NCBI RefSeq assembly: GCF_003150675.1
Contig: NZ_QGGB01000009.1
Span: forward strand, 1-64,000
Length of the DNA stretch: 64,000 bases
Source: Rhodohalobacter mucosus
GTDB taxonomy: Bacteria; Bacteroidota; Rhodothermia; Balneolales; Balneolaceae
Direction of reading: 5' to 3'
The notes beneath the pieces are model-generated. The model did no database searches and had not been told where the DNA came from. It saw nothing but the letters and a program-made list of their open reading frames with translations. A program made the translations under genes and the position numbers. This document shows, one piece after another, positions 1 through 64,000 of the stretch (positions within the stretch are counted from its first letter, which is position 1; each line of letters starts with the position of its first letter).

Positions 1-22
1 GATCAATTTGTCAAAGAGCTCA

Positions 23-42
23 ATCAGGGGTTACACCCTGAT
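23..42. terminator. Small hairpin, possible terminator of an off-window gene
   Basis: A perfect 7-bp stem, ATCAGGG and CCCTGAT, encloses a 6-nt loop. It lies just before the longer palindrome at 57-80 in a gene-free stretch. No clear T-run follows on either strand, so the terminator role is a guess from shape and position. Confidence 0.3.
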
Positions 43-56
43 TATCGCGTCAACAT

Positions 57-80
57 TTGGTCGAAGTTAACTTCGACCAA
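57..80. repeat. 24-bp perfect palindrome
   Basis: The arms TTGGTCGAAGTT and AACTTCGACCAA are exact reverse complements. The symmetry extends outward to AACAT/ATGTT with one bulged base. It lies 126 bases downstream of the stop of the DUF6090 gene ending at 206. The 13-mer CTTCGACCAAAAT from its right arm recurs at about 5537-5549, just past another DUF6090 heptamer array. It could be a bidirectional terminator or a binding site; nothing in the sequence decides. Confidence 0.4.
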
Positions 81-205
81 AATGTTATATGTTAACTAAA
101 AACGTCAACCATATTCAGGCATCTACAAGACGGGGTTTTGAAAGAATTTGGGTCTGGGTTGAATGGGAGTGAAGTGATGCAGGCGGCCAGCTTGATTTCA
201 TCCAT

Positions 206-994
206 TTACTCATCTAAAGTCTGGTTGATCATATCAATGATTCCTTCCGCTTTGGAGATCAAATTAATGGATTCATTCTTCGACAAATTCGCAAATATGA
301 CCTTCGTATGCAGAGTATTGATGAATTCGGGATTGCGAAGCAATGACTGGTAATCACTTTGTACGTACCTGGAAGGAACCAATCCTACCATCTCCTCATC
401 TACCAGGCCAAACCGGTTATCCGGCATTTGATACTTTTCAATCATATTTGCCATTGATATGTATTTATGGGTAAATGGCCGAAATAAATCATCATGTATT
501 ATAACAGCGCGCGTTTCATCTTCAATCATATCTTCTGACTCTCTGGGCCAGGAAAGTAATTCAAGCTTTAGCTCATTGTCGGAAATCAAGTTAATTTTAT
601 TGGATGAAATTAGAGAACTCAGGCTGCCGGTCGGATCATTAAACGTAGGTGTATAGGATTGCCACATTAATAAGCTATCCAGCGTATCCTCGACAAACGG
701 GCCATTTGCATTCGACAGGGAAATCAGGGAATCCGCGGATGATAAGGAATTATCCCTGAGACCATTCAGATAGTTTAATTGTGTAATAGCCTGATCAAAT
801 TCAGTACGAAGATTCACCAGGATCTGACGCTCTTCTGCTCGTTCCAGTCTGTAGATGTTCCAGTTGTTCACCTGCAGGGCGATAAGAATCCCGATCACGA
901 CCAGCAGGATTTCGCCGATGGCATAGAGCAGATACTTTGTAAAGGATCCCGAATCGATCAGTTTCTGGCGGATACGGCGGAAGAGGGTAATCAT
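206..994 (-). CDS. DUF6090 family membrane protein (copy 1, leading subtype)
   Basis: A 262-residue protein of a family with no known function. Residues 1-20 are basic and amphipathic (MITLFRRIRQKLIDSG). About 21-42 is a single hydrophobic helix containing the family signature YLLYAIGEILLVVIGILIAL, followed by QVNNWN. The rest is helical and charged, with the second family signature, LISSNKINLISDNEL, near 130. The expected topology is a cytoplasmic N-terminus, one membrane anchor and a large extracytoplasmic domain. The N-terminus is of the '[MV]TLFRRIRQKLI' subtype, which here is found at the head of each DUF6090 group. An ACTCAA-type leader and a short heptamer array precede it. The family call is firm; the function is unknown. 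Confidence 0.9.
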   Translation of the reverse strand: MITLFRRIRQKLIDSGSFTKYLLYAIGEILLVVIGILIALQVNNWNIYRLERAEERQILVNLRTEFDQAITQLNYLNGLRDNSLSSADSLISLSNANGPFVEDTLDSLLMWQSYTPTFNDPTGSLSSLISSNKINLISDNELKLELLSWPRESEDMIEDETRAVIIHDDLFRPFTHKYISMANMIEKYQMPDNRFGLVDEEMVGLVPSRYVQSDYQSLLRNPEFINTLHTKVIFANLSKNESINLISKAEGIIDMINQTLDE

Positions 995-1064
995 GGTAGT
1001 ATTGAGTATTGAGTCATGAGTATTGAGTAATTAGTTAGGAGTTACTAGTGTTGAGTTGTAAGTA
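995..1064 (-). promoter_or_regulatory. ACTCAATACT-type repetitive leader of DUF6090 copy 1
   Basis: Directly 5' of the start codon the minus strand reads as repeated ACTCAATACTCATGACTCAA-like units. The same low-complexity leader occurs before the six other leading DUF6090 genes. It touches the ATG and leaves no Shine-Dalgarno sequence. Its role is unknown; it could be untranslated leader or promoter-proximal DNA. Confidence 0.55.
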
Positions 1065-1082
1065 GAGAAATATCATTTTAAT

Positions 1083-1110
1083 CGCCCATCGCCCATCGCC
1101 CATCGCCGAT
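1083..1110. repeat. Heptamer array 1: CGCCCAT x3 plus CGCCGAT
   Basis: Three exact CGCCCAT units and one variant stand in tandem between the SnoaL-like gene (stop at 1165) and DUF6090 copy 1. On the minus strand ATTAAA follows directly, as at several of the other arrays. This is one of the two shortest and most decayed of the seven arrays. Confidence 0.75.
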
Positions 1111-1164
1111 CTACTATTGACCATTGCCTATTGTCCCTCTGCCAGGACAATCCCACTACACCCG

Positions 1165-1662
1165 CTAATTCAGCGTGACAAAAAGCTGCGACTGGATTTT
1201 CCATTCACCCGATTTACGAATCCACTGAGCTGCGTAGTTGCCGTGAAATACGGAGGTTTCCCCGTTAATGTCATCTGCGTGATATCCATGCCATACACCT
1301 GCCTCCCATGCCAGACCACGTACATCATTTACAATAATCTCATCCGGTGTGCGGACCCAATACATCGGCTGTGCATCTGATGCGTCTGCAATATAGTCCC
1401 TGAGTTTATCTTTTCCGGATATCAGGGTTCCGTTGCCGGTGGTAATCAGAACGTCGTCGGTCAGAAATTCGGAGTTTGCTTCTTCATCGAGCGCTTTCAA
1501 TGCGGCATTGGATGCTTCGCGAACAGCACGGATCTGTTGTTCACTCGACTGGGCTAAAATATTCTCAGCGGATACCGGGTTAATGAAAATCCAACAAAAA
1601 GCAGCTATGAAGACATGTCGTTTTTGGAAATACAATGATAAGCCCTCCAATGGTTCTTTCAC
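1165..1662 (-). CDS. SnoaL/DUF4440-like (NTF2 fold) exported protein
   Basis: An NTF2-fold protein of about 165 residues, related to DUF4440/SnoaL-like proteins of varied or unknown activity. The pattern is an N-terminal helix (EQQIRAVREASNAALKALD), then FLTDDVLITTGNGTLISGKDKL and strands ending in WIRKSGEWKIQSQLFV, which is typical of the family. The longest reading starts with GTG at 1662. A TTG at 1635 has GGAGGG seven bases upstream and would begin directly with a signal peptide (FIAAFCWIFINPVSA, cleavage before ENIL), so 1635 is a credible alternative. It lies between the small coiled-coil gene and heptamer array 1. Substrate unknown. Confidence 0.75.
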   Translation of the reverse strand: MKEPLEGLSLYFQKRHVFIAAFCWIFINPVSAENILAQSSEQQIRAVREASNAALKALDEEANSEFLTDDVLITTGNGTLISGKDKLRDYIADASDAQPMYWVRTPDEIIVNDVRGLAWEAGVWHGYHADDINGETSVFHGNYAAQWIRKSGEWKIQSQLFVTLN

Positions 1663-1708
1663 TTTTTTAAACTAGGTTAGAGATCTTTTCAACATGAAAT
1701 TATGACAA

Positions 1709-1897
1709 TCAGTATGTCCCGTCTCCATCCACGTCTTTCTGAATGTGGTGCTCCAGCGCCTCCAGCGTTTTTCGGAGTAGTTTTCGTGTTTTACCCAGGT
1801 CCTGTTCCAGCTGCTCCACCCGGTCTTCCAGCGTTTTTGCTTTAGATCTTTGCTCTTCCAGCTCTTCCTGCTGCATCAATTCCCAGAATATCCCCAT
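1709..1897 (-). CDS. Small coiled-coil protein with acidic DVDGDG tail
   Basis: A 62-residue hypothetical protein with no signal peptide. Residues 10-52 form an uninterrupted heptad coiled coil (EELEEQRSKAKTLEDRVEQL and on), followed by KDVDGDGTY, which resembles a half EF-hand calcium loop (DxDxDG). CGGAGG stands eight bases before the ATG, a good ribosome site, which supports real translation. It sits between the broken DUF6090 copy 2 and the SnoaL-like gene, in the same direction. I do not recognise the family; it may be an oligomerising adaptor. Confidence 0.6.
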   Translation of the reverse strand: MGIFWELMQQEELEEQRSKAKTLEDRVEQLEQDLGKTRKLLRKTLEALEHHIQKDVDGDGTY

Positions 1898-2099
1898 AGT
1901 GCTATCCTCCGATTAGGTTAGGTGAGTTAACAGAGCAGTTCTCACAAGCTGCACGTTCTGTATTGCTTTTTTTACCGTGTAGCCGATTCAAAGATAGCCT
2001 GATATGATTCAGATGCAACGTATTGATGAAAAAATGTTGGAATCAGGAAAAAGGATTTGAGGATATCTTTTTTTGAGAGCAGGGCAGAGGATGATAGTT

Positions 2100-2858
2100 T
2101 TATGGAGTTTTGATTTCCGATTGCACAAGTTCAATTACCTGATTCAGGGTATGGTCCAGTTCTTCGCGGATGGTTAGTACTTCGTATGTCAGGTCGAGCT
2201 TAACCCCCAGCAGGTTTCTGACGTTTTGTTTCTTCAGCAGGAGGCCGTAATCATTTTGGTTTCCGATTTCCAGACTGGTCAGATTCCTTTTAGCGGCCAT
2301 AAGGGGAAGATAGTTCATCTCCTCTTCAACGATATCATCGATACGGATTTGGTGTACGGTAAGCCTGTCGCTGATCATAGATGCAAGCATCTGATTTCTG
2401 AGCTCCATCTCAGAAAGGCTGCTTCTCAAGCGGGGATTCGTAATCTTTCAGGTATTCCCAGAATTTTTCAGGTCTGCGTACGAAACGATGACCGGAATGT
2501 CGTGTGAAAGGTTCCAGAGTACTTCGAAAAAAAAGAGCTCCCGATTCGGGAGCTGAGAGATCCGGACAAGGGACTCTTCGCCTCCGAGAGCCAGCCGTAG
2601 CCTGTCGATGTTCTGTTTCTCCAGTTGTATAAACTGCTGCGACTGAATCCTGGCGAACTCCAGGTCCTCGAGGAGCTGTGCCAGAAGGGTCTGCTCCTCC
2701 GTGGCCGTTTTTCTGTTTTCATTCCAGTTGTTTACCTGCAAGGCGATGAGGATTCCGACCACAACAAGAAGGATCTCGCCGGTGGCGTAAAGCAGGTATT
2801 TGGTAAGAGATCCGGACTGAACCAGCTTTTCACGGATGCGGCGAAAGAGGGTAACCAT
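2100..2858 (-). pseudogene. DUF6090 copy 2 (leading subtype), interrupted by an in-frame stop
   Basis: The N-terminal part (residues 1-136, MVTLFRRIREKLVQSGS, the membrane signature and NNWNENRK) and the C-terminal part (from LRSSLSEMELRNQ to IKTP) lie in the same reading frame. They are separated only by a TGA at 2448-2450. The stop falls inside the conserved 'LKNSGN..' motif, where paralogues continue with I.L....L. A single C-to-T change of CGA (Arg) to TGA would explain it. Read through, it would be 252 residues, the normal family length. It has its own leader and the longest heptamer array of the region. It could instead be a truncated but expressed 136-residue membrane anchor. Confidence 0.85.
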
Positions 2859-2896
2859 GGATTAGTTTTGAGTTTTTAGTGTTGAGTTTTGAGTTG
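2859..2896 (-). promoter_or_regulatory. ACTCAAAACT-type leader of DUF6090 copy 2
   Basis: The minus strand reads CAACTCAAAACTCAACACTA and then AAAACTCAAAACTAATCC up to the ATG. The block 2845-2873, covering the first codons and the proximal leader, is identical over 29 bases to 13601-13629 before DUF6090 copy 10. A TAnnTTTG-like box (AATGTTTG, 2907-2914) lies about 50 bases upstream of the start codon. Confidence 0.5.
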
Positions 2897-2920
2897 GATC
2901 AGAAAACAAACATTTTTAAT

Positions 2921-3053
2921 CGTCCATCGTCCATCGTCCATCGTCCATCGTCCATCGTCCATCGTCCATCGTCCATCGTCCATCGTCCATCGTCCATCGT
3001 CCATCGTCCATCGTCCATCGTCCATCGCCCATCGCCCATCGCCCATCGCCCAC
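2921..3053. repeat. Heptamer array 2: 15 CGTCCAT, 3 CGCCCAT, 1 CGCCCAC
   Basis: Nineteen tandem 7-bp units fill most of the gap between gdhA (stop at 3108) and the DUF6090 copy 2 leader. Fifteen are identical CGTCCAT. The gdhA-proximal four switch to CGCCCAT/C, so the two variants lie in separate blocks rather than mixed. The period of 7 makes all six frames open and produces spurious ORFs here. Confidence 0.95.
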
Positions 3054-3107
3054 CTGCCAACCACACGACCTGGTCGTTTAAAATACGCGAAATCTCCTAA
3101 ACCGCGC

Positions 3108-4445
3108 TCAGATGGGTCCATAAGCCAGCATTGCATCCGCCAGTTTCACAAAACCGGCGATATTGGCGCCTTTGGAGTAGTCTATAATGCCGTTTCCGTT
3201 ATCACCGTATTCTACGCATTTCTCATGAATGTCTTTCATAATGCTGTACAGTTTTTCATCTACTTTTTCGGCGGTCCATTTCATGCGCTGCCGGTTCTGC
3301 GAGATTTCAAGCCCGGACACCGACACACCACCCGCATTGGAGGCTTTGCCGGGACCGTACAGTACATCTGCATTTTTCAGGAGGTGAACGGCCTCATTGG
3401 TGCAGGGCATATTCGCGCCTTCGGCCAGCAGCATCAAACCGTTGTCAATAAGATTTTGTGCATCGTCTGCATTGAGCTCATTTTCCGTTGCACATGGAAA
3501 CGCGAGGTCAGCCGGAATATGCCAGGGCTTGCCTCCGTCAAAATATTCACAGCTGTATTCATCGGTATATTCATGAATGCGGCCTCTTTTCACCTTCTTC
3601 AGCTCTTTGATGTAGGCCAGTTTTTCTTCAGTGATGCCATCTTTGTCGTAGATGGTTCCGGATGAATCGGACATGGTCAGGACTTTCAAACCTGACTGAA
3701 TAGCCTTTTCAGCGGCATAAAGGGCTACATTGCCCGAGCCTGAGATCAGCACGGTTTTTCCCTCCATCGAATTGTCGTGATGGTTCAGCATATCCTGGGC
3801 AAAGTAGACCAGTCCATAGCCTGTCGCTTCCGTACGAATTGGTGACCCTCCGAAACTGACACCTTTACCGGTAAGCGTTCCCTCAAATATGTTATTGATC
3901 TTTTTGTAATTACCGAAAAGGTAGCTGATTTCCCTGTCGCCAACCCCTATATCGCCTGCAGGGATGTCGCGTTCATCTCCAATGTGGCGATGCAGCTCCG
4001 CCATAAAACTCTGACAAAACCGAAATACCTCTTCATTGCTTTTCCCTTTGGGATCAAAATTGGAGCCGCCCTTGGCGCCGCCCATGGGAAGTGTTGTGAG
4101 AGCATTTTTAAAGCACTGTTCAAATCCAAGAAATTTCAGGATGCCCTGATTTACCGTTGGATGAAACCGCAGACCGCCTTTGTAAGGGCCGATGGCATTG
4201 TTGAACTGTACTCTCCACGCGCGGTTTACATGAACATTTTTATCGTCATCCATCCACGTTACACGGAAACTGATAATACGGTCGGGTTCGCAAATACGTT
4301 CGAGAATAGCCGCTTTACCGTAATCGGGATTGTCATTCACAAAAGGAATTACATGATTCATAACCTCTTCAACAGCCTGATGATACTCGGTTTCAGCCGG
4401 ATTCATTTCTCTGATCCGGTTCATAAAGTCATCTTTTGTATACAT
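3108..4445 (-). CDS. gdhA: NADP-specific glutamate dehydrogenase
   Basis: 445 residues, the usual length of the hexameric bacterial enzyme. It catalyses 2-oxoglutarate + NH4+ + NADPH to glutamate in the cytoplasm. Seen: the substrate lysines in GPYKGGLRF (K89) and PMGGAKGGSNFDPKG (catalytic K125), the DIPAGDIGVGDREI segment, and the nucleotide-binding GSGNVALYAAEKAIQ fold. It lies between DUF6090 copy 3 and heptamer array 2, in the same direction. The start at 4445 matches the family N-terminus. It probably balances glutamate nitrogen with the hut genes about 28 kb away, but no shared regulation is visible. Confidence 0.95.
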   Translation of the reverse strand: MYTKDDFMNRIREMNPAETEYHQAVEEVMNHVIPFVNDNPDYGKAAILERICEPDRIISFRVTWMDDDKNVHVNRAWRVQFNNAIGPYKGGLRFHPTVNQGILKFLGFEQCFKNALTTLPMGGAKGGSNFDPKGKSNEEVFRFCQSFMAELHRHIGDERDIPAGDIGVGDREISYLFGNYKKINNIFEGTLTGKGVSFGGSPIRTEATGYGLVYFAQDMLNHHDNSMEGKTVLISGSGNVALYAAEKAIQSGLKVLTMSDSSGTIYDKDGITEEKLAYIKELKKVKRGRIHEYTDEYSCEYFDGGKPWHIPADLAFPCATENELNADDAQNLIDNGLMLLAEGANMPCTNEAVHLLKNADVLYGPGKASNAGGVSVSGLEISQNRQRMKWTAEKVDEKLYSIMKDIHEKCVEYGDNGNGIIDYSKGANIAGFVKLADAMLAYGPI

Positions 4446-4629
4446 GGCATCTACGGTTAATTAGGTTAGAGATTTCAAGAATCTGTAGTTGTTTGTGATA
4501 CAGAGTCTGCTGCAGGCCTTGTTGATTTATTTATTTAAACAATGTGAAATTAATGACTGATTTATTGGGTGATGTGATGCCAAAACCTCTTCCAATCATG
4601 GAAAGATTTTATTCATCTTATTCACCGTA

Positions 4630-5376
4630 TTATTGACTATTCAGATAATTCTCAATGGCAGCTACCAGCAATTGATTCAGATTGAGTGCATCAGAGTAGC
4701 GATCGGCTAACCTCAAATTTGTAATCTCGTTTCTTCTCAGAATTGCTTCCAGCGATTTCAAACCAGTCGCATCAGAAATTACGATATCCTCAGGGTCTCC
4801 GATGGCATTTTCAACATAGATGAACAGCTCACGATTGTCATTAAAGAAACCATTTCTCCATAAGTCTGCTTCCATATTTTCACTGAAATTATTTAACCTG
4901 GTTTCATCAAAGGTAATCAGGTTAATCAAGTTCTGATATTCTGTCTCGAGATCAACAATCTGTGCTTCTTTGATGTTATTAAAATAACTATTGGATTCTG
5001 CTGACTGCTCGTTTTGAACTGAAGAGATGAATCTGCGTTCAACGGTTATTAAGAGCACGGTATCAACCAGCTCAATGCCTGGAATATTCAATACTCCTGA
5101 TTCCAGAACGTTTGCACACAGAGCACTTGCCTCTTCCCGATACTCACGAAGATCCTGAAGCTTTCTTTGGTCTTCATAAAGATTATCCATTTTCTTAGTC
5201 AGATAGCTATTCAGCTCATTTTGCAGAATTCTATCCTCATTCCAGTTATTTACCTGCAGTGCGATCAGGATGCCGATTACTACCAGAAGGATCTCGCCGG
5301 TAGCATAAAGCAAATATTTTGGTACAGAGCCCGAGTCAATCAGTTTCTGGCGGATGCGTCGGAAGAGAGTTATCAT
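4630..5376 (-). CDS. DUF6090 family membrane protein (copy 3, leading subtype)
   Basis: 248 residues. The N-terminus MITLFRRIRQKLIDSGSVPK and the membrane helix (about 21-42) are almost those of copy 1, while the extracytoplasmic half (from NEDRILQNELNSYLTKKMDN) is unlike it. The second family motif is weak here (YFNNIKEAQIVDLETEYQNL). It is preceded by a leader and the CGGTCAT array and followed, after 184 bases, by gdhA, so it forms a one-gene DUF6090 unit. The domain is predicted mostly helical. Function unknown. Confidence 0.9.
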   Translation of the reverse strand: MITLFRRIRQKLIDSGSVPKYLLYATGEILLVVIGILIALQVNNWNEDRILQNELNSYLTKKMDNLYEDQRKLQDLREYREEASALCANVLESGVLNIPGIELVDTVLLITVERRFISSVQNEQSAESNSYFNNIKEAQIVDLETEYQNLINLITFDETRLNNFSENMEADLWRNGFFNDNRELFIYVENAIGDPEDIVISDATGLKSLEAILRRNEITNLRLADRYSDALNLNQLLVAAIENYLNSQ

Positions 5377-5446
5377 GATAGTATTGAGTAGTGAGTCATG
5401 AGTATTGAGTAGGTAGTGTTGAGTGATTAGTTTTTAGTTGTGAGTT
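5377..5446 (-). promoter_or_regulatory. ACTCAATACT-type leader of DUF6090 copy 3
   Basis: Repeated ACTCAAYACT/ACTCATGACTC units run up to the start codon and match the leader of copy 1 closely (GTAGTATTGAGT and GAGTCATGAGTATTGAGTA on the plus strand). A GGTTTG-containing box (5459-5466, minus strand) lies between leader and array. Confidence 0.5.
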
Positions 5447-5470
5447 ATCTGAAAAAGACAAACCATTCAT

Positions 5471-5540
5471 CGGTCATCGGTCATCGGTCATCGGTCATCG
5501 GTCATCGGTCATCGGTCATCGGTCATCGGTCATCGGTCTT
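5471..5540. repeat. Heptamer array 3: CGGTCAT x9 plus CGGTCTT
   Basis: Nine identical CGGTCAT units and a final CGGTCTT in tandem. The unit differs from the CGTCCAT of arrays 2, 6 and 7, yet is uniform within this array. This points to local homogenisation by slippage or unequal crossing over. It separates DUF6090 copies 4 and 3. Confidence 0.95.
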
Positions 5541-5622
5541 CGACCAAAATTTATCATCTGGTCTTCTAGCTGAGTAGATGCTTCGCAAACATCTGAACTT
5601 CTACTTCTTACGGCTTCCGAAA

Positions 5623-6366
5623 TCAATCCTGCAAGTATTCATCAATAAGGGTATTCAACGAGTCCAGATCCGCTTTTTCCTGCTTATAAATGTCACCCAT
5701 TACCATATTGTTATTCCAGATTTCGCTTAAATGATTGACAAGTACCGGATCCGTAAGAAAATCTTCTCGTTTTTCGGGGATAATGCCACTTACCGAATCA
5801 TCGTAGATTAGGTATCTGGATATATCAAAATATTTTGATATGTATTCACTATATCTGCGTGAGGAGTATAGCGTTTCGTCTTCGAATTTTCTGATTTGAT
5901 GAATTCGTTCATTCCATGATGCAAGAATGACCCGGATCTCTTCATCCTGTATAATATCCATCGATCCGGTATTCAGTATTTCCTGAATTCCTCCGTCGTT
6001 TAAAGAGATAAGGCTGTAGTCTCTGACATTGAAAAGAAGCGAGTCGATAAAAAGAGGCTCATACTGATCTTGCAGTTCATAAGAAAGAATAATAAAAAGG
6101 GTGTCAGCACTGTTTACAATCGATTCTGCATCATGAATAACGCGGTTCAGTTCGTCCTGCGAGAGCTCGATACTGGCCTTGATGCTGTTCAGGTAGTACC
6201 GTTCTTTGTCGAGGCTTTTCCGGTGTTCATTCCAGTTGTTCACCTGCAGGGCTATAAGGATTCCAATTACGACCAAGAGAATTTCCCCGATGGCGTAGAG
6301 GAGATATCGGCGAACATTCCAGTCACCAATCAGTTTCTGCCGGATGCGTCGAAATAAGGAGATCAT
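5623..6366 (-). CDS. DUF6090 family membrane protein (copy 4, leading subtype)
   Basis: 247 residues. The N-terminus is MISLFRRIRQKLIGDWNVRRY, with a GDWN variation shared in part with copy 7 (DDGNVRRY). A membrane helix at about 21-42 is followed by NNWNEHRKSLDKERYYLNSI. The second motif is clear: ILNTGSMDIIQDEEIRVILASW at about 120-140. It has its own leader and a degenerate heptamer array, and the heptamer array of copy 3 lies downstream, so it is another single-gene unit. Function unknown. Confidence 0.9.
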   Translation of the reverse strand: MISLFRRIRQKLIGDWNVRRYLLYAIGEILLVVIGILIALQVNNWNEHRKSLDKERYYLNSIKASIELSQDELNRVIHDAESIVNSADTLFIILSYELQDQYEPLFIDSLLFNVRDYSLISLNDGGIQEILNTGSMDIIQDEEIRVILASWNERIHQIRKFEDETLYSSRRYSEYISKYFDISRYLIYDDSVSGIIPEKREDFLTDPVLVNHLSEIWNNNMVMGDIYKQEKADLDSLNTLIDEYLQD

Positions 6367-6405
6367 GGTAGTATTGAGAAGTGAGTCATGAGTATTGAGT
6401 ATTTA
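6367..6405 (-). promoter_or_regulatory. ACTCAATACT-type leader of DUF6090 copy 4
   Basis: A shorter version of the leader seen before copies 1 and 3; the plus strand has GAGTCATGAGTATTGAGTA in common. It ends directly at the start codon. Confidence 0.5.
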
Positions 6406-6423
6406 GATCCGTATGTGTTTAAT

Positions 6424-6451
6424 CGCCAATCGACCATCGCCAATCACAAAT
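6424..6451. repeat. Heptamer array 4: four degenerate units
   Basis: Units CGCCAAT, CGACCAT, CGCCAAT, CACAAAT. The phase is kept but the units have diverged, so this looks like a decayed array. It overlaps the last codons and stop (6444-6446) of DUF6090 copy 5. Confidence 0.6.
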
Positions 6452-7199
6452 CACCACGCTCCTCTTCCAGAAGTTGTAATACCTGCATATTCATCTCTCT
6501 CAGAGGCTCCAGTTCGGTTAAAACATCTGCTGTATAGGTTACCCTGTTTGAAATAAGGTTTTCATAGGTACGATCTTTAAAAATTTGCCAATAATTAGAC
6601 TGGAAAGGACTTTCGCGAACCCCATATCCGGATGGATCGTGCATCAACACATCAGCGACCATGACATGATCATTCAGATAACTATTTATCCCGTTATAGT
6701 CCGCATTTGCACGATCTTGTTCTTCCCGGGCATCCAAAACCCGGTCTTCCCACGAAAAGAGCATGACTTTTAAGGAATCGTTTTTCAAGAGGTGAATATC
6801 CCCGGAGGAGATACTGCTTGCCAGAACGCCATTCAGCGGGTCAAATGTCCAACGGTAGCTGTTCTCATAAAGCAGCTGTCTTATTTCGTTTTGGGTGGAT
6901 CCTTCACCGCCCACTAATATCAGCTCAAGGAGTCTTAATCCCGAATCATAGACCAACTGATGATAATATATTACTGTATTCAGTTGATCCAGGTTTTCGG
7001 CATATTCCGAATAAAGATCGTTGACCAGACGCTGATGCTTTTCAGCTTTCGCCCGGTTATCAAAGGCGGTATTGATTTGAATCGCAATTAATATTCCGAT
7101 CACGACGAGAAGGATCTCTCCGATCGCGTAGAGCAGGTATGTACGTGCCTTATTCTGTTCCATAAGGGTTTTTCGGATTTGGCGGAAGAATCGAAGCAT
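6444..7199 (-). CDS. DUF6090 family membrane protein (copy 5, internal subtype)
   Basis: 251 residues with the other N-terminal subtype, MLRFFRQIRKTLMEQNKART, then the membrane signature and QINTAFDNR in place of the usual VNNWN. The second motif, SSISSGDIHLLKNDSLKVML, lies near 120. Its start is two bases from the stop of copy 6, so it is translated from the same message (order 7, 6, 5). The stop overlaps heptamer array 4. Loss of NNWN is the one clear departure from the consensus. Confidence 0.9.
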   Translation of the reverse strand: MLRFFRQIRKTLMEQNKARTYLLYAIGEILLVVIGILIAIQINTAFDNRAKAEKHQRLVNDLYSEYAENLDQLNTVIYYHQLVYDSGLRLLELILVGGEGSTQNEIRQLLYENSYRWTFDPLNGVLASSISSGDIHLLKNDSLKVMLFSWEDRVLDAREEQDRANADYNGINSYLNDHVMVADVLMHDPSGYGVRESPFQSNYWQIFKDRTYENLISNRVTYTADVLTELEPLREMNMQVLQLLEEERGDL

Positions 7200-7201
7200 G
7201 C

Positions 7202-7951
7202 TTAGTCTTCAATATGATTCTGTAATTCATGCAGGTGACCAAGTGATGTATTGTAGAGTTCAAGTAAAGTTCGATTTTGATACATCCTTGCCACTAATAA
7301 TGCTTCCAGTTTTTTATCTGAAAGAAACTGCTCAGCATCCATATTTACCGGATCTCTGGTGTCATCCTGGTAGATCTCCTGCAGCATTGGAAAGCTATTT
7401 CCGATTCCGTATAAATAGTTGTACTCATCAAATATATGTGGCTCCAGCTTTGTCTGTATATATGCGTTAGTAATCATGTCTCTTTCCTCAATGGCATCCA
7501 CGGATCGGTAATATTTTGAAATCAAATTCTGTGATTCAATATCTAAAGCCCCGATCTCTCCGGTGTTTACCAACACGCTTAATGCGCTGTTTCTGGGTTT
7601 GAAGTTATATTCAAGCTGCAGCCGAATCATATCTTCATGCAGTACCCGCCGAACCGGCTCCAGTCTTTTCAATGTGTTGAGCAACCGCTGGATACTGATT
7701 TCATTTTGTTCAAAAATTCCGATCAAATTAGTGAGTAGTTCTTTGTCTTCATTCAGATCCTGCGACAACAAGCTCAAATGGTATGTAGCAGACTCTTTCA
7801 GTATCCGGTCTTCGTTCCAGTTACTGACTTGGATGGCAATGATAATACCCAGTACAACAAGGATAATTTCTCCCAGAGCATATAAAAGGTAGGTGCGAAT
7901 TTTATTCTGTTCCATGAGAGCTTTTCGGATTTGACGGAAGAATCGAAGCAT
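7202..7951 (-). CDS. DUF6090 family membrane protein (copy 6, internal subtype)
   Basis: 249 residues. N-terminus MLRFFRQIRKALMEQNKIRT, membrane helix with GEIILVVLGIIIAIQVSNWN, then a helical extracytoplasmic part with the second motif VLVNTGEIGALDIESQNLI. It starts 9 bases after the stop of copy 7 and ends 2 bases before copy 5, as the middle gene of a three-gene run. No leader or array stands before it, in line with the other MLRFFR-type copies. Function unknown. Confidence 0.9.
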   Translation of the reverse strand: MLRFFRQIRKALMEQNKIRTYLLYALGEIILVVLGIIIAIQVSNWNEDRILKESATYHLSLLSQDLNEDKELLTNLIGIFEQNEISIQRLLNTLKRLEPVRRVLHEDMIRLQLEYNFKPRNSALSVLVNTGEIGALDIESQNLISKYYRSVDAIEERDMITNAYIQTKLEPHIFDEYNYLYGIGNSFPMLQEIYQDDTRDPVNMDAEQFLSDKKLEALLVARMYQNRTLLELYNTSLGHLHELQNHIED

Positions 7952-7960
7952 CGTGATTAT

Positions 7961-8722
7961 TTAGTTACCGGACAATCTTGCAATTTCACTGTCCAGCAGC
8001 GGCAAGATATCATTTGACCTCTGTTCGGCTGCATTTAAGGGCCGGTAGCTCAGCCAGTAATTCTGATTTCTAAGGGTTTTCAAAAAATAATTGTATTCCT
8101 GGTCCTCTTTTAAAGCTTCATAATCGATGGGCACCATTTCACCCTGAACATATATTCCATCAACTATTCGGGAAGACCACATTTGGTCGAAATGTTTAAT
8201 GAAAATATTCCTGGAAGCTTCTTCTAAAATATTTGTATACCTGTTTGGTAAACTCGTTCCATACCCTTCTGCGTAGCTGTAATAATCTACAATACTGTTC
8301 CGGAGTGAGTCATTACTGATCAGGTTGATATTGTTTGCCTTCAGAGCTTCATAGGCTGAATAGTCAAACTGCAGACCCCAGTCAGAAATGATATTTTGGA
8401 AGTGATATTTCAATGAATCCACATAGGGAAGATCTGCCTCCATGTGATTAATGATCGTTTCCATGGAATTCCGGGCAACCTCATTTCTTTCTCTGCTATC
8501 TTCCCGGTCATCAGCATCGTTTTCCAGACTGGCCTTCAGGCTATGGAGCATTTCCAGCTCCTGACTTCTCAGTTTACGGTCTTCGTTCCAGTTGTTGATC
8601 TGAAGGGCGATCAGGATACCGATTACGACCAGTAGAATCTCACCGATAGCATAAATTAAATAACGGCGGACATTTCCGTCGTCGATCAGTTTTTGCCGGA
8701 TTTTTCTGAAGAGGGTGATCAT
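7961..8722 (-). CDS. DUF6090 family membrane protein (copy 7, leading subtype)
   Basis: 253 residues. N-terminus MITLFRKIRQKLIDDGNVRR, membrane helix at about 21-42, then NNWNEDRKLRSQELEMLHSL. The second motif is EALKANNINLISNDSLRNSI near 120. First gene of the copies 7-6-5 run, with leader and CGCCAGT array upstream. The C-terminal part (SYRPLNAAEQRSNDILPLLD) is unlike that of its neighbours. Function unknown. Confidence 0.9.
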   Translation of the reverse strand: MITLFRKIRQKLIDDGNVRRYLIYAIGEILLVVIGILIALQINNWNEDRKLRSQELEMLHSLKASLENDADDREDSRERNEVARNSMETIINHMEADLPYVDSLKYHFQNIISDWGLQFDYSAYEALKANNINLISNDSLRNSIVDYYSYAEGYGTSLPNRYTNILEEASRNIFIKHFDQMWSSRIVDGIYVQGEMVPIDYEALKEDQEYNYFLKTLRNQNYWLSYRPLNAAEQRSNDILPLLDSEIARLSGN

Positions 8723-8757
8723 TATAGTGTTGAGTGTTGAGTGTTTAGTTTTGAGTT
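8723..8757 (-). promoter_or_regulatory. ACTCAAAACT-type leader of DUF6090 copy 7
   Basis: The minus strand has AACTCAAAACTAAACACTCA followed by ACACTCAACACTATA up to the ATG. It is intermediate between the two leader styles. Confidence 0.5.
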
Positions 8758-8782
8758 TCTGATAAAATCCACTCTTTTAAGT

Positions 8783-8810
8783 CGCCAGTCGCCAGTCGCC
8801 AGTCGCCAGT
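8783..8810. repeat. Heptamer array 5: CGCCAGT x4 plus a partial unit
   Basis: Four exact CGCCAGT units, then CGCCAAG. It lies 7 bases beyond the stop of the CehA/McbA-like gene (8818), so the array begins essentially at the preceding gene's end. The unit is not used in any other array here. Confidence 0.85.
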
Positions 8811-8817
8811 CGCCAAG

Positions 8818-11316
8818 TCAGTCAATCATCTCCCTGAGCAACGCCCGTGCTTCATCAAATCGGGCCTGCATCCGGGGTGTCTCAACCTCTCCATATGCTT
8901 CGCGGGCTATCATCTCCGCTGCATTGATCGCGCGTATCAGGTCCCGGGCGGCATCTGAACGCGCTTGAGGATCTGTTGAACCGACCTCACCAATCCAGAC
9001 AGGCGATGTATGCGCAAATGGTCGTGCATGCATGGTCGGCCAGGAATCTCCTCGCTGTTCACCGGCATAAGCCCTTGCTGCCATCCAGCCGCCATCGGGA
9101 AGATCGATGCTGCCGGTATAGGTTCGCGTCTCTCCGGCATCTACTCCACCCAGACGCTCCACAACGCTGCCATTGACGACAATCTGGAGTGAATCGATTT
9201 GGGTAGTGCTGGCCAGGGTTACCTGCCAGGTTTGGCTGCCGGAAGAGGTGACGTCACCGGGACGGGCGCCGTCGCCCAATTCCAGGATCAGTGCCGGACC
9301 TGTGGTCAGAAATCCTTTTCCGGCCGCTGCGGCTTCGATCACCGCATCCGTTGAAGTATCTGAATTTTCTGTCCGTACATAGTTCCGACCGGTTCCAACG
9401 GCCGGTGTTCTGTGGAAATCCACCCAGCCGTCCGTGCCCGACATGGCGGCAACCGGGCGGCCGATATTGAGCAGGCGATACCAGACGTGGGCGTTGCCTA
9501 TCGGACTGGTCCAGGCGCAAACAAGCTCCAGCCCCATCCGCTCTTCCAATACTCCGTCTGAAATGAGCTCAAGCGGGATCGGCCCTTCGTGAAGATGGGT
9601 AAATGGGTCCTGATCCGAACCGATCGGGTGTACATAGGTGGCAAACGATCCGTGCTCATCCGCAAACTCAAACACATCTCCGTTGGTCAGATCCGGATCG
9701 CCCAGAGTCGGGTTATACGGACCAAAGAACCACGGTGCAAACGGAGTTTCAACATTGAGTAATCCGATATGTCCGTGAAAATGGGAGCGCACTTCCTGTC
9801 CCTGGTGCACGGTATGGCCGTCCTGAGTAGTTTCGAGCCCCAGAATGCCCCGGTCGATACGGCGTTCCCAGCGGTTCCACGACATCGGTGCCAGCTGATC
9901 CAGCGACTCACCCGCCATCAGGCGCAGCGCATTTTCGTGACTTGCACGGTGGTGACCGTCACCATTGAGATGAATATGGTGGTCGGCCGACACATACCCT
10001 TCAGCTGCCGCATCCCAGATTTCTGATAGAGCCAGGTTAGTCTCAGCGTTTTCGCCCGGTTCAACCAGAACCTGAATTTCAACGACCGGAGTCATGTGGC
10101 CGCGCGCTGCCAGCACCGTGTATCGTCCGGGCGGTAACATAAACTCTGAGCTTCCATCCACATAAAAGTAGGTTCGCCCGGTCTGTGGATCCACATAGGT
10201 TGCGTCTTCGGAAAATGAAACAGGATGCCCGTTATCGCGTGTTATGGAGACCCGGGCTGTAATAGGATCGCCATCAGAATTCTCCACAGATAGTAAAAGA
10301 GTACCAGTGGGCACGCCATAATCCCAGCTTGTTACTGTTACAGACTCCGGTGTGCCGCCGTATGTTGGGATTCGCATCAATTGGAACTGTCGGTTTTCAT
10401 CCAGTTCGGTGTAGTAGATCTCACCGCCGTCGGCACTGAAAGAGGGTGTCATCGCGTATGGATGTCCATCTGTCAATCGATGGGTTACTCTCGGATCGTC
10501 CAGGTCCATCGTCCAGAGGTGGTAGTCATTGTCAATCGGTGCGCTGTAAACGATCAGCCGTTCGGTTGGGTATGTATCGGCAGACAGGTGATAGGTGAGT
10601 GTTTCTGAATGGGCAATCCGGTCATAGCCGGCTACAAAATTGCGTTCCCTTAAAACGCGATGAGCGCCGCTGCCGTGCAGGTAGAGAATACCTGAACCGT
10701 CAGCCAATCGACGGGTGTTCCGTACGACTTGGCTCAGTTCAGTCAACAGTTCGTCAGTGCCGGCTTCCAGATGACGCCTATACAACTCAAGGCTACCGTT
10801 TTGGCCTGAAGTATAAAACAGATATTGTCCGTCAGTAGAGAATTCCGGGTCCAGCTCAATCGCCGGCGTGTTGATGATCTGCTCATCTCCGCTGTCGAGT
10901 TCCAGAATCACAATCGACGTGTCATCCCCGTGGTCGCGGACAAATGTAAGAAGAGCCCCGTCTGCCGACCATCTGGGCCTGCCATCCACGCCGGATCCGT
11001 CAGTCAAACGTGTTGCTTCACCCTTTTCGAGATCCATCAGCCAGATCCACCCTTTGGAGGAAAATGCCAGTGTTTGTCCATCGGGAGCCGGCGCAGGGTC
11101 CGTAATGCCGTATGACAATACCGGAAGTTCATGCTGCTCCAGATAGACGTGGTGACCGAAATCGTCCAGTTTCGGATAGTGATGGGTCCACTGGGCATGT
11201 GCATCGGGTACCGCCAAAAGTCCCATTAGTACTGCAGTGACGATGCAGGCAAGGGCTTTATGAAATAAGGTTGGTTTTAAGACCGGTTTATGAATGGAGT
11301 GAAAAAATGAGAGCAT
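8818..11316 (-). CDS. Exported TolB-propeller / CehA-McbA family metallohydrolase
   Basis: 832 residues. A signal peptide (ACIVTAVLMGLLAVPDAHA, cut before QWTHHY) is followed by TolB/WD40-like blades at about 60-345 (PAPDGQTLAFSSKGWIWLMD, WSADG, PSFSADGGEIYYT). Next come a small beta domain (about 350-440) and a PHP-type domain of the CehA/McbA family from about 450 (YVSADHHIHLNGDG, metal-binding His cluster; later YVHPIG and MSGTDGWVD). The last 60 residues are helical. CehA/McbA enzymes are metal-dependent hydrolases; the substrate here is unknown. It lies between DUF6090 copies 8 and 7 on the same strand. The propeller plus PHP arrangement suggests a periplasmic or surface enzyme with a protein- or glycan-docking domain. 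Confidence 0.8.
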   Translation of the reverse strand: MLSFFHSIHKPVLKPTLFHKALACIVTAVLMGLLAVPDAHAQWTHHYPKLDDFGHHVYLEQHELPVLSYGITDPAPAPDGQTLAFSSKGWIWLMDLEKGEATRLTDGSGVDGRPRWSADGALLTFVRDHGDDTSIVILELDSGDEQIINTPAIELDPEFSTDGQYLFYTSGQNGSLELYRRHLEAGTDELLTELSQVVRNTRRLADGSGILYLHGSGAHRVLRERNFVAGYDRIAHSETLTYHLSADTYPTERLIVYSAPIDNDYHLWTMDLDDPRVTHRLTDGHPYAMTPSFSADGGEIYYTELDENRQFQLMRIPTYGGTPESVTVTSWDYGVPTGTLLLSVENSDGDPITARVSITRDNGHPVSFSEDATYVDPQTGRTYFYVDGSSEFMLPPGRYTVLAARGHMTPVVEIQVLVEPGENAETNLALSEIWDAAAEGYVSADHHIHLNGDGHHRASHENALRLMAGESLDQLAPMSWNRWERRIDRGILGLETTQDGHTVHQGQEVRSHFHGHIGLLNVETPFAPWFFGPYNPTLGDPDLTNGDVFEFADEHGSFATYVHPIGSDQDPFTHLHEGPIPLELISDGVLEERMGLELVCAWTSPIGNAHVWYRLLNIGRPVAAMSGTDGWVDFHRTPAVGTGRNYVRTENSDTSTDAVIEAAAAGKGFLTTGPALILELGDGARPGDVTSSGSQTWQVTLASTTQIDSLQIVVNGSVVERLGGVDAGETRTYTGSIDLPDGGWMAARAYAGEQRGDSWPTMHARPFAHTSPVWIGEVGSTDPQARSDAARDLIRAINAAEMIAREAYGEVETPRMQARFDEARALLREMID

Positions 11317-11393
11317 ATAGATTGAGATTGTTTATGGATGGAACCCGATGGTCAATCGTATTTGAGCGTTTATAAGGAAAAAGTTTCAGTTAA

Positions 11394-12128
11394 TTATATC
11401 CTTATCGTTGTTAACAGATCTTCTATAATGGTGATGGATTCCAGATATTCATTTCTGAGCTGATATGCCGTGATCAGCTTGTCGTCTACATAGTTCTCAA
11501 ACCTTAGATTCTCTAACAACTCTTTGTTATTAAAGCCAATTTTTGAGGGCTGTATGTTGCCAATACCTGCATATGAGTCAATATCTCTCAGGGAAGATTC
11601 ATCCCGAAGAAAGCGGATCATCTCGTACGTACTGATTTTAAAGATGTCAACCAGCTCATTCAAATTTTCAAAATGACGTTCCCAGGCAAATAGCTTTGAT
11701 TGAAGCTCCGAGTTGGACAGACGCGAAATGCTTCCCGAGTTTTTAAGATCGTTGAGAACGTAGGAACTGGGATTCCATGTCGGGTTTGTAAGGGAAAGCG
11801 AGATCAGGCTGTCAATGTTTGTCTCATCAGGAATCTCATCAAGCAGCGTCAGGTCCATTAATACCTCCATATTATGAATGGTCGTATCCAGCCGGGCAAT
11901 ATCGAATTTCAGCTCCTTCAGGTTATCCGAAAACTCGCTGTGAAGGGCAGCCACTGTTTGCTGCTCCTGATTGAGAGCGATTCTGTTCTCATTCCAATTA
12001 TTCACCTGCAGTGCAATAAGAATCCCGATAACAACCAAAAGTATCTCGCCGATTGCGTAGAGGAGATAGGTGCGGACTTTGTTCTGTTCCATAAGTGATT
12101 TTCTTATATGCCGAAAAAAGCGAAGCAT
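11394..12128 (-). CDS. DUF6090 family membrane protein (copy 8, internal subtype)
   Basis: 244 residues. N-terminus MLRFFRHIRKSLMEQNKVRT, membrane signature, NNWNENR. The second motif is NDLKNSGSISRLSNSELQSK. Its start overlaps the stop of copy 9 in a TAATG (12126-12130), so translation is coupled. DNA 12043-12095, encoding the membrane helix start, matches 12783-12835 of copy 9 with one mismatch in 53 bases, although the proteins diverge fully after NNWNE. Last of the 10-9-8 run. Function unknown. Confidence 0.9.
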   Translation of the reverse strand: MLRFFRHIRKSLMEQNKVRTYLLYAIGEILLVVIGILIALQVNNWNENRIALNQEQQTVAALHSEFSDNLKELKFDIARLDTTIHNMEVLMDLTLLDEIPDETNIDSLISLSLTNPTWNPSSYVLNDLKNSGSISRLSNSELQSKLFAWERHFENLNELVDIFKISTYEMIRFLRDESSLRDIDSYAGIGNIQPSKIGFNNKELLENLRFENYVDDKLITAYQLRNEYLESITIIEDLLTTIRI

Positions 12129-12868
12129 TAAGGTTTATCCTCCAACATAGCCACCGTTTGCCGGTTTAGTTCATTCACCTCATTCATGTCCTGAAGAGTG
12201 ATTCGGTAATAATTCCTTTTACCTGTACCGACGTTATTGAACTTTGACGTTAAATCGTCAAAGTCCGGATCTATCCATTTGCGATCAAAAACGGGACCCG
12301 ATTTGAATGTTGCAAAGGGTATCTGCAGCGGATAGCTTTTATTGAATTCAGAGATTGCATCCAGATAGAGCTGCTCATAGTTCTGATTGGTTCTTAGAAT
12401 GTCGGATTGCTTTGTGGCTAGTTGGTATAGAATGGTTCGCTGTGCTTCTGAAAGGAAATTGATATTGCCGCTCGAAAGAGCTGTCCTGTAACTGTTGTCG
12501 TTGAACCCTTCAAAGTTTAGATGAAATGGCGAAAACTCGTCTTTGATGAGCCTTATGACTTCATCTTCCGTGACCTCCGGGTCGATCAATTGAAGCTGAA
12601 GGGAGTCATATATTTCAATTTCTCTTTTAATTCGAGTTATAAATGTATCAATCGATGCAATGTCACTATGCAGATCCTTGACAATAGAAGATCTGACTTC
12701 CATCGCAATCGCTTCTTCTTTCCTCTCTTCATTCCAATTATTCACCTGCAGGGCGATCAATATCCCAATTACAACCAGTAGAATCTCGCCGATGGCGTAG
12801 AGGAGATAGGTGCGGACTTTGTTCTGTTCCATAAGCTGTTTTCGAAGTTGGCGAAAGAAGCGAAGCAT
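12128..12868 (-). CDS. DUF6090 family membrane protein (copy 9, internal subtype)
   Basis: 246 residues. MLRFFRQLRKQLMEQNKVRT, membrane helix, NNWNEERKEE, then an extracytoplasmic domain with the second motif TALSSGNINFLSEAQRTILY. It is coupled at both ends: its ATG overlaps the stop of copy 10 and its stop overlaps the ATG of copy 8. It is the middle member of the run and has no leader of its own. Function unknown. Confidence 0.9.
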   Translation of the reverse strand: MLRFFRQLRKQLMEQNKVRTYLLYAIGEILLVVIGILIALQVNNWNEERKEEAIAMEVRSSIVKDLHSDIASIDTFITRIKREIEIYDSLQLQLIDPEVTEDEVIRLIKDEFSPFHLNFEGFNDNSYRTALSSGNINFLSEAQRTILYQLATKQSDILRTNQNYEQLYLDAISEFNKSYPLQIPFATFKSGPVFDRKWIDPDFDDLTSKFNNVGTGKRNYYRITLQDMNEVNELNRQTVAMLEDKP

Positions 12869-13614
12869 TATCCTGTAACCCGTTCGATTTCATCCAATAG
12901 TCTGATGAGCTTCTCCTGTATGGATTGTTGATAGTTTAAATAGAGACCAACCATCTCAAGCTTAAGGGTCAGCATGTTCCATAACTCCAGGTCACCGGCA
13001 AACTGAGTATAATCGATCTGCGGTCCTCCCTCTACCAGAAGATCCTGATAGCGATCAAGAGCTACGGATTGGTAGTTAAAGCGCCGAATCATATAGGGTT
13101 CAATGGTTTGGTTATACTGATTATTCACAGCTTCGTTGATATTTCTATGGCGTTCAAACCACCAGCTTAGCTCCTGAAAAGAGTGCTTCAGTGGTGAATC
13201 TTCAACGGTTGTCAGCAATTCACTGTCCAGAAACTCGTATAATACAGGGTATGAATGGGTGATAATCCAGGCAGTTCCAAGGGCACCCAGAGTTGATTCA
13301 AGAAGTTGCAGAGAATCGGGGTCAGATGTATTCAACAGTTGAAGACTGCGCCGGTTCAGGTCAGCCAGCTCCTGCTGTGCCGCGATATATCTTTCCAGCT
13401 GAGGTAAACTGGCGGATATTTCCTGATGAATCTGTTCATAATACCCGTTCAGTTTGTTTTTCAGCACTCTCTCTTCATTCCAGTTGTTCACCTGCAATGC
13501 GATCAGGATACCGATGACTACCAGAAGGATCTCACCGAATGCATAAAGCAGGAATTTAGTAGCGGAGCCTGAGTCAATCAGTTTCTGGCGGATGCGGCGG
13601 AAGAGGGTAACCAT
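12868..13614 (-). CDS. DUF6090 family membrane protein (copy 10, leading subtype)
   Basis: 248 residues. MVTLFRRIRQKLIDSGSATK, membrane helix with FLLYAFGEILLVVIG, NNWNEERVLKNKLN. The second motif is degenerate (EFLDSELLTTVEDSPLKHSF). First gene of the 10-9-8 run, with the CGTCCAT array and leader directly upstream. Bases 13604-13646, spanning the first codons and the leader, are identical to 19291-19333 before copy 15, 5.7 kb away. Function unknown. Confidence 0.9.
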   Translation of the reverse strand: MVTLFRRIRQKLIDSGSATKFLLYAFGEILLVVIGILIALQVNNWNEERVLKNKLNGYYEQIHQEISASLPQLERYIAAQQELADLNRRSLQLLNTSDPDSLQLLESTLGALGTAWIITHSYPVLYEFLDSELLTTVEDSPLKHSFQELSWWFERHRNINEAVNNQYNQTIEPYMIRRFNYQSVALDRYQDLLVEGGPQIDYTQFAGDLELWNMLTLKLEMVGLYLNYQQSIQEKLIRLLDEIERVTG

Positions 13615-13652
13615 GGATTAGTTTTGAGTGTTTAGTTTTAAGTTTTGAGTTG
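13615..13652 (-). promoter_or_regulatory. ACTCAAAACT-type leader of DUF6090 copy 10
   Basis: The minus strand reads CAACTCAAAACTTAAAACTA then AACACTCAAAACTAATCC to the ATG. A TATGTCTG box (13662-13669), one mismatch from the Bacteroidota TAnnTTTG element, lies about 48 bases upstream of the start codon. Confidence 0.5.
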
Positions 13653-13676
13653 AATCAAAAACAGACATATTTTAAT

Positions 13677-13802
13677 CGTCCATCGTCCATCGTCCATCGT
13701 CCATCGTCCATCGTCCATCGTCCATCGTCCATCGTCCATCGTCCATCGTCCATCGTCCATCGTCCATCGTCCATCGTCCATCGTCCATCGTCCATCGTCC
13801 AT
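13677..13802. repeat. Heptamer array 6: 18 identical CGTCCAT units
   Basis: Eighteen perfect tandem copies, the most homogeneous array in the window. It ends 6 bases from the stop codon of the TM-TolB-TPR gene (13809). Perfect identity suggests recent expansion, so its length may vary between cells or strains. Confidence 0.97.
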
Positions 13803-13808
13803 CGACAT

Positions 13809-16010
13809 CTAATTCTGCTCGAGGTTGGAAAAATATCGCCTCAAACTCTCTCTCTGATTTTCCATGCTGGCCCTGATTTCGTCTCTGATTTCAGCAAACC
13901 GGGGATCGTTCATCGCATCCATAAATACCACTGAATTTTGCAGTATGAAGTAATCGAAGAAGATGGGTGATAACTCTGTATAATATGTTCTGAAAAAAGG
14001 ATATGCCCGGTCCGTTTCTCCTTCAAAAAGGTGGCAGAGCATACGATTTCTGATGAATCTCCTGTAGCCTAAGCCGGTAGTGCCGGTTGTTTCCAGCTGC
14101 TTCCCATAATTGCAGTAAGCATCGTTCAGCCGCTTCAGTTGTTCCTGATCGTTCATATGATATAATATTCCCAGCAGAGGGGCTGCAACCTGGTACCCCA
14201 GAGGACTTATGATGGATAGTGTATCAGACAACAGTGAGGGATCATACTTTCTGAATTGAGCGATCGCTCTTTCAGGGTCACCTCCGATCTCAACGTATCC
14301 GTATAATGATCCGTAAAACTCCGGTTCAGGGACCGTAATGTTGAATTGCTCCACAAAACTTAATAATGAATTCTCAAAAAGATCCGGATTCTCTCTCAAT
14401 AGGGCATATAATGAAGTGGAAATGGCAACCTCCCGGCTCTGAGGAAGTTCACTGGCAATCCTGGCCTGGTATTCAAATACAAGTTCTGGCATATCCAGCT
14501 CAAATGCATATAAAACCATATCGAACATGTGAATTGCATTGTAAGAATTGGTTTCCATCCACTCATGTACGGTAATCATTGCCTCATCAAATCGCCCCTC
14601 TCTTTCCAGAACGATAAGACCGATAAGACGCATAGATTGCGTAAAGCCCGGGTTCAGTCTCAGGTTCTTTCTGAGCAATGCTTCTGCTTCGTCGAGTTCA
14701 CCCTGATCCGTATGAACCCTCGCCCGGTTGTACATTGAAAGAGGAGCGAGTCGATCCAGTTCATACGCATTGATATAGGCTTCGTCTCTGAGACTGAACT
14801 CTCCCTGTGTTGTATAGTTGTTTCCAAGCCAGTTATAGACGTCCGGCTGATTGTCATTAAGACCCAGGCTTTGCAGATAGTACTCCGTAGATTGCTCCTG
14901 ATCGATTGTAGAATAGAAAAGACCCAATCCGGCATAGGCTGTTCCCAGCTCATTGTTCAGGGATAGTGCCCTTTCTGAATATTCCTTTAATTTAACCTGA
15001 GCCTCTCCAAAGTCCGCAGCTCCGTAAAATCCCATAAGGTGGTGAGCAATGGCCAGCCGGGCGTAGGCTTCGGCAAAGAAGGGGTCCAGGCTGACCGCAT
15101 CTTCGTACAGACCGATCGCAGTCTGCATTTTTTCAATCTGCCGGTCCAGCATAAGGTGATTGGCCCTCAGGTATATCTGATAAGCCTCCAGGTTCTGAGT
15201 GGGGATCTCCGGTTCAGGCGAACCATCCTCGTCGAGGAGGCGGACTCTGAGTTCATCCAGCACCTTTCGCGATATTTCATCCTGAATCTCAAAAATATCC
15301 GAAAGTTGACGGTCATAGGTTTCAGACCACATATGATAGCCGTCGTCTGTTTTAATAAGCTGAACGGTGATGCGGATATTCTCACCCGACTTTCGCACAC
15401 TGCCTTCCAGAATATGATCCACACCCAGCTCCTGACCGATGGTTCTGAGATCGTCATTTACATCCTTGAACTTGAATGAAGAGGTACGCCCGGCCACTTT
15501 CAGGTTTTCCTCCTGGGCAAGGGAATTAAGCAGTTCTTCGGAGAGGCCGTCTGAGAAATATTCATTATCCGGATCGGCGCTCATGTTTACAAACGGAAGC
15601 ACGGCAATGGAGGCCTCAGCGGCGATACCGGCATCTGCCTGTGAGGCACCACTTCCAGCAAAAAAGATTCTTTCCGTGACCAGGAAAACAATGATCAGTG
15701 AAAGAGAGGCTATAATAAACTTATTAATCTTTTTACCGGTTTGATCGGTGATGGACCGTTCTTCATCGACATCTTCACTTCTTTTCAGGCCTTCTGGTGT
15801 CATCTCAAAAGCCCATGCGAAGATCAGGGCAAAAGGAAAACCGATCAGAATGAGCACCGTTAAAAGGGTGACGGTCCATTCAGGCAGTGCCAGAATGGGG
15901 AAGACCGTATCAATGATCTGAATCACCAGCCAGGCAGTGATTGCATAGACCGTAGCCACCCTGACTACGTTTCGGCGCTTCAGTTCATTAAAAAACTTAG
16001 TGAATTGCAT
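13809..16010 (-). CDS. Membrane-anchored TolB/FlgO-like and TPR protein
   Basis: 733 residues. It begins with FFNELKRRNVVRVATVYAITAW, an N-terminus common in TPR proteins related to adenylate-cyclase regions. Two hydrophobic helices lie at about 18-40 and 45-68, and a third at about 98-116. A FlgO/TolB N-terminal-like module lies at about 135-255 (AVLPFVNMSADPDNEYFSDG; later ILEGSVRKSGENIRITVQLI), and TPR-like helical repeats fill about 275-700. No cyclase domain is present. It is probably a scaffold or sensor. It lies between the DUF6090 relic (16243-16100) and heptamer array 6. The BTAD regulator at 57868-60045 carries the same module on a different N-terminus. Confidence 0.8.
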   Translation of the reverse strand: MQFTKFFNELKRRNVVRVATVYAITAWLVIQIIDTVFPILALPEWTVTLLTVLILIGFPFALIFAWAFEMTPEGLKRSEDVDEERSITDQTGKKINKFIIASLSLIIVFLVTERIFFAGSGASQADAGIAAEASIAVLPFVNMSADPDNEYFSDGLSEELLNSLAQEENLKVAGRTSSFKFKDVNDDLRTIGQELGVDHILEGSVRKSGENIRITVQLIKTDDGYHMWSETYDRQLSDIFEIQDEISRKVLDELRVRLLDEDGSPEPEIPTQNLEAYQIYLRANHLMLDRQIEKMQTAIGLYEDAVSLDPFFAEAYARLAIAHHLMGFYGAADFGEAQVKLKEYSERALSLNNELGTAYAGLGLFYSTIDQEQSTEYYLQSLGLNDNQPDVYNWLGNNYTTQGEFSLRDEAYINAYELDRLAPLSMYNRARVHTDQGELDEAEALLRKNLRLNPGFTQSMRLIGLIVLEREGRFDEAMITVHEWMETNSYNAIHMFDMVLYAFELDMPELVFEYQARIASELPQSREVAISTSLYALLRENPDLFENSLLSFVEQFNITVPEPEFYGSLYGYVEIGGDPERAIAQFRKYDPSLLSDTLSIISPLGYQVAAPLLGILYHMNDQEQLKRLNDAYCNYGKQLETTGTTGLGYRRFIRNRMLCHLFEGETDRAYPFFRTYYTELSPIFFDYFILQNSVVFMDAMNDPRFAEIRDEIRASMENQRESLRRYFSNLEQN

Positions 16011-16099
16011 AGTTCTTAAAAATGCCTTTCAAAAGCCTTAATTAAGCAAAAAATCCGATGATATCCTCAGATAGCTTTGATATTTCTGAGTCTGCGGAG

Positions 16100-16243
16100 C
16101 TATTGTTTCCAGTTTTTTACCTGCAGAGCGATCAGAATGCCTATGACCACCTGCAGGATTTCGCCGATAGCATATAGCAGATATTCAGATACTGATCCCG
16201 AATCAAACAGCTACTGGCGGATTTTTCTAAAGAATGATTTCAC
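16100..16243 (-). pseudogene. DUF6090 relic (copy 11, N-terminal fragment)
   Basis: From a GTG at 16243 the minus strand encodes KSFFRKIRQ, a TAG in place of the usual Lys codon, LFDSGSVSEY, LLYAIGEILQVVIGILIALQ, VKNWKQ and then TAG. This is the family N-terminus and membrane helix and nothing more. It is closest to copy 13 (MKPFFRKIRQKLISSGS). The extracytoplasmic domain is gone, and the TM-TolB-TPR gene begins about 90 bases further on. A clear remnant of a sixteenth-kb copy lost by truncation. Confidence 0.85.
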
Positions 16244-16265
16244 GGGTCAGCAGTTGAATCATTTC

Positions 16266-17012
16266 TTATTTGTCTAATTCCATGTTGATGAGTTCTACAA
16301 TCCCATCAATATCTTCAGTCATCTCTTCCAGCCTGCCTATGGTTTCCCTGAATGACACCTCCTTCCAGCGATGGATCCCTTCATAGACCAGGATGAGCTC
16401 TTTTAAATTTTCGTCAATACTTAAGAACTCCTTCATTGTGGTTTGTCTTTCAAGTCTGGCAGGCAGAGTTGTAGCGCCTATTAACGTGGATAATTTTTGA
16501 GTAACCCTATTTGCCCCATCATCAATGTCCTCAAAGCGAGTGATGGTAAGGTTTTGAAGTCGTTTCAGGTCAATCAGCCGGTTTCTGATCGTTGAGGGAA
16601 TCAGCCTGATATCACCGCTGTTCTGAAGGGATTCAATCGTGCTTGTGTTGAAAGTTAAAGCATTGGAAATCAAAGTGAGTTGCGAAATCTGTTTGTACAC
16701 CTGATCGGGGGTCAGAGCCGCTTCACTGCTGTACAAGCTGATATACATTTCATAATCTGACAGTTTTCTGCTTAAGTCGCCGATCGTTAGAGTGATAAAC
16801 TCCCGATCACTTTTCAGGTCATCCAGAAGCTGTGAATAATATTCCTGAGTCTTGAGCTCTGAATTTCTCTTTTCATTCCAGTTATTCACCTGAAGTGCCA
16901 GCAGGATGCCGATCATTACAAGCAGGATCTCACCCACTGCATACAGGATGTAGGTACGGACTTTATTCTGTTCCATGAGGGTTTTTCGTATGTGACGGAA
17001 AAAGCGAAGCAT
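16266..17012 (-). CDS. DUF6090 family membrane protein (copy 12, internal subtype)
   Basis: 248 residues. MLRFFRHIRKTLMEQNKVRT, membrane helix (YILYAVGEILLVMIGILLAL), NNWNEKRNSELKTQEY. The second motif is ESLQNSGDIRLIPSTIRNRL. It starts 21 bases after copy 13 and is the last intact gene of the 15-14-13-12 run. The next copy downstream is the relic at 16243-16100. Function unknown. Confidence 0.9.
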   Translation of the reverse strand: MLRFFRHIRKTLMEQNKVRTYILYAVGEILLVMIGILLALQVNNWNEKRNSELKTQEYYSQLLDDLKSDREFITLTIGDLSRKLSDYEMYISLYSSEAALTPDQVYKQISQLTLISNALTFNTSTIESLQNSGDIRLIPSTIRNRLIDLKRLQNLTITRFEDIDDGANRVTQKLSTLIGATTLPARLERQTTMKEFLSIDENLKELILVYEGIHRWKEVSFRETIGRLEEMTEDIDGIVELINMELDK

Positions 17013-17033
17013 TTAAAGATGGATGGCGTGCAC

Positions 17034-17720
17034 TTAGTTAATGATCAGGATTTTCTCAATTTCGCTGTTCGCATCTAGCAGAAGATTTTTATAATACTCC
17101 AGCATTATGTGATAATTGTAAATATCATCCAGAAAGACCTGTAAATCCTCCCGACTCATGTCCGGCAGGTTACCCGTACGGCGAACCCTGGAATATTTTT
17201 TAGTATTGTAAAACCAGCGGACATCGTGCTCTTCTGCATTATCCATTAAACGTGCATAAATGGAATTATATAATCGGGTGGCTGCAGACATAAATTCTTT
17301 ATTATTAAATCTGCTGATTTCGTTTCCGGAAACAGCCGACTCATAAGATCCAAAGATAGGATAAAATGTGCGGGGAGGGTTGAAGTATGCCATCACCAGC
17401 GAATCTAAGGCCTGCCGGTCGTTTTGATAGAGTTCAATCGCCCGATCTTCCAGTTGATCAAAGAGGGCTAACTTTTTTTCCGCAGACTCCACTATTAAGT
17501 TGATGTACTGCTGATCCTGAGACAGATCGTTTTTAACCCCGGTCATAAAGGTCTCTTCTGCTGCTGACTGTTTTCGTTCTTCATTCCAGTTATTTACCTG
17601 TAAAGCCAGCAGGATTCCTATCATAACCAGTGCTATTTCACCTGTTGCATACAACAAGTATTTGGAGATTGATCCGGATGAAATGAGTTTCTGTCGGATT
17701 TTTCTAAAGAATGGTTTCAT
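17034..17720 (-). CDS. DUF6090 family membrane protein (copy 13, third subtype)
   Basis: 228 residues, the shortest intact copy. The N-terminus MKPFFRKIRQKLISSGSISK combines features of the two main subtypes and is shared only with the relic at 16243-16100. The helix has GEIALVMIGILLALQVNNWN, and the second motif is SAVSGNEISRFNNKEFMSAA. It lies inside a run, 21 bases from each neighbour, so it does not follow an array even though its N-terminus resembles the leading subtype. Function unknown. Confidence 0.88.
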   Translation of the reverse strand: MKPFFRKIRQKLISSGSISKYLLYATGEIALVMIGILLALQVNNWNEERKQSAAEETFMTGVKNDLSQDQQYINLIVESAEKKLALFDQLEDRAIELYQNDRQALDSLVMAYFNPPRTFYPIFGSYESAVSGNEISRFNNKEFMSAATRLYNSIYARLMDNAEEHDVRWFYNTKKYSRVRRTGNLPDMSREDLQVFLDDIYNYHIMLEYYKNLLLDANSEIEKILIIN

Positions 17721-17741
17721 GGCTCTGCGTCCGGGATGGTT

Positions 17742-18545
17742 CTATTTGTCTAACTCCACTTCTATTAACTCAAGTAAATCTGCGGTTCTCTCAAGGTACT
17801 CTCCGGCAAATGAAAGCTGAATGTTAGCCAGAAGGATCCTGAAATTAACCACATTGATCATCCTGGCCGCATTATCCAGATCGGACAGTTTGGTTTGGAG
17901 ATGATCCAAAAACATCTGATTTGATTGCAGTTCGTAATCTACCTGATCAAATACCGGAAACCAATCCTTGGATGAATCGGTAAATAAATTGGGTTTAAGA
18001 AACGTGAGTTCGATCAATACATGGTTGACAAGCCCGTCCACCAGATCTGCATTGTTGTTTTGCGTATTGGTGGCAAAGGTTATGATCGATTGGTAGTAAT
18101 TAACGATCTCACTCTTAAGTTCTTCATTTTGGATAAGGTCAATATTTCCTGTGTTTTCCAGCGTTTCGAAGGTAGTGATAACCGGAACATAGCCGGCCCG
18201 GGCAAACAGGTCATTCAATCTCTTCAGCAGCTCTGTATCAATCTCAAATCCGGAATGATCATCAAAATGCCTGAGTATATATACTCCGCCATCTACCCAT
18301 ATATTCTGTGCATCAATGTGTGATAGTAAATTTTGCTGCTCCAGTATCAGATCACTTCGAAGATTCTGAAGAATGATCTTTTCCTGTTGCGCATTGATCC
18401 TCTCTTCATTCCAGTTATTGATTTGCAGAGCAATCAGGATACCCACCACAACCAGCAGGATCTCGCCCAGGGCATAGAGTGTATATTTTCGAACTTTGTT
18501 CTGTTCCATAAGTGGTTTTCGGATATGTCGGAAGAAGCGAAGCAT
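17742..18545 (-). CDS. DUF6090 family membrane protein (copy 14, internal subtype)
   Basis: 267 residues, the longest copy. MLRFFRHIRKPLMEQNKVRK, membrane helix, NNWNEERINAQQEK. The second motif, ETLENTGNIDLIQNEELKSE, is the clearest in the set. Its ATG directly follows the TAA of copy 15 (TAAATG), indicating coupled translation. Extra length is in the C-terminal third (RMINVVNFRILLANIQLSFA), which contains a moderately hydrophobic stretch. Function unknown. Confidence 0.9.
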   Translation of the reverse strand: MLRFFRHIRKPLMEQNKVRKYTLYALGEILLVVVGILIALQINNWNEERINAQQEKIILQNLRSDLILEQQNLLSHIDAQNIWVDGGVYILRHFDDHSGFEIDTELLKRLNDLFARAGYVPVITTFETLENTGNIDLIQNEELKSEIVNYYQSIITFATNTQNNNADLVDGLVNHVLIELTFLKPNLFTDSSKDWFPVFDQVDYELQSNQMFLDHLQTKLSDLDNAARMINVVNFRILLANIQLSFAGEYLERTADLLELIEVELDK

Positions 18546-19301
18546 TTAGGGCTGGTTGGCTTGAGTGTCAGTATGCTTTAAAATGAGGTTAATAACATTC
18601 TCCAACCGGTGTAGCTTATCCAGATAATTGGTTATTCCCCAGGCCTGATTATCCATATGATTTTCAAATTCCAACTCCTGAAAAAGAAGATAATTCCGGG
18701 ATTCGAATTTAGAACCCCCGTTCCCCATCAGAATTCCGTACTGGTCGATTTCTTTCATCGAGCCATTATTCGTTAAATACGGGAGGGTCAGGTTTTGGCT
18801 CATCTCATCCATCGTATCATATGCTTCTTCATTTTCCCCCAACGCACTATCCCAATCAAAAATTAACATGCGCAGGGAATCAGATGAGATCAGGCTCAGT
18901 TTGCCGGATGAGATTAACTCTGAAATAACAGACCGACTGGGACTATAATCAAAGTAATTAAGCGTAAGATAGATGAGACTGTCAGGATTATGTTGGATAA
19001 TAACTTCCTCGGGTTCATTAATCAGGTCTAAAACCTCATTTGTAGCCCCGAGTAAAACCCGGTGATAGGATATTGTTGAATCGAGTTTCACCTGATTCAT
19101 CCGGAACTCCTTTTGGAGGTCGTTAAGGATCAATGATTCGTTGATCTTATTGATTCGGTTTTCATTCCAGTTGTTCACCTGCAGGGCGATCAGGATCCCG
19201 ATCACAACCAGCAGGATCTCACCGATAGCGTAGAGGAGGTATTTGGTAACTGACCCTGAGTCGATCAGTTTCTGGCGGATGCGTCGGAAAAGGGTAACCA
19301 T
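18546..19301 (-). CDS. DUF6090 family membrane protein (copy 15, leading subtype)
   Basis: 251 residues. MVTLFRRIRQKLIDSGSVTK, membrane helix, NNWNENRINKINESLI. The second motif is SELISSGKLSLISSDSLRML. First gene of the largest run (15-14-13-12, then the relic). The 5' end and leader match those of copy 10 base for base over 43 bases (19291-19333). The CGTCCAT x5 array and the sulfatase gene lie upstream. Function unknown. Confidence 0.9.
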   Translation of the reverse strand: MVTLFRRIRQKLIDSGSVTKYLLYAIGEILLVVIGILIALQVNNWNENRINKINESLILNDLQKEFRMNQVKLDSTISYHRVLLGATNEVLDLINEPEEVIIQHNPDSLIYLTLNYFDYSPSRSVISELISSGKLSLISSDSLRMLIFDWDSALGENEEAYDTMDEMSQNLTLPYLTNNGSMKEIDQYGILMGNGGSKFESRNYLLFQELEFENHMDNQAWGITNYLDKLHRLENVINLILKHTDTQANQP

Positions 19302-19333
19302 GGATTAGTTTTGAGTGTTTAGTTTTAAGTTTT
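19302..19333 (-). promoter_or_regulatory. ACTCAAAACT-type leader of DUF6090 copy 15
   Basis: The same AACTAAACACTCAAAACTAA-type leader as copy 10, but the identity stops at 19333. About 45 bases of unrelated sequence (GCCGAAGGCATGCCTATGGC and on) stand between leader and array. A GGTTTG-containing box (19380-19387, minus strand) lies next to the array. Confidence 0.5.
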
Positions 19334-19391
19334 CGCCGAAGGCATGCCTATGGCAGAGTTGCGTGTTGGCTGGAAAAAACAAACCTTTAAT

Positions 19392-19426
19392 CGTCCATCG
19401 TCCATCGTCCATCGTCCATCGTCCAT
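19392..19426. repeat. Heptamer array 7: CGTCCAT x5
   Basis: Five perfect units ending one base before the stop codon of the sulfatase gene (19428). The same unit is used in arrays 2 and 6. Confidence 0.95.
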
Positions 19427-19427
19427 C

Positions 19428-21077
19428 TTACAGCCCCTCACCGGGCTCCGGGGTGGGAATTCGCACCTGCACCTCATCCCTGTATGCGTACCATTCATTC
19501 AAAAGATCCCTGTACACATCAGGGTGAAGATCTTTTACATCGTTCTGTTCGCCCCGGTCATTCGAAAGATCATAAAGCTCAAAGTTGGCCTCGTCGAACG
19601 GCCTCTCAATGTTTACCAGTTTCCAGTTGCCCTTGCGGATTTGCACAAAACCGCGATGCTCCAGCGGAAACACATAATCATCCGTATGCACCGATTCCCT
19701 CTCGCCGGACAGAAGCGGCATCAGCGATGCCCCCCGAAGCGGGTAAACCTCACGACCGCCGTACGATTCGGGGTACTCAACTCCTGCGTACTCGTAAAAC
19801 GTCGGAGCCAGATCCATCAGTGTTGTAAAGGCATGCACCACTTCTCCTTTCTGCCCCACACCGGGCCCTGAAATAACCAATGGCGTGTTCATGCCGCCCT
19901 GTGTTGTGTACCCCTTGAAGTATTTAAACGGTGAGGCACCGGCTTCTGCCCATTGCGGACCATAGGAGATAAAGGATTCCTCCATTCCCATCATAGAGTA
20001 CTCTTCCGTGTAATGCTCTTTCAAAAAAGGACCGAAATAGGTGTGGTGATAGAAATCCTCAGCGGCAGCTCCGTTGTCGGAAAGGAAGAGGATGAGTGTG
20101 TTATCATATTCACCAATCTCTTTAAGGTGGTCGATCAACCTGCCAATGTTATGGTCCATATTGTCCACCATGCCTGCATACAATTCCATCTTCCGGGCTT
20201 CGGCTCGCTGTTCTTCGGCCGTGAGACTGTCCCAGGGCTCCACGCGCGGATGCAGTTCAGGTAATTCTTCATCTTCAGGTAAAAACCCAAGCTCTTTCAT
20301 TCGGTTGAACCGCTTCAGGCGCAACGCCTCGTAGCCGTCATCATATTGCCCTTCATACTTTTTCCAGTACTCGGGATCTACCTGCAGCGGCCAGTGTGGG
20401 GTAGTGTAGGCCGCAAAGCTGAAAAAGGGCCGGTTACGCTCAGCGGCTTCATTGATATAGCTGATCAGCTTGTCGGTATAAAGATCGGTGGAGTAGGCTC
20501 CTTCGGGCCAGCCGGCTGAATCACCATTTTCCGTGTAAACGGAGACCGGCACGGTTGGAAAGATTCCGCGGTCGCTGTAGTGATTGCCGCCGCCATCCTG
20601 CAGGATAAAGGAGTAACCGAACCCTTTCCGGCTTGGATCATCTGCAGGCCGTTTGCCCAGATGCCATTTTCCGGCCATGCCGGTGGAGTACCCCGCATCT
20701 TTGAGCAGCTGCGGAACAGGTACAATGCGGTCGGAGAGATGCCCTTCATACCCGAAAACGCCGGTCCGCAAATCCTGGCTGCCCATCCCTGCTATGTGAT
20801 TGTCGTTGCCCGACAGAAGCATCGCGCGGGTCACCGCACAAAAAGGGGCCGTATGAAACCCGCTGAACGTGATACCGTTTTCAATCAAAGCATCCAGGTT
20901 CGGGGTATCAATGTCGCCACCAAATGCACTCAGGTCGGTGTAGCCGAAATCATCGGCTACGATGAGCAGAATGTTGGGCTGTGAAGGCGTATTATCGGCT
21001 TTCTGCATCCGATTGCAGCCCGATACCAGGAACAGCAACAGGGTAAAAGTTGCAAAAAATTGATGTGTATATGTCAT
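19428..21077 (-). CDS. Lipoprotein sulfatase (arylsulfatase type)
   Basis: 549 residues, the normal length for an S1-family sulfatase hydrolysing sulfate esters outside the cytoplasm. The N-terminus is a lipoprotein signal, LLLFLVSGC with Cys21. Metal-site residues appear in LLIVADDFGYTDLS. The formylglycine motif is C80-A-V-T-R in FCAVTRAMLLSG, a Cys-type site that needs a formylglycine-generating enzyme, which is not in the window. GKWHLGKRPADD and LFLSDNGAAAED are further catalytic segments. No SusC/SusD pair is adjacent, so the substrate is unclear. The stop abuts heptamer array 7. Confidence 0.9.
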   Translation of the reverse strand: MTYTHQFFATFTLLLFLVSGCNRMQKADNTPSQPNILLIVADDFGYTDLSAFGGDIDTPNLDALIENGITFSGFHTAPFCAVTRAMLLSGNDNHIAGMGSQDLRTGVFGYEGHLSDRIVPVPQLLKDAGYSTGMAGKWHLGKRPADDPSRKGFGYSFILQDGGGNHYSDRGIFPTVPVSVYTENGDSAGWPEGAYSTDLYTDKLISYINEAAERNRPFFSFAAYTTPHWPLQVDPEYWKKYEGQYDDGYEALRLKRFNRMKELGFLPEDEELPELHPRVEPWDSLTAEEQRAEARKMELYAGMVDNMDHNIGRLIDHLKEIGEYDNTLILFLSDNGAAAEDFYHHTYFGPFLKEHYTEEYSMMGMEESFISYGPQWAEAGASPFKYFKGYTTQGGMNTPLVISGPGVGQKGEVVHAFTTLMDLAPTFYEYAGVEYPESYGGREVYPLRGASLMPLLSGERESVHTDDYVFPLEHRGFVQIRKGNWKLVNIERPFDEANFELYDLSNDRGEQNDVKDLHPDVYRDLLNEWYAYRDEVQVRIPTPEPGEGL

Positions 21078-21092
21078 GGATTCTGATTTGAA

Positions 21093-21797
21093 TTAGATGG
21101 ACGCAAACCAGGCCGCAAAGGATTGCCACCAGGGAAGTCCGGTAAGGTCAAAAAAGATCGGTATTTCGATGACCAGGTAGAGGATTAAAAGCCCCGGAAA
21201 GACCCATCTGGCTTTGCTGTGATTACGATCAATAATGGACAGTGCAATCAGGGTCATATTAATCAAGCCGAATGTAATAAATTGCCCGCTGATAGCAATA
21301 TCGGGCAGATATGAGTTGATCAGCCGGGCAAATACCGGATCTATGAAGGTAAATGACGTAGCCACCATCAATCGTGCATGGACGGGTTTGGTTTTGCGAT
21401 ACAGGATCGCAAAGGCGTATGTTACAGCAAACACGAAGGCCAGTGAGATCTGCAGGTAAAGAAGATAGGTCCTGATGGCATAGAAGCTCTCCGGAGCCGT
21501 GCTGATCTTGTTGTGCGCAAGCAGCAGGATGCTGATCAGAACCAATCCGGCAACGGGGTATGACATATTTCCAAGCAGCCGGTGCAGCTTTAGCTTTCTC
21601 TTTCTGATCAGGGCAGGCTGTATGATCAGCAGCGCAAACCAGATTATCGCCGTAGCCGCATGGAAATGCACGAAAAAGCCGCTATCCGAAAGCACGGCAT
21701 AATAGGTTGGCCAGAATGCGATAAATGAAATCAGTAAAAGGCCGCTGATCCAAAGGCCGGATTTATTATAATCCAGTTTAATCCTTGCTGTTTTCAT
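21093..21797 (-). CDS. DUF2306-like multi-pass membrane protein
   Basis: About 234 residues from the ATG at 21797 (MKTARIKLDYNKSG). The longer reading to 21881 would overlap the upstream gene by 67 bases, so it is rejected. There are about seven hydrophobic segments; the second has VHFHAATAIIWFALLIIQPA and is followed by KLHRLLGNMSY, the pattern of DUF2306/YoaT-like proteins with His residues in the membrane. Function unknown. It starts 18 bases after the dioxygenase stop, so the two are probably co-transcribed, with the sulfatase following 16 bases later. Confidence 0.7.
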   Translation of the reverse strand: MKTARIKLDYNKSGLWISGLLLISFIAFWPTYYAVLSDSGFFVHFHAATAIIWFALLIIQPALIRKRKLKLHRLLGNMSYPVAGLVLISILLLAHNKISTAPESFYAIRTYLLYLQISLAFVFAVTYAFAILYRKTKPVHARLMVATSFTFIDPVFARLINSYLPDIAISGQFITFGLINMTLIALSIIDRNHSKARWVFPGLLILYLVIEIPIFFDLTGLPWWQSFAAWFASI

Positions 21798-21814
21798 GGT
21801 TTTCGGATTGTGGT

Positions 21815-22705
21815 TTAACTGCTTTTTATAAAAATCTGCTGCTGTTCGTTGGTTTCGGCATCTGTGAAAGTTAATGTACATTTTACGGACCCGGACGGGA
21901 GCAGTTCAAAATACAGGTTTCGGTAATGACCCTCAGGAGTGCCCGGGTACGTAAATGTATTATTTCCTTTATACTCATATCGGGTCCCAAATACCTCGTT
22001 TTTCACCCAAAGCTTGTTCTCATTTTTGAAGAACACCATGGAAGAGCCGGGATTGGTTTCGTGAATATACTCACCGATCAGTTTATCGATGGATGCGGGT
22101 TCTGCTGAAAGAGTTTTAGCCATGTTTACAGGGAAATAAACCCTGGCTGTGCCATCCGATAACTCTTCAATGTCCAGAACCCTGCCGGTTGCATTTGCCG
22201 CCCACGTATCCGATTCAATGTACTTGTCACCCGTGAAATAAAGCTGTGTGACCAGCGGCTGATAGTCCTCCGTTGTGATCATCATATGAAAATGTGCAGG
22301 GCGAATCATACCGTTACCCACGTCATAGGGTACCGGCAGTACAGTAGTGAAAGAATATTCGCCATGATCATTGGTGAACGTTGTGCCCCGGTATCTGAAG
22401 TCATCCGAGGAGTTGTCATAGATGCCGTTATTATCACAGTGCCATAATTCTACCTTTGCATTTTTGTAAGGAGTGATACAGTCCTGATGCCTGACGGTAC
22501 CCGAAAGCTCCACTGCTTTTCCACTCTCGCCCGCAATGATCAGATTATTCCGGACCGGGCTGTCGGGGCGATAAAAAGGCCCCAGTATGTCGGAGGTAGT
22601 TGCACAGTCGCCGATATAGTTTTTCCCGTTAAATCGTACAAACCCAAATGTGCTCACCGCGAATGCAGAGAAGGCTGATTTTTTAATAAATTCACGTCGT
22701 TTCAT
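21815..22705 (-). CDS. Exported intradiol ring-cleavage dioxygenase-like protein
   Basis: 296 residues. The N-terminus MKRREFIKKSAFSAFAVSTF looks like a Tat-type or lipid-free export signal. The body has the catechol-dioxygenase pattern: LGPFYRPDSPVRNN, VELWHCDNNGIYDN, FRYRGTTFTNDHGEYSF, a Tyr in VLPVPYDVG and RPAHFHMMI. These supply the Tyr/Tyr/His/His ligands of a non-heme Fe(III) site that opens ortho-dihydroxy aromatic rings. No catabolic genes for the products are nearby, so detoxification or modification of extracytoplasmic phenolics is more likely than growth. Probably in one transcript with the DUF2306-like and sulfatase genes. Confidence 0.85.
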   Translation of the reverse strand: MKRREFIKKSAFSAFAVSTFGFVRFNGKNYIGDCATTSDILGPFYRPDSPVRNNLIIAGESGKAVELSGTVRHQDCITPYKNAKVELWHCDNNGIYDNSSDDFRYRGTTFTNDHGEYSFTTVLPVPYDVGNGMIRPAHFHMMITTEDYQPLVTQLYFTGDKYIESDTWAANATGRVLDIEELSDGTARVYFPVNMAKTLSAEPASIDKLIGEYIHETNPGSSMVFFKNENKLWVKNEVFGTRYEYKGNNTFTYPGTPEGHYRNLYFELLPSGSVKCTLTFTDAETNEQQQIFIKSS

Positions 22706-22778
22706 AGGTGTTGGATGGTTGATTGTATGGTTGTTTTTGCAGGATTGGTGAACCTGGTGTTTTTATTTATTACGGTAA

Positions 22779-25088
22779 TCAAAGAGTAAATGTGTAGGTA
22801 TACTTCAGAAGAAGCGTACGGTTATTGAGCAAAGGCAGAATCGGATTCAGGCGGTCCCGCTGAGTGTTTGTTGCTTCATTGAATACGATATACAAGTCAT
22901 TTCCTTCGCGGGGATTGTAGCGAATTCTGATGTTGGACACGATCCCTTTTGCCTGGCTGTTGTATTGGGTAAATGCAGATACGGAGAACGTTGTATTCAG
23001 CATGTAGAGAGCCCGCAGTCTGGCTACGGTGGCGGTCAGCCGCTGATCACGATCGGGAAAAGTGATGTAGTTGACCTGCAAAAGCCCTGAAAGGCTCAGG
23101 CTGGAGGATACCCCCCATCTGGGCGACAAGCCGACGGTGTGCCTCCAGCCGTCGAAGAACGTGCCCGTGTATCCGCTGATAGTAGCTCCATAAAGTCTGG
23201 ATGTGGAGGTTTCGTACGAGAAATTGCTGCCAAAAAATTCATAGGCTCCTGATGGAACGGATACATTATCCCCCAGACTGAAGCTGAACGGAATATCCTC
23301 ATAGATATATTTCAGATCAATGTTCAGGGACTGGGATTTTTTTGTAGACAGATTGTAGCTTGGGCCGGCCTCTGCAGTCTCAGCAGAACCGGTCGCATTA
23401 TTGATAAATAAGAAACCTTCCGTGCGCACCTGGTGACGGTTTATGACCGGGTGATCCTCCGGGATCCATCCAAATCCGATACTGCTGCCCAGACGGGTGA
23501 AATCGGACCTGTTCTGAAATCCAAGCCCCGGATTGTACAGTGCTCCCGAATAGGAGTAGTCGAGGTTGTATATAAAGCCTGAATAATCCCTGTTTTCCAG
23601 GTTTAATCGTATCCTGGAAGGCTGTGTTGAAAGCATATCCGAATTGCTGTCATCGTCAAAGGTCTGTGCCCATGCTGCGGTGAGATAGTTCTGGCTGAAC
23701 AGTCTGAAAACACCGTCAAACCCGTATGCGATGTTTTGTGATCCATCAGTTCCCAGGAGTGACGTCATCATTCCGCCCACATAGGTATTTTCATTGATCA
23801 CCTGCCTGCGGAGCCGCAGTACGCCATTGTTTCGGCTGCTGAGCTCACCTGCAGGCGCTGTCTGCATGGTCAGAAATCCGACATCCCAGGAGCCGGCCCG
23901 CCCCACAACGCGGGCGCCGCCATAAATCCGTGACGGTTCACCGTTCTGAATGCCAATTCGCCGGCTGTAGAAAAGCCTGTCCTGCTGGCCAAAACCGAAA
24001 TCAAACGTGCTTGCGCGTTCAAGGAAAAAGAGGCGCTTTTCAGGAAAGAACAACGAAAAACGGGTCAGGTTTACCTGCTGATTGTCAGCCTCCACCTGGG
24101 CAAAGTCGGTATTCAGTGTAACATCGGCAGTCAGATTACTGGTCAGTCCGAATTTCACATCCAGTCCGGGTTCCAGTTCGGTTGTGTTCTCAATTTCGTA
24201 TTCTGTTTCAGTTCCATTGAGCAGGTTTCTCTGGGTGATACCGCCCAGAAGGTAGGGGGCAACATAGAAGGGCTTTCGGCTATTCAGATTGTTAAAAGAA
24301 GCTTCTGCAAACTGAGAAGGCTTAAACGGGCTCCAAAACCCCCACTGATTGGAGATGTTCGGATAGGTGCTCCATTCTACTTTCCGTGAAACATAGCGAA
24401 TCACCGTCATTCCCATTTTTACTTTTCCTTCATCATCCTGAAACCGGAGGCTGGATATGGGAATCCGCATCTCGGCCGACCAGCCTTCACCGTTCTGATT
24501 TACAGTTACGTCCCAAAACGTATTCCAGTCTGCATTGATGGGAAAAGAGCCCTGTGCATCGTTAAAGGTCTGATAGTCGGTCCTCAGACCGGAGGGCGTA
24601 ACAAAAAAAGCGAGGGCATTTTCCTTGTCATTGAATGTATCCAGAAAAATACCGAACCAGTCGTTATCCAGCCCCAGGTCGTCCCTTCTTTTAGTCGGCG
24701 CCTGGATTTTGTCCGGTTCGCTGTCGGCCATGAAGCCGGCAACGTAGAGGTATTCTGCATCGTACATAATATAGGCGTCGGTTGCTTCACTGGCATCCAC
24801 ATTATTCTGGGGTGTATGCATGAGTAGCCGAAACTGCGCTGCTTTCGACCATGCGGCTTCTTCAATGACGCCATCGAGCGTGATTTCAGCATCGACAACT
24901 TCAGGTATGGTTATGGTTTGCCTTGCATAAGCAGATATTCGCGGAAATAATGAAAGAAACACACTGAATAGAAGTACTCTGAAAAAATTTGTTCTTACTA
25001 CAGTGAAGTGATAGGTAAAATTGACTGATGTAATACCTTGTTTAGAATGAATGTTTGCAAAATTCAGTACTTCATCCGTCATGAGCAA
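22779..25088 (-). CDS. DUF5916 outer-membrane protein with CBM9-like N-terminal domain
   Basis: 769 residues. A hydrophobic export segment lies at about 33-55 (FFRVLLFSVFLSLFPRISAYA), so the true start may be later than the ATG at 25088. A CBM9-like beta-sandwich follows (ITLDGVIEEAAWSKA, AYIMYDAEYLYVAGFM, about 65-260). The remainder is DUF5916, strands typical of an outer-membrane barrel (SRRIGIQNGEPSRIYGGARV, many alternating aromatic residues), ending in YTYTFTL with a terminal aromatic-rich strand. The family role is uncertain; it may be carbohydrate-linked transport or anchoring. It stands 74 bases upstream of the dioxygenase gene. Confidence 0.82.
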   Translation of the reverse strand: MLMTDEVLNFANIHSKQGITSVNFTYHFTVVRTNFFRVLLFSVFLSLFPRISAYARQTITIPEVVDAEITLDGVIEEAAWSKAAQFRLLMHTPQNNVDASEATDAYIMYDAEYLYVAGFMADSEPDKIQAPTKRRDDLGLDNDWFGIFLDTFNDKENALAFFVTPSGLRTDYQTFNDAQGSFPINADWNTFWDVTVNQNGEGWSAEMRIPISSLRFQDDEGKVKMGMTVIRYVSRKVEWSTYPNISNQWGFWSPFKPSQFAEASFNNLNSRKPFYVAPYLLGGITQRNLLNGTETEYEIENTTELEPGLDVKFGLTSNLTADVTLNTDFAQVEADNQQVNLTRFSLFFPEKRLFFLERASTFDFGFGQQDRLFYSRRIGIQNGEPSRIYGGARVVGRAGSWDVGFLTMQTAPAGELSSRNNGVLRLRRQVINENTYVGGMMTSLLGTDGSQNIAYGFDGVFRLFSQNYLTAAWAQTFDDDSNSDMLSTQPSRIRLNLENRDYSGFIYNLDYSYSGALYNPGLGFQNRSDFTRLGSSIGFGWIPEDHPVINRHQVRTEGFLFINNATGSAETAEAGPSYNLSTKKSQSLNIDLKYIYEDIPFSFSLGDNVSVPSGAYEFFGSNFSYETSTSRLYGATISGYTGTFFDGWRHTVGLSPRWGVSSSLSLSGLLQVNYITFPDRDQRLTATVARLRALYMLNTTFSVSAFTQYNSQAKGIVSNIRIRYNPREGNDLYIVFNEATNTQRDRLNPILPLLNNRTLLLKYTYTFTL

Positions 25089-25229
25089 TAGGTGTTGTTA
25101 GGATTACCGGCAGTTTGGGTGCAGCTTTTTATTGCAGAGCATAGATCTTATAGGAAGGCTCGTATAAATTCAGGAATGCTGTTTATATGAGCTTTAGTGC
25201 ATAATCTGTGAGATTTTGGATGTTGCTGA

Positions 25230-28200
25230 TCAAGCACCGATATTTTTATTGCCGATCGGTAAACTGATTATAAATGCTGCTCCTCCGAGATCAGATTCAG
25301 CCAGTTCAAGTTTTCCATTATGGATTTCTGTAATAAAATTATAGCTCAGGCTTAAGCCCAGGCCGGTCCCCTCACCGGTTGGCTTGGTTGTAAAAAAGGG
25401 CTCAAAAATTTTCTCGCGAATGGTGCCCGATATTCCCGGTCCGTTATCTGAAATAACGATTTCGACATGTGTGTCGTTACTGCGGCTCAGCACATGGATT
25501 TCCGGTGTGTATTCACCGTTCAGGTTCTTCCGGTGTGTCCAGGTGGAGTCAATCGCATTTTCAAGGATATTCTGAAGTACCTGACCTATTTTTTGAGGGA
25601 TTATGGATACAGGTGGAATAGAATGATCGAGCTCTGTGTGAATGACAACATCCAGGCCTGAGATTTGAGATTTCTTCCCATGATAGGCCAGTTCAGTAAA
25701 CTTCTGAATAATCTGGTTCAGATCTGAATTTTCAAACTCACCCTTGCCTCCGCGTGAATGCTGCATCATGGATTTTACTATAGAGTCAGCCCGTTTTCCA
25801 TGTTCATCTATCTTCTGGGTGTTAAACGATAGGCTCTTCAGAATGTATTCTATTTCATCCTGGTCACTATTTTCAATCGCGGTTTTTAACTCGTCAACAA
25901 GTTCTCTCGATATTTCGGAGAAATTATTTATAAAGTTTAGCGGGTTTTTGATTTCATGAGCTATACCGGTTGACAACCTGCCCAATGAGGCCATTTTTTC
26001 GGCCTGGATGAGACGCTTTTGGGTCGATTTCAGTTCATGATAGGCGATTTCAAGTTCACGTGCTTTTTCAAGTTCTGCAGCTTTTAGATCATTCTCGGCC
26101 TGAAGGGCTTTAGCCTGAGATTCAGCGGCATTGGATTTGGCAATAGCGGCTTCAGCCTTCAATTCGGTTTCCCGTATATAAGCTGCTTCCCTCTCCTTTT
26201 TGAGCAGGCGAGCACGCTGTACACGGTCAACACCGAATATGCCAAGGCCAATTACGGTAAAATAGATCAGGAACGCCCACCAGCTTAATGCCGCGGGAGG
26301 GTTTACCATAAACGTATAGGAGAGCGGTTCGGCCGAACGGACACCATTTTCGTTTACTGCAACGGCCTCGAAGGTATAGGCTTTTGGGAAAAAGTAAGCA
26401 GAGAGATTCGTGTAATTGATTCTTGTATCGGATTTTAAAGGAGACCACTCGTTGTAAAAACCAAGCAGCCGGGTCTGATACCGGATCTGCCTCTCATTGC
26501 TGAAACTGAGTGCTGCATACTCAAAAACAAATTCATTTTTTTCCCCCTCAATATTTTCTGATGTGAAATTGGTCAGCTTGAGTCCCGGTGGCATATCGTT
26601 TTTTATATCGGCGGCAGGGTTGTACCGGGAGATTCCTTTGGCGGTTCCAAAATAGAGGTTTCCATCTGAATCGAATTGAACAGATCCGTAATACCAAACT
26701 TCATTATCTACCAGTCCGTCAAGCCGGGTAACGGTATCCAATACCCTGCCTGACTGACTTTCAATTTCGGCAAGGCCCTGGTTGGTGCCGGCCCAGATAT
26801 TGCCTGTAACAGGAGACTCAGCAAAACTGGTGACATTATTTGCGCTGAGCCCGTTGGCTGTTGTAATAAGCCGATTTATATTCTTTGTTTTGGCATCAAC
26901 AACGGCCAATCCCACGGGAGTGCCTACCCACATAGATCCTGAATGCCAAAGCATTTTTTCAATCTGGTTCGATGGTGCACCTGTATCAGCAGACCACCAC
27001 GGTTCAAAAAGTATGGTTGGCTGATCTGATCTCTCATTTTGAACCAGTGTTTCCAGCGTAAGAGGTTCAATACTCCGATAAATACCCCGATCTCTTGTGC
27101 CAACCCACAGAAATCCTTCATCGTCAAAAGCAGTGGAATGGAATATGGCCGGAGGCAAGCCGGATTCCATGTCCAGGGCATAAAGCTTGTCACCAATCAC
27201 GCTGTAAACGGCCTGATAGGCAGGGAACCAGATACTTTCAATAGTCGCTTCTTCTCCAGGTTTCTCACGGATTAAAAGTTTATCTACGGCCAGAATACTG
27301 TTCGCCCGGTAAGACGACATCACTGATGGTGTGTCAAAAACAGAGATTTCATTGCTTGATACAGCCTCTTCAAGCGGGCTTGTACCCGGGAATGAGAGGC
27401 TGTTCAGGCCCCTGTTTGTTCCCATCCAGACCCTGCCGGACGGGTCATACGCCAGGCCGTTTACCCAGCTTCCGGATAGCCCGTCCTCGAGCTGGATATA
27501 TTGCGAAGAAAAATTTTCATCGATACAGGCTACCCCTCCTTCAGAGGTGCCTGCCCAGATACGGCATGGATTGGATTGGTCTGATGATGGAAGAACGCTG
27601 TTTACGGATGCAGACGGAAGCACAGGTCTTTCACCGGCATAGGATATGGCGGTGAAGTTTTTAAACGCTTTGTAATTATATCTGAGTTTTGAAACCCCGC
27701 CGGACTGTGCAACCCAGATATTATTTTCCCGGTCTTCAATTACATTGTAGATAACCTCACTAAGAAGGCCATTGGCCCGGGTATAGGATGCGATTAATTG
27801 TCCTGTTACAGGGTCAATATTCTGTAATCCGGAGCCTTCTGAAGATATCCAGAGCGTGCCGTCTGAAGCCGAGGTGATGCCGGGAATATTGCTTGTGGAA
27901 ATTGAGTTTGAAAAAATGAACTCAGGCTCTTCAGGGTCTTCATTCAATTTCCAAACACTTCCAGACTGTTCTCCACCCCAAAGGGTTCCATCCGGACTTT
28001 CAAAAAGGGAGTTAATGTTTAATGGTGAACCCGTTGAGTAAATATCGGTAACTTCGCCGTCGCGGATTTTTAATAATTCCCCGCCCAGTATAGCTGCCCA
28101 TACGGAACCGTCACTTCTTGCAACAAGTGAACGGACCGCAAGGTTTTGATCGGAATGATTCCCTGTTGTCGATATGGTATCCGATACCACACGTTCTGAA

Positions 28201-28694
28201 GAGGCAAATTGATAACGTATCAATCCCAGGCTTTCCGTACCCACCCAAATGGCCCCGTCATTATCAGAAGTAAGCCGGTTGTGGTTTACAGCAACATTCA
28301 CCAGCTCTGTATCACCTATTTTCCGGGTGAAATGGACTTTTTCTCCGGTTTCATAGCTTCCTATCGGCTTTTCAGTTACCACGATTCCCGCATTGGAACT
28401 TACCCAGAGCCTGCCGGCGGGATCCTCTGTAATGTCCCATGCATATAAATCGGCGAGACCATCATCCAATCCATACGTTTCCAGGCTTACTCCGTCGTAA
28501 CGGGCAACACCCGATGAATAAATAGCAAACCAGATATAGCCCTGGCTATCCTGGTAAACCTGCGTTACCTCAGCAGATGGGAGCGGATTTAACTCATTTC
28601 CCGGAGTATAATGTGTAAACGGAAGTACCTGCCCTTCCGCCACATTAGGCAATAGGAATAGAAATGCTGCGATGAAAAGCAGGAGTTGTTTCAT
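25230..28694 (-). CDS. Propeller-type sensor histidine kinase (no receiver domain)
   Basis: 1154 residues. A signal peptide (LLLFIAAFLFLLPNVAEG) is followed by about 14 two-component-regulator propeller repeats (VYQDSQGYIWFAIYSSGVAR, PDGTLWGGEQSG, DREGNNIWVAQ-like), and a Y_Y_Y domain at about 720-800 (FEYAALSFSNERQIRYQTRL). One TM helix lies at about 810-830, then a coiled coil, then HisKA with phospho-acceptor His913 (GIAHEIKNPLNF) and a GHKL ATPase with N-box (NILENAIDS), DNGPG and GTGLGLS. No receiver or AraC domain follows, unlike the hybrid kinases common in Bacteroidota, and no response regulator is nearby. It senses an external ligand, unidentified. It starts 31 bases after the lipoprotein gene, so they are likely one operon. 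Confidence 0.9.
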   Translation of the reverse strand: MKQLLLFIAAFLFLLPNVAEGQVLPFTHYTPGNELNPLPSAEVTQVYQDSQGYIWFAIYSSGVARYDGVSLETYGLDDGLADLYAWDITEDPAGRLWVSSNAGIVVTEKPIGSYETGEKVHFTRKIGDTELVNVAVNHNRLTSDNDGAIWVGTESLGLIRYQFASSERVVSDTISTTGNHSDQNLAVRSLVARSDGSVWAAILGGELLKIRDGEVTDIYSTGSPLNINSLFESPDGTLWGGEQSGSVWKLNEDPEEPEFIFSNSISTSNIPGITSASDGTLWISSEGSGLQNIDPVTGQLIASYTRANGLLSEVIYNVIEDRENNIWVAQSGGVSKLRYNYKAFKNFTAISYAGERPVLPSASVNSVLPSSDQSNPCRIWAGTSEGGVACIDENFSSQYIQLEDGLSGSWVNGLAYDPSGRVWMGTNRGLNSLSFPGTSPLEEAVSSNEISVFDTPSVMSSYRANSILAVDKLLIREKPGEEATIESIWFPAYQAVYSVIGDKLYALDMESGLPPAIFHSTAFDDEGFLWVGTRDRGIYRSIEPLTLETLVQNERSDQPTILFEPWWSADTGAPSNQIEKMLWHSGSMWVGTPVGLAVVDAKTKNINRLITTANGLSANNVTSFAESPVTGNIWAGTNQGLAEIESQSGRVLDTVTRLDGLVDNEVWYYGSVQFDSDGNLYFGTAKGISRYNPAADIKNDMPPGLKLTNFTSENIEGEKNEFVFEYAALSFSNERQIRYQTRLLGFYNEWSPLKSDTRINYTNLSAYFFPKAYTFEAVAVNENGVRSAEPLSYTFMVNPPAALSWWAFLIYFTVIGLGIFGVDRVQRARLLKKEREAAYIRETELKAEAAIAKSNAAESQAKALQAENDLKAAELEKARELEIAYHELKSTQKRLIQAEKMASLGRLSTGIAHEIKNPLNFINNFSEISRELVDELKTAIENSDQDEIEYILKSLSFNTQKIDEHGKRADSIVKSMMQHSRGGKGEFENSDLNQIIQKFTELAYHGKKSQISGLDVVIHTELDHSIPPVSIIPQKIGQVLQNILENAIDSTWTHRKNLNGEYTPEIHVLSRSNDTHVEIVISDNGPGISGTIREKIFEPFFTTKPTGEGTGLGLSLSYNFITEIHNGKLELAESDLGGAAFIISLPIGNKNIGA

Positions 28695-28725
28695 GAATAC
28701 TTCAGACCTTCGGCTGCATTCAGGG

Positions 28726-30318
28726 TTAATTCGTTCCTACTCCGCCCCCTCCGGTTCCGGATCTGTTAAATGATGAAAGGAGATTTACGGTATCCTCGGT
28801 GCTCGATAGCGATGCGACGGAAGTGATCTTCAAAATTTCCGATACGCTGTTCGGCCTTAAGATACCGTCTTCGGGTGAAGTGAAAAGTTCTGCTGCAACG
28901 GATTCGCCAAAAGCTATAAGCGCAAGGTCAAAGTCAGGATTGCCCGACCCCCTGCCACTCACAATATTCAATTCAGCTGTAAGCAGCTCAATCAGTAAGC
29001 GGTTGTCTATGGAATTTTCAGGCAAATTCAATATATCAAACGCTGCCTGAAAACGGTTCGCACCAAACTGAAAGGGTTTTTCAAGCAGAAGATTTTCTAT
29101 CTCGATCAGATAACTGAACAATTCTTCTGATGAAATTTCCATGGCAGGAATATCCCGCCCTGTGTTGCCTCTGCCGGGGACTCGAACCGAATTTCTGGCC
29201 AGAAGCATCTGTTTTCTCCAAAATTCAGGACTTTTTGTATCAAGCAAAATGGTTTCATCCTCAAATTGCTCAATCATTTTCTCAATCTGTGGTGAAAAAC
29301 CGAAATTGATATCGGATATGTTCTCACTGCTAATGGTAACGGTGGTGACAATCGGAGTGGTGGGCGTGTAGTTGGTAAAGAGCCCTTCGTTAAAATCATC
29401 CGGATCATCCGTCATTTCCAGTACTTCAATTGTGTATTCGGTATCAGTTTCACCCGTGTATACGGCGAATGAATAATCTCCGGTTGAAGATGTAGTCTGG
29501 CCGATTCTATTTCCGTGAGAGTCGGTAATTGAAACCGTGACATTTTGAGCTCCCGACTCCAGTGTATTTTTAACCTTATCCTCATTCGCATCGATGAAAA
29601 CATTACCGGAAATGGTATAAAATCCTTCACAGAATTCAGTATCGGGATTATCACAGGTAAGAAATCCTCCATTCTGGCTGCTGTCGTCCGTTCTGGCGTA
29701 TACCAGATAGGGCGCGTTTTCCGAATAAGTATAGCTTGTGTAGTTTGATCTTACATGGTTAACAATCGATTTTACCTTTTCAATACTGAAATTGGGCTGG
29801 CCGTCGGTCATCATATCGGATGGCATTCTTCCATCTGCCAACACCTGATCCAGATCAAATTTGGGATTTTCTATCAATGACCACAGAGATACCTGGATTT
29901 CACGGTATGTCAGAGTCGGGTCTTCACGTTGCAGTTTGTTTTTTATGGACATCAGGTAGTTTACCGGTTTCCACTCTTCACTTCCGTAGGTGGAGAATGC
30001 TTCAATCCCGACATGTGTATCTCCATTGGATTGAATCGGTTTTTGCCACTCCATGCACCAGCCCTCTGTTAAACCCTCACTAACTGTAGAATTTCCGCTT
30101 ACGTTGCTGATGTCGAATGCGAAATAACTGTCCATACCCGCTGAGGTTCCTCTCCGAATGGTAATGGTTGTATTGTTCGCTCCTTCAATCGCCTCAAGTT
30201 CAAGATATGGTGCTATAGACTCCTCAAATCCTGCATCTACAGAGCTCTCACAGGCTGTAATAAATATTGTTGCAGATATGATGAGTGCCATAAATGCAAA
30301 GATTCCCCTCACTTTCAT
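28726..30318 (-). CDS. Lipoprotein with SdrD/Cna-B-like domain
   Basis: 530 residues. Lipoprotein signal ALIISATIFITACESS (Cys near 23). The region from about 50 to 220 (DSYFAFDISNVSGNSTVSEG, YGSEEWKPVNYLMSIKNKLQ) resembles the thioester-type adhesin or 'Cys-Gln' surface domain seen before B repeats. About 232-345 is an SdrD B-like or Cna-B-like beta domain (ISGNVFIDANEDKVKNTLES, then GDYSFAVYTGETDTEYTIEV). The rest is helical. Upstream of the propeller kinase in the same direction, it could be the surface partner or target of that sensor. Adhesin role inferred from domains only. Confidence 0.65.
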   Translation of the reverse strand: MKVRGIFAFMALIISATIFITACESSVDAGFEESIAPYLELEAIEGANNTTITIRRGTSAGMDSYFAFDISNVSGNSTVSEGLTEGWCMEWQKPIQSNGDTHVGIEAFSTYGSEEWKPVNYLMSIKNKLQREDPTLTYREIQVSLWSLIENPKFDLDQVLADGRMPSDMMTDGQPNFSIEKVKSIVNHVRSNYTSYTYSENAPYLVYARTDDSSQNGGFLTCDNPDTEFCEGFYTISGNVFIDANEDKVKNTLESGAQNVTVSITDSHGNRIGQTTSSTGDYSFAVYTGETDTEYTIEVLEMTDDPDDFNEGLFTNYTPTTPIVTTVTISSENISDINFGFSPQIEKMIEQFEDETILLDTKSPEFWRKQMLLARNSVRVPGRGNTGRDIPAMEISSEELFSYLIEIENLLLEKPFQFGANRFQAAFDILNLPENSIDNRLLIELLTAELNIVSGRGSGNPDFDLALIAFGESVAAELFTSPEDGILRPNSVSEILKITSVASLSSTEDTVNLLSSFNRSGTGGGGVGTN

Positions 30319-30742
30319 AGATATAATCCCCGTTTTTTACCCCTTAATTATTAGTTGATAACCCCTTATTCACTCAAATTCCGAAAGGCAATTTACTGAT
30401 GAGTGACACAGATGACCAATATATAAAATAAAGCCAAAAAAGAAACGGCTACCCGTTGATTGTGAATGAGTTTATTGCCATTCACCGGAGGCAGGCTTTG
30501 CGCGGCAGTCAATTGAGAAATTTATTAATAGCCTTAAAAGAAGTTTTAAAAGTCCCGATTCAATCTCTGTTCCTGGTGAAGACCTTCCAGGATGCAGCAG
30601 AATTGCATATCGGGTTAATGGCTTTGGTAAGCAATACATCCGGCAGGGTACAGTAAACGTAGAACACATTAAAATACAATTACCGGATGCCTGAGGCAGG
30701 CCGGGATGCTGCCTGTTCCTGTAGATTTTGATTCCGGGAAAA
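30319..30742. other. Intergenic region with a start-less ORF
   Basis: 424 bases between the SPOR gene (3' end) and the lipoprotein gene (5' end). The plus strand from about 30470 to 30693 is open (EAGFARQSIEKFINSLKRSF ... VEHIKIQLPDA, then TGA) and reads like coding sequence, but has no ATG, GTG or TTG start at its head. It may be a remnant gene. Short ORFs on the other frames show nothing recognisable. A CCTGAGGCAGG hairpin near 30688 could end the SPOR transcript. The promoter of the lipoprotein gene should lie near 30330-30400. Confidence 0.3.
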
Positions 30743-32023
30743 CTATCGGCTGAGGGAAGAAATACTCTGCGTATCCCAAACGATTTCAGTTCCCTCGTAG
30801 GCGTCTTTAAGGTGCAGCGGCCGCGGAAAGGTAATCACAAATGCATCATCAAATCTGTTTACTGCAATCCTGTGAACAACAGCGGCATCCTCAAACCGGT
30901 AAAATGTGCCGATCAGGACTTCATGATAGTTGCCACGCCTGATCACAAACACGCTTTCATCAGGATTTTCCACCGCTTCCCTGATAAGATCATGAAATTG
31001 CTCTTTCACCCTGAACGCTGACTGCTCACTTCTGGAGGCGAATACCTGAACATAGTGGCCGGCCGGAACCTGGTTTCGCAATCCGCGCTCTAGCGCAATG
31101 GCATCTTCTGAAGGTCTGTTTTCCAGCTGTGTAACCCGCTGATCCAGCCCGTTGATCCGTTCTTCAAGGTAAAGAGCGAACGCTTGCTGTTCATTCAATC
31201 GCTGTTCAAAGGATTGGTCGTTTTCAGCGAATGAGGCTTCGAGCGCTTCCAGTTTTCTGCGCTGTGCTTCAATCTCTTCATTGGCGGCAAAGAACTGTTC
31301 GCTTTGCATCAGAAAGTGTTCGTATTCCGCATCGGTCAGGAATTTGACGGGTGGAGCAAGCCGCAAGGGTTTGGAATCACGGCTTCCCAGCTTGATGCGG
31401 ATTCCAGCGGTAACCATCCCAACCTGGTCGAATGGGAAACCCTGATTCATGTTGTCGAGCTTATTATTCGACAGCTTGACTTCGTACTGTGAGAAGAGCT
31501 CAAATCTGTGGTGCAAGCGGGCCGACAGCCCGAGACCGCCCAGGAGTGCCGATTCGTTTCCCGATATCCGCGTATCATCCAGCCGGTATTGAAAAAAATC
31601 ATGTTCCAGGCCCAGAATCAGGTAAGGGTTCAGCCACTCGGAAGCCCGGTTCCGCCGGAAGATACGATTGAAATTAAGTATGTTTTTGAAAACTACCGAG
31701 TGAATCCTGGTATTGAACCCGCCATCTTCCAGTCCTTCAACTGAATTAAAGCGATATCCGAAGCCGGTAGTCCAGAGTGGTGAGATAGCATATTGAATAT
31801 CGGCGCCGAAATTGTTGCTGGGCTGCGTGAACAGGTTGTAGTTGCTGCCAAATACGCGATTCACGTCTTCCGGGTAGCCAAGCGTAACGCCTCCCTGCAG
31901 CGAAATGCTGAACCGGCTGTAATCGGAACTGTATTGTGCTCCTGAAATTGCCGGAATTAGCAGAAATGAACATACCGCAAAAACGGCGGCCAGCGCTTTG
32001 TCTGTACTATACTTTTTTACCAT
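30743..32023 (-). CDS. Outer-membrane barrel / coiled-coil / SPOR-domain protein
   Basis: 426 residues. Signal peptide (AAVFAVCSFLLIPAISGAQ), a small beta-barrel at about 35-215 (FSISLQGGVTLGYPEDVNRV, GADIQYAISPLWTTGFGYRF), a coiled coil at about 240-305 (AQRRKLEALEASFAENDQSF) and a C-terminal SPOR domain at about 318-405 (GHYVQVFASRSEQSAFRVKE ... VRRGNYHEVLIGTF-like). SPOR domains bind denuded peptidoglycan at division sites, so it probably links the outer membrane to the wall. It is transcribed away from hutU; the 172 bases between them must hold both promoters. Confidence 0.82.
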   Translation of the reverse strand: MVKKYSTDKALAAVFAVCSFLLIPAISGAQYSSDYSRFSISLQGGVTLGYPEDVNRVFGSNYNLFTQPSNNFGADIQYAISPLWTTGFGYRFNSVEGLEDGGFNTRIHSVVFKNILNFNRIFRRNRASEWLNPYLILGLEHDFFQYRLDDTRISGNESALLGGLGLSARLHHRFELFSQYEVKLSNNKLDNMNQGFPFDQVGMVTAGIRIKLGSRDSKPLRLAPPVKFLTDAEYEHFLMQSEQFFAANEEIEAQRRKLEALEASFAENDQSFEQRLNEQQAFALYLEERINGLDQRVTQLENRPSEDAIALERGLRNQVPAGHYVQVFASRSEQSAFRVKEQFHDLIREAVENPDESVFVIRRGNYHEVLIGTFYRFEDAAVVHRIAVNRFDDAFVITFPRPLHLKDAYEGTEIVWDTQSISSLSR

Positions 32024-32195
32024 CTTGTAGTGTCTCTCGGGCCGGTTATCTTGTGCCGGCAGTTAACTGTATCTCTGTGGCCTTTTGGCCGCTGAACCTG
32101 GTTTCTCTGTCAATAGTCTACCTTAAAGTACTCAAAAGCGGACAAAATCCACATTTGGAGTTTCTAATTTCGATCTGTCAGATAGGAGGGTTTGT

Positions 32196-33863
32196 ATGAA
32201 TAAGCCGATGAAAAATATCCGGGCATATACCGGAAAACAGCTTCACTGCAAAGGATGGCACCAGGAAGCAGCTCTCAGAATGCTCATGAACAATCTGGAC
32301 CCTGATGTGGCAGAGCGTCCGGAAGAGCTGATTGTATACGGAGGCGGCGGCAAGGCGGCAAGGAACTGGGAGTGCTACCACCGAATAACAGAAACGCTTA
32401 AACGCCTTGAGAATGACGAAACGCTCCTGATCCAGAGCGGGAAACCGGTTGGTGTTTTTCGCACTCACGAAGAGGCACCGCGGGTTTTGATTGCCAATGC
32501 ACACCTGGTGCCGCGCTGGGCAACGTGGGAGGAGTTCAGGAAGCTGGATAAAATGGGCCTCACCATGTATGGCCAAATGACGGCCGGATCGTGGATCTAC
32601 ATCGGTTCGCAGGGCATTGTGCAGGGTACCTATGAAACCTTTGCAGAGTGCGCGCGACAGCATTTTGACGGTTCATTGAGGGGGAAGCTGGTGGTTTCTG
32701 CCGGCCTGGGCGGTATGGGGGGTGCACAGCCGCTGGCGGCCACGATGAACGGAGCCGCATTCCTGGGAATCGAGGTGGATGAGTCTCGCATCGATATGCG
32801 GATCAATACCGGGTACTGTGATGTGAAATGCACAAGCCTGGATGAGGCGATTGAGAAGGTGGTTGAGGCGAAGGAAAAGGGTGAAGCCCTGTCTGTCGGT
32901 CTGCTCGGAAACGTAGCAGAGGTTCTGCCTGAATTGATGGAGAGGGAAGTCATACCCGATGTTCTCACCGACCAGACATCGGCCCACGACCTGCGTCTGG
33001 GGTATATCCCGGCCGGTTATTCGTTGCAGGAGGCAGCTGAAAAGCGCGAAAATGATCCGGAAGGTTATGAAAGTGACGTGCTCGACTCGATGGAGGTTCA
33101 CGTTCGAACCATGCTCAAAATGCAGGAAAAGGGTGCTGTTACTTTTGATTATGGCAATAATCTGCGCGGACAGGTAGCCGACCGGCGCGGGATGCAAGAG
33201 GCGTTCGATTTTCCGGGATTTGTGCCGGCTTATATTCGGCCGCTGTTTTGCAGGGGCTCAGGACCATTTCGCTGGGCTGCCTTATCGGGCGACCCGGAGG
33301 ATATCGCCGTTACCGATAAGGCCATTCTCGAAACTTTCCCGGAGAAAGAAGCTCTCAGGCGATGGATACGCCAGGCTCAGGAGAAAATTCATTTTCAGGG
33401 CCTTCCGGCGCGTATTTGCTGGCTGGAGTATGGCGAGCGTGCCGAAATGGGCCTCAGGTTCAATTGGCTTGTGAAAAAAGGAAAAGTAAAAGCTCCCATT
33501 GTCATCGGTCGCGACCATCTTGACACAGGATCCGTAGCGTCACCAAACCGCGAAACGGAAGCAATGAAAGACGGCTCCGACGCTATTGCCGACTGGCCGC
33601 TTCTGAACGCCATGCTCAATACCGCAAGCGGAGCCAGCTGGGTGAGCCTGCACCACGGCGGCGGTGTGGGTATCGGCTACAGTATTCACGCCGGGATGGT
33701 CTGCGTGGCTGATGGTACCGATATGGCCGGACGCCGGCTGGAACGGGTACTGACCAACGACCCGGGGACAGGTGTGATGAGGCATGCTGATGCGGGATAT
33801 GAACTTGCCGGACAGGTGGCGCGGGAGAGGGGTGTCGATCTGCCTATGAAAGAGGATAAATAA
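32196..33863 (+). CDS. hutU: Urocanate hydratase
   Basis: 555 residues, the usual length. Converts urocanate to 4-imidazolone-5-propionate, second step of histidine breakdown, in the cytoplasm with bound NAD+. Seen: [58 protein letters not shown] and [13 protein letters not shown] strong AGGAGG stands six bases before the ATG. The other hut genes are 2.4 kb downstream, beyond a DUF456 gene and an opposing phosphofructokinase. A near-perfect 34-bp palindrome follows the stop, so hutU is probably its own transcript. Confidence 0.97.
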
Positions 33864-33924
33864 TTTCAGTACTATTTAAGAGCACGTTGAAGAGTGTCCC
33901 TCACGACCTCCGGGATGGACTCTT

Positions 33925-33968
33925 CCCCTTTCCCATAGGGATCCCTACGGGAAAGGGGGACTTTTTCG
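33925..33968 (+). terminator. Terminator hairpin after hutU
   Basis: Arms CCCCTTTCCC (33925-33934) and GGGAAAGGGG (33949-33958) pair perfectly. The inner ATAGGGATCCCTAC continues the dyad to give a 34-bp palindrome with one mismatched pair, and GACTTTTTC follows. It begins 61 bases after the hutU stop. It lies inside the long reading frame that precedes the DUF456 gene, which shows that frame is not coding there. Confidence 0.75.
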
Positions 33969-34081
33969 GTTCAATTCCGTATCTCGAACTGTCATCACAT
34001 AACCTTTTTGCCGGATTTTCGTATGATCCATCCGGCAAACCTGCCCAAAACATAAAAAACCGCCCTCAAAACGGATTAACC

Positions 34082-34558
34082 ATGGATATCATACTTGTCA
34101 TCATTGGCGCTGTTCTGATCCTGTTCGGAATAGCCGGGGCATTTTTGCCGGTCGTACCGGGACTGCCTTTTAGCTATCTGGGACTTCTGGTCCTTCAGTT
34201 TTCGTCAGCCCATCCTTTTGGCGTGATGTTTTTTGTTTACTGGGCATTGGTGGTCGTGGTTGTTATGAGCCTGGAAAATATCATGCCTGCAGTGGGTGCC
34301 AGGCGGTTTGGCGGCTCCAGGGAGGGGATTATCGGATGTCTGGCCGGTGCAGTGGTCGGGCTTTTCTTTTTCCCGCCTTTTGGTATCGTTATCGGACCGA
34401 TTGTAGGCGCCTTCCTGGGAGAGCTCACAACCGGCAAGACCTCTAATATGGCGCTGCAGTCAGCAATAGGTTCATTTATCGGCTTTTTTGTAGGTACGGT
34501 AATCAAGGTGGTTACCGCACTTATTATGGCCTGGTATTTCTTCACGAACCTCCCCTGA
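34082..34558 (+). CDS. DUF456 family membrane protein
   Basis: About 158 residues from the ATG at 34082 (MDIILVIIGAVLILFGIAGA). An upstream start at 33887 would read through the hutU terminator and is rejected. It has four to five hydrophobic helices with the glycine-rich DUF456 patterns AFLPVVPGLPFSYLGLLVLQ and FGIVIGPIVGAFLGELTTGK, repeated glycine-zipper helices and a C-terminal helix. Function of the family is unknown. It is convergent with the phosphofructokinase gene, with inverted-repeat element A between them. Confidence 0.85.
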   Translation: MDIILVIIGAVLILFGIAGAFLPVVPGLPFSYLGLLVLQFSSAHPFGVMFFVYWALVVVVVMSLENIMPAVGARRFGGSREGIIGCLAGAVVGLFFFPPFGIVIGPIVGAFLGELTTGKTSNMALQSAIGSFIGFFVGTVIKVVTALIMAWYFFTNLP

Positions 34559-34576
34559 CCGAGCACTGAAACATAA

Positions 34577-34669
34577 ACATGGTATGTCTGATGGAAACGG
34601 GGTGTGAATCTGTCCCTAACCGTGATGCTTAAATGTGCACCGTGCGGAGGTTGAACAGACATACCATGT
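34577..34669. repeat. Inverted-repeat element A (14-bp arms)
   Basis: Arms ACATGGTATGTCTG (34577-34590) and CAGACATACCATGT (34656-34669) are perfect reverse complements 65 bases apart. The element fills the gap between two convergent genes. It has the same design as the elements at 41020-41098 and 44161-44238 (long arms, 48-65 base centre), but the arms differ in sequence. It could act as a bidirectional terminator or be a small mobile palindrome. Confidence 0.7.
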
Positions 34670-34689
34670 CTTGTACTTTTACAGGCAGG

Positions 34690-35904
34690 TCAGTTTTTTG
34701 CCATCTCGCTTGCCATGATGAAGAGCGGCTGATTTTCAAAGCTGTTATAGAATGGCCGCAGACGTTCCGTATTGTAGTGTTTCTCCACATTGACCACTTT
34801 ATTCCGGCTGGTCACAATTTCAATCGGAATATTGCTGTATCGTCCGTTGCTCAGTACCACGAGGCGTCCGTATACACCGGCCAGGATAAGGTCGAGAGCC
34901 AGGTTTCCAAACGCCATAGGCACGATCGAGTCAATGGCGTCGGGATCACCTCCACGCACCATGTAGCCCAGTTTCTGGTTTACGATACGAATCTCATGAC
35001 CATTGTTGAATTTCGGTGAAAGGCGCTGCAGCTCTTCAGACACCAGATCACCGATACCGCCCAGTTTTTTATGGCCATAGGCATCCGTTTTGCTGTTTTC
35101 AAAGATCATTTCACCCCCGTCAAACATGGCGCCTTCCGATACAAGCACCATGGAGTACTTACTCGGATTCTGGTTTCGGTCTTCAGTGAGCACCTCCGTA
35201 AGGTGTTCCATATCAAACTTGTACTCAGGTATAACGCATCTGTGTGCGGCTCCGGCCATCGTTGGCAGCATTGCGGTGAAGCCGGCGTATCGTCCGAATA
35301 CTTCCATAACCAAAAACCGTTCGTGCGATCCTGCGGGAGTGCGGAGGATGTTGGCAAGGTGAATGGTACGTGTTACGCAGGTACTGAATCCGATACAGTA
35401 GTCGGTGCCTGGCACATCATTATCCATGGTTTTGGGGATGGCAACAACATTGGCTCCCTCTTCATGAAGGCGAACAGCATAACTCAATGTGTCGTCACCG
35501 CCGATGGGTATCAGCGTGTCGATGCCGAGGAATTCAAGATTTTTCAGAACGTCCGGTGTCAGGTCGTTCACTTCATCGGAATAAGAATCCTTCAGATGAT
35601 CGGGCACATTATCTTTTCTCACCCGGCTTGGATTGGTTCGCGAGGTATGCAGAAAGGTGCCTCCTGTACGGCCCGCTTTATTAACGATATCAGTGTTCAG
35701 TTCTATATAATTCAGGCTGTTGTCAGCATTCTTGTCGCGGATGATATCAATCATACCGCCCCAGCCCCGGCGAATGCCGATAACTTTGTATCCTTCACGA
35801 ATCGCACGTATGGTGACTGCCCGAATTGCGGGATTTAATCCCGGTACGTCTCCGCCGCCTGTTAAAATTCCTATTACACCTTTTTTGGTATTTACATTAG
35901 CCAT
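34690..35904 (-). CDS. Phosphofructokinase, probably pyrophosphate-dependent
   Basis: 404 residues of the PfkA superfamily; phosphorylates fructose 6-phosphate at position 1. Seen: GILTGGGDVPGLNPAIRAVT near the N-terminus, GGDD at 135-138, PKTMDND at 157-163 with the catalytic Asp, and LVSEGAMFDGGE. In ATP-dependent E. coli PfkA the residues at these places are Gly104 (GGDGS) and Gly124 (PGTIDND). Asp138 and Lys158 here are the combination known from PPi-dependent enzymes, where Asp blocks the ATP alpha-phosphate pocket. So PPi is predicted as phosphoryl donor and the reaction may be reversible. Convergent with DUF456; divergent from hutH. Confidence 0.85.
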   Translation of the reverse strand: MANVNTKKGVIGILTGGGDVPGLNPAIRAVTIRAIREGYKVIGIRRGWGGMIDIIRDKNADNSLNYIELNTDIVNKAGRTGGTFLHTSRTNPSRVRKDNVPDHLKDSYSDEVNDLTPDVLKNLEFLGIDTLIPIGGDDTLSYAVRLHEEGANVVAIPKTMDNDVPGTDYCIGFSTCVTRTIHLANILRTPAGSHERFLVMEVFGRYAGFTAMLPTMAGAAHRCVIPEYKFDMEHLTEVLTEDRNQNPSKYSMVLVSEGAMFDGGEMIFENSKTDAYGHKKLGGIGDLVSEELQRLSPKFNNGHEIRIVNQKLGYMVRGGDPDAIDSIVPMAFGNLALDLILAGVYGRLVVLSNGRYSNIPIEIVTSRNKVVNVEKHYNTERLRPFYNSFENQPLFIMASEMAKN

Positions 35905-36240
35905 AAGATTAATCGATTTAAGTGTTAATAAATAGTTAGCAGCGGCAGCAACCGGTACATGCCCGGGCGGTAATCCGGGTCAGTTAAGATAAAGGAATAC
36001 GTGTTTTTTACTATCAAAGTAATTAAAGCGGGAAGAGATTAAATTACAAGTCCGGAATTGGACTAATCGGTATTGTCTGCAGGAAAATGAATTTTTTACA
36101 TGACCCTTTTTGATTCGACGCCCGGCAATTAAGGAGTGCATTGCTATCGCATTCCACATTATATACTTTTGATTATAGTGAATCACATTTACACCATGCC
36201 GTAAATCACTTGCGGACAAACGTTTCAACCAAATATATCC
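35905..36240. other. Divergent promoter region, phosphofructokinase / hutH
   Basis: 336 bases between two divergent starts, AT-rich with no convincing ORF. A 92-residue minus-strand frame overlaps the hutH start and has no family features. It must hold promoters for both genes. No clear operator palindrome was seen. Confidence 0.5.
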
Positions 36241-37746
36241 ATGGATATCAGGGTTCATATCAGATCGCTCTACAAGGATTTGTCAGCATCGGTTGGGTAC
36301 CTCAGAGAGAATTCCGAAAAAGTGAGGGATTCAAGAACCGTGGTGGAAAAAGCCCTTGAAGACGGCAATACCTACTATGGTATCAATACGGGGTTCGGAG
36401 CGTTGGCAGGTAAACGGGTAAATGGCGAGGATCTGAAACAGCTTCAGCGGAATCTGCTGCTTTCTCATTCGGTTGGGGTTGGCAACCCTGTTCCAAAGGA
36501 GATTAGCCGCCTGATGCTTCAGCTTAAGGTGCATGCCCTCTCTCTGGGTTATTCGGGAATCTCCGGAAAAACTTTTAACCGCCTGCTTCAACTCCTGGAA
36601 CATGACTTAATCCCTGTAATCCCTGAAAAAGGCAGCGTAGGTGCATCCGGCGATCTTGCGCCTCTGGCCCATATGTCGCTGCCCCTGATCGGACTCGGGG
36701 AGTTCTGGACCACAGATGGTTCGGGTACCGAACATGCGGAAACGGTTCTGGCCCGGTACGGACTGGATCCCGTGGAGCTTCAGCCAAAGGACGGTCTTTC
36801 ACTCATCAACGGCACCCAGCTGATGAGCGCATATGGTGCGTATGTCGCGGAGAAGTCTTTTCACCTGCTCAAAATGGCGGACCTTGTCGCGGCGATGAGT
36901 CTTGAAGCGCTCCAGGGTAGTATTACTCCTTTCGATCAGCGCATACATGACGTTCGTCCGCATCCGGGGCAAAAAATTGTAGCTGAAAATGTACGCAGCC
37001 TGCTTCTGAAGAGTGAGATCCTGGAGTCTCACCGCCATTGCGGAAAGGTGCAGGATCCGTACTGCCTGAGGTGCATACCGCAGGTACACGGCGCCAGTCG
37101 TGATGCCATTGATTATGCAGCTGAGGTAATAGAGAGGGAAATCAATTCCGTAACGGACAATCCGCTGATTTTTCCGGACGGAGATATTCTGAGCGGCGGT
37201 AATTTTCACGGTCAGCCCCTGGCGCTGGTACTCGACTTTGCAAAGATTGCACTTGCTGAAATTGCAAGTATTTCCGAACGACGGACCTATTTGCTTCTGG
37301 AGGGGCACGATGGGCTTCCGGAGCTGCTGATGCAGGAAACGGGTATCAACAGCGGATTCATGATTCCACAATACACCGCGGCTGCTCTCGTATCCGAAAA
37401 TAAGGTGCTGTGCCATCCCTCATCCGTAGATTCCATACCCACCAGCCTGGGCCAGGAAGACCACGTGAGTATGGGCAGCATCAGTGCCATCCACCTGCTA
37501 AGGGTATTTGAAAATCTGGAGCAGGTTCTGGGTATAGAACTTTTTACGGCTTCACAGGCCCTCGATTTCAGGAAGCCGCTCAGGCCCGGCCGGGGCGTTG
37601 AAATTGCCCATAACTACATCCGGCAGCAGATCCCTCATGCCGTAAAAGACCAATATTTCAGAGACGATATCAGCAAGGCAGTGGCTGAGATCAGAAGATC
37701 CGAAATTATTGAGATGATGGACCGTGAACATATAGCATTGAATTAA
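36241..37746 (+). CDS. hutH: Histidine ammonia-lyase
   Basis: 501 residues, the usual length. Deaminates histidine to urocanate, first step of the pathway. The self-made MIO cofactor comes from Ala135-Ser136-Gly137 in GSVGASGDLAPLAHM. Tyr47 in YGINTGFG and the segments NFHGQPLALVLDFAKIALAE and QEDHVSMGSISAIHLL complete the active site. It is followed 24 bases later by hutI in the same direction, and is the first gene of hutH-hutI-antiporter-hutG. Confidence 0.97.
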   Translation: MDIRVHIRSLYKDLSASVGYLRENSEKVRDSRTVVEKALEDGNTYYGINTGFGALAGKRVNGEDLKQLQRNLLLSHSVGVGNPVPKEISRLMLQLKVHALSLGYSGISGKTFNRLLQLLEHDLIPVIPEKGSVGASGDLAPLAHMSLPLIGLGEFWTTDGSGTEHAETVLARYGLDPVELQPKDGLSLINGTQLMSAYGAYVAEKSFHLLKMADLVAAMSLEALQGSITPFDQRIHDVRPHPGQKIVAENVRSLLLKSEILESHRHCGKVQDPYCLRCIPQVHGASRDAIDYAAEVIEREINSVTDNPLIFPDGDILSGGNFHGQPLALVLDFAKIALAEIASISERRTYLLLEGHDGLPELLMQETGINSGFMIPQYTAAALVSENKVLCHPSSVDSIPTSLGQEDHVSMGSISAIHLLRVFENLEQVLGIELFTASQALDFRKPLRPGRGVEIAHNYIRQQIPHAVKDQYFRDDISKAVAEIRRSEIIEMMDREHIALN

Positions 37747-37770
37747 ACGACGACTCTTTTAATCTGAACC

Positions 37771-38994
37771 ATGCCGGTACTTAAAAATATCTCTACTCTG
37801 TATAGTTGCAGCTTAATGGGAAAGCAGGCTGATATACATCCACTTCACCGTGCCGCACTTGTTTGGAATGACTCACGGATTGAATGGGTCGGGGAAGAGA
37901 GCGACCTTCCTGCAGAGTACAGTTCGTCAAATGAGGTAATCGATGCGGGCGGAAACATTGTGATACCGGGGCTGATCGACTGCCACACTCACCTCTGTTT
38001 TGGAGGGTGGCGTGCAGATGAGTATGAGAAACGGCTGAGCGGGGTGTCGTATCTGGAGATAGCTAAAGCGGGAGGCGGTATCCTCTCTACGGTTAAAGAG
38101 ACAAGGCATGCGACAGAAGATGAACTCTATATAAAAGCATCCGCCATGCTTGATGAAATGATCGAGAGCGGCGTAACGTCTGTAGAGTGCAAAAGCGGGT
38201 ACGGGCTTTCAACAGAAGAGGAGCTTAAGCAGCTCCGGGTTTACAGACGCCTTGCAGAGGAAAAATCTGTGTCGATTGTTTCTACCTTTCTGGGAGCGCA
38301 CACGATACCTCCCGAGTACAGGGATGACAGAAAAGCCTATGTAGACCTGCTCATCAATGAAATGATTCCCGCAGTGGCCGGTCAAAAACTGGCTGCATTT
38401 TGTGACATCTTTGTTGAAGATTCAGCATTCACAATCCCCGAAGCGAGGAGAATACTTGAAAACGCAAAAAGCGCAGGACTGAAGCTGAAAGTTCATGCCG
38501 ATCAGCTTACAACAGGCGGAGGAGCGGAGCTTGCAGCCGACCTGGGTGCAGTTAGTGCCGACCACCTCGAACGGGTATCCGATAAGGGGATCCGCAGAAT
38601 GCAGGAGGCGGATGTGGTGGCCGTATCCCTTCCCATCGCTTCACTCTACACCTGGCAGCCATACCTGAATTGCCGCCGATTGGCAGATGCGGGTGTTGCC
38701 GTGGCTGTTGCAACTGACTTCAATCCCGGTTCAGCACCCTGCTACGATCTGCCCCTTGCCATGATGCTGGCCTGCAACCATGGGCGCCTCACACCGGCAG
38801 AGTCGCTGAAGGGAGCAACTATTTATGCAGCAAAGGCAATCGGCCTGGAAAGCATTACCGGTTCGCTGGAAACCGGAAAACGAGCCGACTTCAATATTCT
38901 GGCTGCTCCGGACATCAATCACTGGATCTATCATTTCAAACGTAAGCCTCCTATTCGTACCTTTGCATCCGGAACTGAGATTAAAAGAACGTAA
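37771..38994 (+). CDS. hutI: Imidazolonepropionase
   Basis: 407 residues. Hydrolyses imidazolonepropionate to N-formimidoyl-glutamate, third step. It is an amidohydrolase-fold enzyme: GLIDCHTHLCFGGWRADEYE gives the first metal His pair, ECKSGYGLSTEEELK is a family signature, KLKVHADQL supplies another His, and VAVATDFNPGSAPC supplies the catalytic Asp. It ends 12 bases before the antiporter gene, as part of one operon with hutH. Confidence 0.96.
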   Translation: MPVLKNISTLYSCSLMGKQADIHPLHRAALVWNDSRIEWVGEESDLPAEYSSSNEVIDAGGNIVIPGLIDCHTHLCFGGWRADEYEKRLSGVSYLEIAKAGGGILSTVKETRHATEDELYIKASAMLDEMIESGVTSVECKSGYGLSTEEELKQLRVYRRLAEEKSVSIVSTFLGAHTIPPEYRDDRKAYVDLLINEMIPAVAGQKLAAFCDIFVEDSAFTIPEARRILENAKSAGLKLKVHADQLTTGGGAELAADLGAVSADHLERVSDKGIRRMQEADVVAVSLPIASLYTWQPYLNCRRLADAGVAVAVATDFNPGSAPCYDLPLAMMLACNHGRLTPAESLKGATIYAAKAIGLESITGSLETGKRADFNILAAPDINHWIYHFKRKPPIRTFASGTEIKRT

Positions 38995-39006
38995 AAATCT
39001 ATCCCG

Positions 39007-40122
39007 TTGGCTGAAACAATTTTCTGGTTTATTGCAGGGCTGGCTGCGCTGATCAGCGGTGCCGAGTTTGTCGTGAGAGCAGCTTCGAGGCTGGCCGGGT
39101 TCTTTGGCGTGTCACGGCTCGTGATTGGCCTAACCATTGTGGCATTCGGAACCAGCGCCCCGGAGCTGGCTATCAGCCTGAAGGCAGGGCTTGTTGGGCA
39201 AACCGACCTGATGATGGGAAATATTGTAGGCAGCAACATCACAAATATTCTGCTCATCTTAGGCATTACGGCGCTGGTAATGCCCCTTAAGGTACATACC
39301 AGCCTGATACGGTTTGACGTGCCGGTAATGATTGGCATCTCCATCCTGCTTTTCTTTTTTGCACTGAGCGGCGCAATCACGCTGGCGGAAAGCGGAGTTC
39401 TGGCATTTCTGCTGCTGGTTTACCTGCTGTACCTTGGATTCCAGGGAAAAAATCCATCGGTACCCTCTGATGCCGAAAAACAGAAAAGGACGCCCGTACT
39501 GATTTTGCTGTACCTGATATTGGGAGTAGCCGGTCTTATTCTGCTGATAAATGGAGCCGGCTGGCTGGTGGAAAGCGCTGTTGTTCTGGCGGAAATGGCT
39601 GGTGTAAGTGAATTGGTGATCGGCCTCACCATAGTGGCATTGGGTACCTCTCTTCCCGAGGTTGTCACCTCATTGGTCGCGGCGGTAAAGGGTGAAAGGG
39701 ATATCGCGGTTGGGAGCGTAATCGGCAGCAATATACTGAATATTCTGGCTGTACTGGGAGTATCGGGGCTCTTTATCCCTGAGATCAACGTACAGCCTTC
39801 CCTGATCAGTTTCGACCTGTGGATTATGCTGGCAGTTAGCTTTGCCTGTTTGCCGATCTTTTTTACTGGGAACAAAATTGCACGGTGGGAGGGTGTTGTC
39901 TTCCTTGGGTACTACATTGCCTATATGATCTATCTTTTTCTCTCTTCGGCTCAGCACGACGCGCTCGACACCTACAACAGCGTGATGCTCTATTTTGTAA
40001 TCCCGCTTACCGTGATGACGGTTGTGGTGATTTTGGCTTATGAGTTTAAAAAACGGTGGCGGTTCAGGCATTTCAGAGGCTTTGGCGCTGCCAGGAAGGA
40101 TGAAACAAATGGCAACGAGTGA
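39007..40122 (+). CDS. Calcium/sodium antiporter family (CaCA, YrbG-like)
   Basis: 371 residues with about ten to eleven membrane helices in two inverted halves. Each half has a cation-site signature: GLTIVAFGTSAPELAISLKA with GNIVGSNITNILLILG, then GLTIVALGTSLPEVVTSLVA with GSVIGSNILNILAVLG. It exchanges Ca2+ (or another cation) for Na+ or H+ across the inner membrane. The start is a TTG at 39007; no closer ATG preserves the first helix. It is embedded between hutI and hutG with an overlap of about 14 bases with hutG, so it is co-expressed with histidine breakdown. Whether it serves that pathway is unclear. Confidence 0.9.
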   Translation: MAETIFWFIAGLAALISGAEFVVRAASRLAGFFGVSRLVIGLTIVAFGTSAPELAISLKAGLVGQTDLMMGNIVGSNITNILLILGITALVMPLKVHTSLIRFDVPVMIGISILLFFFALSGAITLAESGVLAFLLLVYLLYLGFQGKNPSVPSDAEKQKRTPVLILLYLILGVAGLILLINGAGWLVESAVVLAEMAGVSELVIGLTIVALGTSLPEVVTSLVAAVKGERDIAVGSVIGSNILNILAVLGVSGLFIPEINVQPSLISFDLWIMLAVSFACLPIFFTGNKIARWEGVVFLGYYIAYMIYLFLSSAQHDALDTYNSVMLYFVIPLTVMTVVVILAYEFKKRWRFRHFRGFGAARKDETNGNE

Positions 40123-41008
40123 TCTGCGAATCAACGAAGTAATCGGTACGAATACCTCAGGGGCTGAGAAAGCTTCACTGATTGGGTTCCCCTCTGACAA
40201 AGGTGTGCGTATCAACGGTGGCAGGACCGGAGCAGCCAAAGCCCCGGAACAAATATTCAACAGGCTCATGCAGCTCACCCTGCACCCTCAACATAATGAG
40301 TTACACACCGTCCTCCTGCGGCATGTCTCACATCCGCATATGCTTCACTGCACCGGCAATGTTGCGGCGGATCAGCAAAATCTGGGAATGACGGTTGCTG
40401 AATCGCTGAAAAACGGATCGGTTCCGGTCATTATGGGAGGCGGACATGAAACGGCGTTTGGGCACTACCTGGGCTATTCAGAGACAAACAAACCGGTCCA
40501 CATTCTGAATATCGATGCACACACCGATGTAAGGCCCCTGAAGGAGGGGCGGCCCCACTCCGGTTCTCCCTTCATGCAGGCGATAGAAGACCAGTCCGGG
40601 TGCTGCAGGTCCTATACCGTAATGGGGTTGCAGCCTTCCTCCGTAGCACGGGACCATCTTTCGTACGTGAACGAGAATGGAAAGGCGGTACTGGCTGATG
40701 ACCTGAAAATGAAAACGGTTCAGGACTATTTCAGTGATCTGAGAAGCAATTCAGATTCTGACCCTGTTATGCTGACAATGGATATGGATGCAGTGGATCA
40801 GTCGCAGGCACCGGGCGTCAGTGCACCAAATGCGTCCGGAATCGACAGCGGCTTCTGGCTTGAGATTGCATTCTATTGCGGCCGGCAAGGGAACGTCGCT
40901 TCATTCGACCTTTGTGAAGTAAACCCTGCATTTGACCGGGATGATCAAACGATCCGTCTAGCCGCACTGACGGTGTGGTATTTCCTGCTTGGCCTTGCCC
41001 TTAGATAA
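40109..41008 (+). CDS. hutG: Formimidoylglutamase
   Basis: About 299 residues from the ATG at 40109, which has AGGAAGG nine bases upstream; an ATG at 40100 is a second option. It hydrolyses N-formimidoyl-glutamate to glutamate and formamide, the final step. It has the arginase/ureohydrolase fold with two-manganese motifs GGGHETAFGH, NIDAHTDVR and MDMDAVDQS. The first codons overlap the antiporter's end, indicating translational coupling. An inverted-repeat element (41020-41098) begins 12 bases after the stop. Confidence 0.94.
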   Translation: MATSDLRINEVIGTNTSGAEKASLIGFPSDKGVRINGGRTGAAKAPEQIFNRLMQLTLHPQHNELHTVLLRHVSHPHMLHCTGNVAADQQNLGMTVAESLKNGSVPVIMGGGHETAFGHYLGYSETNKPVHILNIDAHTDVRPLKEGRPHSGSPFMQAIEDQSGCCRSYTVMGLQPSSVARDHLSYVNENGKAVLADDLKMKTVQDYFSDLRSNSDSDPVMLTMDMDAVDQSQAPGVSAPNASGIDSGFWLEIAFYCGRQGNVASFDLCEVNPAFDRDDQTIRLAALTVWYFLLGLALR

Positions 41009-41019
41009 TAGCCCATGAG

Positions 41020-41098
41020 AGTCATCGGATGAGTTTATTCCGAACAGGCCGGGAGTCTGAAGAATAGGATGAATATCGTGGTGACTCATCCGATGACT
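41020..41098. repeat. Inverted-repeat element B (15-bp arms)
   Basis: Arms AGTCATCGGATGAGT and ACTCATCCGATGACT pair perfectly across 49 bases. Internal GATGAATATCGTGG matches GATGAATTACGTGG at the same place in element C (44161-44238), and the two are in direct orientation. It lies after hutG and before the cytochrome pair. It could terminate the hut transcript. Confidence 0.85.
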
Positions 41099-41202
41099 TT
41101 TATGGTGCGTGTCGCCACTGAGGATTGTATTATTTAAAATTGATCTTAGAGTTTAATTGATTAGGTTAAATTAATAGAGATCAATTACTAGAGGGAAGAG
41201 CC

Positions 41203-42393
41203 ATGGAAAAAAGGTATCCTCATAAAAGCACTCACTCTTTTTTAGCCATTCTCATTTCTACGCTTGTGTTTTTTGCTTTCAGTTCGGTAGATGGATCTGA
41301 TCAATTCGATCGCCTGAAAACAGGTCATTCTGGCTTTGAGCAGCCACTGGATACAACCATGACCGAATCTCCGATGTCAGGTAAAGAGCTCTACGTACAA
41401 GCCTGTTCAAACTGTCATGGAATGGACGGAAAGGGAGGGTCAGTCAAACAGCTCGGCCTTCAAACACCTCCTGCTGATTTTACGGACTGTAATTTCGCGA
41501 ACCGTGAACCTGATGGTGATTGGATTGCCGTTGCGCATCAGGGAGGGCCGGTTAGAGGGTTCTCTACAGAAATGCCTGCATTTGGAGAAGCTCTGTCGGT
41601 CGGTGAGCTCCAAAAAATCATGGATCACGTGCGTACGTTTTGCACAAATAAAAACTGGCCGCGTGGTGAACTCAACTTGCCAAGGGCATTGGTCACTGAA
41701 AAGGCATATCCGGAGGACGAAGTCGTAGTTTCGTCATTTATTGATGTGGAAAACGAGGGTGCGGTTATCAATGAAATTGTCTATGAACAACGCTTTGGTA
41801 TGAGGAATCAGATAGAAATTGTTCTCCCGTTCGGTTACAGCCAAATGCCCGGCGGTGGTTGGAATGGCGGACATCTGGGAGATCTGGCGGTTGGTGTAAA
41901 GCGTGTTTTTTATCACAATTACAATAGCGGTACAATCTTCAGTTTAACCGGTGAAGTAATTGTACCTACGGGCGATTCTGCAACCGCATTTGGAAAGGGT
42001 ACAACAGTTTTAGAACCGTTTGCCTCCTTTGGTCAACTATTGCCGGCCGGTGGTTTCTTACATGTTCAGACAGGCCTCGAATATCCTATGCTGCAGGATA
42101 AAGCTGGAAATGAAGCTTTTTGGCGAGCTGCCCTCGGTAAAAGCATTAATCCGGATCCCTGGGGGAGAACATGGTCACCTATGGTTGAGATGCTTGGATC
42201 CAAAGAGCTGGAATCCGGAACCCGGGTTCACTGGGATCTTGTGCCCCAGATGCAGATAACTCTTAATAAACGTCAACATGTTATGCTGAATGTAGGATAC
42301 AGGATACCCGTGGATGATGCCGGCAGAGATTCTCAAATCATGATATATGTTTTATGGGATTGGTTTGATGGCGGTTTTTTTGAAGGATGGTAA
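41203..42393 (+). CDS. Mono-heme cytochrome c fused to an outer-membrane barrel-like domain
   Basis: 396 residues. Export signal at about 13-30 (FLAILISTLVFFAFSSVDG). A class I cytochrome c domain at about 60-155 has heme motif CSNCH (near 68) and a likely Met ligand in STEMPAFGE. About 165-396 is rich in alternating strands and Gly/aromatic residues (IEIVLPFGYSQMPGGGWNGG, FSLTGEVIVPTGDSATAFGK) and ends in VLWDWFDGGFFEGW, consistent with an outer-membrane barrel. Electron transfer at or across the outer membrane is an inference. It lies 49 bases upstream of the five-heme cytochrome, the two flanked by elements B and C. GAGGGAAGAG precedes the ATG. Confidence 0.72.
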   Translation: MEKRYPHKSTHSFLAILISTLVFFAFSSVDGSDQFDRLKTGHSGFEQPLDTTMTESPMSGKELYVQACSNCHGMDGKGGSVKQLGLQTPPADFTDCNFANREPDGDWIAVAHQGGPVRGFSTEMPAFGEALSVGELQKIMDHVRTFCTNKNWPRGELNLPRALVTEKAYPEDEVVVSSFIDVENEGAVINEIVYEQRFGMRNQIEIVLPFGYSQMPGGGWNGGHLGDLAVGVKRVFYHNYNSGTIFSLTGEVIVPTGDSATAFGKGTTVLEPFASFGQLLPAGGFLHVQTGLEYPMLQDKAGNEAFWRAALGKSINPDPWGRTWSPMVEMLGSKELESGTRVHWDLVPQMQITLNKRQHVMLNVGYRIPVDDAGRDSQIMIYVLWDWFDGGFFEGW

Positions 42394-42442
42394 TGCAGAT
42401 TGGATTCAATATGTATCGTTAATTTTCAATGAATGGGAGAAC

Positions 42443-44116
42443 ATGATGTATAAACATCTGATGATCATTATATCACTTCCAATTTTGACGATGGTTTTAG
42501 GAATTAGTATTAATAACTATCGTGCAGAAAAAACGGAGTCTGTACCTCTCATTCACGGAATGGAAGCTGACACGGCTAAAAAGATGCTTTTTTCGACTGC
42601 ATCGAACTGTATGAACTGCCATAACAATCTGGTTACGCCATCCGGAGAAAATATTTCATTTGGTATCGATTGGCGTAAAAGTATGATGGCCAATTCAGCT
42701 CGTGATCCCTATTGGCATGCGGCTGTTCGAAGGGAAGTGATGGATCATCCTGAATCAAAAGCTGCCATCGAAAATGAATGCTCAACCTGCCATATGCCGA
42801 TGGCTCACTTCCAGGCAAAGAGCCAGGGGCAAATGAGCCGTGTTTTTGCCAATCTCCCGGTTAATAAGGCTTTGACTCAACAAAACAGACTTGCGGCAGA
42901 TGGAGTGTCTTGTACCACATGCCATCAAATAAAAAGTGATAATTTTGGTGAAAGGGAAAGCTTTGTTGGCGGATTTGTAATTGATACTGATAAACCGATG
43001 GGCCAGAGGGAAATTTATGGCCCATATGCCGTCGATCAGGGACGCTCAAAAATTATGCACTCTTCATCGGGCTTTTTGCAGGTTGAATCAAAACATCTCA
43101 TAGAATCTGAGCTATGCGCAACCTGCCATACGCTTTATACCCACACATTGGGACCTGACGGTGAAGTGATCGGTGAACTCCCTGAACAGGTACCCTACCT
43201 TGAATGGAAACACAGCAGTTTTGTGAATGATCAGAGCTGTCAGTCCTGCCATATGCCGGAAGTAAAGGAGAGCACTCCTATTTCATCGGTATGGGGTCAA
43301 CCCAGGGAAAATGTTTCAAGGCACTCATTCAGGGGAGGCAACTTCTTCATGCAACGCATGCTGAATCGTTACAGGGATGAATTGGGTGTTGAGGCATTGC
43401 CGCAGGAGATGGATGCTGCAGTTAATCGAACAATCGAACATCTTCAAACAAAGTCAAGCTACATCTCAATCACAAGTGCAGAAGTGGTTGGGAACGAACT
43501 GATAGCTGATGTTGAAATTGAAAACCTTGCAGGTCATAAGCTGCCTACAGCCTACCCTTCAGGGCGTGTTTGGATTCGTTTCTCAGTTACTGGCCCGGAG
43601 GGTCGCGTTGTATTCGAATCGGGTAAGGTAATGCCAGATGGTTCAATCAACGGAAATGATAATGACCGTGCCGGCAACTACTATGAACAGCATTACAGTG
43701 AAATTACAGAAGAGAATCAGGTCCAGATCTACGAAGCGATATTGGTGGACCCGGAAGACCAGGTAACTACCGGATTACTGACCGGTATTCGGTATATCAA
43801 GGACAATCGAATTCTGCCTAAGGGTTTCGACAAATTTACTGCAGGTGAAGATATTGCCGTTAAAGGATCTGCAGATGATGACAGTGATTTTACCGGTGGC
43901 AGTGACCGGGTTCGATACCGCGTGAAGCTACAGGATTTGAATGGAACGCTCAGGGTTAAGGCTGAACTGTACTATCAGCCTATTGCCTACAGGTGGGCCC
44001 GGAATCTCGATTCCTACGATGCGGCAGAGACCAATAAATTTGTGGATTACTATAATTCCATGTCGGAACATTCATCCGTTGTTCTCGCCTCCACAAAATT
44101 GGCGATTGTGAATTGA
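42443..44116 (+). CDS. Pentaheme cytochrome c
   Basis: About 557 residues from the ATG at 42443, with GGGAGA just upstream; the reading frame extends back to 42347 into the previous gene and is not used. An N-terminal signal or anchor helix (HLMIIISLPILTMVLGISIN) comes first. Five heme-binding sites are present: CMNCH, CSTCH, CTTCH, CATCH and CQSCH, all in the first 310 residues. The C-terminal third is a beta-sandwich (SITSAEVVGNELIADVEIEN, GHKLPTAYPSGRVWIRF) like that of other multiheme cytochrome family proteins. It is probably periplasmic and passes electrons to the barrel-type cytochrome upstream. No terminal reductase gene is adjacent. Confidence 0.85.
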   Translation: MMYKHLMIIISLPILTMVLGISINNYRAEKTESVPLIHGMEADTAKKMLFSTASNCMNCHNNLVTPSGENISFGIDWRKSMMANSARDPYWHAAVRREVMDHPESKAAIENECSTCHMPMAHFQAKSQGQMSRVFANLPVNKALTQQNRLAADGVSCTTCHQIKSDNFGERESFVGGFVIDTDKPMGQREIYGPYAVDQGRSKIMHSSSGFLQVESKHLIESELCATCHTLYTHTLGPDGEVIGELPEQVPYLEWKHSSFVNDQSCQSCHMPEVKESTPISSVWGQPRENVSRHSFRGGNFFMQRMLNRYRDELGVEALPQEMDAAVNRTIEHLQTKSSYISITSAEVVGNELIADVEIENLAGHKLPTAYPSGRVWIRFSVTGPEGRVVFESGKVMPDGSINGNDNDRAGNYYEQHYSEITEENQVQIYEAILVDPEDQVTTGLLTGIRYIKDNRILPKGFDKFTAGEDIAVKGSADDDSDFTGGSDRVRYRVKLQDLNGTLRVKAELYYQPIAYRWARNLDSYDAAETNKFVDYYNSMSEHSSVVLASTKLAIVN

Positions 44117-44160
44117 AAACATCAAGCTGTTGATTTGAGATGTCTGACCAGGAAAATGGT

Positions 44161-44238
44161 GTCACCGGATGATTAATTTCCGGAAGCGGCAGGCATCCCG
44201 GCAGATGAGATGAATTACGTGGAGACTCATCCGGTAAC
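44161..44238. repeat. Inverted-repeat element C (sister of element B)
   Basis: Arms GTCACCGGATGATT and GACTCATCCGGTAAC pair imperfectly around a centre with TTTCCGGAAGCGG and GATGAATTACGTGG. Length, orientation and many internal bases agree with element B (41020-41098). It lies between the convergent pentaheme gene and secA. Confidence 0.85.
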
Positions 44239-44252
44239 TAACAGGCCGGAAA

Positions 44253-47200
44253 CTACTTCTCAATCAGAATCCAGCCCTCTTCATTTACCATCTTCTTGGC
44301 GTACTTCCACTTCACTTCCTTTATCTCCTGTGTATTCATATTCTGAACTTTCACAAAGTCATTTCTTCCGGGTTCATCTTCAACCGTGACCGGCTGTCGT
44401 TTTTCACCCGGCGCGGAAGCCTGTCGCTGCTGCTGGCCGTCTTCCTGCTGTGCACCCCGGAATCCCATATTCGTTGAATCGGCGTGCTGCGACTGAGCCT
44501 TGCTCATATCGTATTTTGACTTGGCCTTCTGAGCCTGCTCCAGACGGTTCGGGTCAGCCTGCATTTCCGGCATGGCTTTCCAGATCAGGGAAATGGTCTC
44601 TTTGTTGATCTCGTCGATCAGCACCTTGAACATCTCAAATGCCTCCCGCTTGTACTCCAGAAGCGGATCTTTCTGGCCGAAAGAGCGCAGGCCGATTCCT
44701 TCCTTCACAGAATCGAGCTCGCGAAGGTGCTCCATCCATTTATTGTCAATGGTTGAGAGGATGGCAGACCGTTCAAGCGACCGCGCCACTTCCCTTCCCT
44801 CATTTTTTTCAGCTCTTGCAACATCCACAACAATTCTCATACGGCGTATCCCATCACTGAAAATCACCTGTATTTTGGTGGGCTTGCGATCGGCGTCCGA
44901 TTTCTGGATTTGCTGAATGATGCGATAGAGAGGTTCGGCAATCATTCGCTCTTTTTTGCGATATACCTCAAAAGCCTTTTCTATGATGTGGTCGATCAGC
45001 CCGTCTTCTCCCATGATAGCCCATTTATCGAGATCAATTTCGACCTCAACGGCCAGATGCCGAAGGATTTCATCGCGCAGCTGCTCAAATTCACCCTGTG
45101 GATAGTAATCTGCAACAAGTCCTTCAACCAGGTCTTCAAGCATATCGAAGATGTCGTTTTGGAGCTGGTCTCCCTCAAGGGCGTTACGTCTGCGCGTATA
45201 AACGACTTCCCGCTGATTGTTCAGCACATCATCATACTCTAGCTGCCGTTTACGGATGCTGAAGTTATTCTGCTCCACTTTTTTCTGGGCGCGTTCCAGT
45301 GATTTACTGACCCACGGATGCTGTATAACCTCGCCCTCGTCAAAATTAAGCTTGTCCATTATGTTGGCGATTCGGTCGGTACCGCCGAAGAGCGACATCA
45401 GGTCATCTTCAAGAGAGACAAAAAACTGGCTTTCCCCGGGATCTCCCTGTCGTCCGGAGCGTCCGCGCAGCTGGAGATCAATTCGGCGTGATTCATGACG
45501 TTCGGTGCCTAAAATGGCCAGCCCGCCAAGGTCTTTGGTTTCCTGTGTGAGTTTGATATCGGTTCCGCGGCCGGCCATGTTGGTGGCAACCGTAACTGCT
45601 CCCGGCTTTCCGGCCTGGGCAACAATTTCACTCTCATGGGCATGCTGTTTTGCATTCAGCACATTGTGTGGGATTTTACCCCGCTTCAGCATCCGGCTCA
45701 GAGTTTCCGATACATCCACACTGGTTGTACCTACCAGAACAGGCTGACCCTTTTCATGATATTCACGGATCTTATTGATGGCAGCGTTGTATTTCTCGCG
45801 CTTGGTTCTGAAAATAAGATCTTCCTTGTCGTCGCGGATAATCGGACGGTTTGTCGGTATTACGGTTACATCCAGATTGTAGATCTCATTGAACTCACCC
45901 TCCTCGGTGGCCGCTGTACCGGTCATTCCGGAGAGTTTATGATACATCCTGAAGTAGTTCTGAAGGGTAATGGTGGCGTAAGTTTGTGTGGCGGCCTCTA
46001 CTTTTACATTCTCTTTGGCCTCAATAGCCTGATGCAGGCCATCGGAATATCGCCGTCCGGACAACACCCGTCCTGTATGCTCATCCACAATCTGTACTTT
46101 ACCGTCCTGCACAATGTACTCCTCCTCGCGCTCGAACAGGGTGTAGGCTTTTAAAAGCTGATTGACGGTATGAATGCGGTCACCGCGTTCGGCAAAAAGC
46201 CTGTGAAGCTCGTTGAACCTCTTTTCACGCTCCTGCTTCATCTCATCTTTAATTTCAGCGATTTTTTTCTCTTTATAGTCATCGCTGAACTCATCATTTT
46301 GCTCAATCTCGCTTACTTTCTCACGGGTCAGCTCTTCCATCTCCTCTTCGATTTCAGACGTCTCCGTTCCGAGATCGGGAATTACAAAGAAATCGGGATC
46401 CTCGTCCTTTCGGGTGATAAACTCACGCCCTTTCTCAGTCATCTCAATCGTCTTCTGCTTCATGTCGACTGCGTAGTAGAGATATTCATCGACAATGGGC
46501 ATATTCTTTGCATTGTCGGCGAGATAAATTCGTTCCGTCTCCTGCACCAGCCTCTGGTAGGTGGCTTCCTGCATCAGCTTTCGAAACTTTCTGTTTTTGG
46601 GAAAACCGCGTTCGGCACGAAACATGGCAAGCCCCGCTTCATCCATTTTTTCTTCTTCCACAAGCCGCTCGGCATCATTTACGAGCGAAGCCACAAGGCT
46701 CTGCTGGGCTTTGACAAGCGCCTCCATCCGGGGTTTCATCTCTTCATACTTCTGCTGGCTGTTCGATTGGGGAACCGGTCCTGAAATAATAAGCGGAGTT
46801 CTCGCTTCATCAATAAGAATGGAGTCAACCTCATCTATAATGGCATAATGGTGGTGCTGCTGCACAAGCTGATCCTCTTCAATCACCATATTGTCGCGCA
46901 GGTAATCAAATCCGAATTCATTGTTGGTTCCATAGGTGATGTCGGCCCTGTAGGCTTTTCGGCGGGGCTCGGAATTGGGTTCATACCGGTCAACGCAGTC
47001 AACGGTGAGGCCGTGAAAGTTGAATATCGGTTCGTTCCACTCTGCGTCACGCTGAGCAAGGTAGGTGTTCACGGTAACCACGTGTACGCCGCGCCCGGCT
47101 AGCGCATTCAGATAAGCAGGAAAAATGGCGGCCAGGGTTTTACCCTCACCCGTTTTCATTTCAGCAATAGAGGCATTATGCATGGAAACCGCACCAACCA

Positions 47201-47648
47201 GCTGGACATCATAAGGGACCATTTCCCACGTAATCTCGCTGCCTGCCACTTTCCACGATTTTCCGACAAAACGGCGGCAGGTCTCTTTAAGCACGGCGTA
47301 GGCCTCGGGAAGAATTTCATCGAGGGTGTCTTCGAGATTGTCAAGCCATTGATCTTCAAGTTCTGCGAGCTGGTCGGAAAATTCGCGCCTCTCTTCAAGG
47401 GTAATCGATTCATCACTTGAATCCATCTTCTCTTTGATGTTCGCGATTTGAGCGGATACCTCTTCGTTCCTCTCTTTGATCAGAGATTTAAACGACTCGG
47501 TTTTTTCTTTCAGCTCATCTTCGGAAAGGGTTTTCATCTCCTCCTCAAAGCTGTTGATCTCTTCTACAATGGGCCAGATTTTTTTCAGGTCTTTGGAGCT
47601 CTTGGTCCCGAAAACTTTGGTGAGAAGCTTGGAAATTTGTTCTAACAT
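44253..47648 (-). CDS. secA: Preprotein translocase ATPase SecA
   Basis: 1131 residues, longer than the roughly 900 of E. coli because of insertions typical of Bacteroidota (for example an acidic coiled segment, EIEEEMEELTREKVSEIEQN). It drives protein export through SecYEG at the inner membrane. Seen: Walker A MKTGEGKTLAA, DEVDSILIDEARTPLIISG, the motor motifs MAGRGTDI and LQLRGRSGRQGDPGESQF. The C-terminus ends GRNDFVKVQNMN...EGWILIEK and lacks the CxCxSG-CH zinc site that binds SecB. The gene points away from rpmH. Confidence 0.97.
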   Translation of the reverse strand: MLEQISKLLTKVFGTKSSKDLKKIWPIVEEINSFEEEMKTLSEDELKEKTESFKSLIKERNEEVSAQIANIKEKMDSSDESITLEERREFSDQLAELEDQWLDNLEDTLDEILPEAYAVLKETCRRFVGKSWKVAGSEITWEMVPYDVQLVGAVSMHNASIAEMKTGEGKTLAAIFPAYLNALAGRGVHVVTVNTYLAQRDAEWNEPIFNFHGLTVDCVDRYEPNSEPRRKAYRADITYGTNNEFGFDYLRDNMVIEEDQLVQQHHHYAIIDEVDSILIDEARTPLIISGPVPQSNSQQKYEEMKPRMEALVKAQQSLVASLVNDAERLVEEEKMDEAGLAMFRAERGFPKNRKFRKLMQEATYQRLVQETERIYLADNAKNMPIVDEYLYYAVDMKQKTIEMTEKGREFITRKDEDPDFFVIPDLGTETSEIEEEMEELTREKVSEIEQNDEFSDDYKEKKIAEIKDEMKQEREKRFNELHRLFAERGDRIHTVNQLLKAYTLFEREEEYIVQDGKVQIVDEHTGRVLSGRRYSDGLHQAIEAKENVKVEAATQTYATITLQNYFRMYHKLSGMTGTAATEEGEFNEIYNLDVTVIPTNRPIIRDDKEDLIFRTKREKYNAAINKIREYHEKGQPVLVGTTSVDVSETLSRMLKRGKIPHNVLNAKQHAHESEIVAQAGKPGAVTVATNMAGRGTDIKLTQETKDLGGLAILGTERHESRRIDLQLRGRSGRQGDPGESQFFVSLEDDLMSLFGGTDRIANIMDKLNFDEGEVIQHPWVSKSLERAQKKVEQNNFSIRKRQLEYDDVLNNQREVVYTRRRNALEGDQLQNDIFDMLEDLVEGLVADYYPQGEFEQLRDEILRHLAVEVEIDLDKWAIMGEDGLIDHIIEKAFEVYRKKERMIAEPLYRIIQQIQKSDADRKPTKIQVIFSDGIRRMRIVVDVARAEKNEGREVARSLERSAILSTIDNKWMEHLRELDSVKEGIGLRSFGQKDPLLEYKREAFEMFKVLIDEINKETISLIWKAMPEMQADPNRLEQAQKAKSKYDMSKAQSQHADSTNMGFRGAQQEDGQQQRQASAPGEKRQPVTVEDEPGRNDFVKVQNMNTQEIKEVKWKYAKKMVNEEGWILIEK

Positions 47649-47910
47649 GAAGTTGAAAAAACGAGATTAAAATTAATTAAGTAAGGTACGGGTTCAGCAG
47701 TGGCTGTTCAACCACATTCAATATTATATAAGCAATAATGATACCATGATACATACGTGCTGTTTTGCGGTAATATTGTCATGAAGCGGGGATCGCGTCC
47801 CGTCATTGATTGAAGAAGGAAGAATAGGTTCGGTTTTATGATATTTCTTCTTATTTTTGGGGTCTATCAAAAACACGAGTTTGAATATTTTCACCCAGTA
47901 AATTTAAGTC
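47649..47910. promoter_or_regulatory. Divergent secA / rpmH promoter region
   Basis: 262 AT-rich bases between two divergent starts. It should carry promoters for secA and for the rpmH-rnpA-yidC cluster. No TTATCCACA-type DnaA box was seen, so there is no sign of an origin in spite of the rpmH-rnpA context. Confidence 0.5.
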
Positions 47911-48066
47911 ATGAAACGTACGTATCAACCAAGCAAGCGTAAGAGAGCCAACAAGCATGGATTTCGCAAGCGAATGAGTTCGGCTGATGGCCGCAATGTA
48001 CTCAAGCGCCGGCGTGCCAAAGGAAGGCACAAGCTTACCGTGAGCGATGAAAAAGGACCGAAATAG
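47911..48066 (+). CDS. rpmH: 50S ribosomal protein L34
   Basis: 51 residues, full length: [52 protein letters not shown] component of the large ribosomal subunit bound to 23S rRNA. The pattern [16 protein letters not shown] is diagnostic. It overlaps rnpA by 20 bases in another frame, the arrangement usual for these two genes. Confidence 0.98.
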
Positions 48067-48499
48067 GCCCGAGCCGCTCTATCCTGATCAATCGCTTCCA
48101 AGATCAAACATTCTTCGGGGCAGGAACAATTTCCGGCGCCTGTTCGAAAAGTCAACCGTTTTGAACTCCAACTCTATTCAGTTTCGATTCCGAATTTATG
48201 ACAATCCCGATGAGGGCTGTAAAATCGGATTCAGCGCTCCGAAGAAAATTATTTCTAAGGCTACAAAACGAAACAGGACGAAGAGATTGCTGAGGGAAGT
48301 CTACAGAACTAACCAGTCACACCTTTCCGATCTGTTCAATTCCGGTTCATTTGGATTCCACGGCCTGATTATGGCAAGAAAAAGCGGGCTTTCGTATCAT
48401 GAAATAGCCGCCGAAATGGAGACGCTTATGCTCCAGGCCAGGAAAATTCTGGAAGCATATCTGTGCAAGAATGCAGGTCAATCTGAAACAACAACGTAA
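48047..48499 (+). CDS. rnpA: Ribonuclease P protein component
   Basis: 150 residues. The protein subunit that helps the RNase P RNA cut tRNA 5' leaders. The family core is [20 protein letters not shown] followed by KRLLREVYR, the basic RNR helix that contacts RNA. The N-terminus is extended, as often happens when rnpA overlaps rpmH. It ends 12 bases before yidC. The RNA subunit gene is not in the window. Confidence 0.95.
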
Positions 48500-48511
48500 T
48501 AAGTACTTACC

Positions 48512-50395
48512 TTGGACAAGAATACGGTTACAGGTCTGCTTCTCATTTTTATGATCACCATGGCGTGGGCCTGGTATACCATGCCGAGTGAAGAGGAGCT
48601 GGAACAGCAGCGCCAGGAACAGATGCTCAGAGACAGTCTTGCAGCGCTTCAGCAGCCCGATGCAGGAGATACGCTCTCTGCCGACGCCAGCGAAGATGCC
48701 CGCCGGCAGGAGCAGTTTCAGGATCAACAAGCTGAAGAAAGCCCTCTGCAGGACGCTCAGATGCCTGTGCTGCGAGAGCCCGGTGATACATCCCTGGGCC
48801 TTTTTTCACAGGAAACGGGTGTTGGGGATACGATTTATACGGTTGTAAAGACGCCTCTTTTTGAACTGGAGTTCACAAATCTGGGTGCGGGACCCGCACG
48901 CGTCATCCTGCAGGACCATGAAACGTGGGATCACAACCCCGTACAAATGATCCGGAATACCACCCGTTCCGCGTATTCTCTCGGTTTTCTGTCAACCGAA
49001 AACCTCAATATTGAAACAGACCGGCTCTTCTTTGAACCTCTCACTGACGCCGGATCTATTGATATTACGGAAGATGAATCTGCACAACTCAGTTATCGCC
49101 TGGAAGTAAACGAAACGTCGGCACTTCTGTTTACCTATACATTTTACGGCAATTCCTACATATACGACCTGGACATTACATTTGAGAACATGAGTCCGCT
49201 GATCAGCGGCACCATTGTGGATTTTGGCTGGAAATCGGCGCTCAACTATACCGAACGCGACCTTTCCCAGGACAAAATAAATACTGCGGCCTACACCTAT
49301 GCAGGCGGTGTGCTCGAGAAATTCCAGCTTGAAGCTCCGGGAAGAAATGAGCAAACCATTAACGGAACTATCGATTGGGTGTCGACGCGTACCCGTTTTT
49401 TTGGTCAGTATATTAAGCCGGTTACAGATTCAAATGCGGCCGTAATGATTGGAGAGGTGACCGGTGAGCCTGGAGAGCCCGGTTCCACGCACTACTACCA
49501 GTCCAGGGTTCAGTCCAGCATCAGCGGTAATCCGACGCTGTCTTACGAGCTTTACAATGGACCGCTGAAGTACTACGACCTGAAAGAGTTTCATGAGCAC
49601 GCCTACGATGTGGTTGAAATCGGATATGCACTCATTCGCTGGTTTGCCGATCCGCTGGTACGCTACGTGATTATCCCGTTTTTTGCCCTGGGAAGCACAC
49701 TCATCTCCAACTACGGTATTCTGGTCATCATATTTGGGTTCATGGTGAAGCTGATACTCTTTCCGCTTACGCAAAAAAGTTTTAAAAGTATGGCGGCAAT
49801 GCGTGAACTGCAGCCCCAGATGAAAGAGATCCAGGAAAAATACAAGGACGATCCCCAGAAGCAGCAGAAAGAGACCATCGCGCTCTATAAAAAAGCAAAA
49901 GTAAATCCGCTGGGTGGCTGTCTGCCTATGCTGCTGCAGTTTCCAATTCTGATTACCATGTTCTTCTTTTTTCAGAATTCGATGCTGATGCGTCAGGAGT
50001 CGTTTTTATGGGCAAGCGACCTTTCTGCTCCCGATTATATTTTGTCTCTGCCTTTCAGCATTCCGTTTCTGGGTGATCAGCTGGCAGGCTTTGTGCTGCT
50101 GATGTCGGCCGCTATGTTTATGCAGACTAAAGTGAGCGGGGGTATGAGCGGAGGTGCCGCACCAAGCGGCGGGCCCAACATGAAGGCCTTTACCTATATC
50201 ATGCCGTTCATGCTGCTTTTTATCTTTAACAATTTTGCGGCGGGTCTGAGTCTCTACTACCTGGTCTATAATGTGCTTTCGGTAGTACAGCAGTTGGTTA
50301 TCAACAAACAGATATCCGGGAAGAAGCCCGAAGAGCTTGAAAAAGCACAAACCTCGGCTGAGAAAAAACTTAAAAAGGGTAAAAAGAAAAAATAG
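48512..50395 (+). CDS. yidC: Membrane protein insertase YidC
   Basis: 627 residues, starting with TTG (MDKNTVTGLLLIFMITMAWA, the first TM helix). A large periplasmic beta domain lies at about 100-370. The conserved five-helix insertase core runs from about 395 to 600: FGFMVKLILFPLTQKSFKSM, NPLGGCLPMLLQFPILITMF, FLWASDLSAPDYIL and FNNFAAGLSLYYLVYNVLSV. The tail is Lys-rich (KKLKKGKKKK) and may touch the ribosome. It inserts membrane proteins alone or with SecYEG. The third gene of rpmH-rnpA-yidC. Confidence 0.97.
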   Translation: MDKNTVTGLLLIFMITMAWAWYTMPSEEELEQQRQEQMLRDSLAALQQPDAGDTLSADASEDARRQEQFQDQQAEESPLQDAQMPVLREPGDTSLGLFSQETGVGDTIYTVVKTPLFELEFTNLGAGPARVILQDHETWDHNPVQMIRNTTRSAYSLGFLSTENLNIETDRLFFEPLTDAGSIDITEDESAQLSYRLEVNETSALLFTYTFYGNSYIYDLDITFENMSPLISGTIVDFGWKSALNYTERDLSQDKINTAAYTYAGGVLEKFQLEAPGRNEQTINGTIDWVSTRTRFFGQYIKPVTDSNAAVMIGEVTGEPGEPGSTHYYQSRVQSSISGNPTLSYELYNGPLKYYDLKEFHEHAYDVVEIGYALIRWFADPLVRYVIIPFFALGSTLISNYGILVIIFGFMVKLILFPLTQKSFKSMAAMRELQPQMKEIQEKYKDDPQKQQKETIALYKKAKVNPLGGCLPMLLQFPILITMFFFFQNSMLMRQESFLWASDLSAPDYILSLPFSIPFLGDQLAGFVLLMSAAMFMQTKVSGGMSGGAAPSGGPNMKAFTYIMPFMLLFIFNNFAAGLSLYYLVYNVLSVVQQLVINKQISGKKPEELEKAQTSAEKKLKKGKKKK

Positions 50396-50526
50396 CGGCC
50401 CGGGCAGGAGCCGGATTTTACCACAAGAGGAGACAAGAATCTTCTTTTCTTGCGACTTGCATAAGGATGTAGTTGCAGCCTTATGCACGCCTATCATAAA
50501 AGAATTGCTATATTGCGAATGTATAT

Positions 50527-50550
50527 GCATGAATTGGAACCAATTCATGC
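50527..50550. promoter_or_regulatory. 24-bp dyad before nfeD
   Basis: Arms GCATGAATTGG and CCAATTCATGC are exact complements with a 2-base centre (AA), followed by AAAAA. It ends 22 bases upstream of the nfeD ATG. The loop is too tight for a good RNA hairpin, so a protein-binding operator is more likely than a terminator. Confidence 0.4.
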
Positions 50551-50572
50551 AAAAACCGATTTTTAAGGTACC

Positions 50573-51928
50573 ATGAGTAAAAATCTGATTACTGCATTCA
50601 TACTCTTTATAAGCGGCTCAGCTTTTGTTTTGCAGGACGATACGCTTACCGTCAGCGGAACTGCGCCACAAAATGATGGCAATTCGGTCAGTATTATCCG
50701 GGTTGAAGGAATTATCGGTCCCACGGCCACCCAATATATCGAACGTGGTCTGCGCCAGTCTATAGAGGCAGGTGATGAGGCACTCATTATCGAACTGGAT
50801 ACACCCGGGGGGCTTCTTGATTCCACCCAGGATATTGTTCAGGCCATGCTGGGGTCCGAACACCCCATCGTGGTTTATGTTTCGCCACAGGGTGCCAATG
50901 CCGGAAGTGCAGGTACCTTTATTACACTTGCTGCCCATATTGCTGTAATGGCTCCCGGGACAAACATCGGAGCGGCATCGCCGGTATCGATGGGCGGCGG
51001 TGAAATGGATACGGTGGCCCAGACCAAAATATTCAACTATTCGGAAAGCTACATTGAATCGATTGCCGAGCAGCGCGACCGGAATGTAGAATGGGCGAAG
51101 TCGGCTGTGCGCGACGGTGCATCCATAACATCTACGGAGGCGCTTGAAATAAATGTTATCGACCTGATTGCCGATGGAATGGATGATCTTCTGAACCAGA
51201 TCGACGGGATGGAAGTTGAAGGAGACACCCTTAACACAAGGGATGCTGAGCAAAATAGAATTCCCAGAAACCTTGCGGAGATATTTTTCAGCTTTCTGAT
51301 CCGGCCCGAAGTTATGCTGATCTTGACTTTGGTGGCGATTTATGGAATTATAGGTGAAGTAACGAATCCCGGCGCTATCGTGCCCGGTGTTGCAGGTGTG
51401 ATTGCGCTTATACTGCTGCTTTACGGCGTTGCCGCCATGCCGGTAAATCTGGCGGGTTTTCTGCTGATCGGATTGGCGATTATTCTTTTTGTCGCTGAAG
51501 CGTTCACCCCTGCTTTTGGCCTATTGATAACAGGAGGAGCCGTGGCTTTCTTTTTGGGTGCATTGATGTTATTTCAGGATCTGCCGGACGAAATTCAGAT
51601 TTCGCTCTACTGGCTAATTCCGGCTACGCTGCTCACGGCGGCATTTTTCGGATGGATTGTCACGTATGGGATAAAATCGCTATTTAATCCGGCCAGAACC
51701 GGAATTGAATCTACAATAGGCAAGCGCGCTGAGGTCACAGATCCGATACTGCCCGGACAGGAGGGACGTGTCTTTTTTGACGGTGAATTCTGGACTGCCG
51801 AGAGCGATGAGGTTCTGAATGAGGGTGATGTTTGTGAAATCGTCAGGTACAATGGATTAAAAGTGGTTGTGAGGTCAGTTGATAATGTGGAAGCTGAAAA
51901 AGAAAATGCCGGACAACAGACCGATTGA
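50573..51928 (+). CDS. NfeD family membrane-bound serine protease
   Basis: 451 residues. A signal segment at 4-20 is followed by a ClpP-like protease domain at about 38-235 with the Ser-Lys dyad (Ser112 in GANAGSAGTF, Lys152 in AQTKIFNYS), in line with archaeal 1510-N. A membrane region of about five helices spans 245-385 (VMLILTLVAIYGIIGEVTNP), and a C-terminal NfeD OB-fold runs from about 395 (GKRAEVTDPILPGQEGRVFF). It is thought to cleave the C-terminus of stomatin-like proteins, and the slipin gene starts 95 bases downstream, so the pair fits the known partnership. Confidence 0.9.
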   Translation: MSKNLITAFILFISGSAFVLQDDTLTVSGTAPQNDGNSVSIIRVEGIIGPTATQYIERGLRQSIEAGDEALIIELDTPGGLLDSTQDIVQAMLGSEHPIVVYVSPQGANAGSAGTFITLAAHIAVMAPGTNIGAASPVSMGGGEMDTVAQTKIFNYSESYIESIAEQRDRNVEWAKSAVRDGASITSTEALEINVIDLIADGMDDLLNQIDGMEVEGDTLNTRDAEQNRIPRNLAEIFFSFLIRPEVMLILTLVAIYGIIGEVTNPGAIVPGVAGVIALILLLYGVAAMPVNLAGFLLIGLAIILFVAEAFTPAFGLLITGGAVAFFLGALMLFQDLPDEIQISLYWLIPATLLTAAFFGWIVTYGIKSLFNPARTGIESTIGKRAEVTDPILPGQEGRVFFDGEFWTAESDEVLNEGDVCEIVRYNGLKVVVRSVDNVEAEKENAGQQTD

Positions 51929-52023
51929 CCTCCCGGTAATACACTGAAAGACAATTATCGGATCATAAGATTCCGGTAATCGCGGAAACCAATTTGAAAT
52001 AATAACTAAAAGAAACAATTACT

Positions 52024-52800
52024 ATGGAAGATGCTGGTCAATTAACAAACCTGCTTGTATGGGTTATTACAGTAGTCATTTTTCTCTCTGTGTTTTTACC
52101 GCAGATGTTCAAAATTATGCGGGAATATGAACGCGGAGTGGTATTCCGGCTCGGTAAGTTTCAAAGCACCAAAGGGCCCGGGCTTATTGTACTGATTCCA
52201 TTTATTGATAAGGTTGAAAGAGTGGATTTACGCGTTCTCACCATCAATGTGGAGCGGCAGGAAGTGATCACCAAAGACAACGTGACGGTTAATGTGGATG
52301 CCATAACATTTTTCCGGGTTGTGGATGCCGAAAAAGCAGTCATTCAGGTTGAGCGCTACATTGCCGCCACATCCATGCTTGCACAAACGACCCTTCGGAG
52401 TGTTCTAGGACAGTTTGAGCTTGATGAACTGCTGGCTGAACGCGATAAGATCAATAAGAAAATTCAGACCATTATTGACCGCCAAACCGATCCATGGGGA
52501 ATTAAAGTGGTTTCTGTTGAGGTAAAAGACGTTATTCTCCCGGAAAGCATGAAGAGAGCCATGGCGCGGCAGGCTGAAAGTGAACGTGACAGACGTGCTA
52601 AAATCATTAATGCACAGGGTGAATATGAGGCTGCCACAAAACTGGTTGAAGCCGGTGAAATGATTGAGAAAACGCCTACCGCACTGCAGCTCCGATTCCT
52701 GCAAACCATGAATGAGATCAGTGAAGAGAATGCAACATTTGCATTCCTTCCGCTGCCGATGGACTTTCTGGAATCGTTCAGGCCAAAGAAAAAGGAATAG
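52024..52800 (+). CDS. Slipin (stomatin/prohibitin family) protein
   Basis: 258 residues. An N-terminal membrane helix ([20 protein letters not shown]) leads into the SPFH domain: [61 protein letters not shown] coiled-coil segment ([20 protein letters not shown]) follows, and a hydrophobic C-terminal part ([16 protein letters not shown]) resembles the site cut by NfeD-type proteases. It forms membrane-microdomain oligomers. It is followed by a strong terminator. Confidence 0.94.
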
Positions 52801-52822
52801 ATTCTCCTCGTTAACATGATTT

Positions 52823-52855
52823 AAAACCCGGGTTGCCAACAGCCCGGGTTTTTTT
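52823..52855 (+). terminator. Rho-independent terminator after slipin
   Basis: Stem AAAACCCGGG / CCCGGGTTTT with a 10-base loop and a continuous T-run (TTTTTTT). It lies 22 bases beyond the slipin stop. A longer reading of the next gene would start inside it, which supports the later start at 52911. Confidence 0.9.
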
Positions 52856-52910
52856 ATGTACATTTATACGATATGTTTTTTGCACAATGCTTAACCAAAA
52901 CGATGGATTC

Positions 52911-53933
52911 ATGAACAGAATTTTGTCACTGTTATCACTTTTTACCCTTCTTTTGATAGTAACGGCCTCCTGCCAGCAGAGCGAACCGCAACCTGCCCAG
53001 AAGGAGTGGGCCATTGCACTGCACGGTGGCGCGGGCACCATTTCACAGGATCTGCCTGATTCCGTTAAAGCACGCTACTATGCAGGCCTGGAAGAGGCCC
53101 TTCGGGTCGGTGAGCTTGTGCTGCGTGACGGAGGCACCGCCCTTGACGCAGTTGAAAATGTGGTTAACACACTTGAAGACAATCCGCTATTCAATGCAGG
53201 TCGTGGTGCCGTTTTTACCGCAGAAGGCCGGCATGAGCTTGACGCTGCCATTATGGACGGCAGCACACTTGCAGCCGGTGCGGTTACAGGACTTACCACA
53301 GTGAAAAACCCGGTAAGCCTGGCCAGGATTGTCATGCAGGAGTCGCGCCATATTTTCTTCTCCGGTGTCGGTGCTGAGGAGTATGCCGATCAAACATCCG
53401 TGGAGAGGGTAGATAACGACTATTTTCATACGCAGAACCGCTATGAGCAGTGGCAGCGTTCGCAGGAGCAGGCTTCAGCAGAGTCAACTCCAATGACCAT
53501 GGAAAAGTGGATTGAAGACTCCAAGTTTGGCACAGTGGGAGCCGTTGCGCTCGACTCAGAGGGACGCCTGGCTGCAGCAACATCCACCGGGGGTATGACC
53601 AACAAACAGTTCGGAAGAGTCGGTGATGTGCCTATAATCGGTTCCGGTACATTTGCCAATCATGTAGCCGCCGTATCCGCAACCGGATGGGGCGAACAGA
53701 TTATGCGCAATGTGTCGGCTAACACCATCGCCAACCATATGGAGTTTACCGGCTCCTCACTCGAAGAAGCCATGAATTTTGTGGTTACCGAACGTTTAAA
53801 TCCGGGCGATGCAGGATTCATTGGAGTGGACAGCCTTGGAAACATTTCCATGCAAATGAACACAGCGGGAATGTTCCGCGCCTCTCTCGATGCGGATGGC
53901 AACCGTACGGTCATGATCTGGCAGGACGAATAA
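52911..53933 (+). CDS. Isoaspartyl peptidase / L-asparaginase, lipoprotein
   Basis: 340 residues from the ATG at 52911 (MNRILSLLSLFTLLLIVTAS, Cys21 after TAS), a lipoprotein signal. A start at 52833 would sit in the slipin terminator and is rejected. It is an N-terminal-nucleophile (Ntn) hydrolase of family T2: WAIALHGGAGTI, NPLFNAGRGAVF, and the autocleavage site FGTVGAVALD with Thr208 as nucleophile, then ATSTGGMTNK. It hydrolyses isoaspartyl dipeptides and asparagine. As a lipoprotein it would act outside the cytoplasm, for peptide scavenging. Confidence 0.92.
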   Translation: MNRILSLLSLFTLLLIVTASCQQSEPQPAQKEWAIALHGGAGTISQDLPDSVKARYYAGLEEALRVGELVLRDGGTALDAVENVVNTLEDNPLFNAGRGAVFTAEGRHELDAAIMDGSTLAAGAVTGLTTVKNPVSLARIVMQESRHIFFSGVGAEEYADQTSVERVDNDYFHTQNRYEQWQRSQEQASAESTPMTMEKWIEDSKFGTVGAVALDSEGRLAAATSTGGMTNKQFGRVGDVPIIGSGTFANHVAAVSATGWGEQIMRNVSANTIANHMEFTGSSLEEAMNFVVTERLNPGDAGFIGVDSLGNISMQMNTAGMFRASLDADGNRTVMIWQDE

Positions 53934-53953
53934 CCGCCGCAGCCGGCTCCGGT

Positions 53954-54436
53954 TCAGAGAATTGGCTCTCCGTTGAATTTCATAAAACGGGTTTCAATCT
54001 CATGATTTGATTCCCGTATTACGTTTTTGAGCCTGCTGTACTCAGTTTCAAATGCCGTTTTTTCGTGAAGCTCTTTCTGATTGCGAATGTAGGACCTGTA
54101 GAGGGAAAGTTCAGATTGGTGAATCGTGTGTGCCAGGTAACCGGATTGCCATCTGAAGATCCTTTTTTCAGGATAAAAGGTATCATTCATCCACCTCGAT
54201 GAGATACTTTTTACATTTTGCATTGTCATGCTTACGGAAATGTGTGGTGAAAGGGAGAGCAGCAGGTGTGCGTGGTTTTCCTCCCCCCCGATTTCGTGCA
54301 CGTCCATTTTCATTCGCCTGCAAATGCCTCCCATATAACTCCAGAGCCTTTTTTGCATGGGCTGAAGTATAAAAGGTTTATTATCGCGTGTTCCAAACAG
54401 GAAGTGTACGTAGGAACGGTGTATAATTCTGTCCAT
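53954..54436 (-). mobile_element. Lone IS200/IS605-type Y1 transposase (TnpA-like, RAYT-type)
   Basis: 160 residues of the HUH endonuclease family that moves single-stranded DNA. The HUH motif is His55-Ala-His57 in NHAHLLLSLSP. The catalytic Tyr is likely Tyr116 in YIRNQKELHE. WMNDTFYPEKRIFRWQSGYL fits the relatives of REP-associated transposases in Bacteroidota. No TnpB is adjacent. The CCGGAAAACCGG hairpin at 54478-54489 could be an end but is weak. It is the only mobile-element gene in the window and may be domesticated. Confidence 0.82.
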
Positions 54437-54607
54437 ATTTCTCTCCTTATCTTGTTTTATGTATCTGATTGTATGAACCGGAAAACCGGAATCCCTTACA
54501 AAAAAACAAACAGCTGCCTATTCGGAACCCTTGAAACTTTTTCTTTATTTCAGGAAGATGCATATGATTCAATCCGTTAACAGAAACTGAATAGTACAGC
54601 TCATCTT

Positions 54608-55690
54608 ATGAACAGACGACGATTTCTTAAGCAGGCCGGCTCCGCAGCTACACTTGCAGCTATAGGTTTCCCGAACATTCTGATCCCTAAAAAAAGAGAA
54701 AAGCTTGGCGTGGCGCTGGTTGGGCTTGGAGGGTATGCCACCGGCCGTCTGGCTCCGGGACTTCAGCTTACCGAACACTGCGAACTTCGCGGAATCGTGA
54801 CAGGTTCGCCGGAAAAAATTCCGCTATGGCAACAGCGCTATCAGATCCCTGACCGAAATGTATATTCGTATGAGACCATGCATGAGGTAGCCAATAATGA
54901 AGAAATTGATATCATTTACGTGGTTACGCCTCCGGCACTCCATGCGCGATATTCCATTATCGGTGCCGAGGCCGGTAAACACGTCTGGTGTGAGAAACCG
55001 ATGGCTATGGATGAGCAGGAGTGTCTGTCGATTATAGATGCTGCAGAAAAGAACCGTGTACAGCTAACGATCGGCTACCGCATGCAGCATGAGCCGAATA
55101 CACAGACCATTATCCGATACGGCCGTGAAGAAACATATGGCGCGATAACAAGTGTGAGCACAGGTGCGGGCTACAGCGGTGCACACCCTGACCCTGATAA
55201 CTGGCGCAGAATCGGCCGCATGGGAGGGGGTGCGCTATACGATATGGGAGTGTACCCTATAAACGGGGCCCGTTACGCAACCGGAATGGAACCTATAGCG
55301 GTTTCGGGACGCCAATGGTCCGTGAGGGAGGAGATGTACAGTGATGTGGATGAGTTCACCGAGTTTACACTCGAATTCCCAAATGGCGTGGTAGCCGCAG
55401 GTGAAACAAGTTTTGGGAAATCTACCAACTATCTGGATATAGACTGCTCGGATGGCTGGTACAGGCTAAGGCCCTTTCAATCATACAGCGGCGTGCAGGG
55501 CGAAACAAGTGACGGCACGCAGCTTCCGCCCGATCCCAATCACCAGCAGGCCCGGCAAATGGATAATGATGCGCTCGCTATTAAGGAGAATCGCGCTCCC
55601 ATTGTGCCCGGTGAAGACGGCCTGGCCGATATACGGATCGTTCGGGCTATCATGGAATCCTCACGCACCGGATCCAGAATAGAACTGTGA
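54608..55690 (+). CDS. Gfo/Idh/MocA family oxidoreductase, Tat-exported
   Basis: 360 residues. MNRRRFLKQAGSAATLAAIG is a twin-arginine signal. The Rossmann domain follows (LGVALVGLGGYATGRLAPGL; IDIIYVVTPPALHARYSIIG), with the family Lys in VWCEKPMAMDEQE, and then the C-terminal alpha/beta domain (RRIGRMGGGALYDMGVYPIN). Members oxidise or rearrange sugars using bound NAD(P), and Tat export is common for the periplasmic GFOR type. Substrate unknown. Convergent with DUF2911. Confidence 0.9.
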   Translation: MNRRRFLKQAGSAATLAAIGFPNILIPKKREKLGVALVGLGGYATGRLAPGLQLTEHCELRGIVTGSPEKIPLWQQRYQIPDRNVYSYETMHEVANNEEIDIIYVVTPPALHARYSIIGAEAGKHVWCEKPMAMDEQECLSIIDAAEKNRVQLTIGYRMQHEPNTQTIIRYGREETYGAITSVSTGAGYSGAHPDPDNWRRIGRMGGGALYDMGVYPINGARYATGMEPIAVSGRQWSVREEMYSDVDEFTEFTLEFPNGVVAAGETSFGKSTNYLDIDCSDGWYRLRPFQSYSGVQGETSDGTQLPPDPNHQQARQMDNDALAIKENRAPIVPGEDGLADIRIVRAIMESSRTGSRIEL

Positions 55691-55728
55691 GAGGGTTCCG
55701 TACCTAAAAAAGCTTGTTAACTGTCCAT

Positions 55729-56319
55729 TTATCGGTTCACGCTGACCGGCACACTGATTTTCAGCTCTTCCCAGACCAGTTCGATAACGCCGCTGTTATC
55801 GGTTTGGGGAACCACTGAATAGGCAAGCTGTTCGGTAAATTCTGATTCTGAAGGAACCACGGTAATCCGCGTAACATCGAGAGCTTCATCATATTCGCCT
55901 GCCTGATGCTGGTCCCAGTTTTCATTCAGGATTACGGTCCAGTCTTCTTCACCAGGAATCGTAAAAAAGGCATATTTGCCGGCAGGAACCTGATTTCCGT
56001 CAACAAGCACATCATTTTCAAACTCAATGGACGTTGCCATGTGCGCACCGCTGACCCAGATTTCGTTGTAGGGAACCAGTTCGCCCCAGATCACGCGTTC
56101 CCTGACGGAAGGCGCACTGTAATCGATGGTTATTTCTGTATTCCCTATTTCAGCTGAAACCTCCCGCGGCGGACTAAGCACCTCCTGCTCATCCGTAGTA
56201 TCCGCCTCCGACATTTCCGTCTGACTCTGCATGTCTTCATCAGCCGGGCTGTCGGAACCGGAGCTGCATGAAGTAAAAAGTAAAAAGAAAAGAACCGGAA
56301 GAACATTCAGTAATTTCAT
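55729..56319 (-). CDS. DUF2911 family lipoprotein
   Basis: 196 residues. Lipoprotein signal NVLPVLFFLLFTSCSS, then an acidic linker (about 22-50). The DUF2911 core follows: VSAEIGNTEITIDYSAPSVR, GELVPYNEIWVSGAHMATSI, PAGKYAFFTIPGEEDWTVIL, NENWDQHQAGEYDEALDV. This is a beta-sandwich family of unknown function, common in Bacteroidota. It is convergent with the oxidoreductase; 38 bases separate the stops and no strong terminator is seen there. Confidence 0.88.
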   Translation of the reverse strand: MKLLNVLPVLFFLLFTSCSSGSDSPADEDMQSQTEMSEADTTDEQEVLSPPREVSAEIGNTEITIDYSAPSVRERVIWGELVPYNEIWVSGAHMATSIEFENDVLVDGNQVPAGKYAFFTIPGEEDWTVILNENWDQHQAGEYDEALDVTRITVVPSESEFTEQLAYSVVPQTDNSGVIELVWEELKISVPVSVNR

Positions 56320-56462
56320 AGGTAGCTTAATGTAGTTTAGTAACTGTTTGATTTATGCAGAAAACATCTCGGATATTCATCTTTTTAATTACGGATGTAT
56401 ATCCTGAATAGCAAGAAGCGTGGTATTTCACTGTTGATAGATAAGCCCGACATTTTAAATAG

Positions 56463-56488
56463 ATGAAGCCGGTTTTAGCCGGCTTCAT
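56463..56488 (-). terminator. Hairpin after the ScyD/ScyE-like gene
   Basis: Stem ATGAAGCCGG / CCGGCTTCAT, 10 perfect pairs around a 6-base loop. It lies 37 bases past the stop (56525) of the minus-strand gene. The sequence after it is CTATTTAAAA on that strand, only a weak T-run. Confidence 0.6.
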
Positions 56489-56524
56489 TTAGTATCATTT
56501 GAATTTTAAATAAAAGGGTGTATC

Positions 56525-57766
56525 TCAATTGAGGGCAATCCGGCGGACAACAGGGTCAAATACATTATCTAAAAGCCAGAGGTTATCCCATTTGTCGAAT
56601 GTGATTGCTCCGGGCAGGAACAAATCGCCGTCTTCACCTTCAATAATTTCACACGTTCCGGATGAAACGTCACATTTTTGAACTGTGCCTCCGGCCAGGG
56701 GAATGCCCAGTGCGGGGGCTACAGTAGCCAGAAATCCATTCTGTTCATATTCAACAACATAAAGATAGCCGTCAGAGCCGAATTCAATATCAATAACCGA
56801 ATTCAGGCCTGTTATGACTTTCTCGCATTTGTCAGACGGGCAGTCAACATTCCGTGAACCCGGCTCTATACGCCAGACGCTTGCAAGTCCGTCGGGTGTT
56901 GCCTCACCGGTAAAGTTTGCGGGATGAGCGCCGTTCAGCTCGCCCACATAGTAAGCGCCATCCGCTCCCACTGAAACAGCTGTGGGTACAGGCTCGACGT
57001 AGCAAGGCGTTCCGTCTTCAAGCGGAAATTGAACAATAGGATCACCTGTTGCAGGTTCTGTGACCGGGCCGAATGTGGCTAATACTTCAATATCGCCGTT
57101 GGTGCTTGCATGAAGAAGAGAATTTCCTGCTGCATCCGCTATTAGAACGTCACTGCCTGAAAGAGCTGTTAAATGGTACGGGTTGGTTTGAGGTCCTGGC
57201 GTATAACCACCGGGTGTTTCGCAGGCAAAGCTTTTCCATGATGCAGCCTGACCCGGTTCACCACCATCAGCCCAGGCGCCCAGAGTAAAATTTTCTATGT
57301 CGGCGACCAGACGTGTGTTGTTCCGGGTTGCCCTGAAAAGTGCAGCACCCAATGCAAGATCCAGACCTGACCGGGTTGCAAAGAAATTCCCGTTGCCAAT
57401 AGGTTCCAGGCCGTTGATGAAGGTGCTTTCTATGGCACCACCGGCTCCGGGACCTGTTATAAGGGGTAGTGTTGTGACTTCACGTACTCCGTTTTTCCCA
57501 ATTTCTTTTATCGTGCCGAAATCAGCGACAAGAATTCCGCCATTTGGTAGGGAGGAAATATCGAATACCGGTCCGTCAAATTCATAAGTCGCATCCAGGT
57601 CCGACTTTGACGCCTGCGAATTTCCCGGAGCAATTTCTGCTGCATTTTTCCCATCAATAATACCTGTGCTTTCATTGCATGCACTGAAAATTAGCACTCC
57701 GGCCAAAATTATATAAAGCGGCTTTATACTGTATTTTTTTGGTTTATTAAATAAGATCATATCCAC
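56525..57766 (-). CDS. ScyD/ScyE-family lipoprotein
   Basis: 413 residues. The lipoprotein signal is IILAGVLIFSACNES. The rest is an NHL or six-bladed propeller pattern of the ScyD/ScyE family: GPVFDISSLPNGGILVADFG, GGAIESTFINGLEPIGNGNF, DGAYYVGELNGAHPANFTGE and DIEFGSDGYLYVVEYEQNG. ScyD and ScyE belong to the scytonemin clusters of cyanobacteria, but the family is wide and its function here is unknown. Two Cys pairs occur (CETPGGY, VDCPSDKCEK). It is divergent from the BTAD regulator, 101 bases apart, and is a likely target of it. Confidence 0.8.
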   Translation of the reverse strand: MDMILFNKPKKYSIKPLYIILAGVLIFSACNESTGIIDGKNAAEIAPGNSQASKSDLDATYEFDGPVFDISSLPNGGILVADFGTIKEIGKNGVREVTTLPLITGPGAGGAIESTFINGLEPIGNGNFFATRSGLDLALGAALFRATRNNTRLVADIENFTLGAWADGGEPGQAASWKSFACETPGGYTPGPQTNPYHLTALSGSDVLIADAAGNSLLHASTNGDIEVLATFGPVTEPATGDPIVQFPLEDGTPCYVEPVPTAVSVGADGAYYVGELNGAHPANFTGEATPDGLASVWRIEPGSRNVDCPSDKCEKVITGLNSVIDIEFGSDGYLYVVEYEQNGFLATVAPALGIPLAGGTVQKCDVSSGTCEIIEGEDGDLFLPGAITFDKWDNLWLLDNVFDPVVRRIALN

Positions 57767-57837
57767 TCTTGGTTTTGTTATGGTTTATAGTTCAACTGCA
57801 ACATATGCCTGTGCTCTTTGTTTAGTCTTATTTAAAT

Positions 57838-57855
57838 CTTAGATTCCCATCTAAG
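57838..57855 (+). promoter_or_regulatory. Hairpin/dyad next to the BTAD regulator's ribosome site
   Basis: CTTAGAT and ATCTAAG form a perfect 7-bp dyad with a TCCC centre. It ends just at the start of AGAGGGGG, the Shine-Dalgarno-like tract before the ATG at 57868. It could be an operator or an RNA hairpin affecting translation. Confidence 0.45.
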
Positions 57856-57867
57856 AGGGGGTACGGT

Positions 57868-60045
57868 ATGATACAGTTAAAGCTATTTGGCAGAGCGGAG
57901 TTGCGGAACCGGGATGGAAATTTGGACCATTCGTTCATCGCGGGTCCAAAAAGGCTTGCTCTGTTGGTATATCTGACCCTCAATCGTCCGTTCGGTTTTC
58001 AGCGAAGGGATAAAATTTTACCACTTCTCTGGCCTGATAGCGGTCAAAAAAAAGCTCGAAATGCACTCAGCAATATGCTTTTCCATATCCGGAAGAGTTT
58101 GGGGAAAAATGCAATTCATACCCGTGGGACAGAAGAAATCTCTATCAATTATGATGTAATAACTTGTGATGCGTTAGAGTTTAGAAATGCTATAGACGAC
58201 AAATCATGGGAAAAAGCTGTTAAGTACTATAAGGGAAAATTGCTGGATGGCTTTTTTGTGAATGATGCTGCCAATGATATGGAGCATTGGCTCGACAGGG
58301 AGCGTGAATATTTTCAGCGGGAATATTTACGTGCAGTTGAACACCTGGCACGTCAGGCGGATCAGAATGAACTGTTTGATAAGTCGGCGTATTGGTGGGA
58401 AAAATGGAACTCTGAAGATCCCTTTGATACATCAAAAGCAGAAAAATGGGTAGTTGCACTGGCAAAATCGGGAAAAAAGACACGTGCATTGCGGGCAGCT
58501 GAAAATCATGCATACCTCTTGGCAAAAGAGATGGGTGAGGATGCAAAAAAAATCATCAAAAGGCTTAGATCCGGAATAGAGTTGGGATATGAATCATATA
58601 TAAAAAACCCGACGGAAATGCATCCAGAAAGTCAGAACGTAAAAGCAATAGCAGTGTTGCCGTTCGAAGAGATAGGCACCAGCCCGAGCGTGTCTAATTT
58701 TGCAAACGGATTACATCACGATCTTCTTTCAAGATTAGCCGTTATTGCGGGTTTAAAAGTTATTTCCAGAACTTCTGTACTTCGATACAAGGATGGTCAA
58801 TCAACAATAAAACAAATATCAGAGGATTTAAATGCAGATTATATAGTTGAAGGTGCGATTCAGGAGTCTGGCGGTCTGATGAGGCTGCACGTTCAGGTTA
58901 TTGACGCAAAAAGTGAGGGTCATCATACCGCCATTTCCTATAATACCGGCTTTTCCGGAGACAAAATTTTTGATGTTCAAACAGAGCTTGCATCGAAAAT
59001 TTCGCACAGACTAAAAGAAGAACTTACGCCGACGGAGGTAAAGCAGTTAAAGAATACTCCCACCCATAATCTTGAAGCGTATTTACTGTACACAGAGGGC
59101 AGAACTCATCTCAATCATAGAACGGAAAAAAGCCTGGCACTTTCGATCAGAAATTTCCTCAATTCCATTAAAAATGACAATCAGTATGCACAGGCATGGG
59201 CTGGTCTCGCAGAGGCGCTTACATTGGCTGCGTGGTATAATTACAATGTACCGGAAACCAATGTAAGCGCAATGGAAGCGGCGGTTAAGGCACTATCACT
59301 CAACCCTGAATTGGGTGAAGCCCATGCATCGATGGGCATTTTACTTACACGGCTTTTGAACGGTCCCGAAGCAAAGCGTGAACTTGAAACAGCCGTCAGA
59401 CTGCAGCCGAGCTTTGCAGAAGCATTCAGTTGGCTTGGCTGGCTGCTGGCGATCATTGGCGAATTGGACAGAGCTATAGGTGTATCTGAAAGGTCTGTAA
59501 AGCTGGACCCCTATTCAACGTATACGCGAGCCTATCTAAGCGTTATATATCTTGCTGCCGGAAAATACGACGAAGCTCTTGAAGAAATCCATGCAGCACG
59601 TACCATAGAGCCGGAGTACGGTGTCTCATATTATGTTGAGGGCTTAATTCTGTATCACTTAAAACAGTATGAAAAGTCAGAGATTGCACTGAGGGAGTCC
59701 ATGAAATTATTGAACCCCCAGGGCGCCCTTGCGAAAGAAGATGTGGAATGTGTTTTGGCTTTGGTATTCCAAAAGCAGGGTAGAACGGCAGAAATGAGAC
59801 GTCTGCATGAACAGTTCAAAAAGAAAAAAGAGTATGTCTTTTCCGGCCTTCTCTATGCCAGTATGAATCAGACGGATAAAGCATTTGATGAATTCTTAAA
59901 GCTCGTTAAATGGAAAGCATTTCCGGCGGTAACTATCCGTTACTTTTATCCCGATATGTTACGTGAAATTAGAAACGATAAACGATACAGGGAAATCATC
60001 AAAGATGTAAAACGAAGCTGGAACCTTCAGGATCAGGAGGAATAA
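57868..60045 (+). CDS. BTAD/SARP-like regulator fused to TolB/FlgO-like and TPR modules
   Basis: 725 residues, no signal peptide. Residues 1-95 (IQLKLFGRAELRNRDGNLDH ... KKARNALSNMLFHIRKSLG) form an OmpR/SARP-type winged helix. About 100-245 is the bacterial transcriptional activator (BTAD) helical domain (WEKAVKYYKGKLLDGFFVND). About 258-385 is the TolB/FlgO-like module (AIAVLPFEEIGTSPSVSNFA; YIVEGAIQESGGLMRLHVQV). TPR repeats follow to the end (AYLLYTEGRTHLNHRTEKSL, LNPELGEAHASMGILLTRLL). It should be a cytoplasmic activator responding to an unknown signal through the TPRs. It stands divergent from the ScyD/ScyE gene. Confidence 0.85.
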   Translation: MIQLKLFGRAELRNRDGNLDHSFIAGPKRLALLVYLTLNRPFGFQRRDKILPLLWPDSGQKKARNALSNMLFHIRKSLGKNAIHTRGTEEISINYDVITCDALEFRNAIDDKSWEKAVKYYKGKLLDGFFVNDAANDMEHWLDREREYFQREYLRAVEHLARQADQNELFDKSAYWWEKWNSEDPFDTSKAEKWVVALAKSGKKTRALRAAENHAYLLAKEMGEDAKKIIKRLRSGIELGYESYIKNPTEMHPESQNVKAIAVLPFEEIGTSPSVSNFANGLHHDLLSRLAVIAGLKVISRTSVLRYKDGQSTIKQISEDLNADYIVEGAIQESGGLMRLHVQVIDAKSEGHHTAISYNTGFSGDKIFDVQTELASKISHRLKEELTPTEVKQLKNTPTHNLEAYLLYTEGRTHLNHRTEKSLALSIRNFLNSIKNDNQYAQAWAGLAEALTLAAWYNYNVPETNVSAMEAAVKALSLNPELGEAHASMGILLTRLLNGPEAKRELETAVRLQPSFAEAFSWLGWLLAIIGELDRAIGVSERSVKLDPYSTYTRAYLSVIYLAAGKYDEALEEIHAARTIEPEYGVSYYVEGLILYHLKQYEKSEIALRESMKLLNPQGALAKEDVECVLALVFQKQGRTAEMRRLHEQFKKKKEYVFSGLLYASMNQTDKAFDEFLKLVKWKAFPAVTIRYFYPDMLREIRNDKRYREIIKDVKRSWNLQDQEE

Positions 60046-60331
60046 GGTTTCCATTGTATGTGGTAGTTGATTCCGTATGCAATACCGGAACCACAACTCA
60101 TTATCTTCTTGGCACGGTAAAATTACACAGATCAAATAATTTTCATCTGCAGCCCTGGTTTGATGAAACTTATATCTCGTTAATGTTTGCCTCAACCGGT
60201 TCGATATTCATCAAATTAGGGCGGATTTGGAGATATTTTAATTGTGAACGGTCACTCTCTTTGTCTCAAACGGACTTTTTAACCGCTGTGATCATGGAGA
60301 ATGCGCTGAGGCAGGCGTTCACAATTCATTT

Positions 60332-60727
60332 TCATGGTTTTTGCCCTCTCGTTCTCTGCCCCGATACTTTTGCTCCTGCAAAGAGCAGAAGCACTCCCAG
60401 AATCACCTGTCCGAAAAAGTAAAGAAGGAAGAGGACTGAAGATTGTTTAAAAAGTTCAAGCGACTGGATTGTGTACCCGGAAAACGTAGTGAAACTTCCC
60501 AGAATGCCGGTCAGCAGAAAAAGCCTTGCCCTGTCCGCAGCTTCTTTATTGATCTGAAGCCTTACCACTGCAATTCCCATGAATAAACAACCCGTCATGT
60601 TTACCAGGGCAGTTGTCAGAATCGGATCGGGTAAAACAAGAAAAAGTAAAGGCAGAATGTCTACACCGTAACGCAGCAGAGATCCGATCATACCACCGGA
60701 TGCTATCCAAAGGAGATTTCTAGCCAA
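60332..60727 (-). CDS. crcB: Fluoride channel CrcB/Fluc, subunit 1
   Basis: 131 residues with four membrane helices. It exports F- from the cytoplasm as a dual-topology dimer. Family motifs are RNLLWIASGGMIGSLLRY, VNMTGCLFMGI and GILGSFTTFSGYTIQSLEL. It overlaps the second crcB by 8 bases. In organisms with two adjacent genes the products are thought to form an antiparallel heterodimer. The C-terminus is basic (SGQRTRGQKP). The 286 bases downstream up to the BTAD gene's end show no gene. Confidence 0.93.
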   Translation of the reverse strand: MARNLLWIASGGMIGSLLRYGVDILPLLFLVLPDPILTTALVNMTGCLFMGIAVVRLQINKEAADRARLFLLTGILGSFTTFSGYTIQSLELFKQSSVLFLLYFFGQVILGVLLLFAGAKVSGQRTRGQKP

Positions 60728-61112
60728 TAGAGCCTCCTGCAGCGGTTATGCCTGCCATCATTCCCGCGGCGGCCAGTAACAAGGCAGCAGCCAACTGAAG
60801 AATAAGGTACGTGAGCATGTCTTTGAGCGGCTTTTGCAATAGGTTCTGAACTTCAAGGGCAAATGTTGAGAACGTAGTAAAAGATCCAAGAAAGCCGGTC
60901 GAAAAAGTGAGAACAACGGTTTCGGGAATCACCGGATTTTGCAGCAAATAACCGAAGATAATACCCATTGCAAAACTTCCTGATAAATTTACCGCGACGG
61001 TACCTGTGTATACCGGTGAGTGCCCCGATAAACGAGAAATAAGTATCGTGATGAGGTATCTGCAAACGGCTCCGGCAGCACCGCCCGCAGCAACAAATAT
61101 AATTTGACTCAT
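60720..61112 (-). CDS. crcB: Fluoride channel CrcB/Fluc, subunit 2
   Basis: About 130 residues from the ATG at 61112 (MSQIIFVAAGGAAGAVCRYL); a longer reading to 61181 lacks support. It has four helices with VNLSGSFAMGIIFGYL and GFLGSFTTFSTFALEVQNLL. Its partner begins before this gene stops. The charge pattern around the helices differs from subunit 1 (less basic C-terminus), as expected for opposite orientation in a heterodimer. No crcB-type fluoride riboswitch (GGNGAUGG-like) was noticed upstream. Confidence 0.93.
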   Translation of the reverse strand: MSQIIFVAAGGAAGAVCRYLITILISRLSGHSPVYTGTVAVNLSGSFAMGIIFGYLLQNPVIPETVVLTFSTGFLGSFTTFSTFALEVQNLLQKPLKDMLTYLILQLAAALLLAAAGMMAGITAAGGSIG

Positions 61113-61295
61113 GGGGTGTATGGGTTTCAGGACGAAGATACAATGCAAAATGTGCAGTTGCACGGCTTGGCAGATATCCACAAAACAAGGCTGATAAATT
61201 CTTACCTTTCAGCCTGATCAAAACAAAATAGTTCGAATATAATCCAAACATCCAGCATACCACACGATCCGGTTCAAAAAGCCCTTAAGATCAGC

Positions 61296-62189
61296 TTGTT
61301 TGTTTCGCTTTTGATTCTGCTGATAAAAACGGGAGCATTTTTTGTAACGGACTCAACGGCGGCTCTATCGGATGCGGCCGAATCGGTGGTTCATATTTTT
61401 GCCGTAGCTTTTGTGGTTTACGGATACTATTTGAGCAGAAAGCCGGCCGATGACGATCACCATTACGGGCACGAACGCATTGAGTTTTTCTCAATCGGCG
61501 TAGAAGGAGCCATTATCATTGCGGCCGGTATAACCATTCTCTACCATGCAATTCACAGCGCTATTTACGGCATTGAGATCGTAAATACGGCAACCGGTAT
61601 TGCCCTCCTTTCAGGTGCGGGTGTCATCAACCTTTTACTGGGTCTCTATGTGCTGAAAACAGGCAGAAAAGCCGGTAATATGATTGCCGTAAGCAACGGG
61701 AAGCATATTCTGACCGATGTCTGGACCAGCGGAGGTGTGATTGCGGCACTGATTTTGATACATTACACCGGCTGGTTATTTATTGATATTGTGGTGAGTC
61801 TTGGCGTGGCCGCGGTGATCAGCTATGAAGCATATAAGCTGATAAGATATTCCGTACGGGGTTTGATGGATACACGGAATCCAGCGGTGGATGCCGCCCT
61901 TAAAAAAGTACTGAAAAATGATCTGCCTGCCGGCATTAAGGGCTGGCATCAGCTCAGACACAGAACATCGGGTAATACTACCTGGGTTGAACTCCATCTT
62001 TTTTTTGATGACGATATCAGCCTGAAGAAAGCACACGATGAGGCGACAATTTTGGAGAGAAAATTGATCGATTCGCTCAAAACCGATGCAGTCATCACTC
62101 TTCATCTGGAACCTCATGATGCGCACGATGAGTCGCACATCATCCTGGAAGGAGCCAATAAGCAGAAAGGTCTGGATGAATTTGCCTAA
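61296..62189 (+). CDS. Cation diffusion facilitator (CDF) family transporter
   Basis: 297 residues. It exports divalent metal ions (Zn2+, Fe2+ or similar) in exchange for protons at the inner membrane. Motifs: TDSTAALSDAAESVVHIFAV, HHYGHERIEFFSIG in helix 2-3 and NGKHILTDVWTSGG (the HxxxD site) in helix 5. A cytoplasmic domain follows at about 205-290 with VELHLFFDDDISLKKAHDEA. The listed start is a TTG at 61296. The frame reads back as HDPVQKALKIS, which resembles a normal CDF N-terminus, so the true start may be upstream, though no ATG, GTG or TTG was found there. Confidence 0.9.
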   Translation: MFVSLLILLIKTGAFFVTDSTAALSDAAESVVHIFAVAFVVYGYYLSRKPADDDHHYGHERIEFFSIGVEGAIIIAAGITILYHAIHSAIYGIEIVNTATGIALLSGAGVINLLLGLYVLKTGRKAGNMIAVSNGKHILTDVWTSGGVIAALILIHYTGWLFIDIVVSLGVAAVISYEAYKLIRYSVRGLMDTRNPAVDAALKKVLKNDLPAGIKGWHQLRHRTSGNTTWVELHLFFDDDISLKKAHDEATILERKLIDSLKTDAVITLHLEPHDAHDESHIILEGANKQKGLDEFA

Positions 62190-62388
62190 AATAGCATCTG
62201 ATGGTCAGAGGTATCCGGAAGTCTTATGAAAGTTGAATTTAAAAATGTTAGAGATTTGAAAAGAGCCTGTAGGAGAATGAGAAGGCTGCAAAGATGACAA
62301 AAGCTGTCAATGAAATGATATTTTACACGAATACATACCTGTTTCCTGCAGCATTCGTTAGGTAAGCATCGGGTATGCATTGTAAACC

Positions 62389-63084
62389 ATGAGATTCGTT
62401 TTGAGGCATTTATTTAAGCTTTTTGTTTTTTCGGCCGTTGTTCTGCTCCTGAATCCGGTCATCCTGTCTGCGCAACAGCGCGGCGAGGGTGCTTTTTCCA
62501 TCGCACGCGTGCAGTACAGCGGGGGCGGAGATTGGTACAATTCACCGACTGCCCTCACCAATCTGCTCTCATTTGCACGCGGACAGGTACCTATACCTGT
62601 CAGTGAAACGTACGAGGATGTGCAGATCGGGAGCCGCGATATCTTTAACTATCCGTTTCTGTTTGCCACCGGTCATGGCAATATCAGCCTCACCAATCCT
62701 GAAATGGATAATCTGCGTCAGTATCTTGATAACGGAGGGTTTTTGATGATCGATGACGACTATGGGATGGATGAATATGTCCGTCCGCTGCTGCAGCGGC
62801 TTTATCCGGATGAAGAGCTGATAGAACTGCCTGCCGGTCACCCTGTGTACAGCATTGTCTATCCGTTTCCGGACGGACGTCCGCCCAAGGTGCATGAGCA
62901 CGACGGCAAACCGCCTCAGGCGTTTGGCATCTATCGAAACGGCAGAATGGCTGTTTTATATACTTACGAATCAAATCCGAGTGACGGCTGGGCGTACGAT
63001 GAACACAGCAACCCGGAAGAGGTAACCCGGGCAGCACTCCGGTTTGGGGTGAATGTGCTTACCTACGTACTTACAAATCCGTAG
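62389..63084 (+). CDS. DUF4159 family exported protein
   Basis: 231 residues. Signal peptide (FKLFVFSAVVLLLNPVILSA, cut before QQRG). The DUF4159 core follows: FSIARVQYSGGGDWYNSPTA, FLFATGHGNISLTNPEMDNL, NGGFLMIDDDYGMDEYVRPL and YTYESNPSDGW. The family resembles class I glutamine-amidotransferase-like folds and often lies near von Willebrand or MoxR genes, which are absent here. Function unknown. Inverted-repeat element D begins 3 bases after its stop. Confidence 0.86.
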   Translation: MRFVLRHLFKLFVFSAVVLLLNPVILSAQQRGEGAFSIARVQYSGGGDWYNSPTALTNLLSFARGQVPIPVSETYEDVQIGSRDIFNYPFLFATGHGNISLTNPEMDNLRQYLDNGGFLMIDDDYGMDEYVRPLLQRLYPDEELIELPAGHPVYSIVYPFPDGRPPKVHEHDGKPPQAFGIYRNGRMAVLYTYESNPSDGWAYDEHSNPEEVTRAALRFGVNVLTYVLTNP

Positions 63085-63087
63085 CCC

Positions 63088-63154
63088 ATTCATCTGACGA
63101 TTTTCAAATACCTATTTTGATATCTGCCGGCATTTATCAAGTCGTCTGATGAAT
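63088..63154. repeat. Inverted-repeat element D
   Basis: Arms ATTCATCTGACGA (63088-63100) and TCGTCTGATGAAT (63142-63154) pair with one mismatch across 41 bases. It is shorter than elements A, B and C but has the same plan and a gene-end position. Confidence 0.6.
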
Positions 63155-63233
63155 TAGTAGACTGCCTTTCCCCTTAGCTGTTTCTCGCAGATTTTCGCGG
63201 ATGCCTCGCTGGTTTCCGCAGAGTGGGAGCGAA

Positions 63234-63296
63234 CTCGTCAGACGACTGAGGGATTGTGGGTCGAGGGTGTGGTTTTGGGAAAAGTCGTCAGACGAG
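63234..63296. repeat. Inverted-repeat element E
   Basis: Arms CTCGTCAGACGAC and GTCGTCAGACGAG pair with one mismatch across 37 bases. It contains the same TCGTCxGA core as element D, 80 bases away, so two related elements stand in tandem between the convergent DUF4159 and DapB-like genes. Confidence 0.6.
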
Positions 63297-63371
63297 TGCC
63301 GGTCCGTGCACAGCTGTATCCGCGATACTCCGAGAGAACCCAAGAGGCATCTCAACCCGAAACAGGGAACT

Positions 63372-64000
63372 TCAAACCCGGCTATAAAACGCCGGAACAG
63401 GAACGTTGAGCATCGTTTTAAGCCCGGGGGAGCATTTGGTTACCGACCGTATTGCATTGACGGTGATGGCACAGGTTGCCGTATCGCCGTTCAGTCCCCC
63501 TTCAATCTCTGTGGTGATGGTTGGGGTGCCGCTAACGGTGATCCGGTCGTATGATCTCTCCTCCCCGACGGCGGCCCTGAATCTAAGGCGGATCACTTCC
63601 CTGCCCCCCACAAAGCCCGAACCAACCTGTTCAACACCGCTGGGCTCTCCCTTTTTGATCTTTTTGTAGCCCGATGAGATTTCCTTCTCAGCAAGTACGG
63701 GTTCCAGTGTTTCCCGGTTATCGTCCAGCGGCCAGTTCATGGCGTGAGCGATCAGGTCAACAGACTCGGGCAGACCCACGTGACGGAGGGATCCGTCTTC
63801 CTTTTTGGCTTCAAATTGGTCATGCGTCAGGCCGGCCCCGATTTTTTGCTGAAAGGGAACTCGGCGCTCCGAAGCATCCTGTACCCGTTCAACATATATT
63901 GAATCCACGTTCTGGCATACGGAAGTAAACACGGAGGGAAGGTAATCCATTAAAAAACCGGGGTTGACACCGGTTCCCAGACAGGCAACACCATGCTCTT
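63372..64000 (-). CDS. DapB-like NAD(P)-dependent dehydrogenase (N-terminus outside window)
   Basis: At least 209 residues; the frame continues past the window end as EHGVACLGTGVNPGFLMDYL. The GTGVNPGFxMDYLP segment and QKIGAGLTHDQFEAKKEDGS identify the dihydrodipicolinate-reductase-like family that includes 2,4-diaminopentanoate dehydrogenase and related amine dehydrogenases. The C-terminal part (FRAAVGEERSYDRITVSGTP) forms the catalytic beta-sheet domain. The N-terminal NAD(P)-binding Rossmann fold should lie beyond 64000. Substrate unknown. Stop at 63372. Confidence 0.8.
   Translation of the reverse strand, partial: EHGVACLGTGVNPGFLMDYLPSVFTSVCQNVDSIYVERVQDASERRVPFQQKIGAGLTHDQFEAKKEDGSLRHVGLPESVDLIAHAMNWPLDDNRETLEPVLAEKEISSGYKKIKKGEPSGVEQVGSGFVGGREVIRLRFRAAVGEERSYDRITVSGTPTITTEIEGGLNGDTATCAITVNAIRSVTKCSPGLKTMLNVPVPAFYSRV

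Follow-up and report, generated by a model that had tools for sequence, protein, structure and literature searches.

Separate histories of the membrane anchor and the outer domain in the DUF6090 gene array of Rhodohalobacter mucosus

Background

Orphan immunity genes in the T6SS arrays of V. cholerae are reported to be gained horizontally and to recombine frequently, and those of the Bacteroidales rAID arrays are described as accumulating non-synonymous changes at the effector interface (PMC5361080, PMC12247911). In polymorphic toxins, diversity is reported to be generated by recombining C-terminal cassettes (PMC3482391). TAACTGA heptamer repeats have further been described just upstream of start codons in several genomes, including those of five Bacteroidetes (MacGregor 2015, PMC4679880).

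Here, we investigated the genes of family DUF6090 (PF19578) in the window, i.e., the whole 64,000-nucleotide stretch of R. mucosus DNA that begins at base 1 of contig NZ_QGGB01000009.1. Like the V. cholerae and rAID arrays as described, these genes form arrays of divergent orphan genes, but they have one shared, recombining membrane anchor, are under purifying selection and have no toxin family among the neighbour families listed. The contrast with polymorphic toxins is that no toxin was seen, that one predicted fold is common to both modelled outer modules, that a single cell holds many subfamilies and that it is the anchor itself that is exchanged. Unlike four-helix-bundle chemoreceptors and sensor kinases, they have neither a second transmembrane (TM) helix nor an output domain. 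Pfam gives no function for PF19578 and its entry is silent on anchor exchange; a literature search for the name DUF6090, the accession PF19578 or four anchor peptides found no paper in the library searched.

Results

A one-strand array with heptamer leaders

DUF6090 genes lie at 206–19301, all on the minus strand, as 13 intact ORFs of 228–267 aa and two broken copies; the ORF list and sequence comparison thereby bear out the count, and the picture of a dense one-strand family with relics, given by a sequence-only reading of this DNA. Since the window starts where the contig starts, 15 copies are a lower bound. PF19578 matched above its cut-off in all 10 copies given to Pfam (10 of the 13 intact); in these, the match begins at residue 28, at the end of the anchor, and extends no further than residue 167, so that it includes the beginning of the bundle. 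A whole-genome profile search gave 24 matches, 14 of them inside the window and all of these over the cut-off; the anchor-only relic was not among the 14.

Two anchor types, A and B, were distinguished among the window copies by a rule drafted only after the sequences had been viewed. The typing excludes ORFs below 120 aa, a single untyped gene and, in genome G007, the genes at the head of two stretches. Heptamer-repeat leaders occur at all seven operon-first genes, one of which is broken. From the contig end inwards, these are the intact type B gene at 206–994 (ORF, Pfam and anchor typing), whose 5' module at 998–1111 comprises its own heptamer leader (998–1042) and an upstream heptamer array (1081–1111); the broken type B copy at 2100–2858 (ORFs 2448–2858 and 2100–2429, frame broken), with leader heptamers (2864–2895) and an array of GGACGAT units in transcript sense (2919–3052) at 2864–3052; the intact type B gene at 4630–5376 (same evidence as the first), with leader heptamers (5380–5424) and an array (5467–5542) at 5380–5542; and the intact type B genes at 5623–6366 (leader heptamers 6370–6403), 7961–8722 (heptamers 8726–8756 and 8780–8815), 12868–13614 (13620–13804, with leader heptamers 13620–13651 and an 18.6-copy array 13675–13804) and 18546–19301 (19307–19427, with leader heptamers 19307–19333 and an array 19390–19427). 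Coupled intact genes with type A anchors stand at 6444–7199 (2 nt gap), 7202–7951 (9 nt gap), 11394–12128 and 12128–12868 (1 nt overlap each) and 17742–18545 (0 nt gap). Another intact type A gene, at 16266–17012, has a 21 nt gap, as does the intact gene at 17034–17720, which has a B-like anchor though coupled. The second broken copy, found by sequence comparison at about 16102–16243, is a relic that consists of an anchor only and contains an internal stop.

Like the TAACTGA repeats as described, the heptamers are only a few nucleotides away from start codons, but their units are AACTCAA/ACTCAAT-like and in the window such units are confined to DUF6090 genes (score 50); in G007 the units are ATTAAGA-like. 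A DUF6090-specific element was ruled out because similar arrays adjoin other genes of this genome. The 30 nt 5' of the start are 90–100% identical inside each of two three-gene groups whose outer parts are unrelated. Anchor nucleotide identity is 0.69–0.84 within these leader groups vs 0.66–0.83 between them, so the two elements are not bound to move together.

A conserved anchor and a probable periplasmic orientation

The contrast between a conserved anchor and a divergent remainder, already noted from the sequence, is borne out between window copies by a mean nucleotide identity of 0.654 for residues 1–52 vs a near-random 0.345 beyond the anchor. The mid-domain motif proposed in the same reading is visible in the consensus (SG.I..I....L...L) but was not recognised by eye in the copy at 4630–5376. 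G27, E28, G35 and A39 are invariant in 13/13 window copies, and block 21–48 has a median pN/pS of 0.16. With a pS of 0.74, synonymous sites of the window anchors are near saturation, and the window paralogues are therefore old.

A wider set of 446 members was collected with an HMM built from the window copies, together with an anchor pattern that requires G27, L31 and G35 and accepts E, Q or D at 28; the invariance of G27, L31 and G35 in this set is thus by construction. Members below 170 aa were removed, as were those whose start could not be placed and L095, a duplicate of G013; one set of loci was confirmed against the copy at 18546–19301 and is hence biased to its relatives. Two coupled TM classes, V33-I38 and M33-L38, were found.

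In alignment and models, the TM anchor precedes the predicted extracytoplasmic part, with the topology deduced from the basic N-terminus. Given this N-terminus, the single TM helix and the lack of any signal-peptidase or lipoprotein motif by eye, the copies most likely face the periplasm, which makes the surface location suggested by the sequence-only reading unlikely. A type IV pilin-like leader, suggested by the E in the hydrophobic helix, was dropped: prepilin leaders have a characteristic spacing that is absent here, and G directly precedes the E.

Anchors are exchanged between copies

For 44% of members vs 2.8% expected, the closest other anchor belongs to the same genome; for the outer domain, this is true of 8 of 346 members. 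The two parts of the protein have followed separate courses, and it is the anchor that recombines, which the earlier reading had overlooked. In genome G182, likeness and codon identity of anchors drop as the distance between copies grows. Among nine close-relative pairs, hand-picked after the dN/dS analysis and all within genus g18, two have an exchange tract of roughly 120 bp at the anchor, bordered by flanks and outer domains that are near-identical, three have new upstream flanks, and in four the anchor excess is slight or absent. Of 24 close pairs, 12 nominally and 7 after Bonferroni correction have third positions that are more diverged in the anchor than in the outer domain; in 12 they were not significantly more diverged and in 7 less diverged, and these pairs are not mutually independent. 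The TM classes reassort against outer domains at 45–60% identity, where 90 of 121 pairs share a class vs 85.7 expected. At the same outer identity, the same-genome effect amounts to 104/199 for the TM block alone vs 153/199 for residues 1–20.

Anchor codon identity is about 0.50 vs 0.40 expected, and 0.45 vs 0.42 for distant copies in G182; with so mild an excess, much of the likeness among anchors may be due to selection on amino acids. Together with the pS of the window anchors, the mild excess rules out gene conversion as the whole cause, and selection on amino acids must also act.

Outer domains are conserved and the copy number is patchy

Purifying selection acts on the outer domains of orthologues, with a median dN/dS of 0.13 and a maximum of 0.35 over 38 non-independent pairs, these being whole-domain averages in which single sites can be hidden. 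In alignment A2, the residues N69, W150 and E213 are each conserved to at least 90%. Matches of the 13 window outer domains in other genomes exceed 50% identity in 4 cases, reach 38–47% in 6 and stay at or below 30% in 3. AlphaFold2 models of the copies at 18546–19301 (mc3d999e01c91) and 16266–17012 (m9f9a7863781e), 26% identical overall including the anchor, have the same predicted four-helix order when compared by layout. In both, the TM helix continues straight into the bundle, and the window ORFs stop behind the final helix of the bundle. Members of at least 321 aa make up 22/524; sub-threshold SusF_SusE matches were found in 3 of 10 long members scanned, and one long member gave a weak PDB sequence match to 7rpy_A (E 0.022). 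Searches with NCBIfam and PADLOC returned isolated weak matches only, each in single members.

Within the genus, 24 matches occur here, 1–3 in four other genomes and none in 23 of 28, so the copy sets differ between relatives, which fits the sequence-only reading. The maximum per genome is 84 matches, in a complete 4.1 Mb genome. Truncated DUF6090 ORFs are also present in relatives. A clean syntenic empty site was not found in the genus because few of its genomes have the flanking sulfatase and PD40 genes (each in 2 of 11 at E 1e-60, this genome included). The copy at 18546–19301 had no match among plasmids and phages, and 17 stretches in viral contigs fitted the pattern of the 13-copy alignment with none confirmed. 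Among neighbouring genes, 3/125 were IS200-type transposases. DUF4440 accounted for 8/125 (drawn from 180 candidates listed) and for 6/145 near genes (of 162 counted); it fell outside the 25 commonest families listed for 145 far genes (of 336 counted), hence at most 2 there, and the association is suggestive only.

Discussion

With a probability of about 55%, we favour a modular membrane-protein repertoire that combines an exchangeable anchor with old outer bundles for periplasmic recognition. Each gene would join two modules. The 5' one would supply an expression leader or coupled start and an anchor of 48 residues, made up of a single TM helix and a short amphipathic helix of basic character; the 3' one would be a four-helix bundle that faces the periplasm and belongs to one of many old subfamilies. 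Copies would recombine at the anchor DNA they share, which would act as a joint; conversion would swap anchors, and some outer domains would come to lie behind new upstream sequence. Outer domains would be acquired, presumably by horizontal transfer, retained and held by purifying selection while arrays expand and contract. The bundles would probably recognise periplasmic ligands or proteins, be it for sensing, as co-receptors or in protection, and the anchor may self-associate through its TM face and act as a shared compatibility part.

It is possible, but less probable, that the bundles neutralise periplasm-acting toxins and that the arrays gather orphan immunity genes against many rivals. 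Co-oriented arrays of many subfamilies, patchy presence, relics and relatives in distant genera would fit, as would the precedents described for such arrays (PMC5361080, PMC12247911) and the PADLOC matches to SoFic and PsyrT in single neighbour genes, PsyrT also occurring twice among far genes. However, no toxin family was among the 25 commonest listed for 125 and 145 neighbouring genes, and defence genes were not enriched nearby (PADLOC families at E 1e-10: near genes 25, far genes 111). The low outer dN/dS, as an average over the whole domain, also differs from the non-synonymous interface changes that rAID genes reportedly gain.

A further alternative of similar probability is that the proteins are outputless kin of the four-helix sensor domains of chemoreceptors and kinases, acting as co-receptors or decoys whose anchor is read by a shared partner. 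The direct run of the TM helix into the predicted bundle and an anchor conserved beyond the need of a tether point that way, and sensor domains are among the structural matches (MCP2201, Vc1313, NarQ, Tsr, PilJ and McpS; about Z 8–10.4, rmsd 2.7–6.9), but the helical-bundle background is about Z 13 and lower values may reflect only the common bundle arrangement. Foldseek with the first model against PDB and viral models gave nothing at E 0.001 or better, the second model was compared by VIA-align only, and the best PDB sequence match of alignment A2 had E 0.13; the missing second TM helix and output domain count against this alternative as well.

We consider it rather unlikely that the anchor acts as a compatibility tag specific to one genome or array. 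Copies would then co-assemble through the TM face, with its invariant G27, E28, G35 and A39 and the two coupled classes V33-I38 and M33-L38, into mosaic receptors with variable outer bundles, and recombination would match the tags as recognition domains are added. Still less likely is an almost selfish family whose shared 5' module lets it spread by recombination and which is of little use to the cell: patchiness, up to 84 matches per genome, inconsistent neighbours, 2/15 relics in the window and the truncated ORFs of relatives would agree with it, but purifying selection on outer domains and 13/15 intact window copies would not. The rapidly diversifying surface or self/non-self family of the sequence-only reading is very improbable: the copies are almost unalignable beyond the anchor and copy sets vary between relatives, but synonymous sites are near saturation between copies and the location is likely periplasmic. 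Of the three outcomes that this reading itself named as refuting it, low dN/dS of the outer domains (among orthologues) and a single fold (one helix layout in two divergent copies) were observed as far as tested, and an identical copy set in all relatives was not.

Conclusions

A repeated gene becomes a testable system in which the anchor is exchanged between genes and the conserved bundle is not. It leads to three direct questions, concerning the binding partner of the anchor, co-assembly of the copies and the target of each outer subfamily. For annotation, the conserved DUF6090 N-terminus is no guide to the ancestry of the remaining protein. Should the anchor be a compatibility tag after all, DUF6090 would be a bacterial constant/variable receptor system made by homologous exchange.

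Results

Thirteen intact open reading frames of 228-267 aa lie on the minus strand of the window between 206 and 19301, and all ten that were scanned match DUF6090 (PF19578) above the Pfam cut-off. A profile search of the genome found 14 DUF6090 places in the window, including the broken copy 2100-2858, and a tblastn scan of the window added a relic near 16102-16243, an anchor (the shared N-terminal part) of ~45 codons with an internal stop that ends shortly after, so that the 13 intact and two broken copies counted in the sequence-only reading stand. A DUF4440 gene is located between DUF6090 copies at 1165-1662. The window starts at base 1 of its contig (C9), contig C8 has a further copy that begins at base 166, and contig C3 carries nine; because the assembly may break inside such arrays, the copy count is a lower bound.

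When the window copies are compared with one another, mean nucleotide identity in the anchor (aa 1-52) is 0.654 (pS 0.74, pN 0.225). Block 21-48 has a median pN/pS of 0.16, and all 13 copies share the same residue at 17 of the first 49 positions. Outside the anchor, nucleotide identity is 0.345, near random, with a pS of about 0.78. The window copies are therefore old, and outer-domain dN/dS is unreadable from paralogues. Among 38 orthologue pairs with at least 60% identity that passed a dS filter, outer-domain dN/dS had a median of 0.13 and a maximum of 0.35; the outer domains are on average under purifying selection.

Anchor and outer-domain histories were compared for 446 DUF6090 members from 88 genomes using outer-domain reciprocal best hits. 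At 45-60% outer identity, anchor likeness to the orthologue (0.709) was below likeness to the average anchor of the own genome (0.770), and the own-genome average was closer in 152 of 199 directed comparisons, as against 67/122 at 60-80% and 3/38 at ≥80%. This genome effect at 45-60% was stronger for residues 1-20 (153/199) than for the transmembrane (TM) block (104/199). Of 359 members, 44% had their nearest anchor in their own genome (2.8% expected); for the nearest outer domain this held in 8 of 346 cases, and outer paralogue matches within one genome were few (84, mean 28%). TM positions 33/38 fall into V-I (407 members, 83 of 89 genomes) and M-L (88 members, 41 of 89 genomes), with mixed types rare (V-L 12, M-I 1). 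Class agreement was 90/121 pairs at 45-60% outer identity (85.7 expected) and 515/783 at 30-45% (535.7 expected), and at these distances TM class and outer domain are not passed on together; agreement was 58/74 at 60-80% (51.7 expected) and 24/24 at ≥80% (13.5 expected).

Nine pairs, all from one genus and picked after the dN/dS analysis, were compared at the nucleotide level. In G028 5492 / G017 11232, upstream identity is 97-100% and outer-part identity 93-100%, but two 30-bp bins within the first 120 bp drop to 0.70 and 0.73, and G028 11615 / G053 5495 has the same pattern (anchor 0.67-0.87, elsewhere 0.90-1.00). Upstream flanks are unrelated in three of the nine pairs: G028 9963 / G053 7181, where an intermediate anchor (0.80-0.93) precedes an outer part near 100%, the pattern expected of a crossover inside the anchor; G017 4504 / G053 2385, with a dip mid-anchor; and G028 12569 / G037 3005, with no anchor dip. 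The anchor excess was slight or absent in four of the nine. At third positions, the anchor was more diverged than the outer part in 12 of 24 pairs at ≥80% nominally (seven after Bonferroni correction) and less diverged in seven of the remaining 12. In G182, a complete genome of 4.1 Mb with 84 DUF6090 matches (76 of 80 members on one strand in the fetched stretches), codon identity at shared amino acids fell from 0.51 between adjacent copies to 0.45 between copies more than 100 kb apart (expected values 0.43 and 0.42), and N-terminal likeness within 5 kb exceeded every one of 2000 shuffles. The anchor patterns are best explained by exchange among neighbouring copies together with selection on the peptide.

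Under a rule written after the sequences were seen, type A anchors (MLRFFRHIRKSLMEQNK...) occur mainly in genes coupled to the preceding gene and type B anchors (MITLFRRIRQKLIDSGS...) mainly in genes with their own leader; coupling was found in 9/12 type A versus 1/11 type B genes in the source genome (p 0.003) and in 4/5 versus 4/33 in G007 (p 0.004). In two G182 loci (L166-L167, 2823-2856 kb), consecutive genes overlap by 4 or 8 nt at 15 of 35 junctions. A gene start that encodes MIK can hold stops in both other frames, and may thus end any upstream gene cleanly.

The window leaders are heptamer repeats starting 4-6 nt from the start codon, usually with a second array farther upstream (998-1111, 2864-3052, 5380-5542, 8726-8815, 13620-13804 and 19307-19427); the leader directly before the starts is a second heptamer type, AACTCAA-like. 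At score 50 the window has 12 period-7 arrays, each no more than 91 bp upstream of a DUF6090 gene; in other parts of the genome such arrays also adjoin unrelated genes, and heptamer tandem arrays (GGACGAT and others) are also present on contigs C3, C4, C5, C6, C7, C10 and C11. The repeats resemble the TAACTGA repeats described in a published study (PMC4679880). Over the 30 nt before the start, identity is 90-100% among copies starting at 19301, 13614 and 2858 and 93% among those starting at 994, 5376 and 6366, as against 23-33% between the two groups, with 8722 intermediate; when 60 nt are aligned, identity in the first group drops to 0.58-0.80, against a mean of 0.38 and a maximum of 0.56 in the shuffled control. 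Outer parts are unrelated within both groups, and the leaders are thus homogenised too. Anchor identity does not follow the leader groups; leader and anchor are perhaps not homogenised as one piece.

The AlphaFold2 model of copy 18546-19301 (74 sequences, mean pLDDT 95.6) has helices at 2-14, 18-92 (unbroken, the TM helix continuing into the bundle), 124-137 (two short), 141-179 and 210-248. Compared by the order of its elements, the model of copy 16266-17012 (26% identity overall, pLDDT 89.2) is the same. De novo bundles ranked first among the structural matches (Z 12.8 and 12.3); behind them, at about Z 8-10.7, came a mixed set including sensor domains of chemoreceptors and kinases and helical surface proteins of Borrelia. 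As these lie under the comparison tool's own background for helical bundles (Z near 13), the reading is limited to a predicted four-helix bundle. At least 321 aa are reached by 22 of 524 collected members (about 4%; for example L025:17005-18075, L108:5922-7013 and L167:12510-13580), which retain the anchor but differ in what is added at the C-terminus; among ten given to Pfam, three matched SusF_SusE, all below threshold (25.9 bits at best, against a cut-off of 27.5), and one matched DUF6197. Member L027:13329-14072 has a longer, divergent cytoplasmic N-terminus and an altered anchor end (LYLDNIN).

DUF6090 was matched in 5 of 28 genomes of the genus (24 matches in the source genome, 1-3 in four others), 21 of 58 genomes of the family and 44 of 296 in a phylum sample; plasmids, phages and viral contigs gave no match for the queries tried. 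Members are co-oriented in all 42 tabulated loci with at least four, several of which come from the same or sister genomes. By title, the named loci belong mainly to genera that we take to be Flavobacteriaceae and relatives, with some Cyclobacteriaceae, others and one Verrucomicrobiae. The best outer match in another genome was 66% for 17034 (G007), 59% for 18546 (Aquiflexum), 57% for 16266 (Winogradskyella vincentii), 51% for 12868 (G017), 38-47% for six window copies and 28-30% for 12128 and 17742; for 5623, the closest match of all (28%) was within its own genome. Horizontal spread of the outer domains would be the natural reading.

Among the families listed, the genes beside the clusters are of ordinary kinds (DUF4440, peptidases, amidohydrolases, transporters), and those farther off in these loci are different but give no functional lead; DUF4440 accounts for 6/145 near versus at most 2/145 far genes. 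PADLOC defence models were not enriched among neighbours relative to far genes, and single neighbours match the SoFic and PsyrT models. At L069:1858-5649, a long internal stretch of a helicase-like ORF (1263 aa) is present twice, either a real tandem duplication or an assembly artefact.

Discussion

A literature search returned no paper with DUF6090, PF19578 or four anchor peptides, and a search on conversion in paralogous Bacteroidetes membrane families led to two papers, neither of which, by title and abstract opening, deals with DUF6090. The anchor is conserved beyond the need of a tether, which suggests that it has a partner or self-associates through its TM face. Our reading is that DUF6090 forms a repertoire of recognition proteins that face the periplasm and share an exchangeable anchor, with a probability of roughly 0.9 for the evolutionary part and a tentative 0.35 or so for the functional part, in which roles in sensing and in immunity would be about equally likely.
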